DNA of 64,000 bases from Jiulongibacter sediminis (GTDB lineage: Bacteria > Bacteroidota > Bacteroidia > Cytophagales > Spirosomataceae): NCBI RefSeq assembly GCF_001306455.1, contig NZ_LGTQ01000011.1, forward strand, positions 1 to 64,000, written 5' to 3'. This document shows, piece after piece, positions 1 through 64,000 of this stretch (position 1 is the stretch's first letter; every line of letters starts with the position of its first letter). The notes beneath the pieces were generated by a model. The model had not been told where the DNA came from. It did not search any database and saw only the letters and a list, made by a program, of their open reading frames with translations. Position numbers and translations under genes: made by a program.

Positions 1-1
1 G

Positions 2-2035
2 AATCAGGAACAGGCCGGTGAAGGCTGGAGTGACTATCTGACATTGATGCTGACCACCGACTGGGCAAGCCTGGAACCGACCGTCGCTGATGCAGGGATC
101 GGTCGTGGTATTGGAAATTATGTTTTAGGAAACCCAATCACCGGAAAAGGTATTCGCCCCTACCGATACTCTTATAATAAAGACAGTTTGAATAACCCTG
201 TCACTTATGCCAAGGTGGGCGACACCAATAATTTCTCACGACCTCACGGCATTGGATCCATCTGGGCCACCACTCTTTGGGATATGACCTGGGAGATCAT
301 TTTTCAGGATGACAGCATCGTTCATGACATTCATAATGTACCTGCCAGCACTACTGACCTTATCGGTAACCTTGCGGCTCTGAAACTCGTCAACGAGGGA
401 TTGCGTCTTCAGCCCTGTTCACCCAGCTTTATCGATGCCCGCGACGCTATTTTAAAGGCTGATGAAATGCTTTTCGGCGGCCGGTACCGCTGTGCCATTG
501 GCAAAGCCTTCGCCAGAAGAGGCATGGGTGCATTGGCCAGCACTGGCTTTAGCACGGATGACCGGTTTGTGACAGAAGATTTCACCCTTTTCTCAGGCAC
601 GCCTCTGAACGCTGTTACTATTACCCCTGAAATCTGCTCCGGAGAGCTTTTTGACCTTACCACCAGCACTTCCGCTAGTGGTACTTTTTCTTTTTCCTGG
701 GAAAGAGTGGCCCAGAACGGTATCACCGGTTCAGGCAATAGTGGAACCGGAGCCAATATCCAGGAAACAATTACCAATGCCACCATTTATCCAGCAGTGG
801 TACAGTATAATGTAACGGTATCACCGGATGCCTGTAATGCCAGCCCAAAGCCACAGCCGGTCTATGTAAAGGTAAAACCCAAAGTAATTCCCGAAGTCAG
901 CCTTTATGAAGTTTGTCAGGGCACAGCTGTCCCTGTCAGTGAAGGACTAGTGGCACCAAGTGCTTATACCACCACGATTAATGGAACGCTAACAAGTACC
1001 ACCCCAACATATCGACGTGGACAGGGCTCTGACATCAATTATTACTGGGCCTCAGATGTCGGCACCAATGTGCATTATGTCACCTATGCCTTTAAAGCTG
1101 CCGAGTCCGCACCTATCTCTATAGAAACCGTGGCCGGAACCTTGTCCGGCACCTATCCAGAACTCAATTATCTGACTCTTTACAAGAATAATTTTGACCC
1201 CCTAAACCCGGCTAATAATTTTCTGAAAGGAGATGATGTAACCGGCCGGAATTGGCCCCGACCTAAAATTCGATATACACTGCAGAAAGATACCGTATAT
1301 GTTCTGGTAGCTGCGACTTACTTTAATAACATAACGGGTAACTTCACGCTGGAGTCTAACATGCCTATTTTCGGAGGGTTCAATAACTGGTATACCGATT
1401 CCAGCGGCGGAAGCTCATTATCAACCAATAATATCTTCAACCCGGTAGGGCTGGCCGGTTCCGGAATTACCAACACCGAAACAGCCCTTTCCAAAACCTT
1501 TTATGTAGCTACAAACCTCTACCCCGAGTGCCGGACACCGGTTACGTTTAACATCAATGCCAATGATGCACCTACCGGTACAGTGAGTGACAATGCTCAG
1601 GTTTGCCCCGGAGATAACTCAGGAACTCTCACGTTAAGCGGGCATCAGGGGACTGTGGCCAACTGGCAGTCTTCGATTGATGGTTTTACAACATCTGACA
1701 GCCTTCCGAATACAACTGCAAGTCAGAGTTATACGAATCTCAATGCCGATACCCGGTTCAGGGCGGTGGTGAAAAACGGGGCCTGCCCGCCGGGATACTC
1801 CACTTCGGCAAGCATCGTTGTTAAAAAAGCAACCTTTACTGCCACCAGCCCCGATTATGATCTGAACGGTCAATCGGGCACGCTGGAAGCACTCGAATAC
1901 ATCAACGCCAGTAATAAAGTCTCTAACAATTCAACAGCTCAATTGGCCGCAGGGAAGGCGATTGAATTGAAAGAAGGTTTTGAAGTCAGCAACTCTGTCT
2001 TTGAGGCTCTCATTGAGGATGTTTGTCCGAATTAA
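2..2035 (+). CDS. Secreted M36 (fungalysin-type) metallopeptidase, 5' part missing
   Basis: The reading frame is open from base 2, so the gene begins outside the window and only about 678 C-terminal residues are present. The first codons read NQEQAGEGWSDYL. This matches the segment just after the HExxH helix of M36 peptidases, where the Glu of GEGWSD is the third zinc ligand; the HExxH itself would lie before the window. About 190 residues of catalytic domain follow, then Ig-like domains of about 80-100 residues with conserved Cys/Pro (for example VCPGDNSGTLTLSG). The last 45 residues (GKAIELKEGFEV near the end, final Cys) form the C-terminal module also found at the end of the 28187 protein. 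Expected to be an extracellular protease. The nominal TTG at 44 is not a real start. Family call fairly sure from the motif; no HExxH can be checked. Confidence 0.82.
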   Translation, partial: NQEQAGEGWSDYLTLMLTTDWASLEPTVADAGIGRGIGNYVLGNPITGKGIRPYRYSYNKDSLNNPVTYAKVGDTNNFSRPHGIGSIWATTLWDMTWEIIFQDDSIVHDIHNVPASTTDLIGNLAALKLVNEGLRLQPCSPSFIDARDAILKADEMLFGGRYRCAIGKAFARRGMGALASTGFSTDDRFVTEDFTLFSGTPLNAVTITPEICSGELFDLTTSTSASGTFSFSWERVAQNGITGSGNSGTGANIQETITNATIYPAVVQYNVTVSPDACNASPKPQPVYVKVKPKVIPEVSLYEVCQGTAVPVSEGLVAPSAYTTTINGTLTSTTPTYRRGQGSDINYYWASDVGTNVHYVTYAFKAAESAPISIETVAGTLSGTYPELNYLTLYKNNFDPLNPANNFLKGDDVTGRNWPRPKIRYTLQKDTVYVLVAATYFNNITGNFTLESNMPIFGGFNNWYTDSSGGSSLSTNNIFNPVGLAGSGITNTETALSKTFYVATNLYPECRTPVTFNINANDAPTGTVSDNAQVCPGDNSGTLTLSGHQGTVANWQSSIDGFTTSDSLPNTTASQSYTNLNADTRFRAVVKNGACPPGYSTSASIVVKKATFTATSPDYDLNGQSGTLEALEYINASNKVSNNSTAQLAAGKAIELKEGFEVSNSVFEALIEDVCPN

Positions 2036-2118
2036 AGAAAAGAAAGCTCTCTGTCAGAAGTAATTTCCCCCGAAACAAGGTAAGATCATTTGCTTCTTGT
2101 GACCTTTCTTTGTTTCTG

Positions 2119-2742
2119 ATGATTAGGCTACTCTGCTTTCTTGTTTTGATCAGTTGCTCCCGTTTAGAGCAACTACTTCCGCCGGAAGCTGCCGGAAGTG
2201 ATAGTACCATTTCTGTTCTATTAGTAGGCAACAGTCTTACCTACACCAATAATTTACCGGAACTTATCAAAAAAGAGGCTTTGCTCTTCGGTGTTGAAAT
2301 CAGAACAGAAATGCTGGCCTTGCCGAATTATGCCATTCCTGACCATCTTTCGGATGGCAAACTGCAACGCTTGATTAAAAAAGGGGATTTCGATTTTGTA
2401 GTCGCACAGCAAGGGCCATCCTCTCAAGCTGACGGACGACAGATGCTTTTAGACACAGCCCCCGTTTTAGACGAGCTTTGTAAAAAACACGGTGCCCGGC
2501 TGGCCTATTTCATGGTTTGGCCATCGCGACAATATTATCAAACTTTTGATGGAGTTATTACCAATTATACTGCCGCTGCTAAATCAGTGAATGCCATACT
2601 CTGCCCTGTGGGTGTTCAATGGAAAGAAGTTACCGATACAGGTGATTTTTCCTATTACGGTTTAGATGGATTTCATCCTTCACAAAAGGGTTCCGAACTG
2701 GCTGCCAAGATCATTTGGGAGTCGATACACCCAAACAATTAA
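2119..2742 (+). CDS. SGNH/GDSL-type hydrolase lipoprotein
   Basis: A 207-residue lipoprotein with the SGNH hydrolase layout. A short hydrophobic leader ends in a lipobox with Cys13 (VLISC). Block I is VGNSL with the presumed nucleophile Ser39, and the last block is DGFHPS with Asp183 and His186 completing the triad. Likely an esterase or acetyl-ester hydrolase at the outer membrane; substrate unknown. The ATG at 2119 is preferred over an upstream TTG at 2023, because the upstream start would put 32 charged residues before the signal peptide and overlap the protease gene. The stop codon shares the palindrome TTAA with the stop of the convergent kinase gene, leaving no room for a separate terminator. 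Confidence 0.75.
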   Translation: MIRLLCFLVLISCSRLEQLLPPEAAGSDSTISVLLVGNSLTYTNNLPELIKKEALLFGVEIRTEMLALPNYAIPDHLSDGKLQRLIKKGDFDFVVAQQGPSSQADGRQMLLDTAPVLDELCKKHGARLAYFMVWPSRQYYQTFDGVITNYTAAAKSVNAILCPVGVQWKEVTDTGDFSYYGLDGFHPSQKGSELAAKIIWESIHPNN

Positions 2743-4523
2743 AGAGGGACAGACAGGGTAAAAACTGACCCTTCACCCGGCCTACTCTGAACCTCTATTT
2801 TACCCCCAAGTTCACCGGCTATTCTATTGACAATATTCAGACCTAAGCCAAAACTGTGTTCACCGGCAGTAGTTTGATTTTTTGTGGTTTTATAGCGATC
2901 AAACAACGTTTTAAGTTCTTCCTGATCAATTCCGGGTCCATGATCTTTTACCTCAAAACATAAAAAATTGTTGTGCTGATAACTTCTCAAAATCACCTCA
3001 GTACCGGTCTCCGAGTATTTAACAGCATTTGACAAAAGGTTTTCCAAAGCTCTGAAAAGCAACGAACGGTCGGTCAGGAGTTCTTCCTGATCTTGCTCTA
3101 CGTGTACTATCAGGTCAATCTTTTTGGTGTCAGCCAAAGGCTTGAAGCGACTGACCAAATCTTTGAAAAGTAGGGCCAAATCTACATTTTCAAGATGTAC
3201 AGGGTGTATTTCATCTTTATCGATGGTTAAAAGTGATTTGATGGTTTTCAAACCAAAATCAGCAGTTTTAAGAATCATATCTTCTGATTCCTTGAGATCC
3301 TTCTTTGAACTTTCTGATAAATTTTGAGCCCAAAGTTTAATCGCTGAAAACGGACTACTCAAATCATGTGAAACAACTGACATCAGGTGATTTTTCTCTG
3401 AATTCAGTTGAGTGAGTTTCTCATTTTGAGATAATATGAGGGCATTTTTCTTCCGGTTTTTTTGATATGCAAAACCAATAATCCCTGCCAACAAGGCCAG
3501 AGCTAACACGCCTATCAGAAGTAATAGTTGTCTGTTTTTCTGGGCCTCAAGCTGAGCTGAAAGAAGCTCATTTTCCTGTTCACGTTCTTTGGCATTATAG
3601 GCCTCCTGCAGCTCAGCAATCTTATCTGCAGTCTGCTCATCGAGCAATTCATTTTGCAATTCATTGCTTTTTAAAAGCTCTTCATAGGCATTTTTGAAAT
3701 CTCCGTTATCGTAATAAAATACAGAGAGATGATTGTGGCTCCGCTCTCTTTGCATTTTAAAATCCAACGAATCAGCCAGCTGCATGGCATTCAGCAGTAC
3801 GTTTTCAGCTTCTACATTTCGGCCAAGGCCATGAAGAGCACCTGCTTTATTGATAAGGTTATACCATAAGTCGGTGGAAGGCTCATTTTTAAGGTATTCC
3901 AGATTATCATTACTGAGTTTAAGGCCTTCTTTGAAATTTTCAAGCCGAACATATAAAGCCGCCAAGTTGATTTTTGAATTGGCTATGCCGGGCAAATCGT
4001 CAATGTCTTCTTTGATTTTGAGCGAACGATTATAAAAGAGAAGAGCCGAGTCTGACTTTTGTTCTTTCAGGTAACATTGCCCCAGATTATTATAAAGTAC
4101 GGCCAGTCTTTTGGGACTAAAGTCCGAGGGCTGATATCTACTCAAAAGCTGCATGATCTGATTTTTGGCCTCCAAATGTTGTCCTGATATCAAATAGGTA
4201 TAAACAAGATCTGAAACAGCAGAGAGCTCATCATCCGGGTTCTCCAGCTCTTTACTGGCCTCAAGAAACTTCAGATAATAATCCAGTGCCTCTGAGCGAT
4301 TATCTTCAAAATCCTGGTAAAACCCTTTCAATCGCAAAGCATAAGCTTCAGCCCGTGGATAGCCTGAAGCTGCCAGTTTTTCAGACCAGTGGGGTATCGA
4401 ATCCTTGTTCGCAATATCCAGATATTTGATCGACAAAATATAGTCATCCCACTCCTTGGGGGTGTTCTGAGCGACAACCTCAAAGAAGCATAGCCAAAGA
4501 AAAAGCAGGCTAATCTTCTTCAT
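2739..4523 (-). CDS. TPR-sensor histidine kinase
   Basis: A 594-residue sensor kinase. It has a signal peptide (residues 1 to about 20, ending VVAQ), about 300 residues of tetratricopeptide repeats (for example LYNNLGQCYLKEQKSDSAL), a coiled coil, one membrane helix at about 331-353, a HisKA domain with phospho-acceptor His386 (VVSHDLSSPF) and a HATPase domain ending in a GLGLNIV box. The signal peptide and single membrane helix place the TPRs outside the cytoplasm, so they probably sense a peptide or protein. The start at 4523 (MKKISLLF) gives a clean signal peptide; a TTG 24 bases upstream does not. It overlaps the upstream response-regulator gene by 14 bases, so the two are co-transcribed and presumably a cognate pair. 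Confidence 0.88.
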   Translation of the reverse strand: MKKISLLFLWLCFFEVVAQNTPKEWDDYILSIKYLDIANKDSIPHWSEKLAASGYPRAEAYALRLKGFYQDFEDNRSEALDYYLKFLEASKELENPDDELSAVSDLVYTYLISGQHLEAKNQIMQLLSRYQPSDFSPKRLAVLYNNLGQCYLKEQKSDSALLFYNRSLKIKEDIDDLPGIANSKINLAALYVRLENFKEGLKLSNDNLEYLKNEPSTDLWYNLINKAGALHGLGRNVEAENVLLNAMQLADSLDFKMQRERSHNHLSVFYYDNGDFKNAYEELLKSNELQNELLDEQTADKIAELQEAYNAKEREQENELLSAQLEAQKNRQLLLLIGVLALALLAGIIGFAYQKNRKKNALILSQNEKLTQLNSEKNHLMSVVSHDLSSPFSAIKLWAQNLSESSKKDLKESEDMILKTADFGLKTIKSLLTIDKDEIHPVHLENVDLALLFKDLVSRFKPLADTKKIDLIVHVEQDQEELLTDRSLLFRALENLLSNAVKYSETGTEVILRSYQHNNFLCFEVKDHGPGIDQEELKTLFDRYKTTKNQTTAGEHSFGLGLNIVNRIAGELGGKIEVQSRPGEGSVFTLSVPL

Positions 4524-5160
4524 GTAAAATTCCGTTTTGCAGAGCAAACTTGACCATACCCACGGTATTGTTCACACCTAGTTTCACTAAGATGTTACGT
4601 CGGTGAGTATCCACGGTTCCTTTACTCAGAAAGAGCTTTTCTCCAATTTCGGACGAACTGTACTCCTGACATACCATTTTCAAAATTTCATATTCCCGCG
4701 GAGAAAGTAGCTCAGGCAGTTTGTTTTGAGGTGTGGTTACCGTATTTGGTCCCGGACCAACCTCCTCTAAATAGATTTCTGGACTAAAATAGGATTCGCC
4801 CCTGGCTACCCTTTCTATCGCCTGTTTTAGCTCCTCTATCGCTGCATCTTTCAGGATATAACCCTGAATCTGGTGTTTTTCTAACCTTCTAAGAATTCGG
4901 GTTCCTCTGAACATCGTCAGATACAAAATCGGAAGTTCAGAACGTAGCTTCCTGATTTCCATCAGCAGTTCTTCCGGGTGAAAATCCGGCAACTGGATGT
5001 CAAGCAATAAAACATCAATAGATAGATCGGGTAGTGATCTGAGAAGCGAATGCCCGTCCACAAACGACCCGGCAACCTCCAGATCAGAGGCAGCTGCAAG
5101 CAACTTCTCCAGCCCCCGGAGAAAGATTTCATGATCGTCGGTAATCGCTAGCTTATACAC
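4510..5160 (-). CDS. LuxR/NarL-type response regulator
   Basis: A 216-residue two-domain response regulator. The receiver domain (residues 1-120) has the acidic pair TDDH at 8-10 and the phosphorylation site Asp54 in LLLDIQLP. The C-terminal LuxR-type helix-turn-helix (about 150-212) has LSPREYEILKMVCQ and the recognition region SKGTVDTHRRNI. It is the first gene of a two-gene operon with the TPR kinase. It is divergent from the head-repeat surface protein at 5382, from which a 221-bp region separates it; this suggests, but does not prove, that the pair controls that surface protein. Confidence 0.9.
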   Translation of the reverse strand: MYKLAITDDHEIFLRGLEKLLAAASDLEVAGSFVDGHSLLRSLPDLSIDVLLLDIQLPDFHPEELLMEIRKLRSELPILYLTMFRGTRILRRLEKHQIQGYILKDAAIEELKQAIERVARGESYFSPEIYLEEVGPGPNTVTTPQNKLPELLSPREYEILKMVCQEYSSSEIGEKLFLSKGTVDTHRRNILVKLGVNNTVGMVKFALQNGILHEED

Positions 5161-5381
5161 CCAGTGTTTTTTCTGATTCTATTAAACTGTTATCTAATGT
5201 ATAGAAAAAGGAATGGACATAAAAACGTATACACTTGACCGATCAGAAAGGTGAACAAATTCTATTTCCTCTTCAAATGAATAAGAACTTCTCCTTAATG
5301 CTGTTCACGAAAAACCGTAAAATAAAACCCTCTGGACTTTTCCGGTATCCGTCCCGTATATTGGGGCAAAACCGTTTTTGA

Positions 5382-7103
5382 ATGCATAGAATTTTACTCC
5401 TGATTTTTATTATTACTCCTTTATTGTCTAATGCTCAAAGCACAGAAATAAAACCTGGTGTTGTGCTTCCAGAAATGACCACAGCTCAGCGGACCGGAAT
5501 GGCCAACCCCACCAATGGTATGCTTGTTTTTGATTCAGATACCCAGAGTTACTGGTTCAGACAATCAGGGAATTGGGTGGAACTACCCAAAGGGGGAAGT
5601 ACCTCAAATTACTGGCAACTTGATGGTCTTGGTGGAAATGAAATTAGAAATACGAACAGTGGGGGATTTTGGAGTGAGAACCAAACCGGTCTAAACATTA
5701 ATTCAAACGATACCAGTAATCCACCGACTGCTCCTGTCAATGGTGACGGAACTCGGTTGATGTGGATTCCTTCAAGATCAGCATTTCGAGTAGGAACAGT
5801 AACCAATGGAAATAAATCATGGGATGCTGATTCTATTGGTCTTTTTTCTTTTGCCTCAGGCTATGGTTCGAAAGCAAAAGGGCGACATTCTATCGCTATG
5901 GGTTACTATAATCTTGCTTCAGCGTATTACTCAACAGCTTTTGGTCATTTTAGTAAAGCAACCGGACACAACTCTGTAGCCTTAGGTTACAGAACTTCGG
6001 CTTCTGAAAAGTACACAACATCAATGGGCTCTGAAACTCAGGCATCAGGTGAATATTCAACGGCAATGGGACTTGAGACAATTGCATCTGGGGATAGATC
6101 AATAGCAATGGGAGACAAATCTTTAGCCTCAGGTTATCGGTCTACGGCGACCGGCTATAGCACCACGGCCTCTGGTGGTATTTCCACTTCTTTCGGCTCT
6201 GAATCGATTGCTTCAGGGGATAGATCAACAGCAATGGGCTACCAAACTGTAGCGTCAGCTCCATTTTCTACAGCTATGGGAAACCGTTCCACGGCATCTG
6301 GATATAATTCATCAGCTATCGGCGAAAAAACAGTTGCAAAAGCTGTTGGCGGAACATCTTTGGGTTTATGGAATGATGATTCTGATATAGCTGGTTCATA
6401 TCCTGGAGTTAGTTCCGACAGAATTTTCCAAATAGGAAATGGTAATAGTTCTTCACGTTCAAATGCCTTGACAGTGCTTCGAAACGGATATATGGGAACA
6501 ATGAATGTATTGGATCCACAGGCTAATCTGCATTTGAAATATGCGGGTTCAAATAACTGGGATGCCCATTTAAGACTTGAAGCTACCAATGGTGAATATT
6601 CTAATATTGTCTACGACGCGGATGGCCTGAAGTTCAGAACGTTTGGTTCTACAGATGATTTTCACTTCAGAAATTCTCTGAATGATCACATCGCTACCAT
6701 TTATGAGGATGGCGACATGGATATTGACGGAACCCTTTCGCAAAGCTCAGACCGAAGACTAAAGAGAGATATTGTAACGCTGGAAAATTCTTCTCAAAAA
6801 CTGACTCAAGTCAATGGTGTCCATTACTACTGGAAAGACCAGAATAAAGACCAACAACTACAAACAGGTCTTATTGCTCAGGAAGTCCAACGAATTTTCC
6901 CTGAGCTGGTGAATGAAGGTGAAGACGGCTACCTTTCTGTAAATTATATTGGGTTGATTCCACATTTAATTGAGACTTATAAAGATTTATTGTCGGAGAA
7001 TGAATCCTTAAAAAAGAGGGCTTTGATTCAGAAAGAACACAATAAAGAAGTGAATCAAAGACTGGCCAGACTGGAAGCTTTGATTGATCAAGCTGCGAAC
7101 TAA
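5382..7103 (+). CDS. Secreted tail-fibre-like protein: YadA-type head repeats plus S74 self-cleaving chaperone
   Basis: 573 residues. A signal peptide (1-19, SNAQ) is followed by the Bacteroidota N-terminal module (VLPEMTTAQRTGMANPTNGM) that ends in a W-V-E-L strand. From about 155 to 325 there are roughly a dozen 14-residue repeats of the form AMGxxSxASGxxS, as in trimeric adhesin heads. The C-terminus (about 450-573) is a peptidase S74 intramolecular chaperone with the motif SDRRLK. Ser456 and Lys461 have the five-residue spacing of the catalytic dyad in phage endosialidase chaperones, and a coiled coil follows. In that family the chaperone drives trimerisation and then cuts itself off. There is no YadA membrane anchor, so how it is displayed is unknown. 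Probably a trimeric surface fibre. Confidence 0.86.
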   Translation: MHRILLLIFIITPLLSNAQSTEIKPGVVLPEMTTAQRTGMANPTNGMLVFDSDTQSYWFRQSGNWVELPKGGSTSNYWQLDGLGGNEIRNTNSGGFWSENQTGLNINSNDTSNPPTAPVNGDGTRLMWIPSRSAFRVGTVTNGNKSWDADSIGLFSFASGYGSKAKGRHSIAMGYYNLASAYYSTAFGHFSKATGHNSVALGYRTSASEKYTTSMGSETQASGEYSTAMGLETIASGDRSIAMGDKSLASGYRSTATGYSTTASGGISTSFGSESIASGDRSTAMGYQTVASAPFSTAMGNRSTASGYNSSAIGEKTVAKAVGGTSLGLWNDDSDIAGSYPGVSSDRIFQIGNGNSSSRSNALTVLRNGYMGTMNVLDPQANLHLKYAGSNNWDAHLRLEATNGEYSNIVYDADGLKFRTFGSTDDFHFRNSLNDHIATIYEDGDMDIDGTLSQSSDRRLKRDIVTLENSSQKLTQVNGVHYYWKDQNKDQQLQTGLIAQEVQRIFPELVNEGEDGYLSVNYIGLIPHLIETYKDLLSENESLKKRALIQKEHNKEVNQRLARLEALIDQAAN

Positions 7104-7355
7104 ATAAATCTACTTATCGCCTCTTTTTGAAATGGCTTAGGACTCAAAAAAACTGCAATGCCTTAATCAAACTGCTTGGTACCTAGCGAGAAAACGTTGT
7201 CTAAAACAGGTTATTCAAGTGAACCGGATATCTTCTGCTTGACTGTTTCCTTAATCGTGTAAATCGGGCTTTTGACGTAAAAAAAATTACCTAAATACAG
7301 TATGTTTTTGTGAGCGGTCTTTTGGGAGCTTTGAATAATCAAAAAACCAAAAGTC

Positions 7356-7811
7356 ATGAAGAAAAACATATCATTATTTTCGGTCTGTGCACTTTTAATA
7401 AGTGTGATACTAATTTCATCTTGTGAAAAAGCAGAGCCTGAACCACCTCTTTCAGATCAAATCACCGGACAGTACGAGGTCGATTATTATCTGGTAGGCA
7501 GCACTTTGGTTTCATTACCCGTCACGGTAGACGGTATTACCGCCACTGCTAAAATTAACATCAGCCGCGTTTCCGATACCGATGCCAAAGTAGTTTTTAC
7601 CTTTATTCAAACAGCCTCAAGTTTCGGACTTTCGGATGAATCTACCAGCACCGTGCCTTCTGTGTCACTCAGCAAAAGTAGTTCGGGTGAAATTATGGGA
7701 GCCGATGCCTCCGGTAACTCCATCACTCATAAAAACGGCGAGGTAGAGGTGATTCTGAAAAGCAATGACCCTTCAAAAACTCTGACGATCCACGCCAATA
7801 CCGGCTCCTGA
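7356..7811 (+). CDS. Small lipoprotein of unknown function
   Basis: 151 residues with a lipoprotein signal (ILISSC, Cys at 23). The mature part is predicted to be mostly beta strand (about 125 residues, Ser/Thr rich) with a start like a lipocalin-type strand (ITGQYEVDYYLVG). I do not recognise a family with certainty. It has its own 250-bp upstream region and ends just before a degraded copy of an AraC-type 3' end, so it probably forms a single-gene unit. Confidence 0.6.
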   Translation: MKKNISLFSVCALLISVILISSCEKAEPEPPLSDQITGQYEVDYYLVGSTLVSLPVTVDGITATAKINISRVSDTDAKVVFTFIQTASSFGLSDESTSTVPSVSLSKSSSGEIMGADASGNSITHKNGEVEVILKSNDPSKTLTIHANTGS

Positions 7812-7928
7812 AACAGAAGTCCCTACAACTCAAGTCAGCTATCAGTTAGGTTTCAGCAGCCCGGCCTATTTTCTCCAAAAGTTTTCCCGATCATCATGGG
7901 TATCCTCCGAGTAGGGTTGGTTGATTGG
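7811..7928 (+). pseudogene. Degraded remnant of a hybrid-kinase AraC-domain 3' end
   Basis: About 115 bases closely match the last codons and stop region of the hybrid kinase gene at 18789-18910. Shared blocks include GCTATCA..TAGG.TTCAGCAGCCC.GCCTATTT, GATCA...TGGGTAT and CCGAGTAGGGTTGG.TGATTGG. The copy has small indels and an early stop, so it is not translatable as this domain. Together with the intact copy it makes a direct repeat flanking the 8.1-18.9 kb block of surface genes. Reading it as a leftover of an earlier kinase gene or of a cassette duplication is inference. Confidence 0.75.
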
Positions 7929-8135
7929 GGAATTGGTGCATTGATCAAAGTCTCCTTGTTTTCCATCATCAACTCACCTTCAACTTTTTACCTTAAACCT
8001 TTAACCGGGTAACTTAACCCTTTCTTAATACTCAATACTCTAAAAACTCAAAATTGAAAGCTTTTGCTCTAAAATTGAAAGTACATAACTAATTATCAGA
8101 CAGAACTTTGTGGTGTAATCAAAAACGAAAACACC
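7812..8135. other. Intergenic region with kinase remnant, degenerate TTGG-rich tract and promoter
   Basis: This 324-bp gap contains, in order, the degraded AraC 3'-end copy, a tract of degenerate ATTGG/AACCTTT-type words resembling the sequence after the intact kinase gene, and the 21-bp-spaced direct repeat and -7 box that precede the lipoprotein gene at 8136. I see no other gene in it. Confidence 0.6.
8047..8081 (+). promoter_or_regulatory. Direct-repeat operator candidate, 21-bp period
   Basis: Two identical copies of AAAATTGAAAG start at 8050 and 8071, exactly 21 bp apart (two helical turns). A -7-like box GAACTTTG follows at 8103-8110, 21 bases after the second copy. The same arrangement stands before the gene at 13441 and, in reverse orientation, before the gene at 47286. 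The spacing fits a dimeric activator bound to one face of the helix. LytTR proteins are known to bind direct repeats about two turns apart, so one of the orphan LytTR proteins is a candidate (inference). Confidence 0.6.
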
Positions 8136-8609
8136 ATGAAACAAATTAGTTTACTTCTTCTTTCTTCCTTATTGCTTTCCTGCTCAGCAGGTGTCAAAAA
8201 GGATTTTCTGAGCGGCTTAAAAGTCACTAATTCAGGTCTGGCATTTGAGCAGGCATATATGAGCTCAGACGGTAAATCCCTTCAGACAGACCAACTCAAA
8301 ACGGGCCAGAAAGTAACTCTACAACTTACTGGTGTGAAGGGCTTTGAGCTAATCGATGACATGGCTTACCCCGGTGCTACTATTGAAGTCATTGACAAAA
8401 CCGGAGTCAAAGCCATGGAATTGGCCGACCTGTTTTCGTCCTATAATGAAACAGGAGTTAAACCGACAGACGCCCAATACCTCTCCACCGCCCTGACCAT
8501 CGGTAACCCTTTGCTGGTAGGTGAAACCTATACTTTCAAAAGCCATTTCTGGGACAAAAACGGTAGCGGCGAGATCAATGGAGAAATGGAGTTTACGGTG
8601 GTAGAATAA
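8136..8609 (+). CDS. Small lipoprotein, first gene of the 8.1-13.3 kb surface-protein operon
   Basis: 157 residues with a lipoprotein signal (LLLSC, Cys16). The mature protein has an apparently all-beta pattern with phrases such as LKTGQKVTLQLTGVKGF and GETYTFKSHFWDKNGSG, suggesting one or two Ig-like sandwiches. I do not recognise a family. It starts 55 bases downstream of the direct-repeat operator and only 13 bases separate its stop from the next gene, so it leads an operon with the three propeller-like proteins. Confidence 0.6.
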   Translation: MKQISLLLLSSLLLSCSAGVKKDFLSGLKVTNSGLAFEQAYMSSDGKSLQTDQLKTGQKVTLQLTGVKGFELIDDMAYPGATIEVIDKTGVKAMELADLFSSYNETGVKPTDAQYLSTALTIGNPLLVGETYTFKSHFWDKNGSGEINGEMEFTVVE

Positions 8610-8622
8610 TTTGTGAATCGAA

Positions 8623-10218
8623 ATGAAGAAACTTAGCACATTATTAATTCTTCTCTGGCAGATCACGGCAGGACAAAGCCTTACCCTCCTCCCTGGGCAG
8701 ATACAGTTGCCCGTACTTGACTTTGAAACTCTCGAAAATCAAAGCAATCCTGAAGAAGGAACTGTGATTTACCAACCCGCATTAAATTGTTTGGCGTATT
8801 ATAACGGCACCCGTTGGAATTGTATCGGCGAGACCCGGCCCATCTGGAGCTATGTAAGAAATTCACTTGCGATCAAGGTGATCAATGCCACGTCCATGTC
8901 AGAAGTGTATGACATTAAAAACCAGGGGGACTCGGCACTCTTTTCTCTTGTCAAAATCCAGGGGACAGTAAGTGTATTGTCTTCCACCATAAACGCCACA
9001 GCCACATACGATTACCTCCTCATCAGGGCCGACTCTGCTTTAAATCCGGTATGGTATAAAAAGATAAGTTTTACCGGCGAAGACTTTCACCTGAGCCGTA
9101 TTAAACAAAGAGCGAATGGCGATATACTACTCGTAGGTCATTATAAAAACGGGTCTTTGGCTTATAACGGAAGCCAATTGCAATCACATACCGGTAGTCC
9201 CAAAAGCTTTGTAATGGAGGTAAATGCGGTAACTGGCAGCTTGAACTGGCACAGAAAACCAGGCAGTTCTGGCTCCTTTAAAACCTATGACATGGCAGTC
9301 AGAGCAAACGGTGACCTCTTTCTGGTCGGGAGATTTGAGGCCAATGCCCAGGTTCTTGGCTCCACTCTGCCATCAACGGGCGGGGCTTTTGTAATGCTTC
9401 TTAACAATGATGCCACGGCAATTAAGAACACCAAAACATGGCACAGTAATTCCAACTATCTCAAGGCCAGATTTATAGAGGTTAACAACACCTTTGAGTA
9501 CGTCAATGTAGTTTCGGAGTTTACTGACAGTCTTTCGTTTTTTGGGCAAAGCCTTCATACAAATTCACCCTCTGCCATTTTTGTACAAACCTTTTACTAT
9601 TACAATGCAAGTAATCTAATTGCGGGTGGAGTTGCTTATACCCAAGGCGGGCCTACCGATAGTTTGGGAATCACGCGTTTTGAAAGAAATATTTTGATAG
9701 GCGAAGCAAAGGGCAGTCATCTATTTAACAATCCCGGTACCTATATCAACTCCTTTGGCACTCAAATCGACGGAAGTTTTGCTATCGGTACTGCTACTAA
9801 TAACTTATCAGCTTATTTCTATCCCATTGCAAGCACTATAAGTTATCAACGCAATAAAACCAAGATTCACTACGCACACTCAAATAATCTGTTGATTAGT
9901 GGCAGTGCAAATGAATTCCCCTCCCTATTTACTTACCCGAATCCATTTAGCCAGCAATCACAGATTTCATCCCCGATAGAGATTTCCGGCTCAACTGTGC
10001 TGTATTCGATAGGAACCAGAACAAGCACTTTTGAAGCCATCAGCCCGGTATCGGTTCCCAACCGCATTCCCTATTTTACCGAAATGGCCTTCTATTCCGG
10101 AGGGGTATTTTATGGACTCAATTATTTCAACTCATACTGTGAAATAGACGGAATACGGTTCCAGAAACCCCCATCTGCCTTTGCGGAAGCTGTACTTCTC
10201 AATACTAAATACAAATAG
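8623..10218 (+). CDS. Secreted propeller-like repeat protein, copy 1 of 3
   Basis: 531 residues, exported (signal peptide to about residue 18, TAGQ). The N-terminal module has LLPGQIQLPVLDF, then NPEEGTVIY and a pair of Cys around NGTRWNC. The rest is made of repeats of about 45-55 residues like GDLFLVGRFEANAQV, GSPKSFVMEVNA and GSLNW, as in SBBP-type beta-propellers of Bacteroidota surface proteins. There is no recognisable sorting domain at the C-terminus. Two paralogues follow directly (10220 and 11772). Function unknown; likely a surface or extracellular binding protein. Confidence 0.65.
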   Translation: MKKLSTLLILLWQITAGQSLTLLPGQIQLPVLDFETLENQSNPEEGTVIYQPALNCLAYYNGTRWNCIGETRPIWSYVRNSLAIKVINATSMSEVYDIKNQGDSALFSLVKIQGTVSVLSSTINATATYDYLLIRADSALNPVWYKKISFTGEDFHLSRIKQRANGDILLVGHYKNGSLAYNGSQLQSHTGSPKSFVMEVNAVTGSLNWHRKPGSSGSFKTYDMAVRANGDLFLVGRFEANAQVLGSTLPSTGGAFVMLLNNDATAIKNTKTWHSNSNYLKARFIEVNNTFEYVNVVSEFTDSLSFFGQSLHTNSPSAIFVQTFYYYNASNLIAGGVAYTQGGPTDSLGITRFERNILIGEAKGSHLFNNPGTYINSFGTQIDGSFAIGTATNNLSAYFYPIASTISYQRNKTKIHYAHSNNLLISGSANEFPSLFTYPNPFSQQSQISSPIEISGSTVLYSIGTRTSTFEAISPVSVPNRIPYFTEMAFYSGGVFYGLNYFNSYCEIDGIRFQKPPSAFAEAVLLNTKYK

Positions 10219-10219
10219 C

Positions 10220-11785
10220 ATGAATAAGATACTCTACCTACTGCTCTTCATTCTTTCTTTTGGAGGAGGTATTTGTCAAAATATCCAAATGAGTCCGAAT
10301 GGCTTGGTTTTGCCTAAAGTCAATATGAAAACCCTGGAACAAAGCCAGATAGCTCAGGAAGGCATGATGGTTTACGACAGCTGTTTCCACCTTCCCAGGT
10401 TTTACGATGGCAAAAACTGGAGTTTTGGCCGGGGAGAAGCTGATAACCACGAGGTGGTTTCCCGCTTTCTGCAATTCAAAGCCACTTCTGGTCATTCGCT
10501 CTCAGTCGAGGTTTTGAAAAACGATTTTCAAGGCAATATCTATTTCTATGGCCGGAAAGAAGAGGGTACCGTGCAATACGAAAATCTTTCAAAGACTTGC
10601 CCACCAAACAATTATCTGCATACTATCGGTAAACTCGATAAATATGGAAATATGCTCTGGTGGTATTCATTTTTTACCGCACAGGACTTTTGCGTCATTT
10701 ATGATTTGGCGGCCGACTCTCAGGGAAATGTTTTTGCAGTAGGAAGAATAGCCGAGCCTGTTTCTTTTGATGGTTTTACCACGATCAACCCTTCCGGCAA
10801 TTCCATGGGTTTCATTCTCAAAATCAATTCAAGCGGGCAGTATGGCTGGTCAAAATTGATTCAAAACGGACCATTAAGCCAGGTGGAGGTATTTGCCGAT
10901 GACAACCTCATCGTGGGCGGATCATTCTCGGGTAATTTGACTTTTGAGTCGGTCAACCTACAGTCTTCAACACAAACCGCATTTGTTTTCAAAACCGACG
11001 GCAGCGGCACGCCTACCTATAGCAGAACTTTTTCGGCAAGTACTTCTGCAGCCTTGCAGGCCCTCTCTGTAAACCTTTACGACTGGGCCGTGGCGGTCGA
11101 TTTTGAAGGTAATTATCAATTTGGGTTTCAGACTATTCCATCAGACTCTGTCGATATTTTTGTTACTGCATTTGATGTCTCAGACCAAATATCTCTATTT
11201 AAAAAAATAGGGGGATCAGGCATTCAAAATGCACGCCATCTTCTACTTTCTGACTCAAAACTACTTATTGATGGCAGATTTGAAGACAACTTCACCGTCG
11301 ATTCCTACGCGTATCAATTCGGGGTGAATGGCAATTATAGTGGTTTTTTTATCGTTCTTGAAAGAAGCAATGCCACTCTTACAGACCGTCTGGTTATTCA
11401 ACCCGAACAGGAAAATGAAAATGCCTGGTTTTATCATATTGCTCATGATTTTTTCGGCAATTTCTACATATCCTACCGCGTAAATGGTTCTGGTGTACTA
11501 CATACCGTGGACAATTCAGAATTGTATGAAAATATCCCCTCAGGTTATGGCATCCTGAAGTTCAAATTGCCTTTCAACCATCCTATCGAGCCGGTATATC
11601 TAAGAAAAACAGAGCAATTTGTCTGGCCTCAAGGTTTGATAGCCCACGGCTTTTATAAAGGAGCCTTTATGAGCCTTAGCACCAACACCCCCAGCAATTA
11701 TTGGCTCCCGGTAGATGGCTTTGATTTTACTAATCCAAAATATTCGAACTCTTCCTTCATCAGACATTACTATGAAAACTATTGA
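10220..11785 (+). CDS. Secreted propeller-like repeat protein, copy 2 of 3
   Basis: 521 residues when started at the ATG at 10220, one base after the stop of copy 1. This start gives a clean signal peptide (MNKILYLLLFILS, cleavage after GICQ); an earlier in-frame start inside copy 1 does not. The N-terminal module is again LVLPKVNMKTLEQ, EGMMVYD and YDGKNW. The body has repeats such as GNVFAVGRIAEPVSF and NLIVGGSFSGNLTF followed by FVFKTDGSG, matching copies 1 and 3. The near-zero gap suggests translational coupling. Tandem duplication is the simplest origin, but the copies are already very divergent. Confidence 0.65.
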   Translation: MNKILYLLLFILSFGGGICQNIQMSPNGLVLPKVNMKTLEQSQIAQEGMMVYDSCFHLPRFYDGKNWSFGRGEADNHEVVSRFLQFKATSGHSLSVEVLKNDFQGNIYFYGRKEEGTVQYENLSKTCPPNNYLHTIGKLDKYGNMLWWYSFFTAQDFCVIYDLAADSQGNVFAVGRIAEPVSFDGFTTINPSGNSMGFILKINSSGQYGWSKLIQNGPLSQVEVFADDNLIVGGSFSGNLTFESVNLQSSTQTAFVFKTDGSGTPTYSRTFSASTSAALQALSVNLYDWAVAVDFEGNYQFGFQTIPSDSVDIFVTAFDVSDQISLFKKIGGSGIQNARHLLLSDSKLLIDGRFEDNFTVDSYAYQFGVNGNYSGFFIVLERSNATLTDRLVIQPEQENENAWFYHIAHDFFGNFYISYRVNGSGVLHTVDNSELYENIPSGYGILKFKLPFNHPIEPVYLRKTEQFVWPQGLIAHGFYKGAFMSLSTNTPSNYWLPVDGFDFTNPKYSNSSFIRHYYENY

Positions 11786-13331
11786 TTATAAATATTTTAT
11801 AACACTCATTCTTCTGGGAGTATTGTTTGGCAATACCTCCAAAGCACAATTTGCCGAGCTCAATCCGGCACCACCCCAAAACGACATTCACAGCTATTTC
11901 AGGCTGCCGATTTCTAATACATCAGGGACTTTTGAAGAAGGCTCCGCACGGTTCAATCCGGTCAAAAAATGCGTGGAATTTTACGATGGAACTCGCTGGA
12001 ACTGCTCCGAATCACGTGCAATAAATACTAATAAATTGCACGTATCAGAAAGTTTTACCGACGCCAATACTCACCTCAAAAGCATCAGCCTGAGCGATGG
12101 TAAGATTGTGTCCTTCTATATGGCACATACAGGTGACAGCCTTCGTGTTTTCGGTCAAAATCTGAAAATGCTGCACAGCAATACCTCCGTACTTATAGCA
12201 GCCGCTGATGCAGATGGCCACTATCTATGGCATGCTGAAACCTCAATTTATTACCAGGATATCTTCGATATAGAGCCCGATCATGCGGGCAATCTGTTTC
12301 TCTCTTTCATAAGCAATAGTCCATTCTTTTATCAGGGCACTTTGGTGGATTCTTATAGCAACGACAACTGTATAGTCCTCAAAATCAACGGAAACGGGAT
12401 TTTGGCAGGCATTCGGGAAGTGGCTCAAGGTTACTTTCCGCTCGACCTTTGCGTGAGTCAAAACAATAAACTGTATGTCCTCTTCAAATTTACAGGGCCG
12501 TTTGTTTTTGCCGGTACCACCATTCAGCCCACCACAACTTCCAATGTTTTTCTGGCACGCTATAGTTCATCGCTGCTTTTGGAACAGTACGATTTTTTTG
12601 AAAGTACTGACTATCTGTCTGTTAATTCAATAGTTAGCACTCCCGGCTCGCTTTATTTGGGTGGTCAGGTAGGAGGCACTTTAAAAAAAGGAGGAAGTGT
12701 ATTAACTAGCACCGGATTAGGCTTGTATGCTTTTGTTTTGAAGTTAAACGAAAATGCTGCTACGCAATGGATCAAAATTGCAGAGCAGGATCCGGGAGGA
12801 CAGTCTGATTTGAGAAGCCTGGTTTTTCTTGACAATAAGCTTTATGCTCTAATTGGTTGCCCCCATGATTTCGGGTTTAGAAACAGTGCCAACCAGTTAG
12901 TAAACTTTCAGCTTGACGGATATGAATACATGGCTATATTCAGGTTTACGGTCGATGGCTTTGCTGAGGACTATTGTCGTTTCACAGGCAATATTAATTA
13001 TAACCCGTATTTATATGACAACGGTAGTCAACTGGTGGCCGGATCCGGCAATAAGCTTTTCTACCAGTCTGAGGTGATGGGTGCTGGCATCTCGTTTAAC
13101 CACCTCACAATCTCCGCCTTACCCGGAAATCGGCAGATTTATAAAATAAATCCGAATCTGGAGCTGGAAGACCATTGGGTGCTATCGGGAGCTTCCTCCC
13201 CATCAATTTTCCAGTCAGGAGAGGCAGATTTGATGGCCGTTTTCAACTATTCAAATGTTGAAATCAATAAAGCGAAGTTCACTAAACTACTTACTAATCA
13301 GTCAGAAACGTATTATTTCCTACTCAAATGA
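11772..13331 (+). CDS. Secreted propeller-like repeat protein, copy 3 of 3
   Basis: 519 residues from the ATG at 11772, which lies 14 bases inside the end of copy 2. The signal peptide ends near TSKAQ. The N-terminal module has FEEGSARFNPVKKC and FYDGTRWNCSE, sharing the Cys..WNC pair with copy 1. The body holds repeats such as GNLFLSFISNSPFFYQG and NKLYVLFKFTGPFVFAG with FVLKLNENAA. It is the last gene of this tight operon; a 110-bp gap with a new operator and promoter separates it from the FISUMP gene. Confidence 0.65.
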   Translation: MKTIDYKYFITLILLGVLFGNTSKAQFAELNPAPPQNDIHSYFRLPISNTSGTFEEGSARFNPVKKCVEFYDGTRWNCSESRAINTNKLHVSESFTDANTHLKSISLSDGKIVSFYMAHTGDSLRVFGQNLKMLHSNTSVLIAAADADGHYLWHAETSIYYQDIFDIEPDHAGNLFLSFISNSPFFYQGTLVDSYSNDNCIVLKINGNGILAGIREVAQGYFPLDLCVSQNNKLYVLFKFTGPFVFAGTTIQPTTTSNVFLARYSSSLLLEQYDFFESTDYLSVNSIVSTPGSLYLGGQVGGTLKKGGSVLTSTGLGLYAFVLKLNENAATQWIKIAEQDPGGQSDLRSLVFLDNKLYALIGCPHDFGFRNSANQLVNFQLDGYEYMAIFRFTVDGFAEDYCRFTGNINYNPYLYDNGSQLVAGSGNKLFYQSEVMGAGISFNHLTISALPGNRQIYKINPNLELEDHWVLSGASSPSIFQSGEADLMAVFNYSNVEINKAKFTKLLTNQSETYYFLLK

Positions 13332-13350
13332 GCCTTAAACGCTTTCCGCT

Positions 13351-13383
13351 CAAAATTGAGAGCATCTGCCCCAAAATCGAAAG
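13351..13383 (+). promoter_or_regulatory. Direct-repeat operator candidate, 21-bp period, second site
   Basis: AAAATTGAGAG at 13352 and AAAATCGAAAG at 13373 are 21 bp apart. The -7-like box GACCTTTG lies at 13404-13411, 20 bases after the second half-site, almost the same geometry as before the gene at 8136. The flanking bases (CTC/CCGCTC before copy 1) also agree. Confidence 0.58.
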
Positions 13384-13440
13384 CCACTTCTCTTCGTCTT
13401 TTTGACCTTTGACCCATCACTTTTTTAAAAACAATCAATC

Positions 13441-14394
13441 ATGAAAACACTTTTTCTCTCTGCACTCATTTCATTCTCAGCCACTGCCCAGGATATGGAC
13501 GTGGTTGGCTCTCTCAAGGTAGGTCAAATGCCCATCGACAATGCCGCCAATAAAGTTGTAGTACAGAAAGCCGACGGCAAACTTGGCACCCGTGACCTAA
13601 ATTCTCTGGCAGCCGCTCCGGCAGATACCAGCCGCTCTTTAGGATCTGATCTTGATATCTTCAAAACATTCTGTAGCTGCCCGCCTGAAAATATGCCACC
13701 TTCCATGATCAGAAAGCTTCGCGAAAGTGGATATTCAGAGGAAGACCTCAGCTTAATGGGCGTTTCTGAGCAACAGATCAGACGATCAAAACCGGTGGTT
13801 GACGGTGATGGCAATGTGTATGAAGTAATGAAGGTGGTAGTGCAGGAAGTGGGCACTTTTTATGTCCTGAAAGAAAACCTCAAAACCACAAAGTTTAATG
13901 ACGGCACCGTGATTGCAGGAAACCTTCCGGCCTCAGGCTGGGTAAATGCAGCGGCCACTCAAACCCCGGCCTGGGCCTATCCTGAAAACAATGCCGTCAA
14001 CAAAGACAAATACGGCCTATTGTACAATGGGTACGTGCTAACCGAAGGAAAAAACGCCTGTCCGCTTGGCTGGACTCCCGCCAACAATAGTGACCTGATG
14101 AACATCGGAAGTTCAACAGCGGAATATTTCAGAGCGGTAGGTACCGATACCTGGGACTTCCCGAACAGCGGAAATAATTTCTCCGGCCTGAATGTACCCG
14201 GAGCAGGCGGAATAGAAATTGACGGTGACGATGTAGCTTTCCGTATTGCTGCCGTGTTTCATTCTTATCAAGTGAACCCAAGCTCTGGCGATATCATGAG
14301 CACTACTGTCCTTAAGGATAGCGAAACGGTAACACAAAACGATAAACCCAAAGCTTATGGGGGTAGCATAAGATGCGTAAGTATCTCCTGGTAA
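13441..14394 (+). CDS. Secreted FISUMP-domain protein
   Basis: 317 residues. A signal peptide (1-16, ATAQ) leads into a short repeat-free region, a Cys-containing helical segment (CSCPPENMPP, then a YSEEDLSLMGVSEQQI motif at about 90-110) and the Fibrobacter-succinogenes-type major paralogous domain at about 115-317. That domain is recognised by DGNVYEVMKV, FYVLKENLKTTKFNDG, GLLYNGY, CPLGWTPANNSDL and the terminal GGSIRCVS. FISUMP domains occur on secreted and surface proteins; their exact role is unknown. It heads an operon with a LytTR regulator (24-bp gap) and the protein at 14787. Confidence 0.8.
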   Translation: MKTLFLSALISFSATAQDMDVVGSLKVGQMPIDNAANKVVVQKADGKLGTRDLNSLAAAPADTSRSLGSDLDIFKTFCSCPPENMPPSMIRKLRESGYSEEDLSLMGVSEQQIRRSKPVVDGDGNVYEVMKVVVQEVGTFYVLKENLKTTKFNDGTVIAGNLPASGWVNAAATQTPAWAYPENNAVNKDKYGLLYNGYVLTEGKNACPLGWTPANNSDLMNIGSSTAEYFRAVGTDTWDFPNSGNNFSGLNVPGAGGIEIDGDDVAFRIAAVFHSYQVNPSSGDIMSTTVLKDSETVTQNDKPKAYGGSIRCVSISW

Positions 14395-14418
14395 TCCATT
14401 CAAATAAAAGACAAAATC

Positions 14419-14790
14419 ATGAAAACGAATAGTTCAAAATGTTGCTCCCGGAGCCTGAGCCTGTCGAAGGCAAAGGGTTTTGTTCACCTCGGTGGTCGCC
14501 TCCACGAAAATCCCGAAAACATCAGCCTGCTTAAAGCCGACATCAATTACACCCATATCTATTTTACAGATGGTAGCCACAAATTGGTGGCTACCACGCT
14601 CGGAATACTCGAAAAAAGACTTCCAAAGAACTTTTTCAGAGTCAATCGCTCTACTGTTGTGAGTTTAAAAAACATAAGGCCCTCTGAAAACGAGGACCAG
14701 ATTTTCGGTGAAAAAGGAGGAGCCATTAGAATCTCAAGACGCAGAAAAGAGGCCTTCAAAATGCAGTACCAAAAATTCAAACAAGCATGA
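14419..14790 (+). CDS. Orphan LytTR-domain DNA-binding protein
   Basis: 123 residues, consisting almost only of a LytTR domain with no receiver. The core runs from about residue 24: FVHLGGRLHENPENISLLKA, DINYTHIYF, VATTLGILEKRL, FFRVNRSTVVSL and the basic tail ISRRRK. It shares the G-G-R start and the NYT/ATTL blocks with the four other small LytTR proteins in this window. Its first 20 residues are odd: they include SLSLSKAKG encoded by a short dispersed palindromic element. It lies between two secreted-protein genes and overlaps the next gene by four bases (ATGA). It probably regulates this operon or related ones (inference). Confidence 0.85.
   Translation: MKTNSSKCCSRSLSLSKAKGFVHLGGRLHENPENISLLKADINYTHIYFTDGSHKLVATTLGILEKRLPKNFFRVNRSTVVSLKNIRPSENEDQIFGEKGGAIRISRRRKEAFKMQYQKFKQA
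14451..14475. repeat. REP-like palindromic element (GAGCCTGTCGAAGGC) inside the LytTR coding region
   Basis: The sequence GAGCCTGTCGAAGGC, preceded by a second GAGCCTGA, is a known type of short dispersed repeat in many bacterial genomes. Here it sits in frame within the 5' coding part of the LytTR gene and is translated as SLSLSKA. A longer, rearranged relative lies at 61264-61303. The other LytTR paralogues lack these residues, which suggests an insertion. Confidence 0.55.
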
Positions 14791-15890
14791 AAAACGGAAT
14801 ATTATTATTGGTGCTTTTGTCGCATGTAAGCTTCGCCCAATCCATCACTGGCAAATGGGAAAACAAGCAATTCGGCTACAGCTTTGTTTTCAATCAAAAC
14901 GGCAGCTATAATTTTGATTTCCCTGCCCAAAACATGCGAAATCTGAGCGGCACCTATCAAAAAAGTGGCAATACACTCCTTATCAAAAATGCTTATGGTA
15001 CAGTCAATTACAAGATTCAATGGGTTGGGAATCAACTTCGATTGAGTGATGCTCAAGGGACCTGGATTTTGAATAAAGTCGGTGGGAATTCACTGCTCGA
15101 TGAGTCAAAATTCCCGAAGATTATTGCTCAGTCAGGTACTCTAAAACTCACCGAAGAGGGACCCAAAACCTATGAAACCATCATCAATTTGGTGTTGGAT
15201 AAAAAAGTAACCACTGTAGATTATCAATCCATAGTGGCTGAGACAAAACGCATGTTTCTCAAATGCCCCGAAGTGATCTTAGGAGATATACAAACGGCCA
15301 AAGAGAGCTTTGAGCAAATCCTGCAGAACGGTGATCCTAATGTGATTGGTCAGTTCAGGCAAGCTTTTTTGGGGCAGGTTTACCAAATGGCGGTGATTGA
15401 CCAGAATCCTGATATGCAGGTTTTCTGGAAGATTTTTGACAAGTATCTGGACGTAGTAGCCTTTGACTCAAAATCTCAATTGGTCCTAACCTCCAAAGAT
15501 TTGGAGGCCTATCTCAATTATATCGACCTATTGGCTGTCAATCAGGGCGGACAAAAGTTGAATTTGGCCAGCAGGAAACAACTATCAGAACAAACGATCG
15601 CCAACTTCTCCCGACTCAGTCAAAACGAAAAAAAGTTTCTATCCAATGCCGACCTGGCCTATCAGCTCACCAAAAGTAATTTAAGCCGATTCACCGCTCA
15701 GCAAACCCAAACCTTTCGTCAACAATTCACGCCACAAGTTCAGCTCGTTCAAACTCAACAAATGGACGCCGACTTCTATCAGCGATATAGCCGCATGATG
15801 CTCGAAAATCACGTGAGCATAATGAACGGAATAGAAAATCTCGGCGGAACGGGTGATTATTGGGAAATAAAACCAAGTTATGGGTGGTAA
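14787..15890 (+). CDS. Secreted protein with lipocalin-like N-domain and unknown helical C-domain
   Basis: 367 residues. A signal peptide (1-17, SFAQ) is followed by an N-terminal beta domain of about 80 residues (ITGKWENKQFGYSFVF, LSGTYQKSGNTLLI, ending TWILNKV) that reads like the lipocalin-like domains of Bacteroidota. The remaining 260 residues are mostly predicted helix, with phrases such as FRQAFLGQVYQMAVIDQNPD and LEAYLNYIDLLAV; I do not recognise them. The start codon overlaps the stop of the LytTR gene as ATGA, so the two are translationally coupled. Function unknown. Confidence 0.6.
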   Translation: MKNGILLLVLLSHVSFAQSITGKWENKQFGYSFVFNQNGSYNFDFPAQNMRNLSGTYQKSGNTLLIKNAYGTVNYKIQWVGNQLRLSDAQGTWILNKVGGNSLLDESKFPKIIAQSGTLKLTEEGPKTYETIINLVLDKKVTTVDYQSIVAETKRMFLKCPEVILGDIQTAKESFEQILQNGDPNVIGQFRQAFLGQVYQMAVIDQNPDMQVFWKIFDKYLDVVAFDSKSQLVLTSKDLEAYLNYIDLLAVNQGGQKLNLASRKQLSEQTIANFSRLSQNEKKFLSNADLAYQLTKSNLSRFTAQQTQTFRQQFTPQVQLVQTQQMDADFYQRYSRMMLENHVSIMNGIENLGGTGDYWEIKPSYGW

Positions 15891-16065
15891 CAGATAAATG
15901 TCACTTCTTGTGTCTCGATAGCCATCGTGAGAGAACAGTCTAAAGCCCAAGAAAACCAATCGCCAAAACCCTTAAATAAAATGATATTAACTAAACAAAA
16001 ACCTGTCAAAAAAATCCTTTCAGGCTTCCTAAATTAGCAAGGCTGTCTATAACTCTACTTTTTTA

Positions 16066-18906
16066 ATGAAACGATTAGGCTTAATTTTATTTCTGCTAAT
16101 TCTAGTTTTCTATGCTTCTGGTCAGGCCCCGGCTAAAGTAGATTCTCTCGAAAAATTATTACTTGATCACCCCCGGGAAGACAGCACCCGCCTGAAAATT
16201 TTACTTGATCTTACTGGTCAAACACGCTACTTCGACCTCAAAAAGGCTAGTGAATACGCCTCCAATGCGGAAGAATTGAGTCTAAAACTCAATAACAAAA
16301 CAGAATACGGCCGCTCGCTATACTACGAAGGTCTGATCCATTACATGCGGGGCTTTCTGGATTTGGGACTTGAATACGGCGAAAAATCGGTGGCAGTCTT
16401 TCTGGAACTAAATGATAAAATCCGCCTTTCAGGTGCGTATGAATTGCTTGGGGTGATTCATACCGACATGGTGAACGACGAAAAAGCCATCGGTTACCTA
16501 CGTGAAGTGCTGAAAATAGCCGAGGAAATGGATGATGATTTCGGTCAAATCAGCTCTAATTCTAATATCGGAAACATTTATCTCAGACAGGGCAATCGAA
16601 CCCTGGCCCGCTCCTATTACGAGAAAGCCGAACAGATTCTTCAAAAATCAACTGAGCCTGAAGCCTTTTCTGAAGTGTATGTTAACATCGCTGCGGTGAC
16701 AGATAATCGAGATAAAAAGCTCGCCTATTACGAAAAAGCCCGCTTAGGATTTGAAAAAGCGGGAATGCAGGAAGGTAAAGCTCAGGTGCTCACCGGAATG
16801 GGTAAAGATTTCGCAGAGCAAAAACATTTTGCTGAAGCCATTACTTACTTCAAAAAGGCCATTGAAGCTTTTGAGGAGGTGGAATTTGACAACGGAAAAA
16901 CAGGCACCCTCATTTTACTTTCTGAAGCCGAAATGGGTCTAGGGCTAAATGCTGATGCAGAAAAACACCTCTTGCAGGCGGCTGAGATTGGTAAAAGTAA
17001 AGAACTCAATGAGCACCTCATGAAGGCTTATGAAAGTCTGGCCGTTTTTTACGAAAGACTGGGTAGAAGTAATGAAGCTCTCCAATATTATAAGCTCTTC
17101 TCAGAGGTAAAAGAGCAGAATTTTAATGCCTCAAAAAGTAAAATCATTGAAGAAAACGAAGCCCGTTACCAGTCAGAAAAGAAGGAGCTTCAACTTGCTG
17201 AGCAGGAATTGGAACTCAGCCGTCAGAAAGGCCTCAGAAATCAGATTCTTTGGTGGGCGGCATTGGGTATTATAGCATTTGCCGCAATCTTGGGCTACTA
17301 CTATTTCAGACAGCAGCAGAAACGCATTAAAGCGGAAAATGCACTAAAAATCAAAGATTTGGAAGCCCAAAATTTGAAAGAAAAAGAACGAATCAAGTCG
17401 GCCTTTTTTGCTAATATTTCTCATGAATTTCGTACACCTCTCACACTCATTATTTCTCCACTTCAGGAGATGATCAATGGTACTTTCAGCGGAAATCAGC
17501 AGTCCTATTTAAAAATGATGCTTCGCAACGGGCGGCGGCTTTTAGACCTTGTGAATCAACTCCTTGACTTGGCGAAACTGGAGGTAGGCTCATTGCAACT
17601 GCAAAAGGAAAAGGCAGACATCAACGGCTTCATCAAAAGCCTTGCATCCTCGTTTGAATCATTGGCAGAAATCCGTGGGATACGTTTCTTTCTTACCGCT
17701 CCTGTCGGTGGAATATTAGTGGATTTTGACAAAGATAAAATTCAGAAAATCATCACCAACCTTCTCTCAAATGCTTTTAAATTCACGCCGGAAGGTGGAC
17801 AAGTAAGACTGGAAATCAGTCAAAAAACAGATGGAATACGCATTGACATCTCCGACTCAGGCATTGGTATTCCTCTAAAAGACCTGCCGCATGTTTTCGA
17901 TCGCTTTTATCAGGTCAAAGATCTCAATAATATGGAACAAAGCGGTTCAGGTATTGGGCTTGCTCTGGTAAAAGAACTCACCGAGCTTCATGGCGGACAT
18001 ATTCAGGTCCGCAGTCGCCAGAATGAGGGTACGCATTTTTCAGTGACGCTGCCTTTGGCCTCCGCGGAAATCAACATTTCAGAAACCGAGACATTGTTCA
18101 CCGAGTATAGCTATTCAAAGCCGGATGATACGGAAACAGAAGGAATTACTTTGAAAGGTCAAAAATCATTGATTCTGGTCGCTGAAGATCATCAGGATGT
18201 GCAGCATCTGATCAAAGACGTGCTGTCTGAAAATTATGAAGTCCTTATGGCTCCAAACGGCAAAGAAGCCCTGGAGTTGGCCTTGAAAAAAGTACCGGAC
18301 GCTATCGTATCTGACGTCATGATGCCAGAAATGGACGGTTTCACCTTTTGTGAGAAAATCAAAACCGATGCCCGTACATCGCATATTCCGGTGGTGATGC
18401 TCACCGCCAGAGCCGACCAAACTGATAAAATGCGAGGGTTGGAAACAGGAGCAGATGCCTATTTGCCAAAGCCTTTTGATGCTGGCGAACTGAAATTAAG
18501 ACTTCAAAAATTGATTGAGCTACGGCAAAAACTCCGTCAAAACTTCAGCACAGCCATCAGCCTGAAACCCGAGGAAATGCAGGTAAGCTCTATTGACCAG
18601 CAATTCATTGAAAAAGTGAAGGAAGTCATTGAAACTCATGCTTCCGACGAGCAGTTTGGCGTGGAAACCTTCGCTGAAGAAATAGGCATGAGTCGTTCTC
18701 AGCTGAACAGAAAACTAAAAGCCCTTTTTAATCAAAGTGCTAACGAAATGGTCAGAATTTACCGACTGGAAAAAGCCCATCAGTTACTAAAACAAAAAGC
18801 CATTACCCCGACAGAAGCCAGCTATCAACTAGGCTTCAGCAGCCCCGCCTATTTCTCAAAATGCTTTTCAGATCACTTTGGGTATGCCCCGAGTAGGGTT
18901 GGGTGA
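16066..18906 (+). CDS. Hybrid two-component sensor: TPR, kinase, receiver, AraC-type HTH
   Basis: 946 residues combining a whole signalling pathway in one protein. In order: signal peptide (ends about residue 20, ASGQ); TPRs at about 30-350 (GNIYLRQGNRTLARSYYEKA); a coiled coil; one membrane helix at about 392-415; HisKA with His453 (NISHEFRTPLTL); HATPase with a GSGIGLALV box; receiver with Asp750 (SDVMMPEMDG); and an AraC-type helix-turn-helix at about 850-945 (MSRSQLNRKLKALF, YQLGFSSPAYFSKCF). The TPRs are outside the cytoplasm and the DNA-binding part inside. It follows the 8.1-15.9 kb surface genes in the same direction. Its 3' end is repeated in degraded form at 7811-7928. Confidence 0.9.
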   Translation: MKRLGLILFLLILVFYASGQAPAKVDSLEKLLLDHPREDSTRLKILLDLTGQTRYFDLKKASEYASNAEELSLKLNNKTEYGRSLYYEGLIHYMRGFLDLGLEYGEKSVAVFLELNDKIRLSGAYELLGVIHTDMVNDEKAIGYLREVLKIAEEMDDDFGQISSNSNIGNIYLRQGNRTLARSYYEKAEQILQKSTEPEAFSEVYVNIAAVTDNRDKKLAYYEKARLGFEKAGMQEGKAQVLTGMGKDFAEQKHFAEAITYFKKAIEAFEEVEFDNGKTGTLILLSEAEMGLGLNADAEKHLLQAAEIGKSKELNEHLMKAYESLAVFYERLGRSNEALQYYKLFSEVKEQNFNASKSKIIEENEARYQSEKKELQLAEQELELSRQKGLRNQILWWAALGIIAFAAILGYYYFRQQQKRIKAENALKIKDLEAQNLKEKERIKSAFFANISHEFRTPLTLIISPLQEMINGTFSGNQQSYLKMMLRNGRRLLDLVNQLLDLAKLEVGSLQLQKEKADINGFIKSLASSFESLAEIRGIRFFLTAPVGGILVDFDKDKIQKIITNLLSNAFKFTPEGGQVRLEISQKTDGIRIDISDSGIGIPLKDLPHVFDRFYQVKDLNNMEQSGSGIGLALVKELTELHGGHIQVRSRQNEGTHFSVTLPLASAEINISETETLFTEYSYSKPDDTETEGITLKGQKSLILVAEDHQDVQHLIKDVLSENYEVLMAPNGKEALELALKKVPDAIVSDVMMPEMDGFTFCEKIKTDARTSHIPVVMLTARADQTDKMRGLETGADAYLPKPFDAGELKLRLQKLIELRQKLRQNFSTAISLKPEEMQVSSIDQQFIEKVKEVIETHASDEQFGVETFAEEIGMSRSQLNRKLKALFNQSANEMVRIYRLEKAHQLLKQKAITPTEASYQLGFSSPAYFSKCFSDHFGYAPSRVG

Positions 18907-18907
18907 T

Positions 18908-18985
18908 TGGTGGACTGGTAAACTGGTAAATTCTCCAATTCACCGATTTTCCAACTTCCCAATTCTCCAATTCCTCGATCCTCCA
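18908..18985. repeat. Degenerate TGGTAAAC/CCAATTCTCC tract
   Basis: The 80 bases between two convergent genes consist of repeated short words (GGTGGACTGGTAAACTGGTAAATT, then several CCAATTCTCC/CCAACTTCCC copies). The first half is the rough complement of the second, so RNA from either side could fold. Possibly acts as a bidirectional terminator; that is inference. Confidence 0.4.
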
Positions 18986-18989
18986 AGAA

Positions 18990-19892
18990 CTACTCCCTGG
19001 CCAAAGGCTTCACGTATTTCCTCCAGTTATGCTGCTCCTTAAAGCCGAGAACTTCTTTGATTTTGCGATTGGAGAAGAGTGCTTCGTGTTCCTCCAAATC
19101 ACGGGTAACAGGTACATCTGGGAAGAAGCGGGACAGCAATTCCTTATTAGGTAGAATGGCTCCATTATGATCATTGCCAGCATTGAAAACCTGATAACCA
19201 AGACCGTCTTTTTTGAGACATAAGTCAACGATCTGGCCTAAATCACGAGCGTCGATATAACAAAAAGCATTTCTTCGACGAACCTCAGGATGCTTGAAAT
19301 AATATGGAAATAACTCCTGGTACTCATGCGGCTCTATTACATTGCCAATTCTTAAGGCGTAAATATCAATCCCCGACCTCCGCTGAAAAGTTCTGGCAGT
19401 TTTCTCGTTCACCACCTTTGAAAGACCATAGCTGTCCATTGGGTCTACATCATAATCTTCTTCCAAAGGCAAGCTATTCGGGTCGGTTTCACCATCTGAA
19501 AAACAAACCCCATAGGTGGTTTCGGATGAAGCAATAATCACCTTTTTGATCCCCAATTTTACAGCTGCCTCGATGACATTGTATGTACCAATAGTATTGA
19601 CCCTAAAGGTCTCATTATCCGGATTAATCAGGATACGCGGCACTGCCGCAAAATGTACCACCGCATCAAATTTGGGCACGCCATTACCACCCTCCAGTTC
19701 ATCTAAACCAGCATAAGAGCTCATGGCATTAAACATTTGACCTGAATCGGTGATATCAGCAATAAGATTGTCCACCCCGGGATGATTCAAAGGTTTCAAA
19801 TCTACATTCATGACCCGATGGCCCTGATCTAACAGGTAGGGAATCACGTGTTTGCCGGCTTTTCCGGAGCCTCCGGTAAAAAATATTCTCAT
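18990..19892 (-). CDS. NAD-dependent epimerase/dehydratase (extended SDR)
   Basis: 300 residues. The N-terminal Rossmann motif is TGGSGKAGKHV (residues 6-16, GxxGxxG type). The catalytic YGLSK (YxxxK) lies near residue 155 and an S-S-E-T segment upstream supplies the Ser/Thr. Such enzymes act on nucleotide sugars or other hydroxy-substrates; the exact substrate cannot be read. The phrase EALFSNRKIKEVLGF near the C-terminus is common in sugar-epimerase relatives. Cytoplasmic, single-gene unit, convergent with the hybrid kinase gene. Not clearly related to the surface-protein cassettes. Confidence 0.82.
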   Translation of the reverse strand: MRIFFTGGSGKAGKHVIPYLLDQGHRVMNVDLKPLNHPGVDNLIADITDSGQMFNAMSSYAGLDELEGGNGVPKFDAVVHFAAVPRILINPDNETFRVNTIGTYNVIEAAVKLGIKKVIIASSETTYGVCFSDGETDPNSLPLEEDYDVDPMDSYGLSKVVNEKTARTFQRRSGIDIYALRIGNVIEPHEYQELFPYYFKHPEVRRRNAFCYIDARDLGQIVDLCLKKDGLGYQVFNAGNDHNGAILPNKELLSRFFPDVPVTRDLEEHEALFSNRKIKEVLGFKEQHNWRKYVKPLARE

Positions 19893-20185
19893 AGTGTTTT
19901 CAATAGAGATGGCAACTTAGTCATTGACTCAAAGTTTGCCAAATACCCGGCAAACAAACGGCTAATCGTCCTCCAATTTGCCCACTATGCCCTTCCATTC
20001 TCTTGGTCCGTTTCCGCTGAAACTCTTTTGTAACCATTGATTTGGGTCCAATCCAACCATTCAAAATGAGACTACTATAATAGCAGATACCACTCCCTAA
20101 AATTTGGGCAAGGGCTGCTCATGAAACAAATCCAAATCCTTATTTTTCTATAATCTTTCAAAAAGTAAACCTAAACCCTAAAAAA

Positions 20186-21487
20186 ATGAGCCAGGAAACC
20201 ACTTTAAAACCGATCCTTCTTGGAGAACGAATTAACTCTCTGGATGTCGTCAGGGGAATCGCACTTCTGGGCATATTACTTATGAATATTAACGGAATGG
20301 GCTTGCCAATGGCCTATGAGGACCCTACTGTTTCCGGAGGAGACGACGGGCTCAATCTGGGTGTATGGGTCGTCAATAATATGCTCTTTGAAGGTACTAT
20401 GAGGGGGCTTTTTACTCTTCTTTTTGGAGCCAGTGTTATTTTACTGACTTCCCGACTTGAAGCAAAAGGAGCAGGGATTACCACAGCAGATATTTATTAC
20501 AGAAGAACGCTCTGGTTATTACTGTTTGGGATCATCAATGTCTATGTTTTTTTATGGAGCGGAGATATTTTATACCCTTATGCCTTATTGGGACTTACCC
20601 TTTTCCCTTTCCGGAATGCCCGTGTTAAGACGCTTTTTATTTGTGCCGGACTACTGCTGATCTTTGGAACTTTATGGAATATCAGAGACTATCATAATGC
20701 GAAAGAAATCCGGCAGGCTGGAATTGAAATGCAGGCCCTGAAAGATGCGGGAAAAACATTAGCTGAGAAGGAAGAAGCAAAAATAGAAGCATGGAACAAA
20801 CAAAAAACAAAACATACCCCGGAGGAAATTGCGGAAAATGTGGAAGGCCGTCTTCAATCAAATTATTTTGATGTGATGATGGCAAAAGTCGAAGACAACC
20901 AATTTATGCAGACCTGGTTTATGTACAGGATGTGGCCCTGGGATATTTTGAGTTTTATGCTCATTGGAATGGCCTTCTTCAAGCTGAGAATTTTTCATGC
21001 GGAGAAATCGAACAAATTTTATCTGTTGACGATGCTTGCAGGTTATTTAGTAGGCCTTACGGTCAACTATTATGAAACAAGAATGGTTGTTGATAGTCAA
21101 TTTGATGTGGTAACCATGGCTAAGGCAAACCAAACCTATGATTTGGGCCGCTTATTTACCACACTGGGGCATGTTGGTTTAATAATGCTTTTTGTCAAAT
21201 CCGGAATCCTTAGCTTCCTTCAAAAATCACTGGCCGCCGTTGGAAAAACGACCCTCAGCAATTATCTGTTGACAGCAATCGGAACCTCCATTCTGTTCTA
21301 CGGTTTTGGTTTTAGTCTCTACAATCAACTGGAACGCTTTGAGCTGTATTATGTAGTCGCCGGTTTTTGGATATTCCAGTTAATTGCCAGCCCTATCTGG
21401 TTAAAATACTTTAAATACGGTCCATTTGAATGGCTTTGGCGTTCGCTGACCTATCAGAAATGGCAGGAGCTGAAGATTAAAAAATAG
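20186..21487 (+). CDS. DUF418-family polytopic membrane protein
   Basis: 433 residues. The start has the family signature: RINSLDVVRGIALLGILLMNI, then FTLLFGASVILL and a C-terminal LSNYLLTAIGTSILFY. About eight to ten hydrophobic helices surround a charged loop (residues 175-225, KTLAEKEEAKIEAWNKQ). YeiB/DUF418 proteins are inner-membrane proteins distantly related to acyltransferase-type membrane proteins; their substrate is not established. A 293-bp region with AT-rich sequence precedes it. Single-gene unit. Confidence 0.85.
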   Translation: MSQETTLKPILLGERINSLDVVRGIALLGILLMNINGMGLPMAYEDPTVSGGDDGLNLGVWVVNNMLFEGTMRGLFTLLFGASVILLTSRLEAKGAGITTADIYYRRTLWLLLFGIINVYVFLWSGDILYPYALLGLTLFPFRNARVKTLFICAGLLLIFGTLWNIRDYHNAKEIRQAGIEMQALKDAGKTLAEKEEAKIEAWNKQKTKHTPEEIAENVEGRLQSNYFDVMMAKVEDNQFMQTWFMYRMWPWDILSFMLIGMAFFKLRIFHAEKSNKFYLLTMLAGYLVGLTVNYYETRMVVDSQFDVVTMAKANQTYDLGRLFTTLGHVGLIMLFVKSGILSFLQKSLAAVGKTTLSNYLLTAIGTSILFYGFGFSLYNQLERFELYYVVAGFWIFQLIASPIWLKYFKYGPFEWLWRSLTYQKWQELKIKK

Positions 21488-21656
21488 CTCTTCCGAAAAT
21501 AAAACAGGATGATTTGAAGTCCGGGTTATTTAGTTAAATATTCACAGACCAAGAATGCTCTGTTTAAGGCAAAGGGTGTCTGAAGAAGGTAAAGAGAGCT
21601 GTGAACAAAAAATCTTCAGTGGTTCTGAATCTGTTAATTTTCACCAGGGCTTTTGA

Positions 21657-22310
21657 TCAGAAAGACTGATACAGGTTAACGGCCAGCCAGGTACGCTGAC
21701 GGGTGGCCTGATGCAGAAAAGAACCGATACGGTAGTCCAGACCGAACTCCAGTTTGGCTCCGGGATTTAAAACATAACCCAGAAAACCCAGGCCTCTAAT
21801 CTCCAAATCATAGGCAGAATCCTCAAGGCTATTCACATATTCGTTGCTGAGTTTTAGAAAAAACTCATGCGGGTCTGTAGAATGGCCATTGAGAGGAAGC
21901 TCTGCCGCAATACGATATCGGAACCGGTAAACAGCGGCTTCATGACCACCGAAGGTCTGGTCGGTGCCAAAACGGTGAGAGAGCTTTAAAGCCGAAAGCC
22001 TGTTGACAACAATATACTGCTGAATAAGCCGGTTTCGGAGGTTTTTACCATTTGGCACTCTTAGCAAATAGCCTAAAGCCAAAGTGCTGCTAAAACCCAC
22101 TTTCCTAGATGTTAGTAAACTGATATCTGTCTGCAAATAACTTTTTTCATCCTGAAGTGCCTGGCGACCTTCTGCTTTGAAGTTGATGGCCCAGTCCTTC
22201 GGGAGCTTTTTGTTAAAGTTTAAAGAAGGCATAAGTCCAAGTTCCAGAGAACCCTGACCTTTGACCAAATAGCTTATCAGAATAAGAATAATTAAGTGAA
22301 ATACCCTCAT
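21657..22310 (-). CDS. DUF2490-type outer-membrane beta-barrel protein
   Basis: 217 residues with a signal peptide (1-18, VKGQ) and alternating amphipathic strands. The phrase LMPSLNFNKKLPKDWAINF, the internal SHRFGTDQTF and YRFRYRIAAELPL, and the end LAVNLYQSF fit DUF2490, a family of predicted small outer-membrane barrels. It starts one base after the upstream gene ends, so the pair is an operon. Role unknown. Confidence 0.7.
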   Translation of the reverse strand: MRVFHLIILILISYLVKGQGSLELGLMPSLNFNKKLPKDWAINFKAEGRQALQDEKSYLQTDISLLTSRKVGFSSTLALGYLLRVPNGKNLRNRLIQQYIVVNRLSALKLSHRFGTDQTFGGHEAAVYRFRYRIAAELPLNGHSTDPHEFFLKLSNEYVNSLEDSAYDLEIRGLGFLGYVLNPGAKLEFGLDYRIGSFLHQATRQRTWLAVNLYQSF

Positions 22311-22311
22311 C

Positions 22312-22881
22312 TCAGTAAATGATATTATCCGTCATTTTGAGAATGATTTCTGACTTTTTGAGAAGTCTTCCTCTACTGCTAAAAAGGTATTCATAAAAGC
22401 CAAAAGTTTCCCCTTTCTTTGCTGAAACTACCACCTCATAGTTGATCTGTAAACGGTCAATTCCTAAGCTCTGACTAAAAAACTGTAAAACATCTGGTTC
22501 TGTACCTGAGTACTGAATCTGTATTTTTTTCAATCGATGCTTTTGAAAGTCTACGTCAAATTGGTCATCTATAGACTTCAGTAGACTATTGGACAATTCT
22601 TTAGATTTTACCTCTACCTCTACATCCTCAAGCTCACCATTTAGCGAAAACTCAACACTGTATTTCTTTCCTTGATATTTGGTTTTTGCTTCAAAAGACT
22701 TTGAGGAAAGGCCTGTTTCTTTATACCACTTCAGTCGGGAATCAGGACATAGGGATTCTGCAAAGTCCAAAGCCCGAGCGGGAACTTCGCTCTCAGGAAC
22801 TCTAAGCTCCTTTTCAAATTTTTGCTGGGCAAAAAGTGAAGTGCCTGCGAACAACAGAATCCATACAATCAGCTTCTTCAT
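22312..22881 (-). CDS. Small secreted protein, possibly PepSY-like
   Basis: 189 residues with a signal peptide (1-18, LFAQ). The mature part has two repeats of a helix-strand-strand pattern: PARALDFAESLCPDSRLKWYKE with YSVEFSLNGELEDVEV, then FQKHRLKKIQIQYSG with a later strand pair. This resembles the PepSY-like periplasmic fold, but the similarity is by eye only. It is followed directly by the DUF2490 gene, with which it probably acts in the envelope. Divergent from the TPR kinase at 23031. Confidence 0.55.
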   Translation of the reverse strand: MKKLIVWILLFAGTSLFAQQKFEKELRVPESEVPARALDFAESLCPDSRLKWYKETGLSSKSFEAKTKYQGKKYSVEFSLNGELEDVEVEVKSKELSNSLLKSIDDQFDVDFQKHRLKKIQIQYSGTEPDVLQFFSQSLGIDRLQINYEVVVSAKKGETFGFYEYLFSSRGRLLKKSEIILKMTDNIIY

Positions 22882-23030
22882 AGCCAGATTAATTTCAAAT
22901 GAACGGATGCTTCAAGATAAAAACTTCTTGCTGTTGAAACATTATTGGCTCCTTTGAATCTATATTGCTCTTAAAACGTATTCCCATTTCTGAAAGTGCA
23001 CTTCTGTTATTACCACTATTTCTAAGGCCT

Positions 23031-24917
23031 ATGAAAGTACCCGGAAACATAAAGTTCGCGAAACCACTTTCTTTGTTTTCCCTGCTGATCTTATTTTCTC
23101 CAAATGCTTTCGGGCAATCACTCTCGGCAATTGACAGCCTTAAAAAGGTAATTGAGACAAATCCTTCAGACACGGCAAAAGTATGGGCACTTTGTGAGCT
23201 GGGTTTTGCAGTAGAAGCCTCAAATCCAGACGATGCTTTCAGGTATTATAAACAAGCTGAGCACCTCAGCCGTGAGATCAACTACCCGACTGGTATTGTG
23301 AAATCCATATTCAACATCACCTACGTTCTGGATCTCAAGAGTCAGTTTTCAGAGTCGAAAAAGTATTACGAAGAAGCCGTTGAAATTGCCAAAGCGAATA
23401 AACTGGGCATGATGGAGGGCTCGGCTTTGTTTAATTATGGCAACTGGTACTATAAAAACAAAGACCTCAAAACCGCCATGGAACTCTATATTGAGGCTCT
23501 TGAAATCTTTGACCGTTACCCTGAAAACCCGTATTCTGAGCTTATTCGGGTGAATATGGGCAATCTTTATGTAGGCCTCAGAAGGTATCCTGAAGCCATC
23601 GAATTGAGCCGCCAGCTCATTCCTGAATTGAAGAAAGATGAGGCCAAAGTTTTTAGTCTGGTGCAGGTCATGGCAAATCTGGGCGACTCATACATCGGTC
23701 AACGAAAATGGAAGGCCGCCATTGAAACCTATGAGGAACTGCTTCAAATTGCCCTCAAAAATGATATCAAAGAAATCGCCTGTAACGCTCACAATACTCT
23801 TGCAGGTTTGTACCTGAAAACAGAGCAATTCTCAAAGCTTCTGACCGCCGCAAAACAGACACTGAAACTAAGCCAGGAAATTGAAGATCAGGTATCACAA
23901 AGTCACGCTTACAGCCATTTGGGTAATTATTATTTGCACCAGCAGCAGGCAGATTCGGCTTTATATTATTTCAAAACAGCCGAGGAGCTGGTTGGGGAAA
24001 AAGAACTGACAAACGAGCAATATTTGGTGGAAACCAACCTCGCCAATGTCTATTTGTTACAAGGTAATCTGCCCCAATACCGAAAACATAAGGAAACAGC
24101 CGACTCGCTGGAAACACTACGAATGAGCCTTGAAAGTATTGAAGCCGCCAATGAAATAGAAGCTAAATACGAACTGCAGAAAAAAGAAAATGAGATTCTA
24201 CAAAAAGACCTTGAACTGAGCCAAACGCAAAATAGAAATACCCTTTTGGCCACTGGTATCGCAGCCTTAATTTTGCTTGGTGGGCTGGCCTACTACTCCA
24301 TTCGGAAAAAGCAGCAAAACCTCTTGCTCGAAGAGCAAATCAATAGTCAGAATCGTGAAAGACAGCGAATAGCGGCTGAGCTCCATGATGAAATTGGCGG
24401 CAATCTGACCTCGATGATGTACATGGCCGTAGGTTTGAAAAACGGAAATAATATTGACCAAAAAGCAGAGAAAATCATTCAAACATCGGCTGACATTTCC
24501 GGCAGTATGAATGAGATTATCTGGTCTTTGACCCATGATCAGTCATCCATGCAAGACTGGCTGCTATTCATCCGGTCCCGGCTGAGTGATATGTTGGAAA
24601 ACGCAGGAGTGAATTATTCATTCGAGGTTCAGTCCGATGAAGAATGGATTGACCTCAGTTCTCATGAAAAAAGAAATCTTTATCTGATTTTGAAAGAGGC
24701 GGTAAATAACGCTATCCGTCATTCAGGTGCTGACCGGATATCGATCACTATAAATTCAGATGAAATAATGGTGAAAGACAATGGAAGTGGGTTTCCCTCC
24801 GATTACAATTCAGGAAACGGTTTGAGAAACATAAAAGATCGTGCTCAAAAAATCGGAAGGAATATTGAATGGGTTTCAAACGAAGGAACTGAGGTAAGAC
24901 TCACCATACCTAACTAA
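23031..24917 (+). CDS. TPR-sensor histidine kinase (NarX/LytS-like HisKA_3 type)
   Basis: 628 residues from the ATG at 23031; this start gives a signal peptide (ends about residue 29, AFGQ), while a start 66 bases upstream adds a non-signal leader. TPRs run from about 45 to 360 (for example VMANLGDSYIGQRKWKAAIETY). A coiled coil and one membrane helix at about 403-424 follow. The dimerisation helix RQRIAAELHDEIGG carries His452, and the ATPase domain has KEAVNNAIRHSGA and GNGLRNI. Sensor outside, kinase inside. The regulator gene is 105 bases downstream, so a cognate pair is likely. Confidence 0.88.
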   Translation: MKVPGNIKFAKPLSLFSLLILFSPNAFGQSLSAIDSLKKVIETNPSDTAKVWALCELGFAVEASNPDDAFRYYKQAEHLSREINYPTGIVKSIFNITYVLDLKSQFSESKKYYEEAVEIAKANKLGMMEGSALFNYGNWYYKNKDLKTAMELYIEALEIFDRYPENPYSELIRVNMGNLYVGLRRYPEAIELSRQLIPELKKDEAKVFSLVQVMANLGDSYIGQRKWKAAIETYEELLQIALKNDIKEIACNAHNTLAGLYLKTEQFSKLLTAAKQTLKLSQEIEDQVSQSHAYSHLGNYYLHQQQADSALYYFKTAEELVGEKELTNEQYLVETNLANVYLLQGNLPQYRKHKETADSLETLRMSLESIEAANEIEAKYELQKKENEILQKDLELSQTQNRNTLLATGIAALILLGGLAYYSIRKKQQNLLLEEQINSQNRERQRIAAELHDEIGGNLTSMMYMAVGLKNGNNIDQKAEKIIQTSADISGSMNEIIWSLTHDQSSMQDWLLFIRSRLSDMLENAGVNYSFEVQSDEEWIDLSSHEKRNLYLILKEAVNNAIRHSGADRISITINSDEIMVKDNGSGFPSDYNSGNGLRNIKDRAQKIGRNIEWVSNEGTEVRLTIPN

Positions 24918-25022
24918 AGTTATATTGATGCACACCCCGAAAGCATTTTACTTTGATTTCATTTTCGTGAGATGCATTTCAATATTGAGCAAATTGTATT
25001 CATTCCACTTTTCAAAGCAGCT

Positions 25023-25649
25023 ATGAACGAGATTAGTGTAGCTATCGTAGAGGACATTGACCAAATAAGAGAGGGCCTGAAGTATGTCATTGAATATACT
25101 GAAGGTTTTCATTGTATAGGTGCCTTTGAAAGTGGCGAGCTGGCATTGGAAAGTCTTCCTGAATCACCGGCCGAAGTCGTTTTGATGGATATCAATTTAC
25201 CCGGTATTCAAGGGCCAGACTGTGTTAAACAACTAAAGAAACAATTGCCTGGTACGCAGTTTATGATGTTTACGGTATTTGAGGATGATGAAAATGTTTT
25301 TGAAGCTATAAAATCAGGGGCCAGCGGGTATATTCTCAAATCTACTCCACCTCATAAAGTGCTGGAGGCTATTCGTGAAATACACCAAGGTGGCTCGCCC
25401 ATGACCGCCAGCATTGCACGTAAGGTGATTCAGCATTTTCAAAAGCCCAAAACCTCCGATAACTTCTCGCTCACTCCCCGAGAAACAGAAATCCTTAATC
25501 TGTTGGCCAAAGGCCTCTTCTACAAAGAAATTGCCGATACTTTCGGTACCTCCACCGGTACTGTCAGACAACAAATTCACAAGATTTACGAAAAACTGCA
25601 TGTGCAAAACCGCACCGAAGCTCTCCTCAAATTCAAAGGCGACAGCTAA
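25023..25649 (+). CDS. LuxR/NarL-type response regulator
   Basis: 208 residues from the ATG at 25023 (MNEISVAIVEDID). The receiver has the acidic pair at 9-10, phosphorylation site Asp56 (VLMDINLPGI) and Lys near 106 (YILKSTPP). The LuxR HTH (about 145-205) has LTPRETEILNLLAKG and the recognition segment STGTVRQQIHKIYEKL. Longer starts would add 17 residues unlike any receiver. It sits between its TPR kinase and the 25.8-31.8 kb surface-protein operon, all on the same strand, which makes that operon its likely target. Confidence 0.88.
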   Translation: MNEISVAIVEDIDQIREGLKYVIEYTEGFHCIGAFESGELALESLPESPAEVVLMDINLPGIQGPDCVKQLKKQLPGTQFMMFTVFEDDENVFEAIKSGASGYILKSTPPHKVLEAIREIHQGGSPMTASIARKVIQHFQKPKTSDNFSLTPRETEILNLLAKGLFYKEIADTFGTSTGTVRQQIHKIYEKLHVQNRTEALLKFKGDS

Positions 25650-25764
25650 CTTTTGTTAGATTGACGAGCGTGCTCAGCAGGTCTAATTTTGGGCTGAAGA
25701 ACAGAAGAGTAACCAAATGATTCTCTGAAGTTTTGAAGAATACCAGTTTCTAAAAACACCTGCA

Positions 25765-26799
25765 ATGAAATCGAATTTATACCTTTTTGCTTTTGTCTTA
25801 TTATGCCTTGGGGCAAAGGCTCAATTTAGTCTTGTCCAAAAAGATTCATCCGCTGTAGAAATTCTGCCAAACGGTATTCGGGGGGGCTACGTTCCAAATT
25901 CGGCAGATACCTTGAACGTAAGACTTGGAGCGAAAACCCTTTCTTCAAATATCAACGGAGTGAGAAACGTGGCCATTGGCACACGTGCGGGCCAAAACTT
26001 TACCGGAAGCGGAAACATTCTTCTGGGCTACGAGGCTGGTGGTACAGGAAGCGGCAGTAATCAACTGTATATTGAAAACTCTTCTTCAATTACTCCACTT
26101 ATCGGAGGCGATTTTGCTGCTGATAAAATCGGGGTAAACAGAACGCTGGCGAGCCTGGCTGCCAATTTTGAGAAATTACAGGTAGGTGGCGGAATCTTCA
26201 GCACAGGAAGTATCAGAGCTCAAAATGTCATACAGGGCCAGAATGCTTTGTTTATCAGTTTAGCCGGTACAGGCGAAAAACACGTGTGTGCAGATATTGA
26301 CGGATTTCTGGTTCCCTGTACATCCGGAAGTACAGGAAGCGGTACTACTGAACATCATAACGTTTCAGCCATGGGCTTTTTGCCTCAAGCCACAAACCTC
26401 GCTGATGCCGATAATTTTTTAAGAAATGTACCCAACTGCCTGGTCTCTTTCGCCAATGGCACCAAAGAAACCGAGGCTTATCTGATGGCTCCGGTTGAGC
26501 TTCCCCAAGGCTTTGAAGTCAAACTGATTACCATGAACTATGCCCGGGTAGAAGGTGGCTCATTGACTCTCAATTTCCTTAAAATTCCGAAACTTGATGC
26601 CGGCCCATCAGCTACTTTGGTGAGTCTGACTGCTAATACCACTACCGGTACCATCTCAGAGAAGTCTACCATTCTGGAAGCCACAGAAGTAATAGACAAT
26701 AAAAACTTTTACTACTACCTCACTGTAGAAGCCGGCAGCACCTGGCAGGGCTCAAACCTGGCTCTTCGTGGAGTCATTTTCAGTAATACTAAAGAATAA
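25765..26799 (+). CDS. Secreted tail-fibre-like protein
   Basis: 344 residues with a signal peptide (1-19, AKAQ). Residues 55-115 hold a Bacteroidota fibre repeat with NVAIGTRAGQNFTGSGNILL, GYEAGGTG and NQLYIEN; this pattern is frequent in S74-type fibre proteins. A short coiled segment with IGVNRTLASL follows, then a distinct C-terminal beta domain of about 150 residues (EHHNVSAMGFLPQATNL, ending ALRGVIFS) that I do not recognise. No S74 chaperone is present. It leads an operon with a LytTR regulator five bases downstream. Probably a surface-exposed trimer (inference). Confidence 0.65.
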   Translation: MKSNLYLFAFVLLCLGAKAQFSLVQKDSSAVEILPNGIRGGYVPNSADTLNVRLGAKTLSSNINGVRNVAIGTRAGQNFTGSGNILLGYEAGGTGSGSNQLYIENSSSITPLIGGDFAADKIGVNRTLASLAANFEKLQVGGGIFSTGSIRAQNVIQGQNALFISLAGTGEKHVCADIDGFLVPCTSGSTGSGTTEHHNVSAMGFLPQATNLADADNFLRNVPNCLVSFANGTKETEAYLMAPVELPQGFEVKLITMNYARVEGGSLTLNFLKIPKLDAGPSATLVSLTANTTTGTISEKSTILEATEVIDNKNFYYYLTVEAGSTWQGSNLALRGVIFSNTKE

Positions 26800-26803
26800 A
26801 GCC

Positions 26804-27160
26804 ATGAGAAACTCAAACACACTAAAGAATCCTGAATTCAGAAAGCGACCTTTTGAAATGATTCATGTGGGCAGCAGAACAGAACTGTTACCCTCTGAAA
26901 TCGTATTGATTTCGGCTGACATTAGTTACTCGTATATTCACTTGAATGACGGAAGAAAACTTCTGGTCAGTACCAATATTCAGAAACTTCAGGAACGCCT
27001 GCTGGGAATCAAAGAAATGGTACGGGTGCACCGCTCACACATGATCAATGTGAAGTATCTCAAAACCTTTGATGAGAAACGGGCGGCTTTGAAAAACAAC
27101 CTGAGCTGCCCCATTTCCCGCAGAAAGAAAATCAATTTAGAAAACGCCTTAAACAATTGA
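26804..27160 (+). CDS. Orphan LytTR-domain DNA-binding protein
   Basis: 118 residues. The core has IHVGSRTELLPSEIVLISAD, ISYSYIHL, RKLLVSTNIQKLQERL, MVRVHRSHMINVKYL and the basic end PISRRKKINLENAL. Compared with its paralogues the G-G-R is G-S-R and NYT is SYS, so it is the most diverged of the five. There is no receiver domain. The start at 26804, four bases after the previous stop, is chosen because an earlier start would lie within the fibre gene. Located inside a surface-protein operon, it probably regulates it or a sister operon. Confidence 0.85.
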   Translation: MRNSNTLKNPEFRKRPFEMIHVGSRTELLPSEIVLISADISYSYIHLNDGRKLLVSTNIQKLQERLLGIKEMVRVHRSHMINVKYLKTFDEKRAALKNNLSCPISRRKKINLENALNN

Positions 27161-27164
27161 ACCC

Positions 27165-28181
27165 ATGAAAAATATATTGACGATTCTCCTCCTTTTTAGC
27201 TTGAGCTCAGCCATGGCCACTATCAGACGGGTAAATAATAACACCGGGGTGGTACCGGTCTCAGGGCTGGTTTACACCACGCTTCAGGCAGCGGTGGCAG
27301 ATGCCGCTGATGACGACACACTTTATATTGAGCCCTCGGCTACCGATTATTCATTTGGTCCTTCCAGTACCTCTGTTAGTAAAAGATTGCATTATATCGG
27401 AAACGGCTACCGGGTCAATGAAAATCAATCGCTGACTAGCCCACTGCCTTTTGATGTTAAAAAATCGAGGATAGGTGCTACTTTTATTCTGGCTGCGGGT
27501 AGCGAAGGCAGTACGTTCAGAAGTCTCAGTTTTGGCCCTGTAGGCATTATCGCACAAGCTGGAAACCTCCTTTTTTCAAGATGTAGTTTTGAGGCCTCAG
27601 CCAATCTGAGCCTTTCTTCTCAAAACAATATTCTGGAGCAATGTTTTGCCTTTGTTCAGGCCTCCATTTCACAAGTTGGTGGAAACAACATTTTCAGAAA
27701 CTGTACATGGGCAGGCACTATACAATCCCAGAATAACGGGCTTTTTGATCAATGTTATATAGGTTCTCTTTCGGGGATTACCAATGGCGTTATCACTAAT
27801 TCAATCATTAAGACCATTTCCAATGTTGGAACAACCAACGGCTTCTCCTTCTGTATCAAACTGATTGATGGAAACGCTAATACCTTTCCAACCCCCGGCA
27901 TCAATAATAATATTGAAAATCAGGCTATTGCAGATGTTTTTGTTCAAAACCCGAACATTGCGAATTTTGACACTTTTGATAAAAGTTTCAGGTCTACTGC
28001 CACCTCACCTGCACTCGGTAGCGGGAGTTCCGGACAAGACATCGGGCCATTTGGGGGTTCTAATCCGTATCGACTCTCCGGCCAACCCAATGTGCCGATT
28101 ATCACTAATTTTTACCTGGAAACCACAGGCTCAACAGCGTCAGGAATTGCAGGGAGTATCACCATTCAGTCTAATAATTAA
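27165..28181 (+). CDS. Secreted right-handed beta-helix-like protein
   Basis: 338 residues with a signal peptide (1-18, AMAT). Short strand-turn repeats typical of parallel beta-helices run through the middle: YTTLQAAVADAADDDTLYIE, then FRSLSFGPVGI, FSRCSFEASANLSL, FRNCTWAGTIQSQNN and FDQCYIGSLSGITNG. The pattern N-x-F-x-x-C recurs every 20-25 residues. Such folds often bind or cleave polysaccharides, but no catalytic residues can be named. It starts four bases after the LytTR stop and is followed after five bases by the large protein at 28187, so they form one operon. Confidence 0.6.
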   Translation: MKNILTILLLFSLSSAMATIRRVNNNTGVVPVSGLVYTTLQAAVADAADDDTLYIEPSATDYSFGPSSTSVSKRLHYIGNGYRVNENQSLTSPLPFDVKKSRIGATFILAAGSEGSTFRSLSFGPVGIIAQAGNLLFSRCSFEASANLSLSSQNNILEQCFAFVQASISQVGGNNIFRNCTWAGTIQSQNNGLFDQCYIGSLSGITNGVITNSIIKTISNVGTTNGFSFCIKLIDGNANTFPTPGINNNIENQAIADVFVQNPNIANFDTFDKSFRSTATSPALGSGSSGQDIGPFGGSNPYRLSGQPNVPIITNFYLETTGSTASGIAGSITIQSNN

Positions 28182-28186
28182 AGGTC

Positions 28187-31100
28187 ATGAAAAAGCTACT
28201 TTTTACCTTCTTGCTGGCAGGATGGTCTGCGATAGCCATGGCCCAGACCATCCAGAAAGTGGAGTATTTTATTGACAGTGACCCGGGATTTGGGCAGGGT
28301 CAAAATGTACCCTTAACTCCTGGAAGCACGGTTTCTGCAAGTTTGTCTGTCCCTTTGGCTGCCAATCTGCCTTTGGGTTTTCATAAGTTTTTTATTCGTG
28401 CACAGGATTCCAATAGTCACTGGAGTCAGGTGTATTCACAAAACTTTTTCAAAACCGGCTCAGATGCAACCATCAATGACGACGTAGTGGCTCTGGAATG
28501 GTTTATTGATACCGATCCAGGATTTGGTGAGGCTAATGCTGTGTCTTTTTCGGCAGGATCGCAGGAGACCGTTGCTTTAACTATCCCTTTGCCTAATGCA
28601 ATGCCTTTAGGTTTTCACAAATTTCACATCCGGGCCAAAGATGCCTCAGGTAAATGGAGTGTGGTTTATAGCCAGAACTTCTTCAAAAGCAATGAGCTTC
28701 CCACCATTCAGAATATCACTTATGCCGAATATTTCGTGGGGGCTGATCCGGGTTTTGGGCAGGCCAATGAAATCTCATTTACTCCTGGAACTACGATTAA
28801 TTTGAGTAATCTAGTTTATAATCTTTCCGGTAACACGCCTTTGGGGCTTAATCAACTGACGGTTCGGGCCAAAGATGCCAGCGGAAAATGGAGCGTGGTC
28901 GGTTTTAAAACTTTCGTAAACTGTCCGGGAGTAAGCATTCAGGCTCCTCAGGGTTTGCTTTCCTGTGCTGATCCTTTACGACTAAACGCTGTTAAAACAA
29001 ATCCCGAAGAAGGTGGAACGCTTCGCTGGTTTCTGAATAATTCTCCTTTCAATAACTCTACAGATACTCTTATGGCACTGGAATCTGGCCAGTACAGAGT
29101 GGAATTATCTACACCGGGCTGCCCGGGAATTTCATCTCCTGTGGCTCAGGTAAATATTGTGGGCGGTACACAAATAAGACTCAAAACCTCAAAACCAGAA
29201 ATGCTATGCAATGAAAATCTGGTGGTTTCCATTGATTCTGCAAATTCCGTTTTACCCGTCGGTATTCCGGCTTTAATCTCCTGGTTCAGAGACGATAATA
29301 TTCTCACGGCGAACTCAGGGCAAACGTCCCAAAACACCACCTTGCCGGGTACTTTTCGCCTGCGAATGAACTTCTCCGTTTTCCCCGGCACCTGTCTGGC
29401 TTTTGACTCAGACTCGGTGACGGTAACCAACAGAAATCTGGAAATGAGCCTGAGCCCACAGACGGCTACAAACGCCCTTTCGCTATGTACGGGTAGTCTG
29501 GCCACATTACAAGCCGCTGACAATTTCCCGGAGGTTATTAGTTATCAATGGTTTAAGGATAATGTTTTGATTCCAAATGAAACATCGACCACGCTTAACC
29601 TTGACAATGCACCCGGCAATTATGTAGTTAAAGGAAGTTTCGGAGGGTGTACCGCTATACCATCTGCGGCATTAAACGTTACCTATGCAGGTTCGTCTAA
29701 TGAAACGCCAGTTATTAGTGCTCTTGAAGATTTGAATTCAGTTTACTGTGGAGGTGATACTATTCATTTAACCGCCACTGGCTGTAGTGGGCCCACGCTT
29801 TGGTCTTTTAATAAAACGGGAACTGAAATTGACTTCATAACCTCTGGCTACAGTTCCATTTTTGCCACCTGTCAGGGAAGCTGTTTGGGGAGTAAAAGCA
29901 ATACGTTAAGCGTGCAAAGCAATGGTTTCGATGGAAATGCTTCTTCCATAGATTATGCTGTTTTACCTTTTCAGAATGAGTACCATACCCTTCAGAAGAT
30001 TGATTTTATCAATACTTATGGTGGAACACGCCCTGTGGGTTTCAAATCTCTTTTCGGCGGTGGTAAATTAAGCTTTGGAACCTTAGGGTTTCCAAATTTT
30101 GAAATCGACGGAGGGACTTACGGGGAATCAGATTTTTATATCAGATTGAATACGGCCAATATCGGCGGTGTGGGAAATTATGTCAAACTAGGCGGCTCAG
30201 GCTTTGAAACCATGACCGGCTATTTGGAAACCTCGCCACACACTTACCTGCTTTATGGCGGTAGTAATTCGCCCATCTCAGGCACAGTAACACAGGCAAA
30301 TTTTGGTTTTGATGACTTTTATATAGTCAAATACGACTACCAAAATCAAACAAAAGTATTCGATAAAAGGTACGGAGGAAATCAATATGACAGAATAGAG
30401 AATGCTATTCAGCTCGATAATGGTCAACTCATTCTGGCGGGGACCTCTCAATCAGCCAATACCGGAAATAAAAGCACAGCTGGTTTCGGTGATGATGATT
30501 ACTGGGTAGTAAAAATAGATGCCAATGGAAATAAACTGGCAGACTTTTCCTATGGCGGTTCCGGCGATGACAGGCTGGCTTCCATCACCAAAATCAATGA
30601 AAACCTGTTCCTCCTTTTTGGTACGAGCTCCAGTGGGATCAGTGGAAATAAAACGATAGCCAATTTGAATGGAAGTGCCGATTACTGGGCCGTTTGGATT
30701 AATGCAAATGGAGTAATTCAGCAACAAAAGGTGTATGGTGGCGATGGTAATGAGCAAGCTGTCAAGGCCTTACTTCTGGAAAATAATGAGCTGCTTTTTG
30801 CCGGAAATTCAAACTCAGGTATTGGCTCAGATAAAAGTCAAAGTAACCGCGGTGAAAATGATTTTTGGGTACTCAAAACAGATAGTGAAGGGATAAAAAT
30901 CTGGGATAAGACTCTAGGCGGAATCAAAAATGAGGGAATGATAGCCGCGAATACCACCGTAGAAAATCACCTCGTTTTTTTCGGAAACACCAAAACGCTA
31001 TCCCCATCTTTTGAGCGTCAAAAACCGGGCTTTTCACACAGCGAACCTCTGGAGCAGTTTCATCAGGATACCTGGCTGGTAGAACTGGATCAGAACGGCA

Positions 31101-31759
31101 ATTTCGTGACGGAGTATATCATGGGAAGTTGTGGTTTTGATGAGGCTTTCCCGGTTCTGGAAACAGAGAATGGCGATGTATTGACAGCTAGTCATATCAC
31201 CCGAAAATCAGGCTGCTCTGTCAGTTATACAGATGTCTCCGGCATTGACCAGAAATACCCGGTATTTCTGAACCTTGTGAAAGCCAAATACCGTAGTCAA
31301 ACCATGCCTTTCTGCAAGAATACGGAGGTATTCGTCAGAGCAAAAACTCCGTCTATTATCAATTATCTCGTGTCATCCGTCAATCAGAAAAGTTCGTATT
31401 CCAATCAATTCGTATGGTCCAATGGGGAGACGAAGCAGTATTTCAAAACCACCATAGCCGATAGTCTTGTCCTCACTTTTAGATACCAATTACTGGGTCA
31501 AAATTGCTTTTCCAGATTTGGCCTTGCCGATTTGAAAAGGCATCCGGACACCCTCAGTCTAAGTGATTTTGAAGGAAGTATATTTAATGATCTACCTGTC
31601 AAACAGTTTGCCTACAAGTATTTAGAAAGTAGTAGAGCCGTAATTGATCAGGCGACTTATACCTCAGAAGGGGGAATTGAACTTACACCAGGCTTTGTCA
31701 TTCAGGCTAGTTCTGCTAAGATTTTCCTGGCTCAGCCTGCTGCATGTGTGAATGATTAA
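28187..31759 (+). CDS. Giant secreted protein: three DPGFG repeats, Ig-like domains, propeller-like repeats, C-terminal module
   Basis: 1190 residues. After the signal peptide (1-20, AMAQ) come three repeats of about 75 residues, each with DPGFG, PLGFHKFHIRAKD-type and GKWSVV blocks (about 23-90, 98-165, 175-240). Ig-like domains follow to about 570 (LSCADPLRLNAVKTNP and similar). From about 600 to 1010 there are propeller-like repeats such as FDKRYGGNQYDR, NGQLILAGTSQSANTGN and DDYWVVKIDANGN. The C-terminal part ends in IELTPGFVIQASSAKIFLA with a terminal Cys, the same module as in the M36 peptidase. Probably a surface or secreted binding protein. Last gene of the operon starting at 25765. 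Confidence 0.75.
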   Translation: MKKLLFTFLLAGWSAIAMAQTIQKVEYFIDSDPGFGQGQNVPLTPGSTVSASLSVPLAANLPLGFHKFFIRAQDSNSHWSQVYSQNFFKTGSDATINDDVVALEWFIDTDPGFGEANAVSFSAGSQETVALTIPLPNAMPLGFHKFHIRAKDASGKWSVVYSQNFFKSNELPTIQNITYAEYFVGADPGFGQANEISFTPGTTINLSNLVYNLSGNTPLGLNQLTVRAKDASGKWSVVGFKTFVNCPGVSIQAPQGLLSCADPLRLNAVKTNPEEGGTLRWFLNNSPFNNSTDTLMALESGQYRVELSTPGCPGISSPVAQVNIVGGTQIRLKTSKPEMLCNENLVVSIDSANSVLPVGIPALISWFRDDNILTANSGQTSQNTTLPGTFRLRMNFSVFPGTCLAFDSDSVTVTNRNLEMSLSPQTATNALSLCTGSLATLQAADNFPEVISYQWFKDNVLIPNETSTTLNLDNAPGNYVVKGSFGGCTAIPSAALNVTYAGSSNETPVISALEDLNSVYCGGDTIHLTATGCSGPTLWSFNKTGTEIDFITSGYSSIFATCQGSCLGSKSNTLSVQSNGFDGNASSIDYAVLPFQNEYHTLQKIDFINTYGGTRPVGFKSLFGGGKLSFGTLGFPNFEIDGGTYGESDFYIRLNTANIGGVGNYVKLGGSGFETMTGYLETSPHTYLLYGGSNSPISGTVTQANFGFDDFYIVKYDYQNQTKVFDKRYGGNQYDRIENAIQLDNGQLILAGTSQSANTGNKSTAGFGDDDYWVVKIDANGNKLADFSYGGSGDDRLASITKINENLFLLFGTSSSGISGNKTIANLNGSADYWAVWINANGVIQQQKVYGGDGNEQAVKALLLENNELLFAGNSNSGIGSDKSQSNRGENDFWVLKTDSEGIKIWDKTLGGIKNEGMIAANTTVENHLVFFGNTKTLSPSFERQKPGFSHSEPLEQFHQDTWLVELDQNGNFVTEYIMGSCGFDEAFPVLETENGDVLTASHITRKSGCSVSYTDVSGIDQKYPVFLNLVKAKYRSQTMPFCKNTEVFVRAKTPSIINYLVSSVNQKSSYSNQFVWSNGETKQYFKTTIADSLVLTFRYQLLGQNCFSRFGLADLKRHPDTLSLSDFEGSIFNDLPVKQFAYKYLESSRAVIDQATYTSEGGIELTPGFVIQASSAKIFLAQPAACVND

Positions 31760-31845
31760 AACTATAGCCGGGAAAGAATTCAATAACTTAATTGAAGGTG
31801 TAGCTTGTTACCCAGGCTACACCTTCCTTTTACAAGTTAAATAGT

Positions 31846-32238
31846 TTAGTCTTTCTTTTTAAATCTGAATACAATTAATGAAGCCAAATAAGCTTCAAAA
31901 AAACTCAATGGCACAGCTATCGGCAGAATTCCATAAGGTAGAACATTCATATTACCTATAACAAGCCACATCAGCACAAATCCTACCCACCAGGCGAGAA
32001 ACACGGTTTGCCACAAACTAAATTTCTTTGAAAAAATATATATGGCGATAGCAAAACACAGAGACCAGATACCCCAAACAGCTCCATTGACCGGCTCTGC
32101 CGGGAAAACAAGACCCATACTTTGATAATGCTCCGTCCAGTAGATTTTGAGGAGAAACTCATTTCTTAGAAATTCTGAAAGACTGATCCAGATGGTGGCC
32201 AGTAAAACCGGGAGAATGCTTTTTTGTAAAGAGCTCAT
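31846..32238 (-). CDS. Small membrane protein with four predicted helices
   Basis: 130 residues with four hydrophobic segments (about 8-25, 48-68, 78-96, 103-122), e.g. VWGIWSLCFAIAIYIF and VFLAWWVGFVLMWLVIGN, and a basic C-terminus (FRFKKKD). I do not recognise the family. It is convergent with the giant secreted protein and divergent from the LytTR gene at 32430. Integral inner-membrane location is clear; function is not. Confidence 0.6.
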   Translation of the reverse strand: MSSLQKSILPVLLATIWISLSEFLRNEFLLKIYWTEHYQSMGLVFPAEPVNGAVWGIWSLCFAIAIYIFSKKFSLWQTVFLAWWVGFVLMWLVIGNMNVLPYGILPIAVPLSFFEAYLASLIVFRFKKKD

Positions 32239-32429
32239 GTTTAGTGCATTTTTCTTCAGTGAACAAAATTTAAAGAATTTCTTGCAAACACAAGTATACG
32301 AACTCTATGAGCTAATAAATTCCGTAGAATTCATAGGATTGCTTAGGACCAGTTAAACGAAAAACACCACCTAAACCCAAACTGGCTTAGCTTTTGCATA
32401 CAGTTGATTATTCGACCAAAAGTTTAACC

Positions 32430-32747
32430 ATGAATTCAAAGAAAATCATCCATCTCGGTGGCAGATTACATCGTTCGTACGAAGAGATCAGTTTTCTCAA
32501 AGCTGATGTCAATTACACCCGTATACACTTCAAAAGTGGTGAAACCGAACTAGTCGCTACCAACCTTGGACAAATAGAGAAAAGACTTCCTGAGGGTCTG
32601 TTTTACCGGGTTAACAGGTCAACTATTATTAATCTGGATATGAAGGATCTCCAGATAGCGGCAGACAGCATTCGAAAAAATAAAAAACCCTTATTTAAAA
32701 TCTCAAAAAGACGAAAACAAGGGCTTTTGGAAGTACTTAACCTGTAA
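32430..32747 (+). CDS. Orphan LytTR-domain DNA-binding protein, single gene
   Basis: 105 residues from the ATG at 32430: IIHLGGRLHRSYEEISFLKA, DVNYTRIHF, LVATNLGQIEKRL, FYRVNRSTIINL and the basic end ISKRRKQGL. It is most like the LytTR protein at 14419. No receiver. Unlike the others it has no secreted-protein gene directly attached; the convergent Cys/Gly-rich peptide gene ends nine bases away. Upstream lies a 190-bp AT-rich region with no clear promoter match. Confidence 0.82.
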   Translation: MNSKKIIHLGGRLHRSYEEISFLKADVNYTRIHFKSGETELVATNLGQIEKRLPEGLFYRVNRSTIINLDMKDLQIAADSIRKNKKPLFKISKRRKQGLLEVLNL

Positions 32748-32756
32748 AAGAGACGT

Positions 32757-32966
32757 TTAACAGCCTCCTCCACCTTTATACGAGCAGCAGTCTTTGTGTT
32801 TTATGGTGTCTCCGTAATCCCCTCCTGACCCACATCGGCTGCAAGACAGATTCAAGGTTCCCACATCCTGAAGCAGGATAATTTTACCCTTCAGTTTTTC
32901 AGCATCAAGCATGTTGAGGCCAACTTCGTTCAAGTCGTTTTCTGGTATTAGTTTTTCACTCTTCAT
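32757..32966 (-). CDS. Small Cys/Gly-rich peptide, leader-core organisation
   Basis: 69 residues. The first 42 are charged and leader-like (LIPENDLNEVGLNMLDAEK), then the last 28 contain six Cys and nine Gly in the pattern CSRCGSGG..CC....GGGGC. This division recalls precursors of modified peptides (RiPPs), in which a helical leader precedes a Cys-rich core. There is no modifying enzyme, transporter or signal peptide beside it, so it could also be a small metal-binding protein. The upstream 25-bp element is shared with the LytTR gene at 35731, which strengthens the case that it is a real, regulated gene. Confidence 0.6.
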   Translation of the reverse strand: MKSEKLIPENDLNEVGLNMLDAEKLKGKIILLQDVGTLNLSCSRCGSGGDYGDTIKHKDCCSYKGGGGC

Positions 32967-33008
32967 AAGTACTGTTTTTTCTATAAAGCTATAACCATAT
33001 CAAAGGCC

Positions 33009-33033
33009 GATAAATACTGGTTTCCATTGAAAA
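33009..33033 (-). promoter_or_regulatory. 25-bp element shared by two promoters, copy upstream of the Cys-rich peptide gene
   Basis: Read on the minus strand, the core is TTTTCAATGGAAACCAGTA and the full 25 bases differ at only two positions from 35658-35682. It ends 42 bases before the peptide start codon, in the same orientation and at a similar distance (42 versus 48 bases) as the copy before the LytTR gene. A binding site for a common regulator is the simplest reading; the divergent response regulator at 33122 is a candidate. Confidence 0.6.
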
Positions 33034-33121
33034 AGTGTAAGGTTTATAGGTACTCATAACTTATGAAGGCTTTCATACTCAGATGTTTCATTGTATTTTG
33101 GCCAAAGAAATTTAAGAAGCT

Positions 33122-33757
33122 GTGAAAATCGCCCTCATTGACGACCATGAAATCATTCTGGAGAGCCTATCGCTTCTTCTGAATGCCATGGAAGAGGTTT
33201 CGGAAGTCAAAACGTTTGATAATCCGGAAGTAGCCCTGAGACACTGCCTGGCTTATGATTTTGATTTGATCATCACCGATAATAAAATGCCTGAAATGGC
33301 GGGTTGTGCTCTTACGCTTAAGCTTCGCAAAGAGAAACCTGAGTCCAAAATTCTCATGCTCACCATTGATGAGGATTTTGATACTATTAGAGAAGCTTTT
33401 CATGCCGGCATCTTGGGCTACATCATGAAAAAAGCCAATAAGAAAGAGCTTAAAGAGGCCGTACTTTCTGTGGCCGGTGGTAAACGTTTTGTAAGTGATG
33501 CCGTTCTTTCTGAACTGCTAAAGCCGCAGCAAAATAATGTTGTGAATGATACTGATCATATAGAATCCTTATCGGCCAGAGAGATTGAAATTGTAACACT
33601 TATAGGTCAGGAGTTTTCTACCAAAGAAATTGCGGAAAAGCTATTTGTGAGTGTAGCGACTGTTGAGAAACATCGCCATAATATTCTGAAGAAACTTGGG
33701 GTTAAAAACTCTATTGGTATCGTAAAGTTTGCGATGCACAATGGTTTGTTAGACTAA
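33122..33757 (+). CDS. LuxR/NarL-type response regulator
   Basis: 211 residues, starting at a GTG (MKIALIDDHEIILESL); no ATG gives an intact receiver. Receiver: acidic pair DD at 7-8 and phosphorylation site Asp53 (IITDNKMPEM). HTH at about 145-207: LSAREIEIVTLIGQE and SVATVEKHRHNILKKL. It resembles the regulator at 4510. The last nine bases overlap the end of the convergent TPR kinase gene, an unusual layout for a presumed cognate pair. It is divergent from the Cys-rich peptide gene. Confidence 0.88.
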   Translation: MKIALIDDHEIILESLSLLLNAMEEVSEVKTFDNPEVALRHCLAYDFDLIITDNKMPEMAGCALTLKLRKEKPESKILMLTIDEDFDTIREAFHAGILGYIMKKANKKELKEAVLSVAGGKRFVSDAVLSELLKPQQNNVVNDTDHIESLSAREIEIVTLIGQEFSTKEIAEKLFVSVATVEKHRHNILKKLGVKNSIGIVKFAMHNGLLD

Positions 33758-35551
33758 GGGAATATTAATCTCCAGCTCAAAATTTTTATCTTTTTCAATT
33801 CTTACATCGCCGCCATAATGGTTCACTTTGGTTCTGATATTTCTCAGGCCCTGCCCCTCTTTCAATGGTTTTTCATTCAAGAGCCCATCATTTTTAAATC
33901 GAATAAAAATATGGCTATCAATTATTTCCATCAAAAAAGAAACCTTCGAGGGCCGGGAGTGCTTCTGCATATTGGTGCAGAGTTCCATCACAAATTGGTA
34001 AACATGATACTGCAGAGACTTATTGATTTTACCCACCTTTTCATCAATTTCAATCTCAAAAACGGCATTAGACTGCCCGGCTATGCTGGCAAAAAGTTGC
34101 TCGGTGGCTGCTTTCAATCCTTTATCCAGAAACTCAAGTGGCCGTAATTCATGGGCCATACTTCTGACATCTTCATAGAGCTTCTCCAGCTCCGCAACCA
34201 GCGGTGTATAAATGCTATTTTCCATTTTGCCTTCGCTGGCTTCTACACGCCATTTAAGTGCCGAAAGTTTGGTGGCGATACTATCGTGAAGTTTATCAGA
34301 CACTCTTCGGCGTTCCAGCTGTTTACCTTCATAAAGAGCCTCTTCCACCTCACAATTTCGCTGGCTCAACTGATCATTTAGCTCTGCAATCTTTTTCTTA
34401 GTTCTGGCCTGAAAAAATAACAACAAAATCCCTCCCAAAATGGCCACAACCAAAGCCATAAGCCCGTATTTCAGGTTTTTATTCTGTAAGTCGCTAATGG
34501 CCAGTTGCTGCTTCTCAAACTCATATTTCTTATTGAGCTCGGCATATTTCTCATTTACTTCCTGACGTTTAAGACTGTCCTCCAGAATTTGATAATACTC
34601 TAATGTTGACAATGCATTTCTGATGTCACCACTTTGTTTGTAGGTGTGATAAAGCTCGTAATAAGCCCGATTAACGAACTCAAGATATTGCTGTGAATCA
34701 GCTGCTGCAATGGCCAGTTTTCGGTATTCGATGGCTTTCGGGTAATTGCCGTTTTCTATCTCAGCATTTGCATAATCAGTGTAAATATTGAAAAGCACAA
34801 AATAGTTAGGGATCAGCTTTGCCTCAAGCAAGGCTCTGGCTCTATACTCCTCGGCTTTTGCCTTATTATTAAGCAATTCATACACCGCTGCCTGACCCTG
34901 CAAATTATTAGGGATTTGGTTCTTGATTAAGCTGTTTGGCAAAAGCTCTTCAACCCGCTTGTAATAAGCGAGTGCTTTTTCATAATCTTCCTTGCCTTTG
35001 GCATGAAAAAGAGTGTTATCGCCATAAAAATCGATGATCCAGATGGCATGGGAGGTATTTTCTAATTGCAAAGCAAAGGGTTCAGCCTCTTTGAAGAGTC
35101 GCAAACATTCCTCTTCATTCCCGTTATTGAGCATCACAAAACCGAGCAAAATTTTGGTATAAACAACATGTTCAGGAGCAGAGTTATGCTCTTTCATGAT
35201 TTTGAGAGCCCCATGATAACTCTCAACGGCCTTCTCGTACTGACCCAGCTTATCATACTTTTTGCCTACTGCTCTTAAGTAGAGGGCCTCGCCAATGGGC
35301 CAACTACTTTTTTTCCAGGCTCGGTTAAACCGTTCAAGCCGCTCATCTGCCAGAGGGTCATTACCAAAAATACTCTTTTCGCACAGATCATTATAATAGT
35401 ACATGAGTGTGGTGTCACGTGCCAGAGTCTGTGGCTGAGTTTCCAGGTATTCGATGGCCCGGGCAAGGCTGTCCCTGCTTAATCCGGTTTCAGATTTAGC
35501 GGTTGTTCGTACCACAACCATTAACAATATGACTGATACAAGCTTTTTCAG
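33749..35551 (-). CDS. TPR-sensor histidine kinase (HisKA_3 type)
   Basis: About 592-600 residues. TPRs fill the first 330 residues (for example YDKLGQYEKAVESYHGALKI). A membrane helix follows (YGLMALVVAILGGILLLFF), then the dimerisation helix ERRRVSDKLHDSIATKLSAL with the phospho-acceptor His, and an ATPase domain with EGQGLRNI. The start is uncertain. From the TTG at 35527 the leader is too short for export. The in-frame CTG at 35551 adds KKLVSVIL and completes a normal signal peptide ending near RTTAKS, so I chose it. It pairs with the regulator at 33122, encoded convergently with a nine-base overlap. Confidence 0.84.
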   Translation of the reverse strand: MKKLVSVILLMVVVRTTAKSETGLSRDSLARAIEYLETQPQTLARDTTLMYYYNDLCEKSIFGNDPLADERLERFNRAWKKSSWPIGEALYLRAVGKKYDKLGQYEKAVESYHGALKIMKEHNSAPEHVVYTKILLGFVMLNNGNEEECLRLFKEAEPFALQLENTSHAIWIIDFYGDNTLFHAKGKEDYEKALAYYKRVEELLPNSLIKNQIPNNLQGQAAVYELLNNKAKAEEYRARALLEAKLIPNYFVLFNIYTDYANAEIENGNYPKAIEYRKLAIAAADSQQYLEFVNRAYYELYHTYKQSGDIRNALSTLEYYQILEDSLKRQEVNEKYAELNKKYEFEKQQLAISDLQNKNLKYGLMALVVAILGGILLLFFQARTKKKIAELNDQLSQRNCEVEEALYEGKQLERRRVSDKLHDSIATKLSALKWRVEASEGKMENSIYTPLVAELEKLYEDVRSMAHELRPLEFLDKGLKAATEQLFASIAGQSNAVFEIEIDEKVGKINKSLQYHVYQFVMELCTNMQKHSRPSKVSFLMEIIDSHIFIRFKNDGLLNEKPLKEGQGLRNIRTKVNHYGGDVRIEKDKNFELEINIPLV

Positions 35552-35657
35552 AAGCAGCTAGCAAAAGATGAAAATACAGTAATTCCTGGCCCATTTCAAA
35601 GCGAATGTAGTATTCCGAAATCGTGTATAGGCCAAATTCAATGTTTCCATGTATCTC

Positions 35658-35682
35658 TTTTCAATGGAAACCGGTATTTCTC
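35658..35682 (+). promoter_or_regulatory. 25-bp element shared by two promoters, copy upstream of the LytTR gene
   Basis: The core TTTTCAATGGAAACCGGTA matches 33009-33033 on the other strand at 23 of 25 positions. Within this copy the arms GTTTCCAT (35643) and ATGGAAAC (35664) form an inverted repeat, and TTCAATG also occurs 23 bases earlier. It ends 48 bases before the LytTR start codon. Confidence 0.6.
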
Positions 35683-35730
35683 AGAGTGGTACTATTCTTG
35701 AACTTTGATTTACTAAAAAATAGTAATCCC

Positions 35731-36063
35731 ATGAAAACAGAAATACATATTGGCGGCCGAATCACACTGCCTGAAGAAGAGATTATTCTGCTGGAGGGCC
35801 ACATTAACTATACCAACGTTTACACCAAATCAGGAGACATTCACATAGTGGCCACCACCTTGAAGTTATTGGAGAACAGAGTCTCTGATCGTTTCTACAG
35901 AAGCCACAAAAAATATATCGTAAACCTTAAGGAAATTGAGGAATATGGCCAGACCAATATTCGCCTGAAAAATCAAAAACAAGCTCTCATTTCTCGCCGC
36001 AGAAGGCAAGGCTTGGTGATGGAGCTCAATAAAATAGAGCTTAAAAAGGCCGGAATAATCTAA
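35731..36063 (+). CDS. Orphan LytTR-domain DNA-binding protein
   Basis: 110 residues from the ATG at 35731 (MKTEIHIGGRITLPEEEIIL). Core blocks are HINYTNVYT, HIVATTLKLLENRV, FYRSHKKYIVNL and the basic end ALISRRRRQGL. No receiver. Earlier in-frame starts at 35623 and after would run through the conserved 25-bp promoter element. A serine hydrolase gene begins 24 bases downstream, so the two are probably one transcript, perhaps continuing to the giant secreted proteins. Confidence 0.85.
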   Translation: MKTEIHIGGRITLPEEEIILLEGHINYTNVYTKSGDIHIVATTLKLLENRVSDRFYRSHKKYIVNLKEIEEYGQTNIRLKNQKQALISRRRRQGLVMELNKIELKKAGII

Positions 36064-36086
36064 AAACCTTTTTCATTGAATTCGAT

Positions 36087-37280
36087 ATGTACAAGTCATA
36101 CTCTTTTGTAAAACCAGCCCTACTCTCTTTACTTTTTACGGTATTCTTCGCCTGCGAAAAGAGTTCTCCTGATGCTCAGAACCCCATACCCAAAGAACCT
36201 GAAACTCAGGAAGACATTGCAGAGATTGATAACCTGGTAACCGGATTGATGACTAAATACAATATTCCGGGAGCATCATTGGCCATCGCCAAAAACGAAA
36301 AACTGGTTTATTTGAAAGGTCTGGGTGTAGCAAATACTTCGACGAACGAACCTATGACTTCTGATCATCTTTTGAGAATCGCTTCCACCAGTAAAGCATA
36401 CACTGGTCTGGCAATCATGAAATTGCAGGAGCAAGGCCTGCTAAATATTAATGATAAAGTTTTTGGCTCCGGTGCATTGCTTGGCAATAAATACGGAACT
36501 AAGACCTATACAGAGCACATAAAAAACATAACCGTTGGCCAGCTTTTACACAATACCAGCGGGGCATTTGTAAACGCCAATGGCTATGATCTCATCAACA
36601 CCAATGACAACCTCAGCGATAACGAATACATGAACTGGCTCATGGATAATTCATTTACTACCACCGCACCCGGTGAAGCCTATTATTATAATAATGTTAA
36701 CTTTTTTGTCGCCTGTATGGTGGTTGAAGAGCTGTCAGGTATGTCTTTCATAGACTTTGTCAAAAAAGAAATTCTTGCCCCAATTGGTGACTCCGAAACT
36801 ACGATTGCCATGAATTCGGGTAATCACCCTAAAGAGGTCACCTACTATGGTCAGGGCAATCTGGTCAATAACGTTTACAACTTCAATATTGAACGATACA
36901 AAGGTGCCGGTGCCATGGTTAGCAATGCCCGATCGCTCCTGAAGTTTGCACTGGCTCTTGATGCGAAGGGTGGTCGTGAGGACCTTCTTTCATCAAACCT
37001 TCTGGCAACTTTCAGGCAGGTTACGCCACTCCAGCCAAACTGGGCACATGGAGTTGGTATTTGGGGAAACCGAACATATATGTATGGCTCGCTACCCGGT
37101 ACGCGTTCCGGCTGGATGATTGAGCCTTCAACTGGCCTTTCTGCAGCAATAATTTTCAATAGTAATATTGACTACACTAACGCCTCTCTTAATCAGGAGT
37201 TCGCCTTTGCGGTGCAGGATGTGCTCGTTGATCTGATCACTAAAAACAGAGCTTACAAAGACATTGATCAGTTTAAGTAA
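36087..37280 (+). CDS. Serine hydrolase of the class C beta-lactamase/PBP4* family, lipoprotein
   Basis: 397 residues with a lipoprotein signal (FFAC, Cys23). The active-site motifs are SxxK at Ser100-Lys103 (RIASTSKAYTG) and YxN at about Tyr201-Asn203 (AYYYNNVNF). The third motif is probably in the HGVGIWG region, as in esterase-like members. These enzymes act as D-amino-acid peptidases, esterases or lactamases; the activity cannot be decided from sequence. It should face the periplasm or cell surface. It lies between a LytTR gene and two giant secreted proteins. Confidence 0.86.
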   Translation: MYKSYSFVKPALLSLLFTVFFACEKSSPDAQNPIPKEPETQEDIAEIDNLVTGLMTKYNIPGASLAIAKNEKLVYLKGLGVANTSTNEPMTSDHLLRIASTSKAYTGLAIMKLQEQGLLNINDKVFGSGALLGNKYGTKTYTEHIKNITVGQLLHNTSGAFVNANGYDLINTNDNLSDNEYMNWLMDNSFTTTAPGEAYYYNNVNFFVACMVVEELSGMSFIDFVKKEILAPIGDSETTIAMNSGNHPKEVTYYGQGNLVNNVYNFNIERYKGAGAMVSNARSLLKFALALDAKGGREDLLSSNLLATFRQVTPLQPNWAHGVGIWGNRTYMYGSLPGTRSGWMIEPSTGLSAAIIFNSNIDYTNASLNQEFAFAVQDVLVDLITKNRAYKDIDQFK

Positions 37281-37388
37281 TCAGCAAAACTACCACTGAC
37301 ACAGTTTATTACACCATCTGCTCAAAAGTCCGGTTTCGTACTCTTCCAAACATTAGTTTAGTCATTGACTAATACACATGCCTGGCTA

Positions 37389-40286
37389 ATGAGACTAACT
37401 ATTCTGACCGCTTTACTTTTCATTTGTAAACTACTTTCCGCACAAACCATCATCTGGGATGGTGGTGGAGATGGAAGCACCTGGGAAGATCCGCTAAATT
37501 GGGACACCGATGCCATTCCCTGTACGACATGCGACGTCATCATTCGCGGGGCAGATGTCTCTATAAGCTCAAATCAAAGCATCAAAAGCCTGAGCATCAG
37601 GAAAGACTTGTCTAATATAACGCCCTCCCATTTAACACAATCCGGTGGTTTTACATTAGTAATCAGTAGTGCCGTTACAGTGGGTTTTCAAATTCACCCG
37701 GACTGTGAGGCACTCATGAATGGAATTACCAACATTACGGGCTGTAACACCGGAATTTATCTGGACGGCTTACTCAACATTGCAGGCACAGGAACCATTA
37801 CCGAGAGTGGAAGTACGTTTAGAGCCATTACAAATAGTGGAGAAATTCAGGTAAACGGAATCCTAACAGTCAACAAAAACATTGAGAATTATGATAGAAT
37901 CTATATTTACGGAACCTTGAATGCCGTAGGTATACCGAGCTTTAGAAATTACTTTGACGGCTTTTCTGATGGACTTATTCAAGTTTTTTCCACGGGTAAC
38001 CTTTTCATTCAAAATCCGCCGGGTACTGGATTATATAATGCCAGAACCCTTGTCAATCAGGGACAAATAACGATTACCAATTCCACCGGTGGCCATGCGA
38101 TTGATAATCAAAATATCGGAGGAACGGCCGTTCTTCAAAACTTTGGGACAATTGACGTTACGAATTCGGCATCTGGATTGTATCACGGAACAGCAAACTT
38201 TACCAACGAAACCACGGGAGTCATTAATGTAACAAACGGGAGTAAAGGAATAGAATGCCCGAATTTGATAAATAAAGGTGAAATAAATATCTCAGGATTA
38301 ACCGGAGATTCTTTCTTAGGAGGTCTCACGAATTCCGGTTTTTTCCATATTGATCAGTCAACCAATGGGATGAGCCTTACCCAACCATTGATAAATCAAG
38401 CTTCCGGAACTATTAAATGCAGCAATCTAACCAACGGAGGAATCTCTGTTTTTTACCATAAGCTATTAAACGAAGGCTTGATAGACTTAGATACCCTTGG
38501 TAATGAAGGTATTGTATTGTACGAATTGGTAGACTCTCTCATCAATAAGGGCCAGATTTTGATCAATAAGACCGTAGGCAATGGTTTGAGAACCTGGGGA
38601 AACACAATTCATACACCGGTACATAATTACTCCGGAGCCGAAATAAAAGTTACAAATGCCACCGGTGCCGGGATGGGATTTGATGGTACCATGAAAAACG
38701 AAGGGTTGCTGGAAGTTCAAAATGTTGGAGGAGGAGGAATGGGTTTCTCCAAAGCAGTGATAAACTCCGATACTATAAAAATAATTAACGGGAGTCAATA
38801 TGGCCTTTCTCTATCCTACTTTGGCACCAGTAACTCGTTCACAAATACCGCTTCAGGCTTTGTTCAATTACACTCGCTGTCAGATGGTCTTTCTGTAGGC
38901 GACGGGATTTTTATCAATCATGGAAATATTGATATTCAAGAACTTAGCGTTTACGGAGTAGTAACAAACTCTGATAATTTTCAAAATTTTGGCACAATAG
39001 CCATTGATGATGCCGGGGAATATGGCATTAGCCAGGGTGGTATTCTAACCAATAAAAGTGGCGGCGAAATCAATATTATTAACTCCGACAAAGGCATCCT
39101 CAACCAAAAGAGGATTTTCAATGAAGGTTTGATCTACATAAATCAGATCAATGACATAGGATTTGATAATAATGGTCAGAGTGATACCTTGAAAAACCTG
39201 GGCACAATCCGTATAGTTGGCACTGGTGGGGCCGGTCTACGATATGATCCTTTTGGAGTGATTGACCTCTTCATCAATGAATCTAGCGGACTGATTGATG
39301 TCTCACAATGCTCGGCTACAGGGATAATATTGGATGGAAATACTCATGAAAACTACGGGCAAATTCTCATTGACCGGTGTTCAATAGGTCTGGACGATAA
39401 AACGTTTAATCCCGGGTCAGGCACCAGAAAGTTCTCAAACTTCGGATCTGTCGAAATTTCCAATTCCACCCTGGAAGGTTTCAAAACCGTAAGGGAGTTT
39501 TATAATAAACCGGGGGGGCGATTAAAGATTTTGTCCTCCGGAAGCGATGCCATCGTAACCAAAGGCTTGACCAATGAAGAATGTGCCTGGATCATAACTG
39601 ATGGTTCCATTTACACTCCGGTATCTATTAAAAATGACGTGAATGACGGCTTCATCATTCAAGATACCCAAGACACCAACAGAATTTATAACGCCTTTGA
39701 AAATAATGGCGTTTTTGTCGATTACAATCGCTTTTTCCCTGAAATCGGCTTCAATGCATTTGTGAATAACGGACACTTGATTCAGCCACCTGCCGGTTTT
39801 CTTTCACCCGGCAAAAGGGAATTTTATGTAGTCAATAAAGGTAGCTCAGCGGTATACACCCTTGGTAATATATGGGCCAATAAAAACCATACTCTTATCG
39901 CGGCTAATGCGAATATAAGTGATGGAAGTTTGTTACCAACAGTAGATGCTCCGGTGGCAGATTCACTTTTCTTTTCCTTTTCTGCGGCGGGTTGTACTAA
40001 GGATGTTCCGGTAAATATCAATAATTCACCAAACTGTGGTGGAATCTATAAAAACCTACTCTACACAGGCTCTGCAGACAGTGACTGGAATAACCGAATG
40101 AATTATTCGCCTAAATTATTGCCTGGCCCATGCAGTGATGTGGTTTCAAACCCCTTTCTTAATCTGACTGTTCCCACCGGTACAAAAGCCCGGGCACATA
40201 CTCTTCAGTTTACTCCATATTCATATCCATCCGCTCACTTTCTGGCCGAACCGGGAAGTGTCTTTGAGTTGGATGCTACAAATTGA
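37389..40286 (+). CDS. Giant secreted repeat protein, copy 1 of 2
   Basis: 965 residues from the ATG at 37389, giving a signal peptide that ends LLSAQ; an upstream TTG gives a worse leader. An opening module reads IIWDGGGDGSTWEDPLNW, then AIPCTTCDVII. The body (about 100-840) repeats units of 20-25 residues such as FTNETTGVINVTNGSKGI, NKGEINIS and NEGLIYIN; the regular N-x-G-x-I/L spacing suggests a long right-handed beta-helix or solenoid. A second, partly degenerate copy of the opening module lies near the C-terminus (DSDWNNRMNYSPKLLPGPC). Likely a surface fibre or adhesin. Its paralogue starts six bases after its stop. Confidence 0.68.
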   Translation: MRLTILTALLFICKLLSAQTIIWDGGGDGSTWEDPLNWDTDAIPCTTCDVIIRGADVSISSNQSIKSLSIRKDLSNITPSHLTQSGGFTLVISSAVTVGFQIHPDCEALMNGITNITGCNTGIYLDGLLNIAGTGTITESGSTFRAITNSGEIQVNGILTVNKNIENYDRIYIYGTLNAVGIPSFRNYFDGFSDGLIQVFSTGNLFIQNPPGTGLYNARTLVNQGQITITNSTGGHAIDNQNIGGTAVLQNFGTIDVTNSASGLYHGTANFTNETTGVINVTNGSKGIECPNLINKGEINISGLTGDSFLGGLTNSGFFHIDQSTNGMSLTQPLINQASGTIKCSNLTNGGISVFYHKLLNEGLIDLDTLGNEGIVLYELVDSLINKGQILINKTVGNGLRTWGNTIHTPVHNYSGAEIKVTNATGAGMGFDGTMKNEGLLEVQNVGGGGMGFSKAVINSDTIKIINGSQYGLSLSYFGTSNSFTNTASGFVQLHSLSDGLSVGDGIFINHGNIDIQELSVYGVVTNSDNFQNFGTIAIDDAGEYGISQGGILTNKSGGEINIINSDKGILNQKRIFNEGLIYINQINDIGFDNNGQSDTLKNLGTIRIVGTGGAGLRYDPFGVIDLFINESSGLIDVSQCSATGIILDGNTHENYGQILIDRCSIGLDDKTFNPGSGTRKFSNFGSVEISNSTLEGFKTVREFYNKPGGRLKILSSGSDAIVTKGLTNEECAWIITDGSIYTPVSIKNDVNDGFIIQDTQDTNRIYNAFENNGVFVDYNRFFPEIGFNAFVNNGHLIQPPAGFLSPGKREFYVVNKGSSAVYTLGNIWANKNHTLIAANANISDGSLLPTVDAPVADSLFFSFSAAGCTKDVPVNINNSPNCGGIYKNLLYTGSADSDWNNRMNYSPKLLPGPCSDVVSNPFLNLTVPTGTKARAHTLQFTPYSYPSAHFLAEPGSVFELDATN

Positions 40287-40292
40287 TTTGTT

Positions 40293-42269
40293 ATGAAAAC
40301 ATTAAGAATTTTACTCATACTGCTAATTACTCTTTCAGACCTTAAGGCCCAAACTATTAGTTGGGTAGGTGATATACCAGGAGATGGCATTTCTTGGAAT
40401 GATCCCTGGAACTGGTCGGCATTCAGAGTGCCCAATGCAAATGACATTGTTGGAATTAACGGGGATAGTGTAGTAGTCAATACTGATGTTACAATTAAGC
40501 AGTTGATAGTAGGTGCAGGTGGTATTTTATATCAGGTATCTCCAAACAATAACATCGAATTTATTGTGCAGCAATCCTCGGGGCAAGGTGTGGAGCTTGA
40601 AAACGATGGTAAACTCTATGTCAATGGCGAATTTCAAATTATTAACTCTGCTAATAATGGACTTTACCTCGACGCTCTCTCCACCTTCATTGGAATGCCT
40701 AATGGATTACTAACGATAGATGATTGCAATCAGGACGGAATAAAAAGCATTAGCGGGGCCGTTTTTAGCAATAATGGAGCGACTATCATTATTCAGAATC
40801 ATAGTGGCGATGGAATAGACCTCACTTCTTTTAATAACGCTGGAAAAATTCAGGTAATAAGCGGTGGAGTTTCCGGAGCTGTTATTTCAGGAAGTACAGG
40901 AGAAAATAGCGGTATTTTTCAGGTAGACGGCGGACTAACCATTCAAACCAGTAGCCTTTTCACAAATACTGCAAGTGGCGAGATAAAATGTACAGAAGAC
41001 GGGATGGCTCTAAGCTCAAACTTCGATAATTACGGAGACCTGGTTTTAGAAAATTCCACGGGTAATAACCTCTTTTTCAGCTCCAGTGGTAAGGTTTTTA
41101 ATAATTATGATAACGTCATCTTTAGAAATACAAGCTCCGACAACGTCTTTTTGGGTACAGCTGCTACCATATATAATCACTCGGGTGCCTCTTTCAGGTA
41201 TTTACCAAATCTTTTGCCTCCTCTAAATCCAGATGTTTTTGGGCTTGTTATTCAAGATGCCGATACCCGGTTTATCAATGAAGGTCTGGCAAGTTTTGAT
41301 ATGAGGTCTAAAAGGGAAGGTGTGAAAGCATTCGGCCGCGGTATGATAATTAACTCTGGTGAATTCAATATCTCCAGGTATTACAAAAAAGGATTGATTT
41401 CAGATCCCTATGGTCTAAACGACACTCTGTTATACAATACCGGTGAGGGTCAGTTTTTTATTGATCAAGCCGTCGTTGCCGATGGAATTGCTCTGGAAAT
41501 GAGAACCCGGAATAGACTTTATAATGACCCCTGTGCTGATCTCGTTATTCAGGATTCGCTGTACATGAGCGGTATTGGTCTCGCAGTACAAAACGAAGGC
41601 TACATGGAAATCGAAAAATTTGAAATCACTTCTAATGTCTCTTTCAATAACGCCGGAGCTCTTTTTATTGCCGATACCAGCCTGGCAGATGGTGGCCCTG
41701 CCGGGTATCTTAATGACTTTACAAACACGGGATTGGTATACCACCCGCTAAGAGGCCCTTTGATATTGAACACTACCGTTACACCAGTGTTTCCATTATA
41801 TAATGCAGCCAACTTGAACAGACCCATTAACGCCATTTATTTTAAGGCTGACAATAACGGTTCATTGGCCAACTGTGGAATGTATTTTGAAGGAAGCAAC
41901 ACTTGGACTCCATGTCAATACGCCATTGATTCAGACACGGCTTATTTTGAATTTCAAAACCAAGGCTCTCCTTGTAATATCAGAATGCTGACACTCCCTT
42001 TTGTGACACCACCTGTCTGGGACTGCACTTCTGCCCCACCCGCCACAGTGGTTTTTACCGGAACAGTTTCTGAAGACTGGCACACAGCCGATAACTGGTC
42101 AAATAACCAAATTCCCAGACCCTGTGATTCAGTGATCATCCCACATGAAACCAAATGCACTATTTTTTCCGATATGACAGCCACGGCGAAAACAATTCTC
42201 CTCCAGGACAAGGCCGTCTTTGAAACCAATAATAACGTCGTCTTAACCGTTGACCCCAATTATCCTTAG
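40293..42269 (+). CDS. Giant secreted repeat protein, copy 2 of 2
   Basis: 658 residues with a signal peptide (1-19, DLKAQ). The opening module TISWVGDIPGDGISWNDPWNW with FRVPNANDIVGI matches copy 1. The solenoid body is shorter (about 90-440: FSNNGATIIIQNHSGDGI, FNNAGKIQVISGG). A clear closing module at about 585-640 reads VFTGTVSEDWHTADNW, then NNQIPRPCDSVIIP. So both proteins are bracketed by a DW..NW..P..D.V.I module. The last 30 residues (TAKTILLQDKAVFETNNN) are a candidate attachment or sorting segment (inference). Confidence 0.66.
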   Translation: MKTLRILLILLITLSDLKAQTISWVGDIPGDGISWNDPWNWSAFRVPNANDIVGINGDSVVVNTDVTIKQLIVGAGGILYQVSPNNNIEFIVQQSSGQGVELENDGKLYVNGEFQIINSANNGLYLDALSTFIGMPNGLLTIDDCNQDGIKSISGAVFSNNGATIIIQNHSGDGIDLTSFNNAGKIQVISGGVSGAVISGSTGENSGIFQVDGGLTIQTSSLFTNTASGEIKCTEDGMALSSNFDNYGDLVLENSTGNNLFFSSSGKVFNNYDNVIFRNTSSDNVFLGTAATIYNHSGASFRYLPNLLPPLNPDVFGLVIQDADTRFINEGLASFDMRSKREGVKAFGRGMIINSGEFNISRYYKKGLISDPYGLNDTLLYNTGEGQFFIDQAVVADGIALEMRTRNRLYNDPCADLVIQDSLYMSGIGLAVQNEGYMEIEKFEITSNVSFNNAGALFIADTSLADGGPAGYLNDFTNTGLVYHPLRGPLILNTTVTPVFPLYNAANLNRPINAIYFKADNNGSLANCGMYFEGSNTWTPCQYAIDSDTAYFEFQNQGSPCNIRMLTLPFVTPPVWDCTSAPPATVVFTGTVSEDWHTADNWSNNQIPRPCDSVIIPHETKCTIFSDMTATAKTILLQDKAVFETNNNVVLTVDPNYP

Positions 42270-42302
42270 TGAGTACTGAATAAATAACCGGCAATAAGGG
42301 CT

Positions 42303-42310
42303 TACCTTTG
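42303..42310 (+). promoter_or_regulatory. Bacteroidota -7 box TACCTTTG close to the helicase start
   Basis: TACCTTTG fits the Bacteroidota consensus TAnnTTTG exactly and ends only four bases before the helicase ATG at 42315. Transcription would start at or next to the start codon, giving a nearly leaderless mRNA. No clear -33 TTTG was seen. Confidence 0.5.
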
Positions 42311-42314
42311 CCCA

Positions 42315-43673
42315 ATGAATACTTTTGATGATTTCAAAATCAAAAAGCAGTTACGAAATGCTTTAGATGATTTGGGCTTTGTGAACCCCACTCCTATTCA
42401 GCAGGAGGCCTATTCGGTCATTTTAAGCGGATCAGATTTTGTGGGTATTGCTCAAACGGGTACCGGTAAAACCTTCGCTTATCTGCTTCCCATTCTTCAG
42501 GATTTGCCGTATGCAGAGCAGCTCAACCCAAGGGTTCTGATTCTGGCCCCTACCAGAGAGCTGGTTTTACAGATAGTGGAGCAGGTGGAAAAACTCACCG
42601 AATATATGAGCGTTAGGGTGCTTGGCGTTTATGGCGGTTCCAATAATATGAAAACTCAAAAGCTGGCCGTGATGGAGGGTGCCGATATTCTTGTTGCTAC
42701 CCCCCGGAGGCTTTACGATCTGGCCATCAGCAATGCTGTTAAACTGAAATCTGTCAAAAAACTAGTGATTGATGAGGTGGATATCATGCTGGATTTCGGG
42801 TATAAAACACAGTTGAGGAACATTTTTGAGCTTTTGCCGGCAAAGCGGCAACAGATTCTGTTCTCCGCCACTATGACGACTTATGTTGACGAACTGATCG
42901 ATACTTTCCTGATCAATCCAATCAAAAAAACGGTTGCCATCAGCGGTACGCCTCTTGAAAATATCAGTCAAACGGCTTATGCCGTTCCTAACTTTTACTC
43001 AAAAGTTAATCTGCTGAACCACCTTCTACAAGATAGCGAGACGTTCAACAAAGTGCTCATTTTTGTGGGCTCCAGAGTGGAGGCCGACAGGCTATTTGAA
43101 ACCTTTGACTTTGAGCATGAGTCCTCCCTGATTCATGCCGGCAAAGAACAGAATTACCGGACGACATCTATTGAAAACTTTGAAGATGGCTCCAGCAGAA
43201 TTCTGATTGCCACTGACGTGATTGCCCGCGGAATTGACTTTGAAAAAATCAGTCATGTCATCAGTTTTGATACGCCTTTTTACCCTGAAAACTACATGCA
43301 TCGGATTGGGCGTACAGGTAGAGCCGAGGAAAAGGGTAATGCTATTTTGCTTCATACGGAGAAAGAAAAAGAACAGAAGGAGGCTGTTGAGAATTTGATG
43401 AAATATGAAATCCCAAGTGTAGATTGGCCCGAGGAGGTGCAAAAGTCAAGTCAGCTCACCCCTGAGGAAAAAGATCAGCCAATTTCCCAAGAAGGGCTGT
43501 CAAATATCAAACCGACCAAACAAACCGGTGCTGCTTTCCATGAAAAATCAGCTAAAAACAGCAAAGAAAAAAAGGAACGTGTAGCCTACGAAAAGCAACT
43601 TAAGCAACGATATAAGAAGCCCATCAGACGTGGCGACAAAATCCAGAATATGAAAAAGAAGAAAAAGAAGTAG
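42315..43673 (+). CDS. DEAD-box RNA helicase (DEVD variant)
   Basis: 452 residues with the full helicase core: Q-motif region NPTPIQQEA; Walker A AQTGTGKT at 46-53; PTREL; motif II DEVD at 153-156 instead of DEAD; SAT; and the C-domain motifs ATDVIARGIDF and HRIGRTGRAE. The last 80 residues are very basic (KQLKQRYKKP ending in KKKKKK), a likely RNA-binding tail. Such enzymes unwind structured RNA in ribosome assembly or RNA decay, and this one probably helps with cold growth or ribosome biogenesis. Cytoplasmic. The 3' end has no obvious hairpin terminator. Confidence 0.92.
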   Translation: MNTFDDFKIKKQLRNALDDLGFVNPTPIQQEAYSVILSGSDFVGIAQTGTGKTFAYLLPILQDLPYAEQLNPRVLILAPTRELVLQIVEQVEKLTEYMSVRVLGVYGGSNNMKTQKLAVMEGADILVATPRRLYDLAISNAVKLKSVKKLVIDEVDIMLDFGYKTQLRNIFELLPAKRQQILFSATMTTYVDELIDTFLINPIKKTVAISGTPLENISQTAYAVPNFYSKVNLLNHLLQDSETFNKVLIFVGSRVEADRLFETFDFEHESSLIHAGKEQNYRTTSIENFEDGSSRILIATDVIARGIDFEKISHVISFDTPFYPENYMHRIGRTGRAEEKGNAILLHTEKEKEQKEAVENLMKYEIPSVDWPEEVQKSSQLTPEEKDQPISQEGLSNIKPTKQTGAAFHEKSAKNSKEKKERVAYEKQLKQRYKKPIRRGDKIQNMKKKKKK

Positions 43674-44024
43674 GTATTCCTTCTGATCGCAATGCTAAAT
43701 CTACTACCTGAACGGATTTTTTGAGATATCAAGAAATTCAAAACTTGGCACCTTAAAAAAAAGTTTTAGAAGTAACCAGGCGGCCAAAGTGAAAAGAAAA
43801 GTTTTTAGAATCAGAAAAAGAGTAAATGCAAAAGTTTTCATGACGATTAATATTTGATAACAAATTGATAATCAAATTTCTGAACTCAGCTATAGCCATA
43901 CCATCGTGTAAACAGGGAAGATTTTGCCGTAGTATAAAAACCTGCCCTTCGTCACAAAAGAACTTCTTAATCATCTGTTAACAATCCGCTAACTGATGTA
44001 GCTCATTTTTTTGTTTATCATTCT
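43674..44024. other. 351-bp intergenic region between helicase and desaturase genes
   Basis: It contains a candidate 45-codon minus-strand gene (43704-43841) and, upstream of the desaturase, the inverted repeat ATTTGAT...ATCAAAT at 43852-43877, which could be an operator. I see no RNA gene. Confidence 0.45.
43704..43841 (-). CDS. Candidate small single-helix membrane protein, 45 residues
   Basis: An open frame on the minus strand from ATG at 43841 reads MKTFAFTLFLILKTFLF, then TLAAWLLLKLFFK and a polar tail SFEFLDISKNPFR. One long hydrophobic segment with a positive edge is typical of small membrane proteins. Support is limited to composition and a free-standing position in a gene-poor gap; codon bias towards F/L in AT-rich DNA could produce it by chance. 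Confidence 0.35.
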   Translation of the reverse strand: MKTFAFTLFLILKTFLFTLAAWLLLKLFFKVPSFEFLDISKNPFR

Positions 44025-44816
44025 ATGCCGTCCTTTGTGACCCAATCATTTATCAAGACCGATTTTTTAATGATCATTCTAGCATTTTTTATTGCCCACT
44101 GGTATTTATCACTTTTCGCTCAAACGTTTTTCCTTCACCGCTACGCCGCTCATAAGATGTTTACTATGAGCCCTTTCATGGAAAAAGTTTTCTACACCCT
44201 TACTTTCATTTTTCAAGGTTCTTCTTTTCTGAGCCCTTATGCTTACGGTGTAATGCACCGCCTTCATCATGCTCATGCCGATACAGAGCAAGACCCGCAT
44301 TCGCCATCGTTTACTGCCAATCTTTTTGACATGATGTGGAAAACCAAAAACTATTACAATAACATTCTCCATCGCGAAGACGATATTGAGGACAAATTCA
44401 AAAAGAACGTACCTCACTGGCCCTTCATGGAGAAACTAGGTGACAACTGGCTGATCAGAATCGGCTGGGGTGTGGCTTACACTTTGTTCTATATTCAGTT
44501 TGCCAATCACTGGGCCTGGTTCCTGCTATTACCAATTCACTGGTTAATGGGTCCGGTACACGGAGTAATTATCAACTGGTATGCCCACAAGTACGGCTAC
44601 AGAAACTTTGATGTGAACGACACGGCCAGAAACCTGCTGCCTGTAGATTTTCTGATGATGGGCGAGAGCTACCATAATAATCACCATAAGTTTGGTGGCA
44701 GAGCTAACTTTGGTATCAAGTGGCATGAGTTTGATCCCACTTATCCGTTCATCAAGATGTTAAACGCCTTAAAGCTGATTAAGCTGAAGCCGAATAACGA
44801 TCTCAATTATATGTAA
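44025..44816 (+). CDS. Acyl-CoA (delta-9 type) fatty acid desaturase
   Basis: 263 residues, membrane-bound. The three His boxes of the desaturase family are HRYAAH (38-43), HRLHHAH (78-84) and HNNHH (217-221), which bind the di-iron centre. Hydrophobic pairs flank them (ILAFFIAHWYLSLF, WFLLLPIHWLMG). It should introduce a double bond into a saturated acyl chain using O2 and an electron donor, adjusting membrane fluidity. It is shorter than many homologues and has no fused cytochrome b5. A clear rho-independent terminator follows at 44842. Confidence 0.9.
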   Translation: MPSFVTQSFIKTDFLMIILAFFIAHWYLSLFAQTFFLHRYAAHKMFTMSPFMEKVFYTLTFIFQGSSFLSPYAYGVMHRLHHAHADTEQDPHSPSFTANLFDMMWKTKNYYNNILHREDDIEDKFKKNVPHWPFMEKLGDNWLIRIGWGVAYTLFYIQFANHWAWFLLLPIHWLMGPVHGVIINWYAHKYGYRNFDVNDTARNLLPVDFLMMGESYHNNHHKFGGRANFGIKWHEFDPTYPFIKMLNALKLIKLKPNNDLNYM

Positions 44817-44841
44817 TTATTTCACTTCCTTTGATAAACTG

Positions 44842-44877
44842 AAAACGCCTGATTTTTGATTAATCAGGCGTTTTTTT
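44842..44877 (+). terminator. Rho-independent terminator after the desaturase gene
   Basis: A perfect stem AAAACGCCTGATT (44842-44854) pairs with AATCAGGCGTTTT (44862-44874) across a seven-base loop and runs into TTTTTTT. It ends the desaturase transcript. Confidence 0.85.
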
Positions 44878-44954
44878 ATGCCTTTTATGTAATACTTGTC
44901 ACTGCGTTTGACCTCTTTTTAAGTGATCTTTGAATATCAAAAAAACTTAAAGAC

Positions 44955-45428
44955 ATGAGCCAATTAAATGCCATAGGTCTGGAGACCAATAAAGCCACCG
45001 AGCTGGCTGAGAAACTAAATACGCTGCTAGCCAATTACTCTGTGTTTTATCAAAATGTGAGAGGCTATCACTGGAATATAAAGGGTCAAAAGTTCTTCGA
45101 ACTTCATCTCAAATTCGAAGAACTCTATGACGACCTCCGTCTGAAAATTGACGAAATCGCCGAGCGGATTCTTACTTTGGGTTTCTCGCCCGAGCATAAT
45201 TATTCAGAGTACAATAAAGTCTCAAAAGTTAAGGAGAGCCCTCACGTTTCAGATGGAGTGCAGGCGGTAAGCCAAATTCTGGACGCTTTCAAAGAGCTCA
45301 TCATCCAGCAGCGAGTACTCCTTGATTTATCAGGTGAAGCCAACGATGAAGGAACGAATGCCCTCATGAGCGACTATATCAGAGAACAGGAAAAACTTGT
45401 ATGGATGTACTCGGCTTTTTTGAAATAA
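44955..45428 (+). CDS. dps: Dps family DNA-protecting ferritin-like protein
   Basis: 157 residues, the normal Dps length. The ferroxidase signature is present: NVRGYHWNIKG, then FFELHLKFEELYDDLRLKIDEIAERI, in which His, His, Asp and Glu residues bind iron at the subunit interface. Dps forms a 12-subunit shell, oxidises Fe(II) with H2O2 and can shield DNA during starvation or oxidative stress. Single-gene unit between two terminators. No OxyR-like site was recognised upstream. Confidence 0.92.
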   Translation: MSQLNAIGLETNKATELAEKLNTLLANYSVFYQNVRGYHWNIKGQKFFELHLKFEELYDDLRLKIDEIAERILTLGFSPEHNYSEYNKVSKVKESPHVSDGVQAVSQILDAFKELIIQQRVLLDLSGEANDEGTNALMSDYIREQEKLVWMYSAFLK

Positions 45429-45445
45429 AGAGTTTGTGAATTAAG

Positions 45446-45486
45446 CCTTCGGCGGTGAGAAAAAGACCGTACCCCGAAGGTTTTTC
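45446..45486. terminator. Terminator hairpin between convergent dps and tail-collar genes
   Basis: CCTTCGG (45446-45452) pairs with CCGAAGG (45474-45480), with further pairing CGGT/ACCG inside, and TTTTT follows on the plus strand. It probably ends the dps transcript and may also serve the convergent gene, whose stop lies at 45487. Confidence 0.65.
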
Positions 45487-47286
45487 CTATTTTGCCTTGA
45501 TGATAAAATTTATCGTGTAGAAAGGTGGCATATTATTGTGAGCGTTTCCCCCTCCTGTATTAGTAGTATTAACCGTGCTGGCATTGTTCTCCAGATCAGA
45601 GACTTCACCGCCACTGCCACTTTTACTTTTGCCTGAATAAGTGATACCGTGATTGTGAGAGGGCATTTCATTAATGGTAAGTGTATGTGTTTCCTCTCCA
45701 CCGTCACTACCCAAACTATGGTTAGTTGAACCGTTTTCTCCACTATTGCCTGAGCCCAGTGGAAACCGACCTGTAAAATCAGGCAAAGTAGAGCCACCAA
45801 GTACAGAGGCTAAATCAGGATAGGTACCGGAGCTGAAGCTGCTACCATTACATAGCAGCCATCCTGAGGGAGCAGAAGATGTCGGCCACATTTGAATGGT
45901 ACCTATCGGTATGGCCGGCTCCCAACTAAGATTGCCATTGCCATCGGTGGTGAGTACTTCTCCGTCATCGCCATCGGTGGTTGGGAGTGTGTAGGCATTA
46001 TCAATAGTAAGGGCCCCATTTATTTCTGTATCGCCGCTTTTGTAAACCACCACGGCGTCTGATCGGTTAGAAGTGCTGCTTCCGTTTCCGATGCTAAACA
46101 CTCTGTCGCCGGAATTAAAACTACTGGTTGAATTCGCCGCTATGTTTTCATTAAACATCCCAAAAGCATTTTCCCCGTAGGAGTTAGCCAAGGTATTGTA
46201 ACCTCCGGCAAAACTGTACTGTCCGCTGGCATTATTACTTCTTCCTACGGCCGTTGCCCCTGTGCTACTGGCATTGGCCAAATAACCAAAAGCCAGAGCC
46301 GAACTACCAGTGGCTTTGGCCTGATAACCTCCGGCTATCGAATTATTGCCGCTGGCTGTAGCATCATAGCCGAAAGCTACGGCGTCAGATGCACTCGCCT
46401 GTGAGCTGTAACCAAAGGCCGTGGAGTAATTTCCACTGGCAGTATTACGCTGCCCAAAACTTACGGCATTGGTACCACTAGAGGTATTTTCAAAACCAAT
46501 AGCTATGGCATTGACAGCTGAAGCATTGTTTTTGTTACCCATTGCAATGGAGTGTTCTGCGGAGGCTAAACTACTCACTCCAAAGCCAAAAGAAGTTTTA
46601 CCCAAATTAGCCTCATCCCAAGAATCGTCCACGGCGATTCCAGCCCTAAAAGCTCCTTTGCTTTTATCAAAAAACATTTTTTGCTCTGAATCGGAATTTG
46701 ACGATATATAATCTAAACTGTGATAACCGACCAGAAAATCATTATTCGTATCCTTTTGCCTGATCAGCCCGTTTTCTGATTTGAACGGGCTGTCACTGTC
46801 GGTCCAGCTCAGCCCTCCGGCCCCATCGGTTGAGAGCAGTTGGGTGGCATTTCCGTCAATATCAGGAAGGGTGTAGGCATTATGAACCGTGAGATTCCCA
46901 CTGAGCGTGGTATTTCCGTTACTGTCAATTTTAATTCCTTCATTGTCTCCATCGCCTGAGACATAGAAACCTCCCATTTCAATATTTTGCTCGGCTACAT
47001 GATTCCCCAAATCGTCAGGAATGGTTTGAATTTCAGTCCAGGTTTCATCCTTGTAATACCAAAAGCTATGGTACGTGCTGTCATACACCAAAAGACCTTC
47101 AACAGGGGCAACGATGCTGTCCCTTGCCGTGCTGGACATCCGGGGGATCAAGATTCCGCGATCTGTACTGTTGACCTCAAAGAGAGCTGAAGAATAGGGA
47201 TCAGAATCCACATTATACATGTTGATTTGACCAAAAGTCAATTGACCACAAAAGACAAAAAGGAGAAGACAAGCTATATTTTTCAT
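45487..47286 (-). CDS. Secreted tail-fibre-like protein: head repeats plus phage tail-collar domain
   Basis: 599 residues. A signal peptide (1-19, TFGQ) leads into the N-terminal module GILIPRMSSTARDSIVAPVEGL ending in W-T-E-I. Two LPDIDGNATQLLSTDG-type linker repeats flank a region (about 230-375) of at least nine 14-residue YadA-type head repeats such as AIGFENTSSGTNAVSFG. The C-terminal 140 residues are a phage tail-collar domain: IPIGTIQMWPTSSAPSGWLL, then LPDFTGRFPLG, MPSHNHG and the typical end NMPPFYTINFIIKAK. No S74 chaperone. Same architecture as the protein at 5382 but with a different tip. Co-directional with the hybrid kinase upstream, with a separate promoter. Confidence 0.85.
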   Translation of the reverse strand: MKNIACLLLFVFCGQLTFGQINMYNVDSDPYSSALFEVNSTDRGILIPRMSSTARDSIVAPVEGLLVYDSTYHSFWYYKDETWTEIQTIPDDLGNHVAEQNIEMGGFYVSGDGDNEGIKIDSNGNTTLSGNLTVHNAYTLPDIDGNATQLLSTDGAGGLSWTDSDSPFKSENGLIRQKDTNNDFLVGYHSLDYISSNSDSEQKMFFDKSKGAFRAGIAVDDSWDEANLGKTSFGFGVSSLASAEHSIAMGNKNNASAVNAIAIGFENTSSGTNAVSFGQRNTASGNYSTAFGYSSQASASDAVAFGYDATASGNNSIAGGYQAKATGSSALAFGYLANASSTGATAVGRSNNASGQYSFAGGYNTLANSYGENAFGMFNENIAANSTSSFNSGDRVFSIGNGSSTSNRSDAVVVYKSGDTEINGALTIDNAYTLPTTDGDDGEVLTTDGNGNLSWEPAIPIGTIQMWPTSSAPSGWLLCNGSSFSSGTYPDLASVLGGSTLPDFTGRFPLGSGNSGENGSTNHSLGSDGGEETHTLTINEMPSHNHGITYSGKSKSGSGGEVSDLENNASTVNTTNTGGGNAHNNMPPFYTINFIIKAK

Positions 47287-47329
47287 AGAAAAAACGGTTT
47301 AAAACCTTCGTGTAATGTAAATGGAGAAG

Positions 47330-47337
47330 CAAAAGTA
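47330..47337 (-). promoter_or_regulatory. -7 box TACTTTTG for the tail-collar gene
   Basis: On the minus strand TACTTTTG fits TAnnTTTG, 43 bases before the ATG. It lies 23 bases downstream of the 21-bp-spaced repeats, the same arrangement as at 8136 and 13441. Confidence 0.5.
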
Positions 47338-47360
47338 GCTGCATGTGCAAGCTAGCCGAA

Positions 47361-47395
47361 CTGACAAAAGCGAATGATTGACTGACAAAAACGAA
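47361..47395. promoter_or_regulatory. Direct-repeat operator candidate, 21-bp period, third site
   Basis: CTGACAAAAGCGAA at 47361 and CTGACAAAAACGAA at 47382 are 21 bp apart with one mismatch in 14 bases. The core CAAAAnYGAA resembles the half-sites at 8050 and 13352, but it reads away from the gene it precedes (45487-47286, minus strand). Its distance to the -7 box is comparable with the other two sites. Confidence 0.52.
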
Positions 47396-47406
47396 AAAAA
47401 ACAGGT

Positions 47407-49461
47407 TTAGGAACCCATTCTATCTAACTCCTCTTTTGGAGTAATTCCAAAGTGCTTTTTGTAGGCTTTTGAGAAGTAGTGTGCGTCTTCATAGCCCATC
47501 TCGAGCGAGAGCTCTGTCACTGTCTGAAAAGATTGAGATTTTACTTTTTGTCTTGCCTTATGCATTAGAAGAGCTGTGCGGTACTGTTTTGGCGTAAGCC
47601 CTGTCAGCGACTTTAGCTTCACCTGAAGGCCTTTCTGACTCATAGCCATGTCTTCAGCAAGGTCTGTCATCCCATACTCTGGATTTGAGAGTTGGGAAAC
47701 CATTAACTTTTCAACCTTTTCCAGAAAATCAGGTTTGTCGTTTGTTTTGACCTCTTCATCAGAAGATATTCTAAGATGATAATTTTTGATCAGGTTACGG
47801 GCTCTAACACGCAGCTCATTTTCTCTGAAGGGCTTCGTCAGGTAATCATCTACTCCTATTCTAAGCAAATTTATCCGATCACCATCCTCTGATTTTGCTG
47901 TCAAAACAATCACCGGTATCGACCTATACTGCTCATTCCTTTTCAAAACCCGAACGAGCTCTTCACCGTCCATTTCCGGCATCATTAGATCTGTAATGAT
48001 CAGATCAGGCCATGTTTTACCCAGCAATTCTAAAGCTTCTTTACCATCAGCCGCCTGAATTACCTGATAATCACCTGACAATAAATCAGCCACAAAAACT
48101 CTTAAATCCTGATTATCTTCTGCCAGAAGTAAAATAGGCCTCTGATCATCTGAATGTTGAGTTTGAAGGGGAGTTTTGACCTCTCCGGTCTCATAGTTAA
48201 GCTGATAACCTGAACTTGCACTGCCGGGCTCAACAGGTTTCCACGGCAACGAAACGATAAAGCCAGCTCCCTCGTCATAGGTGTCATCCAGAGTAAGCTC
48301 CCCATCCATTAGCTGTACCAATTCCTTGCTCAGAGCAAGACCAATTCCTGAACCCTCGAAATAAGTTTCGTGTGAAACCCGTCCGAAACGTTCAAAAATG
48401 GTTTCCTGATATTCGGGCGAAATACCGGGGCCTGTATCCGCAACCCTAACCATTAGTCGATTGCCAGACTCGTTTACCTGAAGAGTTACCCGTCCCCCTT
48501 GCGGTGTAAACTTTATGGCATTTGAGAGAAGGTTGACAACAATTATTTCAAGTTTGGGAGTATCCAGCAAAAGATAGTCAGCATCATTCAAATCGCTTTC
48601 AATTTCAAATCTCAAACCTTTCTGAATGGCATTCAGCTCAAAAAGCGAGAAGACTTCCTGGAAAAAGGCTTTGACCTTCACCTTGCTCTCATTGAGCTGC
48701 ACTTTTTTGACTTCGAGTTGAGTAAAAAGCAATAATTCGTTTACTCTGTTGAGCAATTGAATCCCATTTTTCCTGATCAATTGAATCAAAAATCTACTCT
48801 TATCTGAAAGGGTTGGAGAATTCAGGAGACTGTCAAGCGGAGCAAGAATCAGTGTCAGCGGCGTCTTCAGCTCGTGGGTAATATTGGCAAAAAAAGTAGA
48901 CTTCAACTCACTGGCCTCCAATATTGTGGCCGCGTCTTTCTCAATAATTTTCTTTTGCTCCTCCAGTTGTGCTTCGTACCTCCGGTTTTCATTCACTATG
49001 GCTCTCATGATGAGCATTAAGACAAAGAAAAAGATGTAAGACCCAACGAAAAACTTATCGTAACCAGCTCCAAAAAGGGCCAGATGATAGAGTGTAGCAT
49101 TAACCAAAACTATAAAAATGAGCTTTCTACCTGAAAAGAATAGCGGAGCTAAAACTGCCACCAAGCCCAGTCCTGTTTCTATTTGTTTACCTGGCAACAA
49201 AAAATAAGCATGACCGAAAATAAACGCCTGATAAAATATGGTCAGATACCAAACAGCACTTATCTGGTTTCTTTTAAGAAGCCAAAAAGCCGGTATAAAA
49301 AGCAACCCAAAGCCCAGATTAAACCAAACAACGGTCAAAGGGCTACCGGCAAGAAAGTTAGTCAGACTAAAAAGAAGACAGGCCGAAACCAGCAACCTCA
49401 CAGCAAGCCGTATGAAGTAGGAATTTCTTTCAAGAAAGGTATTTTCAGCGGGTGACTGCAA
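47407..49461 (-). CDS. Hybrid two-component sensor: membrane domain, kinase, receiver, AraC-type HTH
   Basis: 684 residues. The N-terminal 155 residues form five to six membrane helices with no large external domain. A coiled coil precedes HisKA with His196 (NITHELKTPLTL), an ATPase with GSGIGLALS, a receiver (LLLAEDNQDLRVF, TDLMMPEMDGEE) and an AraC-type helix-turn-helix (MSQKGLQVKLKSLTG, EMGYEDAHYFSKAYKKHFG). It differs from the hybrid kinase at 16066 by lacking TPRs, so the signal may be in the membrane. The start is a TTG; no ATG exists before the first helix. Followed, after 120 bases, by the tail-collar fibre gene, its likely target. Confidence 0.88.
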   Translation of the reverse strand: MQSPAENTFLERNSYFIRLAVRLLVSACLLFSLTNFLAGSPLTVVWFNLGFGLLFIPAFWLLKRNQISAVWYLTIFYQAFIFGHAYFLLPGKQIETGLGLVAVLAPLFFSGRKLIFIVLVNATLYHLALFGAGYDKFFVGSYIFFFVLMLIMRAIVNENRRYEAQLEEQKKIIEKDAATILEASELKSTFFANITHELKTPLTLILAPLDSLLNSPTLSDKSRFLIQLIRKNGIQLLNRVNELLLFTQLEVKKVQLNESKVKVKAFFQEVFSLFELNAIQKGLRFEIESDLNDADYLLLDTPKLEIIVVNLLSNAIKFTPQGGRVTLQVNESGNRLMVRVADTGPGISPEYQETIFERFGRVSHETYFEGSGIGLALSKELVQLMDGELTLDDTYDEGAGFIVSLPWKPVEPGSASSGYQLNYETGEVKTPLQTQHSDDQRPILLLAEDNQDLRVFVADLLSGDYQVIQAADGKEALELLGKTWPDLIITDLMMPEMDGEELVRVLKRNEQYRSIPVIVLTAKSEDGDRINLLRIGVDDYLTKPFRENELRVRARNLIKNYHLRISSDEEVKTNDKPDFLEKVEKLMVSQLSNPEYGMTDLAEDMAMSQKGLQVKLKSLTGLTPKQYRTALLMHKARQKVKSQSFQTVTELSLEMGYEDAHYFSKAYKKHFGITPKEELDRMGS

Positions 49462-49532
49462 ATTGCTTTGGTCTGTTAATAAAGAACAAATTTAAACCTA
49501 AAAGGCGGTCACTCAGTTTTGAAACCGAATTT

Positions 49533-49877
49533 CTAATTATACCACACCGCATACCCTTTTCTTCTCAATTCCAGAGCCAGCCTTTCTTCCGTTTTGAGAG
49601 CCTCTGCCCTACTCATCGGTGCCAGATTCAGGTGGTTATACAAGCTCGGGCGAAGCATATTCCCGTATTTTTTGACTATGGATGATGACAGGCTATGTCC
49701 TCTCTTGCTGAGCGTTCCGAGCTTATGTTGTTTAAGACGCTCAGCAGGGGTTTTACTCGTCATACCCACATAAAGGCACTCCAGCACACCGTTAAACTGT
49801 GGGTTCGTCTCTCTGAAACGTCTGTTTTCAGTGAAAACCTTTTTTGAAAGCTCTATGACATAAACCTGATAGGGCAT
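49533..49877 (-). CDS. GIY-YIG-like nuclease domain protein
   Basis: 114 residues. The N-terminal part fits a GIY-YIG domain: YQVYVIEL (first strand), then CLYVGMTSKTPAERLKQH with the conserved Tyr-Val-Gly and Arg. The region PMSRAEALKTEERLALELRRKG holds the catalytic-type Glu of the family. Small stand-alone GIY-YIG proteins are common but mostly uncharacterised. The start overlaps the stop of the upstream monooxygenase gene (TGATG), so the pair is coupled. Confidence 0.68.
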   Translation of the reverse strand: MPYQVYVIELSKKVFTENRRFRETNPQFNGVLECLYVGMTSKTPAERLKQHKLGTLSKRGHSLSSSIVKKYGNMLRPSLYNHLNLAPMSRAEALKTEERLALELRRKGYAVWYN

Positions 49878-50188
49878 CAGCTTATACCATGCCCGCCCAA
49901 AAAGCTCAACTCATGACCACGCTGCGGCTGCCCGGCCAAAAGTGGTACAGCCTTTGAAATCAAAGATCTCACGGCTTCTATTTTCAGTGAGTTTTCGTGA
50001 TCCTCTTTGGTATCCCAAACTTCAGTAACCCAAACGGTTTCCGGCACTTTTTCATCAATACTGATTAGATAAAGGCTGCATCCTTTTGCATCGGCGACTA
50101 ATCGAGAAGCTTCTAACAAAAGATCAGCCAGTTCGCCACCTTTTCCTTCTATGGCATTCAGGCTTCCATGTAGAAAATATTTACTCAT
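49877..50188 (-). CDS. Antibiotic-biosynthesis-monooxygenase-type (ABM) protein
   Basis: 103 residues from the ATG at 50188. It has the ferredoxin-like ABM pattern: LHGSLNAIEGKGGELADLLL, then GCSLYLISIDEK, VWVTEVWDTKEDHENSL and IEAVRSLISKAVPLL. Relatives are small dimeric quinol or haem-type monooxygenases or simple stress proteins; the substrate is unknown. An earlier start 57 bases upstream would add a non-homologous leader. Overlaps the GIY-YIG gene. Confidence 0.75.
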   Translation of the reverse strand: MSKYFLHGSLNAIEGKGGELADLLLEASRLVADAKGCSLYLISIDEKVPETVWVTEVWDTKEDHENSLKIEAVRSLISKAVPLLAGQPQRGHELSFLGGHGIS

Positions 50189-50360
50189 TCTGAAAATTAG
50201 TAATCTGTGATTCAAAACTACGTAATTCTCAGAAAGGCATGACAATTAAACTAATCAGTAACAATGCTCACATCGAGGTCTGCATGCCCCCCTTCAGTGA
50301 TGCATATCACTAACATTTCGATATTTCAGATTCAACTTTAACAGGCAAAACAAAATCAAT

Positions 50361-50993
50361 ATGAAAAAGACAGTAGTAATAGTAGGACTCCTAAGCCTGA
50401 TGGCCTGTAATGAAAACACGATTGAGCCTGAAAACAATCTCAATAGTCAGATCACCGCCCTGCCGACGGAGGAATTATCCTCTACTGAAGAGCAAGGCCT
50501 GCTCTTTTTGAGAGAAGAAGAAAAACTGGCCAGAGACGTTTACTCCACTCTTTATAAACAATGGGGCGTTCGAGTTTTTGATAATATTTCACAAAGCGAA
50601 CAAACCCATACAGATGCCGTAAAAGTATTGATAAACAAATACGGGCTTACCGATCCGGTCATCAATGAAGCCTCAGGTATTTTTGATAATCAGGAGCTTC
50701 AACAGCTCTATGATCAGTTGGTTGCATCCGGCTCTCAAAGCATTGAGAATGCATATGCCGTAGGGGCAACTATTGAAGATTTGGACCTTTTTGACCTGGC
50801 TCAAAACCTTAATGAAGTGGATAATCAAGATATCACTTTTGTCTATGAAAACCTCAGTAAAGGTAGTCGAAACCACCTGAGAGCATTCTATGATCGTATC
50901 ACATCCATTGGAAAGGACTATACGCCTCAGTTTATCAGTGAGGAGCAATTTAACGATATTGTCACCAGCTCTAAAGAAACGGGCGGCTGGTAA
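50361..50993 (+). CDS. DUF2202 ferritin-like lipoprotein
   Basis: 210 residues with a lipoprotein signal (SLMAC, Cys16). The DUF2202 domain (about 40-190) is a four-helix ferritin-like bundle: EEQGLLFLREEEKLARDVYS, SQSEQTHTDAVKVLI, EDLDLFDLAQNL and the end NHLRAFYDRI. The paired Glu and ExxH residues look able to bind metals. Role not established. Upstream of it is the divergent ABM/GIY-YIG pair; downstream a weak hairpin at 51000-51030. Confidence 0.85.
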   Translation: MKKTVVIVGLLSLMACNENTIEPENNLNSQITALPTEELSSTEEQGLLFLREEEKLARDVYSTLYKQWGVRVFDNISQSEQTHTDAVKVLINKYGLTDPVINEASGIFDNQELQQLYDQLVASGSQSIENAYAVGATIEDLDLFDLAQNLNEVDNQDITFVYENLSKGSRNHLRAFYDRITSIGKDYTPQFISEEQFNDIVTSSKETGGW

Positions 50994-50999
50994 AATTCA

Positions 51000-51030
51000 G
51001 GCCCTCTGTATTCCAACAGAGGCCATTTCT
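51000..51030 (+). terminator. Hairpin after the DUF2202 gene
   Basis: GGCCCTCTGT pairs with ACAGAGGCC across a six-base loop, followed by the T-rich ATTTCTTCTT. Probable terminator, though the T-tract is interrupted. Confidence 0.55.
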
Positions 51031-51065
51031 TCTTACATTGATTGACCGATCAAGAATCATTTTGC

Positions 51066-51983
51066 ATGAAAAAATCACTCATAATCACCTTCATTTTCTC
51101 GTCTATCATTTGGTCTTGCAAAACCGCCAACACCGGAAGCACTGATAAGCTCGAAGGGCTGGCTCTGATGGAGAAAAGCTGCTACTCCTGCCACAGTCCT
51201 GATGCAAGTCTGGAGAACCGGTTAGCTCCACCAATTATAGCGGTAAAAATGCATTATAAAACCTCTGGAGTGAGTAAAGAAGATTTTGTCAATTCCATAA
51301 CAGCCTATGTCAAAAAACCTGAGGAGGCCAACTCCAAAATGAAAGGTGCCATCAACCGTTTTGGAGTCATGCCCAAAATATTAATCAGCCAGAAAAAGCT
51401 GGAAGCTATTGCAGCTTACCTGTACGAAAATGACCCTCCAAAGCCAGATTGGTTTGATGAGCATCATCAACAGGAGCAAAAAGGCCAAATGGGCATGGAC
51501 AAGCCAAAATATGGACAACTGGGCAAACAATACGCCAGCGAAACTCAGCAGGCTTTAGGTCAAAACCTCATGAAAGCCATGGGATCCGGCGGCCCGGTAC
51601 ATGCCGTTGAATTCTGCAATACCAAAGCCTACCCTCTCACAGACAGTATGGCACTGGCCCTTGACGCCAAAATCAAAAGAGTCTCTGACAAAGCCCGAAA
51701 TCCGGAAAATAAAGCCAATGAAGTTCAGCTTGCTATAATTCAAAAAATGAAGGCGGAACTGGCTGAAGGCAATCAACCAAAACCAGCTATGATTCACGAA
51801 GGCAATTCAGTAATCGGCCACTACCCTATTGTAACCAAGGGCCTTTGCCTGAGCTGCCATGGCACCGAAGTCAGCGTCAACCTGAAAGCAAAAATCAATG
51901 AACTTTACCCCAATGATGAAGCTACTGGCTATTCCGAAAATGAGTTGCGAGGGCTTTGGGTGGTAGAAATGAATAAAAATTAA
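51066..51983 (+). CDS. Dihaem c-type lipoprotein: cytochrome c plus DUF3365 domain
   Basis: 305 residues with a lipoprotein signal (SIIWSC, Cys18). Two haem-binding CxxCH motifs are CYSCH (39-43) in an N-terminal cytochrome c-like part and CLSCH (261-265) in a C-terminal DUF3365 (Tll0287-like) domain with VHAVEFCNTKAYPLTDSM. DUF3365 relatives are haem-based redox or gas sensors. A lipid-anchored electron carrier or sensor in the envelope is likely. The start at 51066 is chosen for its clean lipoprotein signal; an earlier in-frame start adds a non-signal leader. Confidence 0.82.
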   Translation: MKKSLIITFIFSSIIWSCKTANTGSTDKLEGLALMEKSCYSCHSPDASLENRLAPPIIAVKMHYKTSGVSKEDFVNSITAYVKKPEEANSKMKGAINRFGVMPKILISQKKLEAIAAYLYENDPPKPDWFDEHHQQEQKGQMGMDKPKYGQLGKQYASETQQALGQNLMKAMGSGGPVHAVEFCNTKAYPLTDSMALALDAKIKRVSDKARNPENKANEVQLAIIQKMKAELAEGNQPKPAMIHEGNSVIGHYPIVTKGLCLSCHGTEVSVNLKAKINELYPNDEATGYSENELRGLWVVEMNKN

Positions 51984-52180
51984 GTATTTAGCTCAATAAC
52001 TAATTACTTTTTACCTGTTAAAACAGAAAAGCTGAAATAAACAGAAAATACCCGCTTCTTTTTGAGAAAATCACTGACAGTCTTTGTTTCAAATGAGTCC
52101 TTTTGAAGGACTTTAAGTAGCTATAGTCTGAAACTTTTCCACAGCTCACATTGGCCCCTGCAAATTGCCCTTCAAATCCT

Positions 52181-52188
52181 TATATTTG
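52181..52188 (+). promoter_or_regulatory. -7 box TATATTTG upstream of parC
   Basis: TATATTTG fits TAnnTTTG and lies 34 bases before the parC ATG. A -33 element is weak (ATTG at about 52164). Confidence 0.45.
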
Positions 52189-52222
52189 CCAAAGCCCTTG
52201 ACAACAAGCTTTTCGATAAAAC

Positions 52223-54970
52223 ATGAGTGAAAAGAAAAACCAAGCTTACGACCCAACCCAACAAGACGAAGTATTAGATGACATGTTTGAGGATTATTTC
52301 CTCGAATACGCTTCCTACGTAATTCTGGAAAGAGCAGTACCTGCCTCAGAGGACGGCCTGAAGCCCGTTCAGCGTCGCCTAATGCATGCTTTAAAGGAAA
52401 TGGATGACGGTCGTTTCAATAAAGTGGCCAATGTTATCGGGGCAACGATGCAATATCACCCTCATGGTGACGCCTCTATTGGCGATGCCATGGTGACCAT
52501 TGGTCAAAAAGAATTACTGCTTGATATTCAAGGAAACTGGGGTGATGTAAGAACAGGCGATAGTGCCGCAGCACCAAGATATATTGAGGTTCGTCTCTCA
52601 AAATTTGCCAACGAGGTACTTTTCAACGAAGATACCACCGAGTGGCAAATGAGCTATGATGGCCGTAAGCGAGAGCCTGTCACCTTGCCTTCAAAATTTC
52701 CACTTTTGCTTGAAATGGGCGTTGAGGGAATTGCCGTAGGGCTTTCCACCAAAATGATGCCTCATAACTTTATTGAAATATGTGAGGCTTGTATCAAGCA
52801 CCTTAAGGGCAATCGTTTTACTCTATATCCTGATTTTATGACAGGCGGCATCATGGATGTCAGTAATTATAACGACGGAGCCCGAGGCGGAAAAATAAAA
52901 GTAAGAGCCAAAATCAGTGAAGTTGATAAGAAGACCCTAAGAATCAGCGAAATACCCTATGGGACTACCACAGGTGGACTGATTGACTCCATCATAAAAG
53001 CCAATGATCGGGGTAAAATCAAAATCAAAAAGGTTGAGGATAACACGGCAAAAGACGTTGAAATTTTGGTGCACCTGGGCACCAATACCTCTCCGGATAT
53101 CACCATTGATGCACTGTATGCATTTACCTACTGTGAAGTTTCTGTCTCTCCAAATGCCGTGGTCATTCGTGATGATAAACCGCATTTTGTCAGCGTAAGC
53201 GATATTCTCAAAGACTCTACCGAGCAAACGAAACACTTGCTCAAACGTGAGCTGGAGATTAAGAAATTTGAGCTCATGGAGAAGCTACTTTACAGCTCTC
53301 TTGAGAAGATTTTCATTGAGAACCGTATCTATCGCGACATTGAGGAATGTGAAACTTTTGAGGCCGTAATTGAGACGATTGACAAAGGTTTAGAGCCTTT
53401 CAAAAAGGACTTTTATCGAGAAATAGGCCGTGAAGACATCCTCAGATTGACGGAGATCCGAATCAAAAGAATCTCAAAATATGACTCCTTCAAAGCGGAT
53501 GAACTAATGAAAAAGCTGGAGGAGAATCTGAAAGAAGTCAATCACAATCTTGAGAATCTAACAGATTATGCCATTGCGTTCTTTGAGCGACTCAAAGAGA
53601 AATATGGTCCGGGCAGAGAGCGTAAAACAGAGATTCTTGAATTTGAGGAAGTAAGTGCAACTGTAGTGGCGGCCAATAACCAGAAATTGTATGTTGACCG
53701 TGCAAACGGTTTTGTAGGCTACGGAATCAAAAAGGACGAGTATATCATGGATTGCTCAGATATTGATGACATCATTGTTTTCCGCAAAGATGGTACGTAT
53801 AGCGTCTCAAAAATTCAGGAAAAGAACTTTGTGGGTAAAGACATTCTACACTGCAGCGTTTTCCGGAAAAATGATGAACGCAGAATATATAATGTCATTT
53901 ACCTCGATGGAAAATCGGGTAAGACTTACGCCAAACGATTCAACGTCACGAGCATAACGCGTGATAAGGAATACACGGTAACCAAGGGAACACCAAAATC
54001 AAAGCTTCTATACTTCTCTGATAATGAGAACGGTGAAGCTGAAATAGTGACTATCAGCCTGACGGCCGCCAGTACAGCCAAAAAGAAACAATTTGACTAT
54101 GATTTTTCTGAACTGTTGATCAAAGGTCGCTCTGCACAGGGAAATGTGGTGACCAAATACCCGGTGCGTAAAGTTGCTCTGAAATCAGCCGGTAAATCAA
54201 CCCTTGGGGGCGTTGATATCTGGTATACACCAGCTTTAGGTAGGCTAAATCGTGATGAACATGGAGACTACCTTGGTAATTTTGAAGCTGAGGACAAGGT
54301 TCTTGTCATTTATAAAACCGGCGAGTATGAGTTAACCAATTTCGAGCTAACAAATCATTACGAAGCTCGTCAGGTCATGTACATCACTAAATATGAAGAA
54401 GAGGGAATCATCTCAGCCATTTACTATGATGGAGACAGCCGTATATTTTATGTGAAGCGGTTTGTGATAGAAACCTCTACAATGGATAAGCGTTTTGCTT
54501 TCCTTACCGATCATCATCGTACTGAACTGCTTGGTATCTCTTATGATGCACTGCCGAGGGCTGAGCTGAAAGTCAAAAAAGATCGAAAATCGGCTGTTCA
54601 AAAGAAAGAGTTTGATATCGCTGAGCTCGTTGGTGTAAAAGGTTGGAAAGCCCTGGGCAATAAACTACCGTTTATGAAAGTGAGCGGAGTGAAATGGTTA
54701 GAGCCGGGAATACCTGAAACTTCTGAAGATGAAGAAGACGATGAGGATATTGACCCGAACGACGATGATCCTCAAAACGTGAATGAGGTAACAGATACCT
54801 CTGAAGATATAGGTGCTGAAGATGAGGAAAATGAGTCAGATGCCGAGACTGAGGAAGAGGTAAAATCACCGGTACAGGCTCCACCGAAGACTGAGGCTAA
54901 AAAAACAGAAACAGAGAAACCAAAAAAAGAAGACAAGGGTTCTGATAAAAGCCAGTTAGGTCTTTTTTAA
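52223..54970 (+). CDS. parC: DNA topoisomerase IV subunit A
   Basis: 915 residues. The breakage-reunion domain is typical: ASEDGLKPVQRRLMHALKE, ATMQYHPHGDASIGDAMV and the active-site Tyr120 in AAAPRYIEVRLSKFANE. The C-terminal propeller domain is present, and the last 100 residues form an acidic tail (EDEEDDEDIDPNDDD) followed by Lys/Glu repeats, typical of Bacteroidota ParC. With ParE it separates linked chromosomes by passing one duplex through another using ATP. The parE gene is not in the preceding 50 kb, unlike genomes where the two are adjacent. Essential housekeeping gene. Confidence 0.93.
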   Translation: MSEKKNQAYDPTQQDEVLDDMFEDYFLEYASYVILERAVPASEDGLKPVQRRLMHALKEMDDGRFNKVANVIGATMQYHPHGDASIGDAMVTIGQKELLLDIQGNWGDVRTGDSAAAPRYIEVRLSKFANEVLFNEDTTEWQMSYDGRKREPVTLPSKFPLLLEMGVEGIAVGLSTKMMPHNFIEICEACIKHLKGNRFTLYPDFMTGGIMDVSNYNDGARGGKIKVRAKISEVDKKTLRISEIPYGTTTGGLIDSIIKANDRGKIKIKKVEDNTAKDVEILVHLGTNTSPDITIDALYAFTYCEVSVSPNAVVIRDDKPHFVSVSDILKDSTEQTKHLLKRELEIKKFELMEKLLYSSLEKIFIENRIYRDIEECETFEAVIETIDKGLEPFKKDFYREIGREDILRLTEIRIKRISKYDSFKADELMKKLEENLKEVNHNLENLTDYAIAFFERLKEKYGPGRERKTEILEFEEVSATVVAANNQKLYVDRANGFVGYGIKKDEYIMDCSDIDDIIVFRKDGTYSVSKIQEKNFVGKDILHCSVFRKNDERRIYNVIYLDGKSGKTYAKRFNVTSITRDKEYTVTKGTPKSKLLYFSDNENGEAEIVTISLTAASTAKKKQFDYDFSELLIKGRSAQGNVVTKYPVRKVALKSAGKSTLGGVDIWYTPALGRLNRDEHGDYLGNFEAEDKVLVIYKTGEYELTNFELTNHYEARQVMYITKYEEEGIISAIYYDGDSRIFYVKRFVIETSTMDKRFAFLTDHHRTELLGISYDALPRAELKVKKDRKSAVQKKEFDIAELVGVKGWKALGNKLPFMKVSGVKWLEPGIPETSEDEEDDEDIDPNDDDPQNVNEVTDTSEDIGAEDEENESDAETEEEVKSPVQAPPKTEAKKTETEKPKKEDKGSDKSQLGLF

Positions 54971-54989
54971 CAGGTTTTAAATTTAGGTA

Positions 54990-56885
54990 ATGGCTCTAAA
55001 AACCAGCATACTTGTACTGCTTTTTGCTCTGCTAAGTTTTGTAGGTTTGAGTCAGGTAACCATTGAGGTTCAGCTTGAAGTGCCCCCTCAAATAGAGAAT
55101 CAGGGTCTTTTCCTAGCCTCTGACTTCAATGATTGGAACGCCGGTGACCCGGACTATCGGCTGCGTAAAATCAATGACCAGAAATACAGCATTTACCTGG
55201 AGGATGCTCCTCAATATTTTGAGTATAAATTCACTCAGGGTAGCTGGACAACCGCTGAAGGAACACCGGCCGGAGAGCCTTTCCCAAACCGAATTTACTC
55301 TGCGGATGGACCAAAAATTGAAGCCAGTATTGTGGGCTGGGAGCAGCAGATAGAATATGGCATAAATGTCACTTCCCTGCCTGAAAACACACCTGAAGAT
55401 GCCAAAATCTATATTGCGGGAAATTTCAACAAATGGTCCCCAAATAATGAAGCCTACCTCCTCAGGAAGAATGTGGATGGCAGCTACCATACCCGTATTT
55501 TCACCGATCAGGAAGAGATAGAGTTCAAATTTACCCGGGGGAGCTGGGATGCCGTGGAAGCACGCCGGAGCGGCAAGGCCCGACCAAACCGCAAAATCAT
55601 CAGAGCAGCAGTGGAAGACGCCGACCATCTTCAATTTACCATTGAAGGTTGGGAAGATTTGAACGGAACCTTCAGTATCTATTCATTCTATGATTTGCTG
55701 CTCCTTTTTTCTGTTTTTCAGGGGATTCTTTTGCTCATTGCTATTCCTACTTTGCAATCGAATAACCTGGACGCAAACCGCTGGCTTTTGCTCACTATTG
55801 GTCTCTCCTCATTTTCTATATTTTTCTATGTGCTGAGCAATTATAACAGTGCAGTTCAGGCTTTCCCTAAAATTCTTTTCCTGTCAGATTTTGTCCTGTT
55901 TCTTTACGGTCCTATCTATTATTTCTATTTGAGGCAATTGCTGTTTCAAGCCAAAAGCCTCCCCTCCAGATGGTACCTACATTTTATACCTTTTCTGATT
56001 CAGTTACTTATTTACCTACCCTTTTTCCTGAGTTCAGATAAGAGTATGCTTGACAGCATCATGAATCAGGAAGATACTATGGTGATTATATTTCTGGTCA
56101 CGGGTTTTGCAGGTTTACTCTGGAATATCTATTACTGGAATCTTTTCAGGCGGTCTATTCAGCTTTACAGAGAGGAGCATCAGACCAATTTCTCTTTTGA
56201 GCAAAATCTCAATTATCTCAATACCGTTCTTATCATTCAGTTCGTCTGTTTGTTCCTTTGGGTTGTATTCTTTTTGGTATTTGGTCTATCCCAACTATTT
56301 GACATTGAAACGGTTACTCTTCAGGAAAACTCGATCGACTTTATCTGGCTGGCCTTTTCAGTTATCACATATTTCCTGGGTTACTTTGCCATCAGGCAAC
56401 CGGAAACTTTCAAAGCAGAGCCCAGAAACATCTCCATTTTTGACGACATTCTGGAAACACCATTATCTCAGAAAATGGTAAATACCGGCAATGAAAAAGC
56501 GGAAGAAGAACAGAAACAAAACCTATTACCCACCATTGAAGCCCTGGAGAAAAACCTTGAAGACAATAAGCCTTTCCATAACCCAAAATTGAGTTTGAGT
56601 GAGCTTGCGCAGCAAATCAATGTACCTCCCCATCAGCTCTCAAAGGCCATCAATGAGCATTACGGGAAAAACTTTTTTGAGTTAATCAATGGCTACAGAA
56701 TTGAAGAATTTAAAACGCTGGCGGGTAATCCGAAATACCATCATCTGACCCTTCTGGCACTGGCTTATGAGGTAGGATTTAACTCAAAAACTGCCTTCAA
56801 CAGGTCTTTTAAAAAGACTACCGGACAAACGCCAAAGGAGTATTTTGATAAAGCCATTGCTGATCAAAAGTTAGGGCAGGAATAA
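54990..56885 (+). CDS. Membrane receptor-regulator: two CBM20/48-like modules, seven membrane helices, AraC-type HTH
   Basis: 631 residues. A signal peptide (1-21, GLSQ) is followed by two modules of about 95 residues (about 22-110 and 118-215) with FNDW..GDPDYRL and FNKWSPNNEAYLL, and EYKFTQGSW / EFKFTRGSWDAVEA. These look like the starch-binding CBM20 or AMPK glycogen-binding E-set fold. Seven hydrophobic helices follow (about 228-470), then a cytoplasmic AraC-type HTH (about 525-625: LAQQINVPPHQLSKAINE, YEVGFNSKTAFNRSFKKTTG). So an external sensor is joined directly to a DNA-binding domain without kinase or receiver. Probably senses a carbohydrate or related ligand (inference). It follows parC by 19 bases. 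Confidence 0.8.
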   Translation: MALKTSILVLLFALLSFVGLSQVTIEVQLEVPPQIENQGLFLASDFNDWNAGDPDYRLRKINDQKYSIYLEDAPQYFEYKFTQGSWTTAEGTPAGEPFPNRIYSADGPKIEASIVGWEQQIEYGINVTSLPENTPEDAKIYIAGNFNKWSPNNEAYLLRKNVDGSYHTRIFTDQEEIEFKFTRGSWDAVEARRSGKARPNRKIIRAAVEDADHLQFTIEGWEDLNGTFSIYSFYDLLLLFSVFQGILLLIAIPTLQSNNLDANRWLLLTIGLSSFSIFFYVLSNYNSAVQAFPKILFLSDFVLFLYGPIYYFYLRQLLFQAKSLPSRWYLHFIPFLIQLLIYLPFFLSSDKSMLDSIMNQEDTMVIIFLVTGFAGLLWNIYYWNLFRRSIQLYREEHQTNFSFEQNLNYLNTVLIIQFVCLFLWVVFFLVFGLSQLFDIETVTLQENSIDFIWLAFSVITYFLGYFAIRQPETFKAEPRNISIFDDILETPLSQKMVNTGNEKAEEEQKQNLLPTIEALEKNLEDNKPFHNPKLSLSELAQQINVPPHQLSKAINEHYGKNFFELINGYRIEEFKTLAGNPKYHHLTLLALAYEVGFNSKTAFNRSFKKTTGQTPKEYFDKAIADQKLGQE

Positions 56886-56889
56886 ACAA

Positions 56890-56918
56890 AGAGTCTCCCG
56901 ACAAGGTCAGGAGACTCT
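56890..56918. terminator. Hairpin between convergent AraC receptor and OmpA genes
   Basis: AGAGTCTCC (56890) pairs with GGAGACTCT (56910) with an 11-base loop. The T-tract is poor on both sides, so it may be a weak bidirectional terminator. Confidence 0.5.
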
Positions 56919-56954
56919 ATTATTGACAATTGCTATTTACCTAATACTACTTGT

Positions 56955-57872
56955 TTACTTTTTAGCCACTGTGGCCGGATCAAGCAACTCATAAAACTGA
57001 TCCAGTTTTGGCATTAATATGATTCTGGTTCTTCTGTTTTTGGCCTTATTATCAGCCGATGTATTCGGAACCAATTGGTTATATTCTCCACGACCACTGG
57101 CAATCAGGCGATCAGGATTCACCTTGTATTTATTTTGAAGAACGCGAACTACAGCAGTCGATCTTTTTACGCTTAGATCCCAGTTATCATCCAGGATGTC
57201 TGTTTTAATCGGAGTATCATCGGTGTAACCTTCCACCATCACTTCCAATTCAGGTCTTGAGATGATAATTTTCGCAATTTTACCCAAAACTTCTTCTGCT
57301 CTTGGGGTAAGTTTATAACTACCAGACTTATACATCATGGCGTCTGATAAGTTGATGAATACCACTGTTTTATCAACCTTGATGTCAACATCTTTGTCAT
57401 TAAGATCAAGTCCGATACTCTGTTTCAGGTTAACAGCCAGAGCCAGGTTAAGTGAGTCTACTCTGTTTTTAGCCGCCAGCAGTAATTTGATATACTTGTC
57501 TTTTTCACTCATCTGTGCCAATGTTTTGTCAATATTTTCATTGGCGGTTTTGGAAAGCACCGTAAGTCCTTCAAGTTGAACCAACTGTTGATCTCTGTTC
57601 TTTTGCAAATCTGCGATTTGTCTTCTCAAATCACCGATCTGCTCTTCACGCAATCGCTGAGCACTTGAGCCCTCTGAACGCGAAGCCGTCAGGTCTCCTT
57701 GTAATTTCACAATATTCTGTCTGGCGGCCAGAAGGTCATCATTACACTTCTGAAGATTCTGATCAGACATACTCAATCTTGATTGTACTTCAGCGTATTT
57801 CTTTTTTCCTACACACGAAACCATTGTACCGGCAATAAGCACGGAAACAACAACTATTTTAACTCTATTCAT
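56955..57872 (-). CDS. OmpA-family peptidoglycan-binding lipoprotein
   Basis: 305 residues with a lipoprotein signal (GTMVSC, Cys20). A long coiled coil (about 25-140, with heptads such as LREEQIGDLRRQIADLQKNR) leads to an OmpA C-terminal domain (about 165-290). That domain has VMVEGYTDDTP, LSVKRSTAVVRVLQ, IASGRGEYNQLVPNTSADNK and ...NRRTRIILMPKL, including the Asp/Arg that binds diaminopimelate. It should bridge the outer membrane and peptidoglycan. Its own promoter lies upstream at about 57873-57990. Confidence 0.9.
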   Translation of the reverse strand: MNRVKIVVVSVLIAGTMVSCVGKKKYAEVQSRLSMSDQNLQKCNDDLLAARQNIVKLQGDLTASRSEGSSAQRLREEQIGDLRRQIADLQKNRDQQLVQLEGLTVLSKTANENIDKTLAQMSEKDKYIKLLLAAKNRVDSLNLALAVNLKQSIGLDLNDKDVDIKVDKTVVFINLSDAMMYKSGSYKLTPRAEEVLGKIAKIIISRPELEVMVEGYTDDTPIKTDILDDNWDLSVKRSTAVVRVLQNKYKVNPDRLIASGRGEYNQLVPNTSADNKAKNRRTRIILMPKLDQFYELLDPATVAKK

Positions 57873-58011
57873 TTTTGTATCTTTTTTAAAGGTTCATTTG
57901 ACTCCGAATCGTTACCTCTTTTTGTCAGGAGGTGATTCGCTTGTCGAATTATTTCGATACAAAGGAATAGCGTGATTCTTTAGTTGAACTTAAGCCGACC
58001 TTAAATTTGGC

Positions 58012-59379
58012 TTAAATTTTAAAAGTCACCGTAAAGCGGTTCACAGAGCCGTTAGGAGAAGAGTATTTTATACCTGCCTTATGATAGTTTAAGATGCGTT
58101 GAGTTATTCTTAACCCAAGACCTGAGCCGGCTTTGTGTTGAGAATTTGAATGCCGAACAAAAGGTTGAAATAAACGGCTTTGCTCGTAATCAGACAGTAC
58201 TTTCCCATCATTTTCAATAGCAATGATCAGACAATCAGAAGCCTGATTTGAGATGTGAACCGAGGCTCTTGGCGTTTCACCATACTCTAGTGCATTTCTG
58301 AGCAGATTATTAAAAGCAATTTGCAAGAGCGACTTATTGCCCATAACCTCAAGTTGGACATCCTGATCAGGGAGTTCTTCAATCTCGAAATTAAGGTCAG
58401 CATCTTTACCTGACTTCTTCAACTGATCAAAGGCTGTGAATATGAGTTCGTCTATCCGAACAGTCTCTAAGTCGGTTGGGCTTTCACCTTTTTCAAGTCT
58501 GGAGAGCAACAGAAGGCTCTGTATCAGGTCGCTGAGCTGTTCCACGTCTTCAGTAAGACCATTGAGGTATGCCATAATTTCCGGCTGTTCAGAGAACTTG
58601 CTTCTCATGCCGTCAATTCGTACCGTAAGACGAGCCAGTGGCGTTCTCAACTCGTGCGAGGCGTTGGCGTTAAATTCTCTTTGTGCCTCAAAAGCCGCTC
58701 CTATTCTGCCAATCATCTTATTAAAGGCTTCTGTTAAAGCTTTGATCTCCTGCAGACCGGTTTCCTCCGGAATGCGATGCCGAAGTTTGTTTGCTGAAAT
58801 CTCAATAATTTGGTCCTTCATCACTTCTAAAGGCCTCAGTAAGTTTTTGATGACATACAGAACGATCACCCAGATCAGAGAAGTGCCCACCAAAAAGGTG
58901 ATGATCAGAATGAGAAGTAAGTAATCCAGTTTCCTTTTTCCATAAACATCTTCGGCAGAGTTAAGGACATAATAGGTTTCGTTTTGATAAAGATGAGAAA
59001 TACCAATGAGCTCCCGCTTTCCGACCTTTCTGTACAGAAACCCATCCTGCCTCAGGGTTATCAGATCATTATGCTCCCACTTGAGTTCCTCGTCGTCAAG
59101 ACTAGAATAAATAGGTGCAAAAGTTTCATCGAAGACAAGTACTTTTTCATTGAGAAAGCTATTCAATGTATTCTTATCAATTAATTTTAACAACTGATTA
59201 TCAACTTCTTGAACCTCTACCAACAATCTTACTGTATTCAAAGCCCGGTCTTTCAAACGGGAAATAAATTCATCCTCTCTGAATTTAGCTGAACTGATAA
59301 AGATAGTTGTACAGGTCAGTGCCAGAATTAATGAGAAGACGGAAGCCACCGTCACGGATATACGTCGGCGTAAAGTCAT
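58012..59379 (-). CDS. Classical sensor histidine kinase with HAMP domain
   Basis: 455 residues. TM1 at about 10-30, an external domain of about 115 residues, TM2 at about 148-172 (LLLILIITFLVGTSLIWVIV), HAMP, HisKA with His242 (NASHELRTPLARL) and HATPase with GSGLGLRIT. This is the common EnvZ/PhoR-like type with OmpR partners, unlike the TPR kinases elsewhere in the window. The start codon overlaps the stop of the response regulator gene by four bases (ATGA), so they are one operon. Confidence 0.92.
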   Translation of the reverse strand: MTLRRRISVTVASVFSLILALTCTTIFISSAKFREDEFISRLKDRALNTVRLLVEVQEVDNQLLKLIDKNTLNSFLNEKVLVFDETFAPIYSSLDDEELKWEHNDLITLRQDGFLYRKVGKRELIGISHLYQNETYYVLNSAEDVYGKRKLDYLLLILIITFLVGTSLIWVIVLYVIKNLLRPLEVMKDQIIEISANKLRHRIPEETGLQEIKALTEAFNKMIGRIGAAFEAQREFNANASHELRTPLARLTVRIDGMRSKFSEQPEIMAYLNGLTEDVEQLSDLIQSLLLLSRLEKGESPTDLETVRIDELIFTAFDQLKKSGKDADLNFEIEELPDQDVQLEVMGNKSLLQIAFNNLLRNALEYGETPRASVHISNQASDCLIIAIENDGKVLSDYEQSRLFQPFVRHSNSQHKAGSGLGLRITQRILNYHKAGIKYSSPNGSVNRFTVTFKI

Positions 59380-60059
59380 TTGTCTTCCCTTAGGTAATAT
59401 CCAAAACCCGGTTTTGTATGAATTAAGGCTACAGCATGGCCTTTATCAATTTTACGTCTTAAAAAATTGACATACACCTCAATAGTATTCAAACTGGTTT
59501 CAAAATGAATATCCCAGATTTGCTCTGCAATGGTCTGCTTTGAAACTACTCGTCCGTTCGCTTTCACCAGAAAAAGAAGCAATTGAAACTCCTTTTTGGT
59601 TAGTTCAATCGTTTTTTGTGCTCTGGAGACCTTCTTTGTCCCCAAATCAATCTCCAGATCCGCTACTTTCAAAACCTCGGTTTGTACTTTCTCAGGGACA
59701 CCTCTTTTAAGCACAGAGTTTATTCGTAGAATAAGCTCCTCCAGATGAAATGGCTTCACCAGGAAATCATCTGCACCGGCACTGTAGGCATCCTTTTTAT
59801 CTTCAATGTCACCATAGGCGGTCAGCATAATCACAGGATTCTGGTACCCCTCTTCCCGTATATGCTTGCATACCTCCAGACCATTGGAGCCCGGCACATT
59901 GATATCCAATAAAAAAGCATCATATTCCTCATTTCTGAGCTGACGGGCAAAAGTATTGCCGTCATAAACGACATCACAATGAATATCACGACTATTAAGA
60001 AAGCTCTTCACCTCTCTGCTCAGCGTAAGATCATCTTCAAGAAGCAATGTTTTTAACAT
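59376..60059 (-). CDS. OmpR/PhoB-family response regulator
   Basis: 227 residues. The receiver has the acidic pair ED at 8-10 and phosphorylation site Asp52 (FLLDINVPGSNG), with Lys in LVKPFHLEEL. A winged-helix domain (about 130-225) has ELTKKEFQLLLFLVKANGRV, SLNTIEVYVNFLRRKID and HTKPGFGYYL. First gene of the operon with the sensor kinase. Divergent from the PhyH gene. Confidence 0.93.
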   Translation of the reverse strand: MLKTLLLEDDLTLSREVKSFLNSRDIHCDVVYDGNTFARQLRNEEYDAFLLDINVPGSNGLEVCKHIREEGYQNPVIMLTAYGDIEDKKDAYSAGADDFLVKPFHLEELILRINSVLKRGVPEKVQTEVLKVADLEIDLGTKKVSRAQKTIELTKKEFQLLLFLVKANGRVVSKQTIAEQIWDIHFETSLNTIEVYVNFLRRKIDKGHAVALIHTKPGFGYYLREDK

Positions 60060-60371
60060 AGTTCAAATTCTTTGAATGGACTCCGGCGACTAACCGGAAA
60101 CATCTTTAACAATTTAATAAACTTCAAGAGGTAAACAGCAGAGATCAATAAAGTTGTCCTCACAGAAAAATCTGAACGCAAACAACGATCTTTAACAAGC
60201 AGTACCACAATATTAGAGAAGAGTTTTAAAATAGTAATGGATATCCTCCGGATTTGTTTCTCTCTTCTATAAAATAAATATATCAACCCGAATGACATAT
60301 TCAATTTAAAACCTTGAAGCTGCTTGCCTTTTTCTACATTTGATTAACTTAGAAAGTAGAAAAACTTTAAT
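60060..60371. other. 312-bp divergent promoter region
   Basis: Lies between the response-regulator operon and the PhyH gene. The plus-strand promoter is at 60313-60342. The region near the regulator holds a short palindrome CCGG.CGACTAACCGG at about 60083. No gene seen. Confidence 0.4.
60313..60342 (+). promoter_or_regulatory. Promoter of the PhyH gene
   Basis: CTTG at 60313 (-33-like) and TACATTTG at 60335-60342 (-7) are 18 bases apart, a good fit to the Bacteroidota promoter TTTG-N19-TAnnTTTG. Transcription should begin about 6-8 bases downstream, leaving a leader of about 20 bases. Confidence 0.6.
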
Positions 60372-61175
60372 ATGAGGCTGATAGACCAACCCTATATCCT
60401 GACAAAAGAACAAATCCATTTTTACCACGAGAACAAATTCATCAAACTCAAAAATGTATTTGATGAAGAAACTCTGGCTTATTATGGTCAGCTTATCAAA
60501 GACAAAGTTAAAGAACTCAATACCCAGCACATTCCGATAGAAGAGCGGGACACCTACTCTAAAGCCTTTCTCCAGATTTTCAACCTTTGGCGGGAGTCTG
60601 AGGATGTCAAAGAATTTATCTTCGGAAAGCGACTAGCTGGTATTGCCACTCAACTGATGGGTACTGAAGGTGTACGAATGTATCATGATCAGGCCCTTTT
60701 TAAGGAACCCGGTGGTGGTTTCACCCCCTGGCATGCTGATCAGTATTACTGGCCTCTGGCCAATGATAATACCATAACGGCCTGGATACCTTTACAAGCA
60801 GTTCCCCTGGAAATGGGTCCGCTGGAATTTTCGGCTAAAAGCCATACGCTTCAAGATGGCCGAAACCTCAAAATAAGTGATGACAGTGAACAGGTGATCG
60901 GTCAGAAATTAAGATTGGGTGATTTTGAAAAAGTAGTGAAGCCCTTTGATTTAGGCGAAGTCAGTTTTCACAGCGGGTGGGTTTTTCACCGTGCCGGTGC
61001 CAATACCACTGACCAAATGCGAGCCGTGATGACCGTCATCTACATGGACAAAAACATGAAACTCAACGCCCCCGAAAACGACAACCAGCAACTCGACTGG
61101 GACACCTGGTGCCCCGGAGCAAAAATTGGGGAAGTTATAGATACGGAGATTAATCCGGTGATTTTTGATGCTTGA
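60372..61175 (+). CDS. Phytanoyl-CoA dioxygenase family (PhyH) oxygenase
   Basis: 267 residues. The Fe(II) ligands are His121 and Asp123 (WHADQYYWPL) and His206 (VFHRAGANTTD), with Arg217 after it binding the 2-oxoglutarate carboxylate. This is the facial triad of 2-oxoglutarate-dependent oxygenases. Such enzymes hydroxylate a small molecule; the substrate is unknown. Cytoplasmic (no signal peptide). Single-gene unit with its own promoter. Confidence 0.87.
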   Translation: MRLIDQPYILTKEQIHFYHENKFIKLKNVFDEETLAYYGQLIKDKVKELNTQHIPIEERDTYSKAFLQIFNLWRESEDVKEFIFGKRLAGIATQLMGTEGVRMYHDQALFKEPGGGFTPWHADQYYWPLANDNTITAWIPLQAVPLEMGPLEFSAKSHTLQDGRNLKISDDSEQVIGQKLRLGDFEKVVKPFDLGEVSFHSGWVFHRAGANTTDQMRAVMTVIYMDKNMKLNAPENDNQQLDWDTWCPGAKIGEVIDTEINPVIFDA

Positions 61176-61182
61176 AGTTGGG

Positions 61183-61232
61183 TGTTTGAAGTCGGAAGCG
61201 GGAAGTTGGAAGTATTAAGTCTGAAGTTTTTT
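61183..61232. repeat. Degenerate GAAGTxGGAAGT tract
   Basis: The words GAAGTCGGAAGCGGGAAGTTGGAAGT repeat with small changes just after the PhyH gene. Simple-sequence tract of unknown meaning. Confidence 0.45.
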
Positions 61233-61263
61233 TGACCGAGGACAGAAGGCGGATGTCTCCAGC

Positions 61264-61310
61264 GGCTGAGCCCTGCCCGTGCGGCAGGCGGGCTGTCGAA
61301 GCCAAAGGGA
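61264..61310. repeat. REP-like palindrome with inner hairpin
   Basis: CTGAGCCC and GGGCTGTCGAAGCC flank an inner hairpin CCTGCCCGTGCGGCAGG. The outer parts match the element inside the LytTR gene at 14451 (GAGCC.TGTCGAAGGC), split by the inner hairpin. A dispersed genomic repeat between two genes. Confidence 0.55.
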
Positions 61311-61361
61311 CAAAAGAGATTAGGATACCAACAGCTTTTGACCTTTAACTTTTAACCTACC

Positions 61362-61652
61362 CTACAAAACCACCTCCCGTCTTCTGCTAATGGTAAGTTG
61401 CGTTTGATCTTTAAGCAAAAGGGATTTCTCCTCTGTTTTGAGAATAAATTGTTTATTAACCACTGCCTTTCTGTTTGGTCTCACAAAACCATAGGCTTTA
61501 AACCGCTCTTCCAAAACTCCGAGGGTAGTGGCTACAACCGTTTTTCTACCAGAAATAAGGTGTATACGAGTATAGTTAATGTCGGCCTCCAGCCAGGCGA
61601 TTTCTGTAGGATTAAAGGCCATTCTGCCGCCTACATGGATACTTGTTTTCAT
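61362..61652 (-). CDS. Orphan LytTR-domain DNA-binding protein
   Basis: 96 residues from the ATG at 61652 (MKTSIHVGGRMAFNPTEIAW), chosen because its homologue at 35731 starts MKTEIHIGGR. Alternative ATGs lie at 61664 and at 61694, the latter overlapping the preceding stop as TGATG. Core blocks: DINYTRIHL, TVVATTLGVLEERF, FVRPNRKAVVNKQF and the basic end TISRRRE. No receiver. It is the last gene of an operon of two secreted proteins, the same secreted-plus-LytTR arrangement as at 13.4 and 25.8 kb. Confidence 0.85.
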   Translation of the reverse strand: MKTSIHVGGRMAFNPTEIAWLEADINYTRIHLISGRKTVVATTLGVLEERFKAYGFVRPNRKAVVNKQFILKTEEKSLLLKDQTQLTISRRREVVL

Positions 61653-61693
61653 ATTAGTTTGCATTTTACAGTTGATTGAATTCCCGTTGCTCA

Positions 61694-63331
61694 TCAATAG
61701 CCAATAGCCATCCAGTGAACGGCAGGATAATTAACATTGGTGGAGAAAACCTTGGTACCTCCTATCTCAAAAACGGAATTGGTACTGTTTACAATTTTTA
61801 CAGGTACGTTGGATGCGATGTTACTGTAATAGTCTGCCACCGTCGCCGTGATGGAGAGTAGTTTCTCAAAGCTGACCGGAAATTTGACAGTTTTTGTATT
61901 ATTCGATTCATAGGTCACCAGACCCCATTGAATAAGCAATGGCCCCATACGGGCAAAACCATCATTCGACTTCCTACGCTCTTCCAGCCAGTTAGTAGCC
62001 GCCAAAGTACCTTTTACTTCAAGGCTTGTCGCAGGGTTACTCGTTCCTATCCCGACTTTCTGAGCCGGAGCCGGCTCCAGAAACATCCGCTTACCGTCGA
62101 CTTTCCATAGACCTTCCGATATTTTAGCATCCTGTATGACCGGTTTTAAAGCCCTGTAGCTATTGAGGGTATTGTCAATTACAAGCTCCTGGATATCAGA
62201 CAAGAAAGTATTGGTTGTGATATTAATCCCGAGTCCCATATATACCCTTTTCCCTATAGAAAATGCAACACCATCGCCCCTTGACCCTTGGAAATCGTCT
62301 GCGATAATCTCCCAGCTATCCTGCGTATGGTCATATCGCCTGGTGGTTCCAAGGTACTCGTCTATGATGACGCCGTTCCCTGACAGGTTAATTCCGATCG
62401 CAATGACGGAAATATCAGGCACTTGGGAGAGTTGAATCCATTGATTAAGCCTGGGATCATATTTCCAGGCATTGCCCGAAATACCTGTTCCATCTGAATA
62501 ACCACCAAACATAAATCCTTGGTTTCCAGCAGTAAAGCAAGCCATATATCCATACTGTGTGCCTGGGAAGTTAGCTTTTTGGCTCCAGGAGTCATTCTCC
62601 GGGTCATACTCCCACAGGTCCTTGATGCCTGAATTAATCACAAGTGGATTATTAAGCCCGGGTCCCAAATACGCCTTGTTATTGATAACAAAGACGGCAC
62701 CACGAATTCGGCCAGCCCCGGGAAAGCTAGCTTTCTGAGTCCAAAGGTCAGTTTCAGGGTTATATTCCCACAGATCATTGAGGAAGGTAGCACCATTGCG
62801 GCCTCCATACAGGTACCCTTTACCATTTAAAACAAAAGTTTTGGATAAGTTCCGGTTAGCTCCTGGAAATGATGCTATACTCTCCCAGGTATTGTTGATG
62901 GGTTCATATTTTTTGAATTCATTTGCCCCCCCGCTTGAACTTATACCCATCCCCATGTAGGCATATTTTCCTATGGTAAAGGCATTTACACGACTCGAAT
63001 AAGCATTGGGATAATTTGTTTTAAAGAGCCATTTGTTCAAGGTTTGATCGGGACGATCGGGCATTTTGGAATCGCTGTATTCCTCCTGCCCGCAGAGCTT
63101 ACTCCACTGGGAGCCTGTGTACACATCCAGACAAAAATCATCTGTGTTCAGAATCTGCAGGCCTGCTGGTGGGTTGGGGATGGAATCTCTCTTTGCGGTG
63201 CTCATTTGAGGAATCCGTACGCCTTGGGCTGAGCTCTTGAGATCCAGGTAATCTTCTCCGAAGGTGATGGATTGAGCCTTCAGTTCGTGCACTAAAAGCA
63301 AAATGAAAATAATGAAAATGAAATTCTTCAT
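61694..63331 (-). CDS. Secreted Kelch-repeat protein with phage tail-tip-like C-terminus
   Basis: 545 residues from the ATG at 63331 (MKNFIFIIFILLL, signal peptide to ELKAQ); an ATG 18 bases earlier is also possible. The N-terminal module reads GVRIPQMSTAKRDSIPNPPA, then FCLDVYTGSQWSKLCG. Six to seven Kelch-type repeats (about 110-390) follow, e.g. LNDLWEYNPETDLWTQKASF and GKGYLYGG. A KVGIGTSNPATSLEVKG linker leads to a C-terminal domain of about 95 residues with LLIQWG, TVKFPVSF and the end HWMAIGY. It fits the gp53-type tip domain of phage tail fibres. Surface-binding protein (inference). Confidence 0.78.
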   Translation of the reverse strand: MKNFIFIIFILLLVHELKAQSITFGEDYLDLKSSAQGVRIPQMSTAKRDSIPNPPAGLQILNTDDFCLDVYTGSQWSKLCGQEEYSDSKMPDRPDQTLNKWLFKTNYPNAYSSRVNAFTIGKYAYMGMGISSSGGANEFKKYEPINNTWESIASFPGANRNLSKTFVLNGKGYLYGGRNGATFLNDLWEYNPETDLWTQKASFPGAGRIRGAVFVINNKAYLGPGLNNPLVINSGIKDLWEYDPENDSWSQKANFPGTQYGYMACFTAGNQGFMFGGYSDGTGISGNAWKYDPRLNQWIQLSQVPDISVIAIGINLSGNGVIIDEYLGTTRRYDHTQDSWEIIADDFQGSRGDGVAFSIGKRVYMGLGINITTNTFLSDIQELVIDNTLNSYRALKPVIQDAKISEGLWKVDGKRMFLEPAPAQKVGIGTSNPATSLEVKGTLAATNWLEERRKSNDGFARMGPLLIQWGLVTYESNNTKTVKFPVSFEKLLSITATVADYYSNIASNVPVKIVNSTNSVFEIGGTKVFSTNVNYPAVHWMAIGY

Positions 63332-63359
63332 GGTCTTTGGATGGTTCATGATTGATCAA

Positions 63360-64000
63360 TTAAAAACCGATAGCTATCCACCGAACTTTCGAGACACTAT
63401 CTCCGGAAAACACCTCCGTACCGGCAATTAAAAAGCCAACCGGGCCAGGCGAGGCAATTTTGACCGGAACATTGGCTCCTGACCCCGAATTGTCTCCGGA
63501 ATCCACGACGGCCGTAACCACCGGGAGATTTGCGAAGGGGATTGGAAAGAGAATCGTTGTCAGGTTATTATTGGTATAATTAGCAGTGCCCCATTGCATC
63601 AGAATACCGCCCATTCGGGCATAGCCGTTTGGAGCAAGAGACTGCTCATGCCAGGCCTCTATCTTCAGGTCTCCGCTAATCTCAAGACTGGCTTCAGGAT
63701 AAGAAGTTCCGATGCCCATTTTGGAAGATGGATCTACGCTGCTAACTACTCCGCCTTTTCGTTTCCAGGCAAGACCTTCCAGGTCGGTATCCAGAACGGT
63801 GGTAATATTGTTCTCAAAAGTACCGGCTTGAGGCTCTCTGAAACCACAATTTTTTATCCAATGCTGACCATTATAGACATCCAGACAATTATCATCAGCA
63901 TTCATAATTTGCAGACCTGTTGCAGGAGAACCGATGCTGTTTCTAACAACCGTTGTCATGCGGGGGATACGCCATCCCTTATGATCTGCCTCCAGATTCA
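63360..64000 (-). CDS. Secreted tail-fibre-tip-like protein, 5' end outside the window
   Basis: The frame stays open to base 64000: before the ATG at 63959 it reads NLEADHKGWRIPR, so that Met is internal to the N-terminal module (IPRMTTVVRNSIGSPATGLQ) and the real start lies to the right. About 213 residues are visible. CLDVYNGQHWIKNCG ends the module, KMGIGTSYPEASLEISG is the linker, and the C-terminal domain (ILMQWG, TILFPIPF, ANVPVKI, RWIAIGF) is the same tip domain as in the Kelch protein. It ends 28 bases before that gene's preferred start, so they form one operon. Confidence 0.78.
   Translation of the reverse strand, partial: NLEADHKGWRIPRMTTVVRNSIGSPATGLQIMNADDNCLDVYNGQHWIKNCGFREPQAGTFENNITTVLDTDLEGLAWKRKGGVVSSVDPSSKMGIGTSYPEASLEISGDLKIEAWHEQSLAPNGYARMGGILMQWGTANYTNNNLTTILFPIPFANLPVVTAVVDSGDNSGSGANVPVKIASPGPVGFLIAGTEVFSGDSVSKVRWIAIGF

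Follow-up and report, generated by a model that had tools for sequence, protein, structure and literature searches.

Organization of the locus

The window, as the whole stretch of 64,000 nucleotides analysed here is called, belongs to a contig (C3) that ends at 65,788 and contains six groups of genes (Table 1), whose domains were assigned by Pfam and whose remaining make-up was read by eye from the list of ORFs. Gene calls are longest ORFs, some with wrong starts, and exported status is given by a hydropathy rule, not by SignalP. Group 1 (2.7–7.1 kb) consists of a TPR kinase, a NarL-type regulator and a YadA-head/S74 fibre, and group 5 (45.5–49.5 kb) of an AraC hybrid and a YadA-head/collar fibre, both without LytTR. 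Group 2 (8.1–18.9 kb) comprises a lipoprotein-like gene, three cargo proteins, a FISUMP protein, a LytTR, a 367-aa partner and an AraC hybrid; group 3 (23.0–31.8 kb) a TPR kinase, a NarL regulator, an exported 344-aa protein, a LytTR and exported proteins of 338 and 1190 aa; group 4 (32.4–42.3 kb) a LytTR, a NarL regulator, a TPR kinase, a second LytTR, a PF00144 hydrolase and two large exported proteins. Group 6 (61.4–64 kb) holds exported fibres with a gp53-like C-terminus, one of them with kelch repeats, and a LytTR, and an OmpR-like kinase/regulator pair was recognized by eye near it, at 58.0–60.1 kb, behind a PhyH gene. The first-pass annotation, which had described groups combining a two-component system with exported proteins and a further surface-plus-LytTR operon at 61.4–64 kb, is borne out in this respect.

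Table 1. Features of the window, with positions counted from its first nucleotide
Feature	Position	Strand	Basis or remark
Exported TPR histidine kinase	2739..4547	-	HATPase_c 1.7e-24, TPR_12 5.5e-14; signal-peptide-like start by eye
NarL/LuxR-type response regulator	4510..5160	-	Response_reg + GerE
Exported YadA-head/S74 fibre, N-terminal fibre module	5382..7103	+	YadA_head 5.3e-38, Peptidase_S74 4.6e-17; phage tail PHROGs
Direct repeat, 21-bp period, upstream of 8136, candidate operator	8049..8082	+	CAAAATTGAAAGC / TAAAATTGAAAGT
Small lipoprotein-like, first cassette gene	8136..8609	+	ORF; L163 83% DNA identity over 8397-8609, at L163 locus edge
Cargo 1, exported 531 aa, N-terminal fibre module	8623..10218	+	No Pfam family
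Cargo 2, exported 534 aa, distant paralogue of cargo 1	10181..11785	+	23% identity to cargo 1; no Pfam family
Cargo 3, exported 538 aa, distant paralogue	11715..13331	+	22% / 20% identity to cargo 1 / 2; no Pfam family
Direct repeat, 21-bp period, upstream of FISUMP 13441	13351..13384	+	CAAAATTGAGAGC / CAAAATCGAAAGC; conserved in G029
Exported FISUMP protein	13441..14394	+	PF09603 2.3e-12; 89.6% identical in G029
Receiver-less LytTR, HLGGR type	14419..14790	+	PF04397 2.5e-12; 87-89% identical in G029
Exported 367-aa protein, ATG overlaps LytTR stop	14787..15890	+	In 2/200 sampled family genomes, G000 included
TPR/HisKA/receiver/AraC hybrid two-component protein	16066..18906	+	Pfam; 84% identical in G029
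Exported TPR histidine kinase (HisKA_3)	22965..24917	+	Pfam
NarL-type response regulator	24972..25649	+	Pfam
Exported 344-aa protein, overlaps LytTR ORF start	25765..26799	+	ORF, hydropathy rule
Receiver-less LytTR	26768..27160	+	PF04397; clade with L052, L070, L165 of other genomes, all exported-linked
Exported 338-aa protein	27165..28181	+	ORF; similar proteins at same place in L052, L070, by eye
Exported 1190-aa protein, GCX-like C-terminus (weak basis)	28187..31759	+	Profile A4 match by construction
Receiver-less LytTR without same-strand exported neighbour	32394..32747	+	PF04397
22-bp private site upstream of regulator 33122, arm 1 of inverted pair	33009..33033	+	
NarL-type response regulator	33122..33757	+	Pfam
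TPR histidine kinase (HisKA_3)	33749..35527	-	Pfam
Second copy of 22-bp site, between kinase and LytTR	35658..35682	-	
Receiver-less LytTR, likely start near 35728	35623..36063	+	PF04397 2.9e-16
Lipoprotein-like PF00144 serine hydrolase	36087..37280	+	Pfam
Exported 973-aa protein	37365..40286	+	No Pfam family
Exported 658-aa protein with G8 domain	40293..42269	+	PF10162 8.7e-06
Exported YadA-head/collar fibre	45487..47286	-	Pfam
Direct repeat TTCGYTTTTGTCAG, 21-bp period, upstream of fibre	47361..47395	-	
HisKA/receiver/AraC hybrid	47407..49461	-	Pfam
Receiver-less LytTR	61362..61697	-	Start is ATG sharing one base with fibre stop (TGATG), or ATG ~42 bp on
Exported kelch fibre with gp53-like C-terminus	61694..63349	-	Pfam
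Exported small fibre with gp53-like C-terminus, ORF passes window end	63360..64000	-	244-aa ORF in L017

The presence of five receiver-less LytTR genes in or beside these groups, as first proposed, was confirmed by a whole-genome PF04397 search, which returned 42 LytTR domains in the genome of the window (G000), five of them inside the window and all five above the curated cut-off, and by the sizes of the ORFs (111–146 aa), all too short for a receiver. PF04397 was the sole family found in the four ORFs that were scanned with Pfam, and the N-terminal receiver domain of a LytTR response regulator is absent from the window genes. Four of the five adjoin a same-strand gene for an exported protein, in one case through an ATGA overlap (14419/14787), while the fifth, 32394, stands beside a two-component system with no same-strand neighbour within 150 bp. 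The arginine of FhRhHRS, a LytTR motif according to the excerpt of PMC4227749, is kept in 69/69 aligned rows of exported-linked LytTR proteins.

The fibres of the window begin with signal-peptide-like starts, and the PHROGs matches of eight exported proteins fall in tail, baseplate, head/decoration or unknown families, or are lacking. A prophage origin as tail fibres was rejected: no virion or packaging gene neighbours the fibres, which sit among regulators and metabolic genes.

Pairing of receiver-less LytTR genes with exported proteins

The pairing of LytTR with exported proteins is not particular to the window. In the genus set (G000–G002, with the G001 and G002 loci taken among the matches listed), 25/50 receiver-less LytTR genes have an exported same-strand neighbour within 150 bp, against 67/274 non-exported controls drawn from the same loci (P 5e-4); the other half have none by the hydropathy rule. 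Six genomes outside the genus gave 33/42 LytTR genes with such a same-strand neighbour and 84/237 of all controls (P 3e-7), the exported gene lying downstream in 24/42, with a gap of –4 to 45 bp in 18 of these 24. The excess is not significant in G005 and G009 (6/12 vs. 17/58, P 0.19) and is absent from five other genomes of the family (2/23 LytTR vs. 21/123 controls); considering also the many unlinked genes, linkage is a property of some LytTR lineages. A relative, G028, carries several LytTR/exported-protein pairs. At another locus (L149 of G041) the LytTR is followed by a 413-aa protein similar to hydrolase 36087. No description of the pairing was found in the open-licence literature, as judged by title and abstract start, nor any paper naming the coathanger domain considered below.

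Across three whole genomes, 30/90 receiver-less LytTR genes (frames below 200 aa, plus the fused L016 gene) adjoin a same-strand gene recognized by the NCBI model for GCX, the 3-coathanger domain, where about 1.7 would be expected with the size of contig C4 assumed and minor contigs pooled (5/22, 13/40 and 12/28 per genome, for 0.29, 0.73 and 0.66 expected); other LytTR proteins of the same genomes do so in 1/20, 1/16 and 0/19 cases (2/55 in total). In G000, 17/22 receiver-less LytTR genes have no adjacent GCX gene. Our own profile A4 placed 10/22 of them within 5 kb of GCX, but its rows were picked from LytTR neighbourhoods, which biases it towards this result, and the NCBI-model count was therefore relied on. 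That model does not list 28187, whose C-terminal end was itself a row of A4.

Proteins with a T9SS tail lie within 5 kb of just 1/22 receiver-less LytTR genes of G000, and a T9SS-tail identity of the exported proteins of the window was discarded, as TIGR04183 (Por_Secre_tail) has 37 matches in the genome and zero on C3. The fibre module lies within 5 kb of 2/22, both on C3 (0.51 expected under the same contig assumptions, P 0.09), and within 10 kb of 0/17 outside C3, where copies may be under-counted by a profile (A5) built from C3 proteins only. On this count a fibre-specific LytTR link was rejected, and the phage-fibre-like protein, initially seen as the defining partner, is not the usual one.

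In three genomes one LytTR is fused in frame to an exported protein. In two of the fusions (L016:5149-8007 and L054:10616-16855) no ATG, GTG or TTG is found between the end of LytTR and the hydrophobic core of the signal peptide, in the third (L185:13587-14522) an ATG is kept, and the G001 relative of the L016 fusion (L055) consists of two genes 9 bp apart.

Cargo exchange and apparent cassette transfer

A neighbourhood conserved in relatives, which had been proposed as a check, does exist. Of 200 sampled family genomes, one besides G000 has the 8.1–18.9 kb cassette, that of another genus (G029), with 84–90% protein identity and a different three-gene cargo; the three G029 cargo proteins are all similar to the window fibre 5382, to which L163:9602-11269 is 49% identical. 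The repeat at 13351 is kept there (in L163, upstream of 6740) while its flanks diverge, and the 13.4–18.9 kb block looks, from these comparisons, to have stayed together in a transfer between genera. As for the alternative surface cargo of the first-pass annotation, the variation is real, with one frame carrying three other cargos in G029, and by sequence comparison it is evolutionary; the switch is not supported, no recombinase having turned up when 40 proteins of the window, part of its ORFs, were compared with Pfam.

On the tree, LytTR proteins form cassette-specific clades common to several genera. It is improbable that LytTR genes simply ride along, both kinds of gene being common and their adjacency incidental or inherited from a few ancestral pairs. 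Linked LytTR genes do group together on the tree, with 24 label changes where shuffles give 43, so that there are fewer independent events than rows, and an exported neighbour is also found for 84/237 controls. However, well-supported branches force at least 14 label changes, gains and losses merged, no link is seen for the other LytTR proteins or for T9SS-tail proteins, the three in-frame fusions are separate, and the 13.4–18.9 kb block remained intact in the apparent inter-genus transfer.

Repeats and candidate operators

Within the window, CAAAATTGARAGC forms a 21-bp pair in two places only, upstream of 8136 and of 13441, its single matches being no commoner than chance, and the TTCGYTTTTGTCAG pair is confined to the region before 47286. 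When up to 3 mismatches are allowed, the whole genome has two copies of a 22-bp site, one preceding regulator 33122 and the other, at 35.7 kb, lying between the kinase and LytTR genes. The corresponding inverted pair 33009/35658 (25 nt, 92%) is more simply read as the same site upstream of two inward-facing genes; an invertible segment is conceivable.

Direct repeats of 21-bp period lie upstream of 11/52 LytTR genes and 23/377 controls (P 1e-3), where the 52 regions include near-copies, 4 of the 11 cases are L148/L158, the fused gene L016 counts as a control, and 21 bp is the commonest spacing in the control regions and in intergenic regions at large. TTCG-N17-TTCG precedes 8/53 LytTR genes, L016 now included, vs. 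2/376 controls. Exact TTCGG-N16-TTCGTCCTA sites lie upstream of LytTR-giant operons with differing neighbouring regulators (3/3 in G028, 1/1 in G099); with up to 2 mismatches the TTCGG pattern is no commoner in ten genomes than its reversed control. A single shared operator was rejected as a general rule, the motif search over the 52 regions having given one strong motif, mainly of one LytTR clade, and the upstream alignments around L016, 26768, 35623 and L012 were too loose to name an operator, save for TTCGG half-sites around L016.

The 21-bp repeats of the window sit in groups with an AraC hybrid, one of them (47361) without LytTR, so that the hybrid may be the binder there. That all regulation comes from AraC hybrids and NarL regulators acting on such repeats, with LytTR working elsewhere or as a minor factor, is nevertheless unlikely: the 47361 repeat fits it, and the 22-bp private site does precede NarL regulator and kinase/LytTR alike, but TTCGG-N16-TTCGTCCTAG is common to LytTR operons whose upstream neighbours differ, namely AraC-like by eye at L148/L158, kinase and LytTR regulator at L010/L053, and an exported protein at L174.

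Proposed function

The enriched pairing, the in-frame fusions, the conservation of repeats and one cargo replacement being established, the cassettes are, on balance, probably modular surface-protein operons that regulate themselves, each under a private two-component system, and that resemble LytTR Regulatory Systems (LRS) in their working but lack the membrane inhibitor. The receiver-less LytTR, a bare DNA-binding domain, would be made together with at least one large exported protein, in some cases by translational coupling, and would act locally on its own operon, the likely site in at least one large LytTR clade being 21-bp-spaced direct repeats about 65–125 bp upstream. The timing of operon start would be decided by a two-component system private to the cassette (a TPR kinase paired with a NarL- or LytTR-type regulator, or an AraC hybrid), and LytTR would set or hold the operon's level. 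LytTR lineage, two-component system and operator may travel together, the exported cargo being replaceable, including in transfer between genera. Binding of the repeats by LytTR, its autoregulation, the sign of regulation and the surface location of the cargo are what we infer from this arrangement.

A quite improbable alternative ties the LytTR domain to export of the surface protein made with it. A fused chain would be translated in the order LytTR, signal peptide, passenger, and cleavage by signal peptidase would leave a membrane-held LytTR that reports export and feeds back on its own operon; in unfused pairs that are closely spaced or overlap, the small LytTR would achieve this by binding the nascent partner or the export machinery. 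If true, LytTR and secreted cargo would together form a regulatory class that senses export and is carried in exchangeable cassettes. The single regulon of the first-pass annotation, in which LytTR proteins cross-regulate an alternative fibre set into exclusive surface states, is unlikely because the candidate operators are private to cassettes and differ from one to the next, the LytTR clades are cassette-specific across genera, fibre modules are unlinked to LytTR outside C3 and the window proteins run against Pfam include no recombinase, even though a stretch of 60 kb contains several LytTR and fibre genes and the fibre operon at the end of C3 apparently runs on into C17, where related fibre genes follow.

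Many Bacteroidota genomes contain large exported proteins and orphan LytTR genes left without an assigned function. In this family of environmental bacteria, the frequent position of small LytTR genes next to those for large exported proteins, some of them with private control sites, suggests a little-noticed local switch for individual surface proteins; through the conserved pairing, which in places includes private operators, the exported proteins gain a regulator and the orphan LytTR a testable target. If this reading is true, receiver-less LytTR systems include pairs with a surface protein as well as those with a membrane inhibitor, and surface cargo can pass from one genus to another and still remain under control.

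Comparison with known systems

The closest known systems are the LRS (HdrRM, BrsRM), where, in the excerpts of PMC6193735, a receiver-less LytTR gene likewise forms a small operon with its partner, LytTR often first, preceded by direct repeats about 21 bp apart (9 + 12). Those repeats, with 11–13 bp between them, lie just upstream of the promoter, and positive autoregulation is released on loss of the partner (PMC6193735, same excerpts). The LRS partner is described there as a multi-pass membrane inhibitor, whereas the partner in the present pairs is exported, bearing a signal peptide and, as called for the four window partners, no more than one additional hydrophobic segment. The LRS-like operons of Bacteroides, also from Bacteroidota and with direct repeats upstream of LytTR, differ in having membrane segments within the LytTR protein itself, whose gene comes after that of an NfeD/DUF2154 membrane protein (PMC6193735, as excerpted). 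With the transmembrane transcription regulators, as outlined in part of PMC10269533, the fused forms have in common that a single chain combines a DNA-binding domain with a segment that crosses the membrane; in the present fusions that segment is a signal peptide, with a large exported protein behind it, and most copies are unfused. Finally, the exported GCX_COOH/3-coathanger stack proteins (NCBIfam NF045639) provide the domain found in 12/26 partner proteins scanned; no regulator belongs to that family.

Association of receiver-less LytTR genes with exported proteins

LytTR genes coding for the DNA-binding domain (PF04397) without a receiver were counted with their surroundings in Jiulongibacter sediminis (G000, 20 genes) and two genomes of the same genus (G001, 17; G002, 13), the other genes of the same loci serving as controls and export being assigned by a hydropathy rule. 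Within 150 bp and on the same strand, an exported neighbour was found for 25 of 50 receiver-less LytTR genes versus 67 of 274 non-exported controls, the figure for exported control genes of these loci being 65 of 163, and a downstream exported protein of at least 300 aa was found for 16/50 versus 20/274 non-exported controls (P = 8e-6). Among further genomes of the family, G005 and G009 together gave 6/12 LytTR genes with an exported neighbour versus 17/58 controls, which is not significant, and another five gave 2/23 versus 21/123. The second sample was selected by profile score, not by context, and covered 40 of 41 counted matches in G041, G028, G029 and G099 plus one locus each from G053 and G090. 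In these six genomes 33 of 42 LytTR genes had an exported neighbour versus 84 of 237 control genes (P = 3e-7), the profile having been made from G000 LytTR proteins, so that its matches are relatives of the LytTR lineages of the window. With an N-terminal H-x-G-G-like motif the proportion was 29/33, and 4/9 for the remaining LytTR genes.

In three cases the LytTR and the exported protein form one in-frame ORF (Table).

Table. Coordinates of fusions and of further features discussed in the text (L-numbers are loci with their own coordinates).
Feature	Location	Genome
LytTR-exported fusion	L016:5149-8007	G000
LytTR-exported fusion	L054:10616-16855	G001
LytTR-exported fusion	L185:13587-14522	G053
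LytTR with two small exported proteins	L059:6865-8342	
LytTR with two small exported proteins	L071:6429-7776	
LytTR with GCX-like tail	L153:5587-5925	G041
Small lipoprotein-like protein	window 7356-7811	G000
Small lipoprotein-like protein	L018:7880-8320	
Small lipoprotein-like protein	L171:2626-3084	
C3-end fibre operon (reverse strand)	window 61694-64000	G000
Inverted pair, group 4	window 33009-33033 / 35658-35682	G000
LytTR upstream of membrane protein	L012:7371-8603	
LytTR upstream of membrane protein	L051:4386-5620	
LytTR upstream of membrane protein	L067:5931-7111	
LytTR upstream of membrane protein	L151:5382-6597	

From the LytTR end to the hydrophobic core of the signal peptide, no ATG, GTG or TTG occurs in the L016 and L054 fusions, the latter having one GTG within the core, and the L185 fusion retains an ATG. 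The L016 fusion is recent, since its nearest relative in G001 (L055) consists of two genes, 9 bp apart. Sequencing error might account for any single fusion, but the three separate cases speak against it.

Partner proteins

A domain scan of 26 partner or neighbour proteins, mostly from the 38 exported partners of the second sample (cut-off and near-copy ones being mostly omitted), found the GCX_COOH or "3-coathanger stack" domain (GCX) in 12 and Ig_7 in 5; single proteins matched a subtilase, a PF00144 hydrolase or an S74 model. GCX positions, obtained with NCBI's model in the whole genomes G000, G041 and G028, were compared with those of the LytTR domains: an adjoining same-strand GCX gene was present for 5/22, 13/40 and 12/28 receiver-less LytTR genes, respectively (expected 0.29, 0.73 and 0.66), and for 1/20, 1/16 and 0/19 other LytTR proteins. 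Another large class of exported proteins, those with a type IX sorting tail, has 37 members in G000, and only one of the 22 receiver-less LytTR genes has any of them within 5 kb. Of the 18 matches to the phage-fibre-like N-terminal module in G000, eight lie on C3, the contig of the window, and three on contig C17; the 17 receiver-less LytTR genes outside C3 have no match at a distance of up to 10 kb, which argues against fibres as the usual LytTR partner. By these counts, the peculiarity of the window is its fibres and not its LytTR pairing.

In L059 and L071 the LytTR gene is followed by two small exported proteins ending in a 'D.C[VI]KVYNGT.WNCL' module, which resembles one near the N-terminus of the fibres. 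The final residues of the L153 LytTR gene are like a GCX tail (FEAEIGGC), as if an internal deletion had removed the exported protein.

Window content

G000 comprises 4.47 Mb in 30 contigs, C3 having 65,788 bases, the first 64,000 of which are the window; a whole-genome search found 42 LytTR domains, of which about 22 have no receiver. The gene list of the first-pass annotation agrees with ORFs and Pfam, and each of the five LytTR genes in the window does lack a receiver. Two of the listed groups, those at 2.7-7.1 and 45.5-49.5 kb, are without LytTR. LytTR 14419 (named, as below, by gene start) overlaps the next gene at ATGA, LytTR 61362 and the fibre stop possibly have one base in common, and no gene on the same strand lies within 150 bp of LytTR 32394.

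C17 (L113, 3149 bp) matches the start of the C3-end fibre operon exactly over its last 23 bp, and at its other end it has a 61-bp copy, 90% identical, of the 5' part of a fibre gene; operon and contig are probably parts of one larger array of such fibre genes, related to each other and split in assembly. The small lipoprotein-like protein of the Table has 'P[LF][AS]DQ[IV].G.Y' near its N-terminus and repeatedly adjoins two-component systems with surface proteins.

Probable cassette transfer and phylogeny

Of 200 family genomes sampled, two were found to have the 367-aa protein that follows LytTR 14419, namely G000 and G029; it was not found in the other two genomes of the genus. FISUMP, LytTR, 367-aa protein and hybrid regulator of this cassette are 84-90% identical between G000 and G029, while the protein at 52223, topoisomerase-like by eye, shares 74% identity with G029 and 79-86% with the four other genomes compared. 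The simplest reading is that the cassette was transferred between genera. The cargo in the window is three exported proteins with a mutual identity of 20-23%, and G029 has at the same place three different proteins (555, 467 and 457 aa), similar to fibre 5382 at 49%, 30% and 30% over matched stretches. In this one case the frame is retained and the cargo replaced.

In a tree built from 129 LytTR domains, receiver-less or fused, many forks are unsure owing to the few columns; the tree has cassette-specific clades crossing genera (26768 with L052, L070 and L165; 35623 with L056 and L149; 14419 with L163) and also conserved clades without exported partners. Export linkage requires 24 label changes on this tree, where shuffled labels require 43, and well-supported branches account for at least 14 of the 24. 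L148 and L158, from two genera, each have two tandem LytTR-giant pairs whose LytTR proteins and operators are much alike, a duplication of entire cassettes.

Candidate control sites

Direct repeats with a 21-bp period occur upstream of LytTR genes in 11/52 regions (four of the eleven being near-copies) versus 23/377 controls. Other spacings from 15 to 33 occur in at most 4/52 of the LytTR regions; 21 bp is the commonest spacing in control regions too and is also enriched across intergenic regions at large. TTCGG-N16-TTCGTCCTAG was the strongest motif. It stands ahead of LytTR-giant operons in L148 and L158 (two sites each) and in L160, and ahead of those in L010, L053 and L174 in a form that has one mismatch or a variant of the first half, the sites spanning four genera; some of these loci, and likewise the fused gene of L016, have three half-sites at 21-bp steps. 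Among the matches listed, which leave out G000, G001 and G041 among other genomes, four are exact (G028, three; G099, one), and each of these precedes a LytTR-giant operon. At up to two mismatches the motif is no commoner than its reversed control, summed over the ten genomes.

In the window, the repeats ahead of 8136 and 13441 have a common sequence, of which the window holds no further 21-bp pair, and the one ahead of 13441 is kept in G029. The inverted pair of group 4 (32.4-42.3 kb; 25 nt, 92%) flanks a convergent regulator and kinase, each arm having the same orientation relative to the gene it precedes, and its 22-bp core has two copies only in the genome at up to three mismatches. These repeats and the 22-bp site look like private sites, and the candidate sites of the window may be those of the AraC hybrid or of NarL regulators instead of LytTR sites.

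Proposed local regulation and comparison with LytTR Regulatory Systems

The receiver-less LytTR would act as a local regulator co-produced with its target, with which the gene anatomy is consistent. The single regulon switching surface fibres that had been proposed at first is disfavoured by the private candidate sites and the cassette-specific clades; the window proteins that were searched with Pfam included no recombinase. LytTR Regulatory Systems (LRS), as described in PMC6193735, consist of a receiver-less LytTR and a membrane inhibitor, with 9-bp repeats separated by a gap of mostly 12 bp. The cassettes resemble LRS in their gene layout but are not classed with them, because the defining membrane inhibitor is missing. 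In four loci (L012, L051, L067 and L151), from three genomes of the genus and G041, LytTR lies directly upstream of a membrane protein of 275-337 aa with 6-7 TM-like segments, adjoined by a MOSC-like gene (by eye); this arrangement is a candidate for a true LRS pair in the family of Jiulongibacter.
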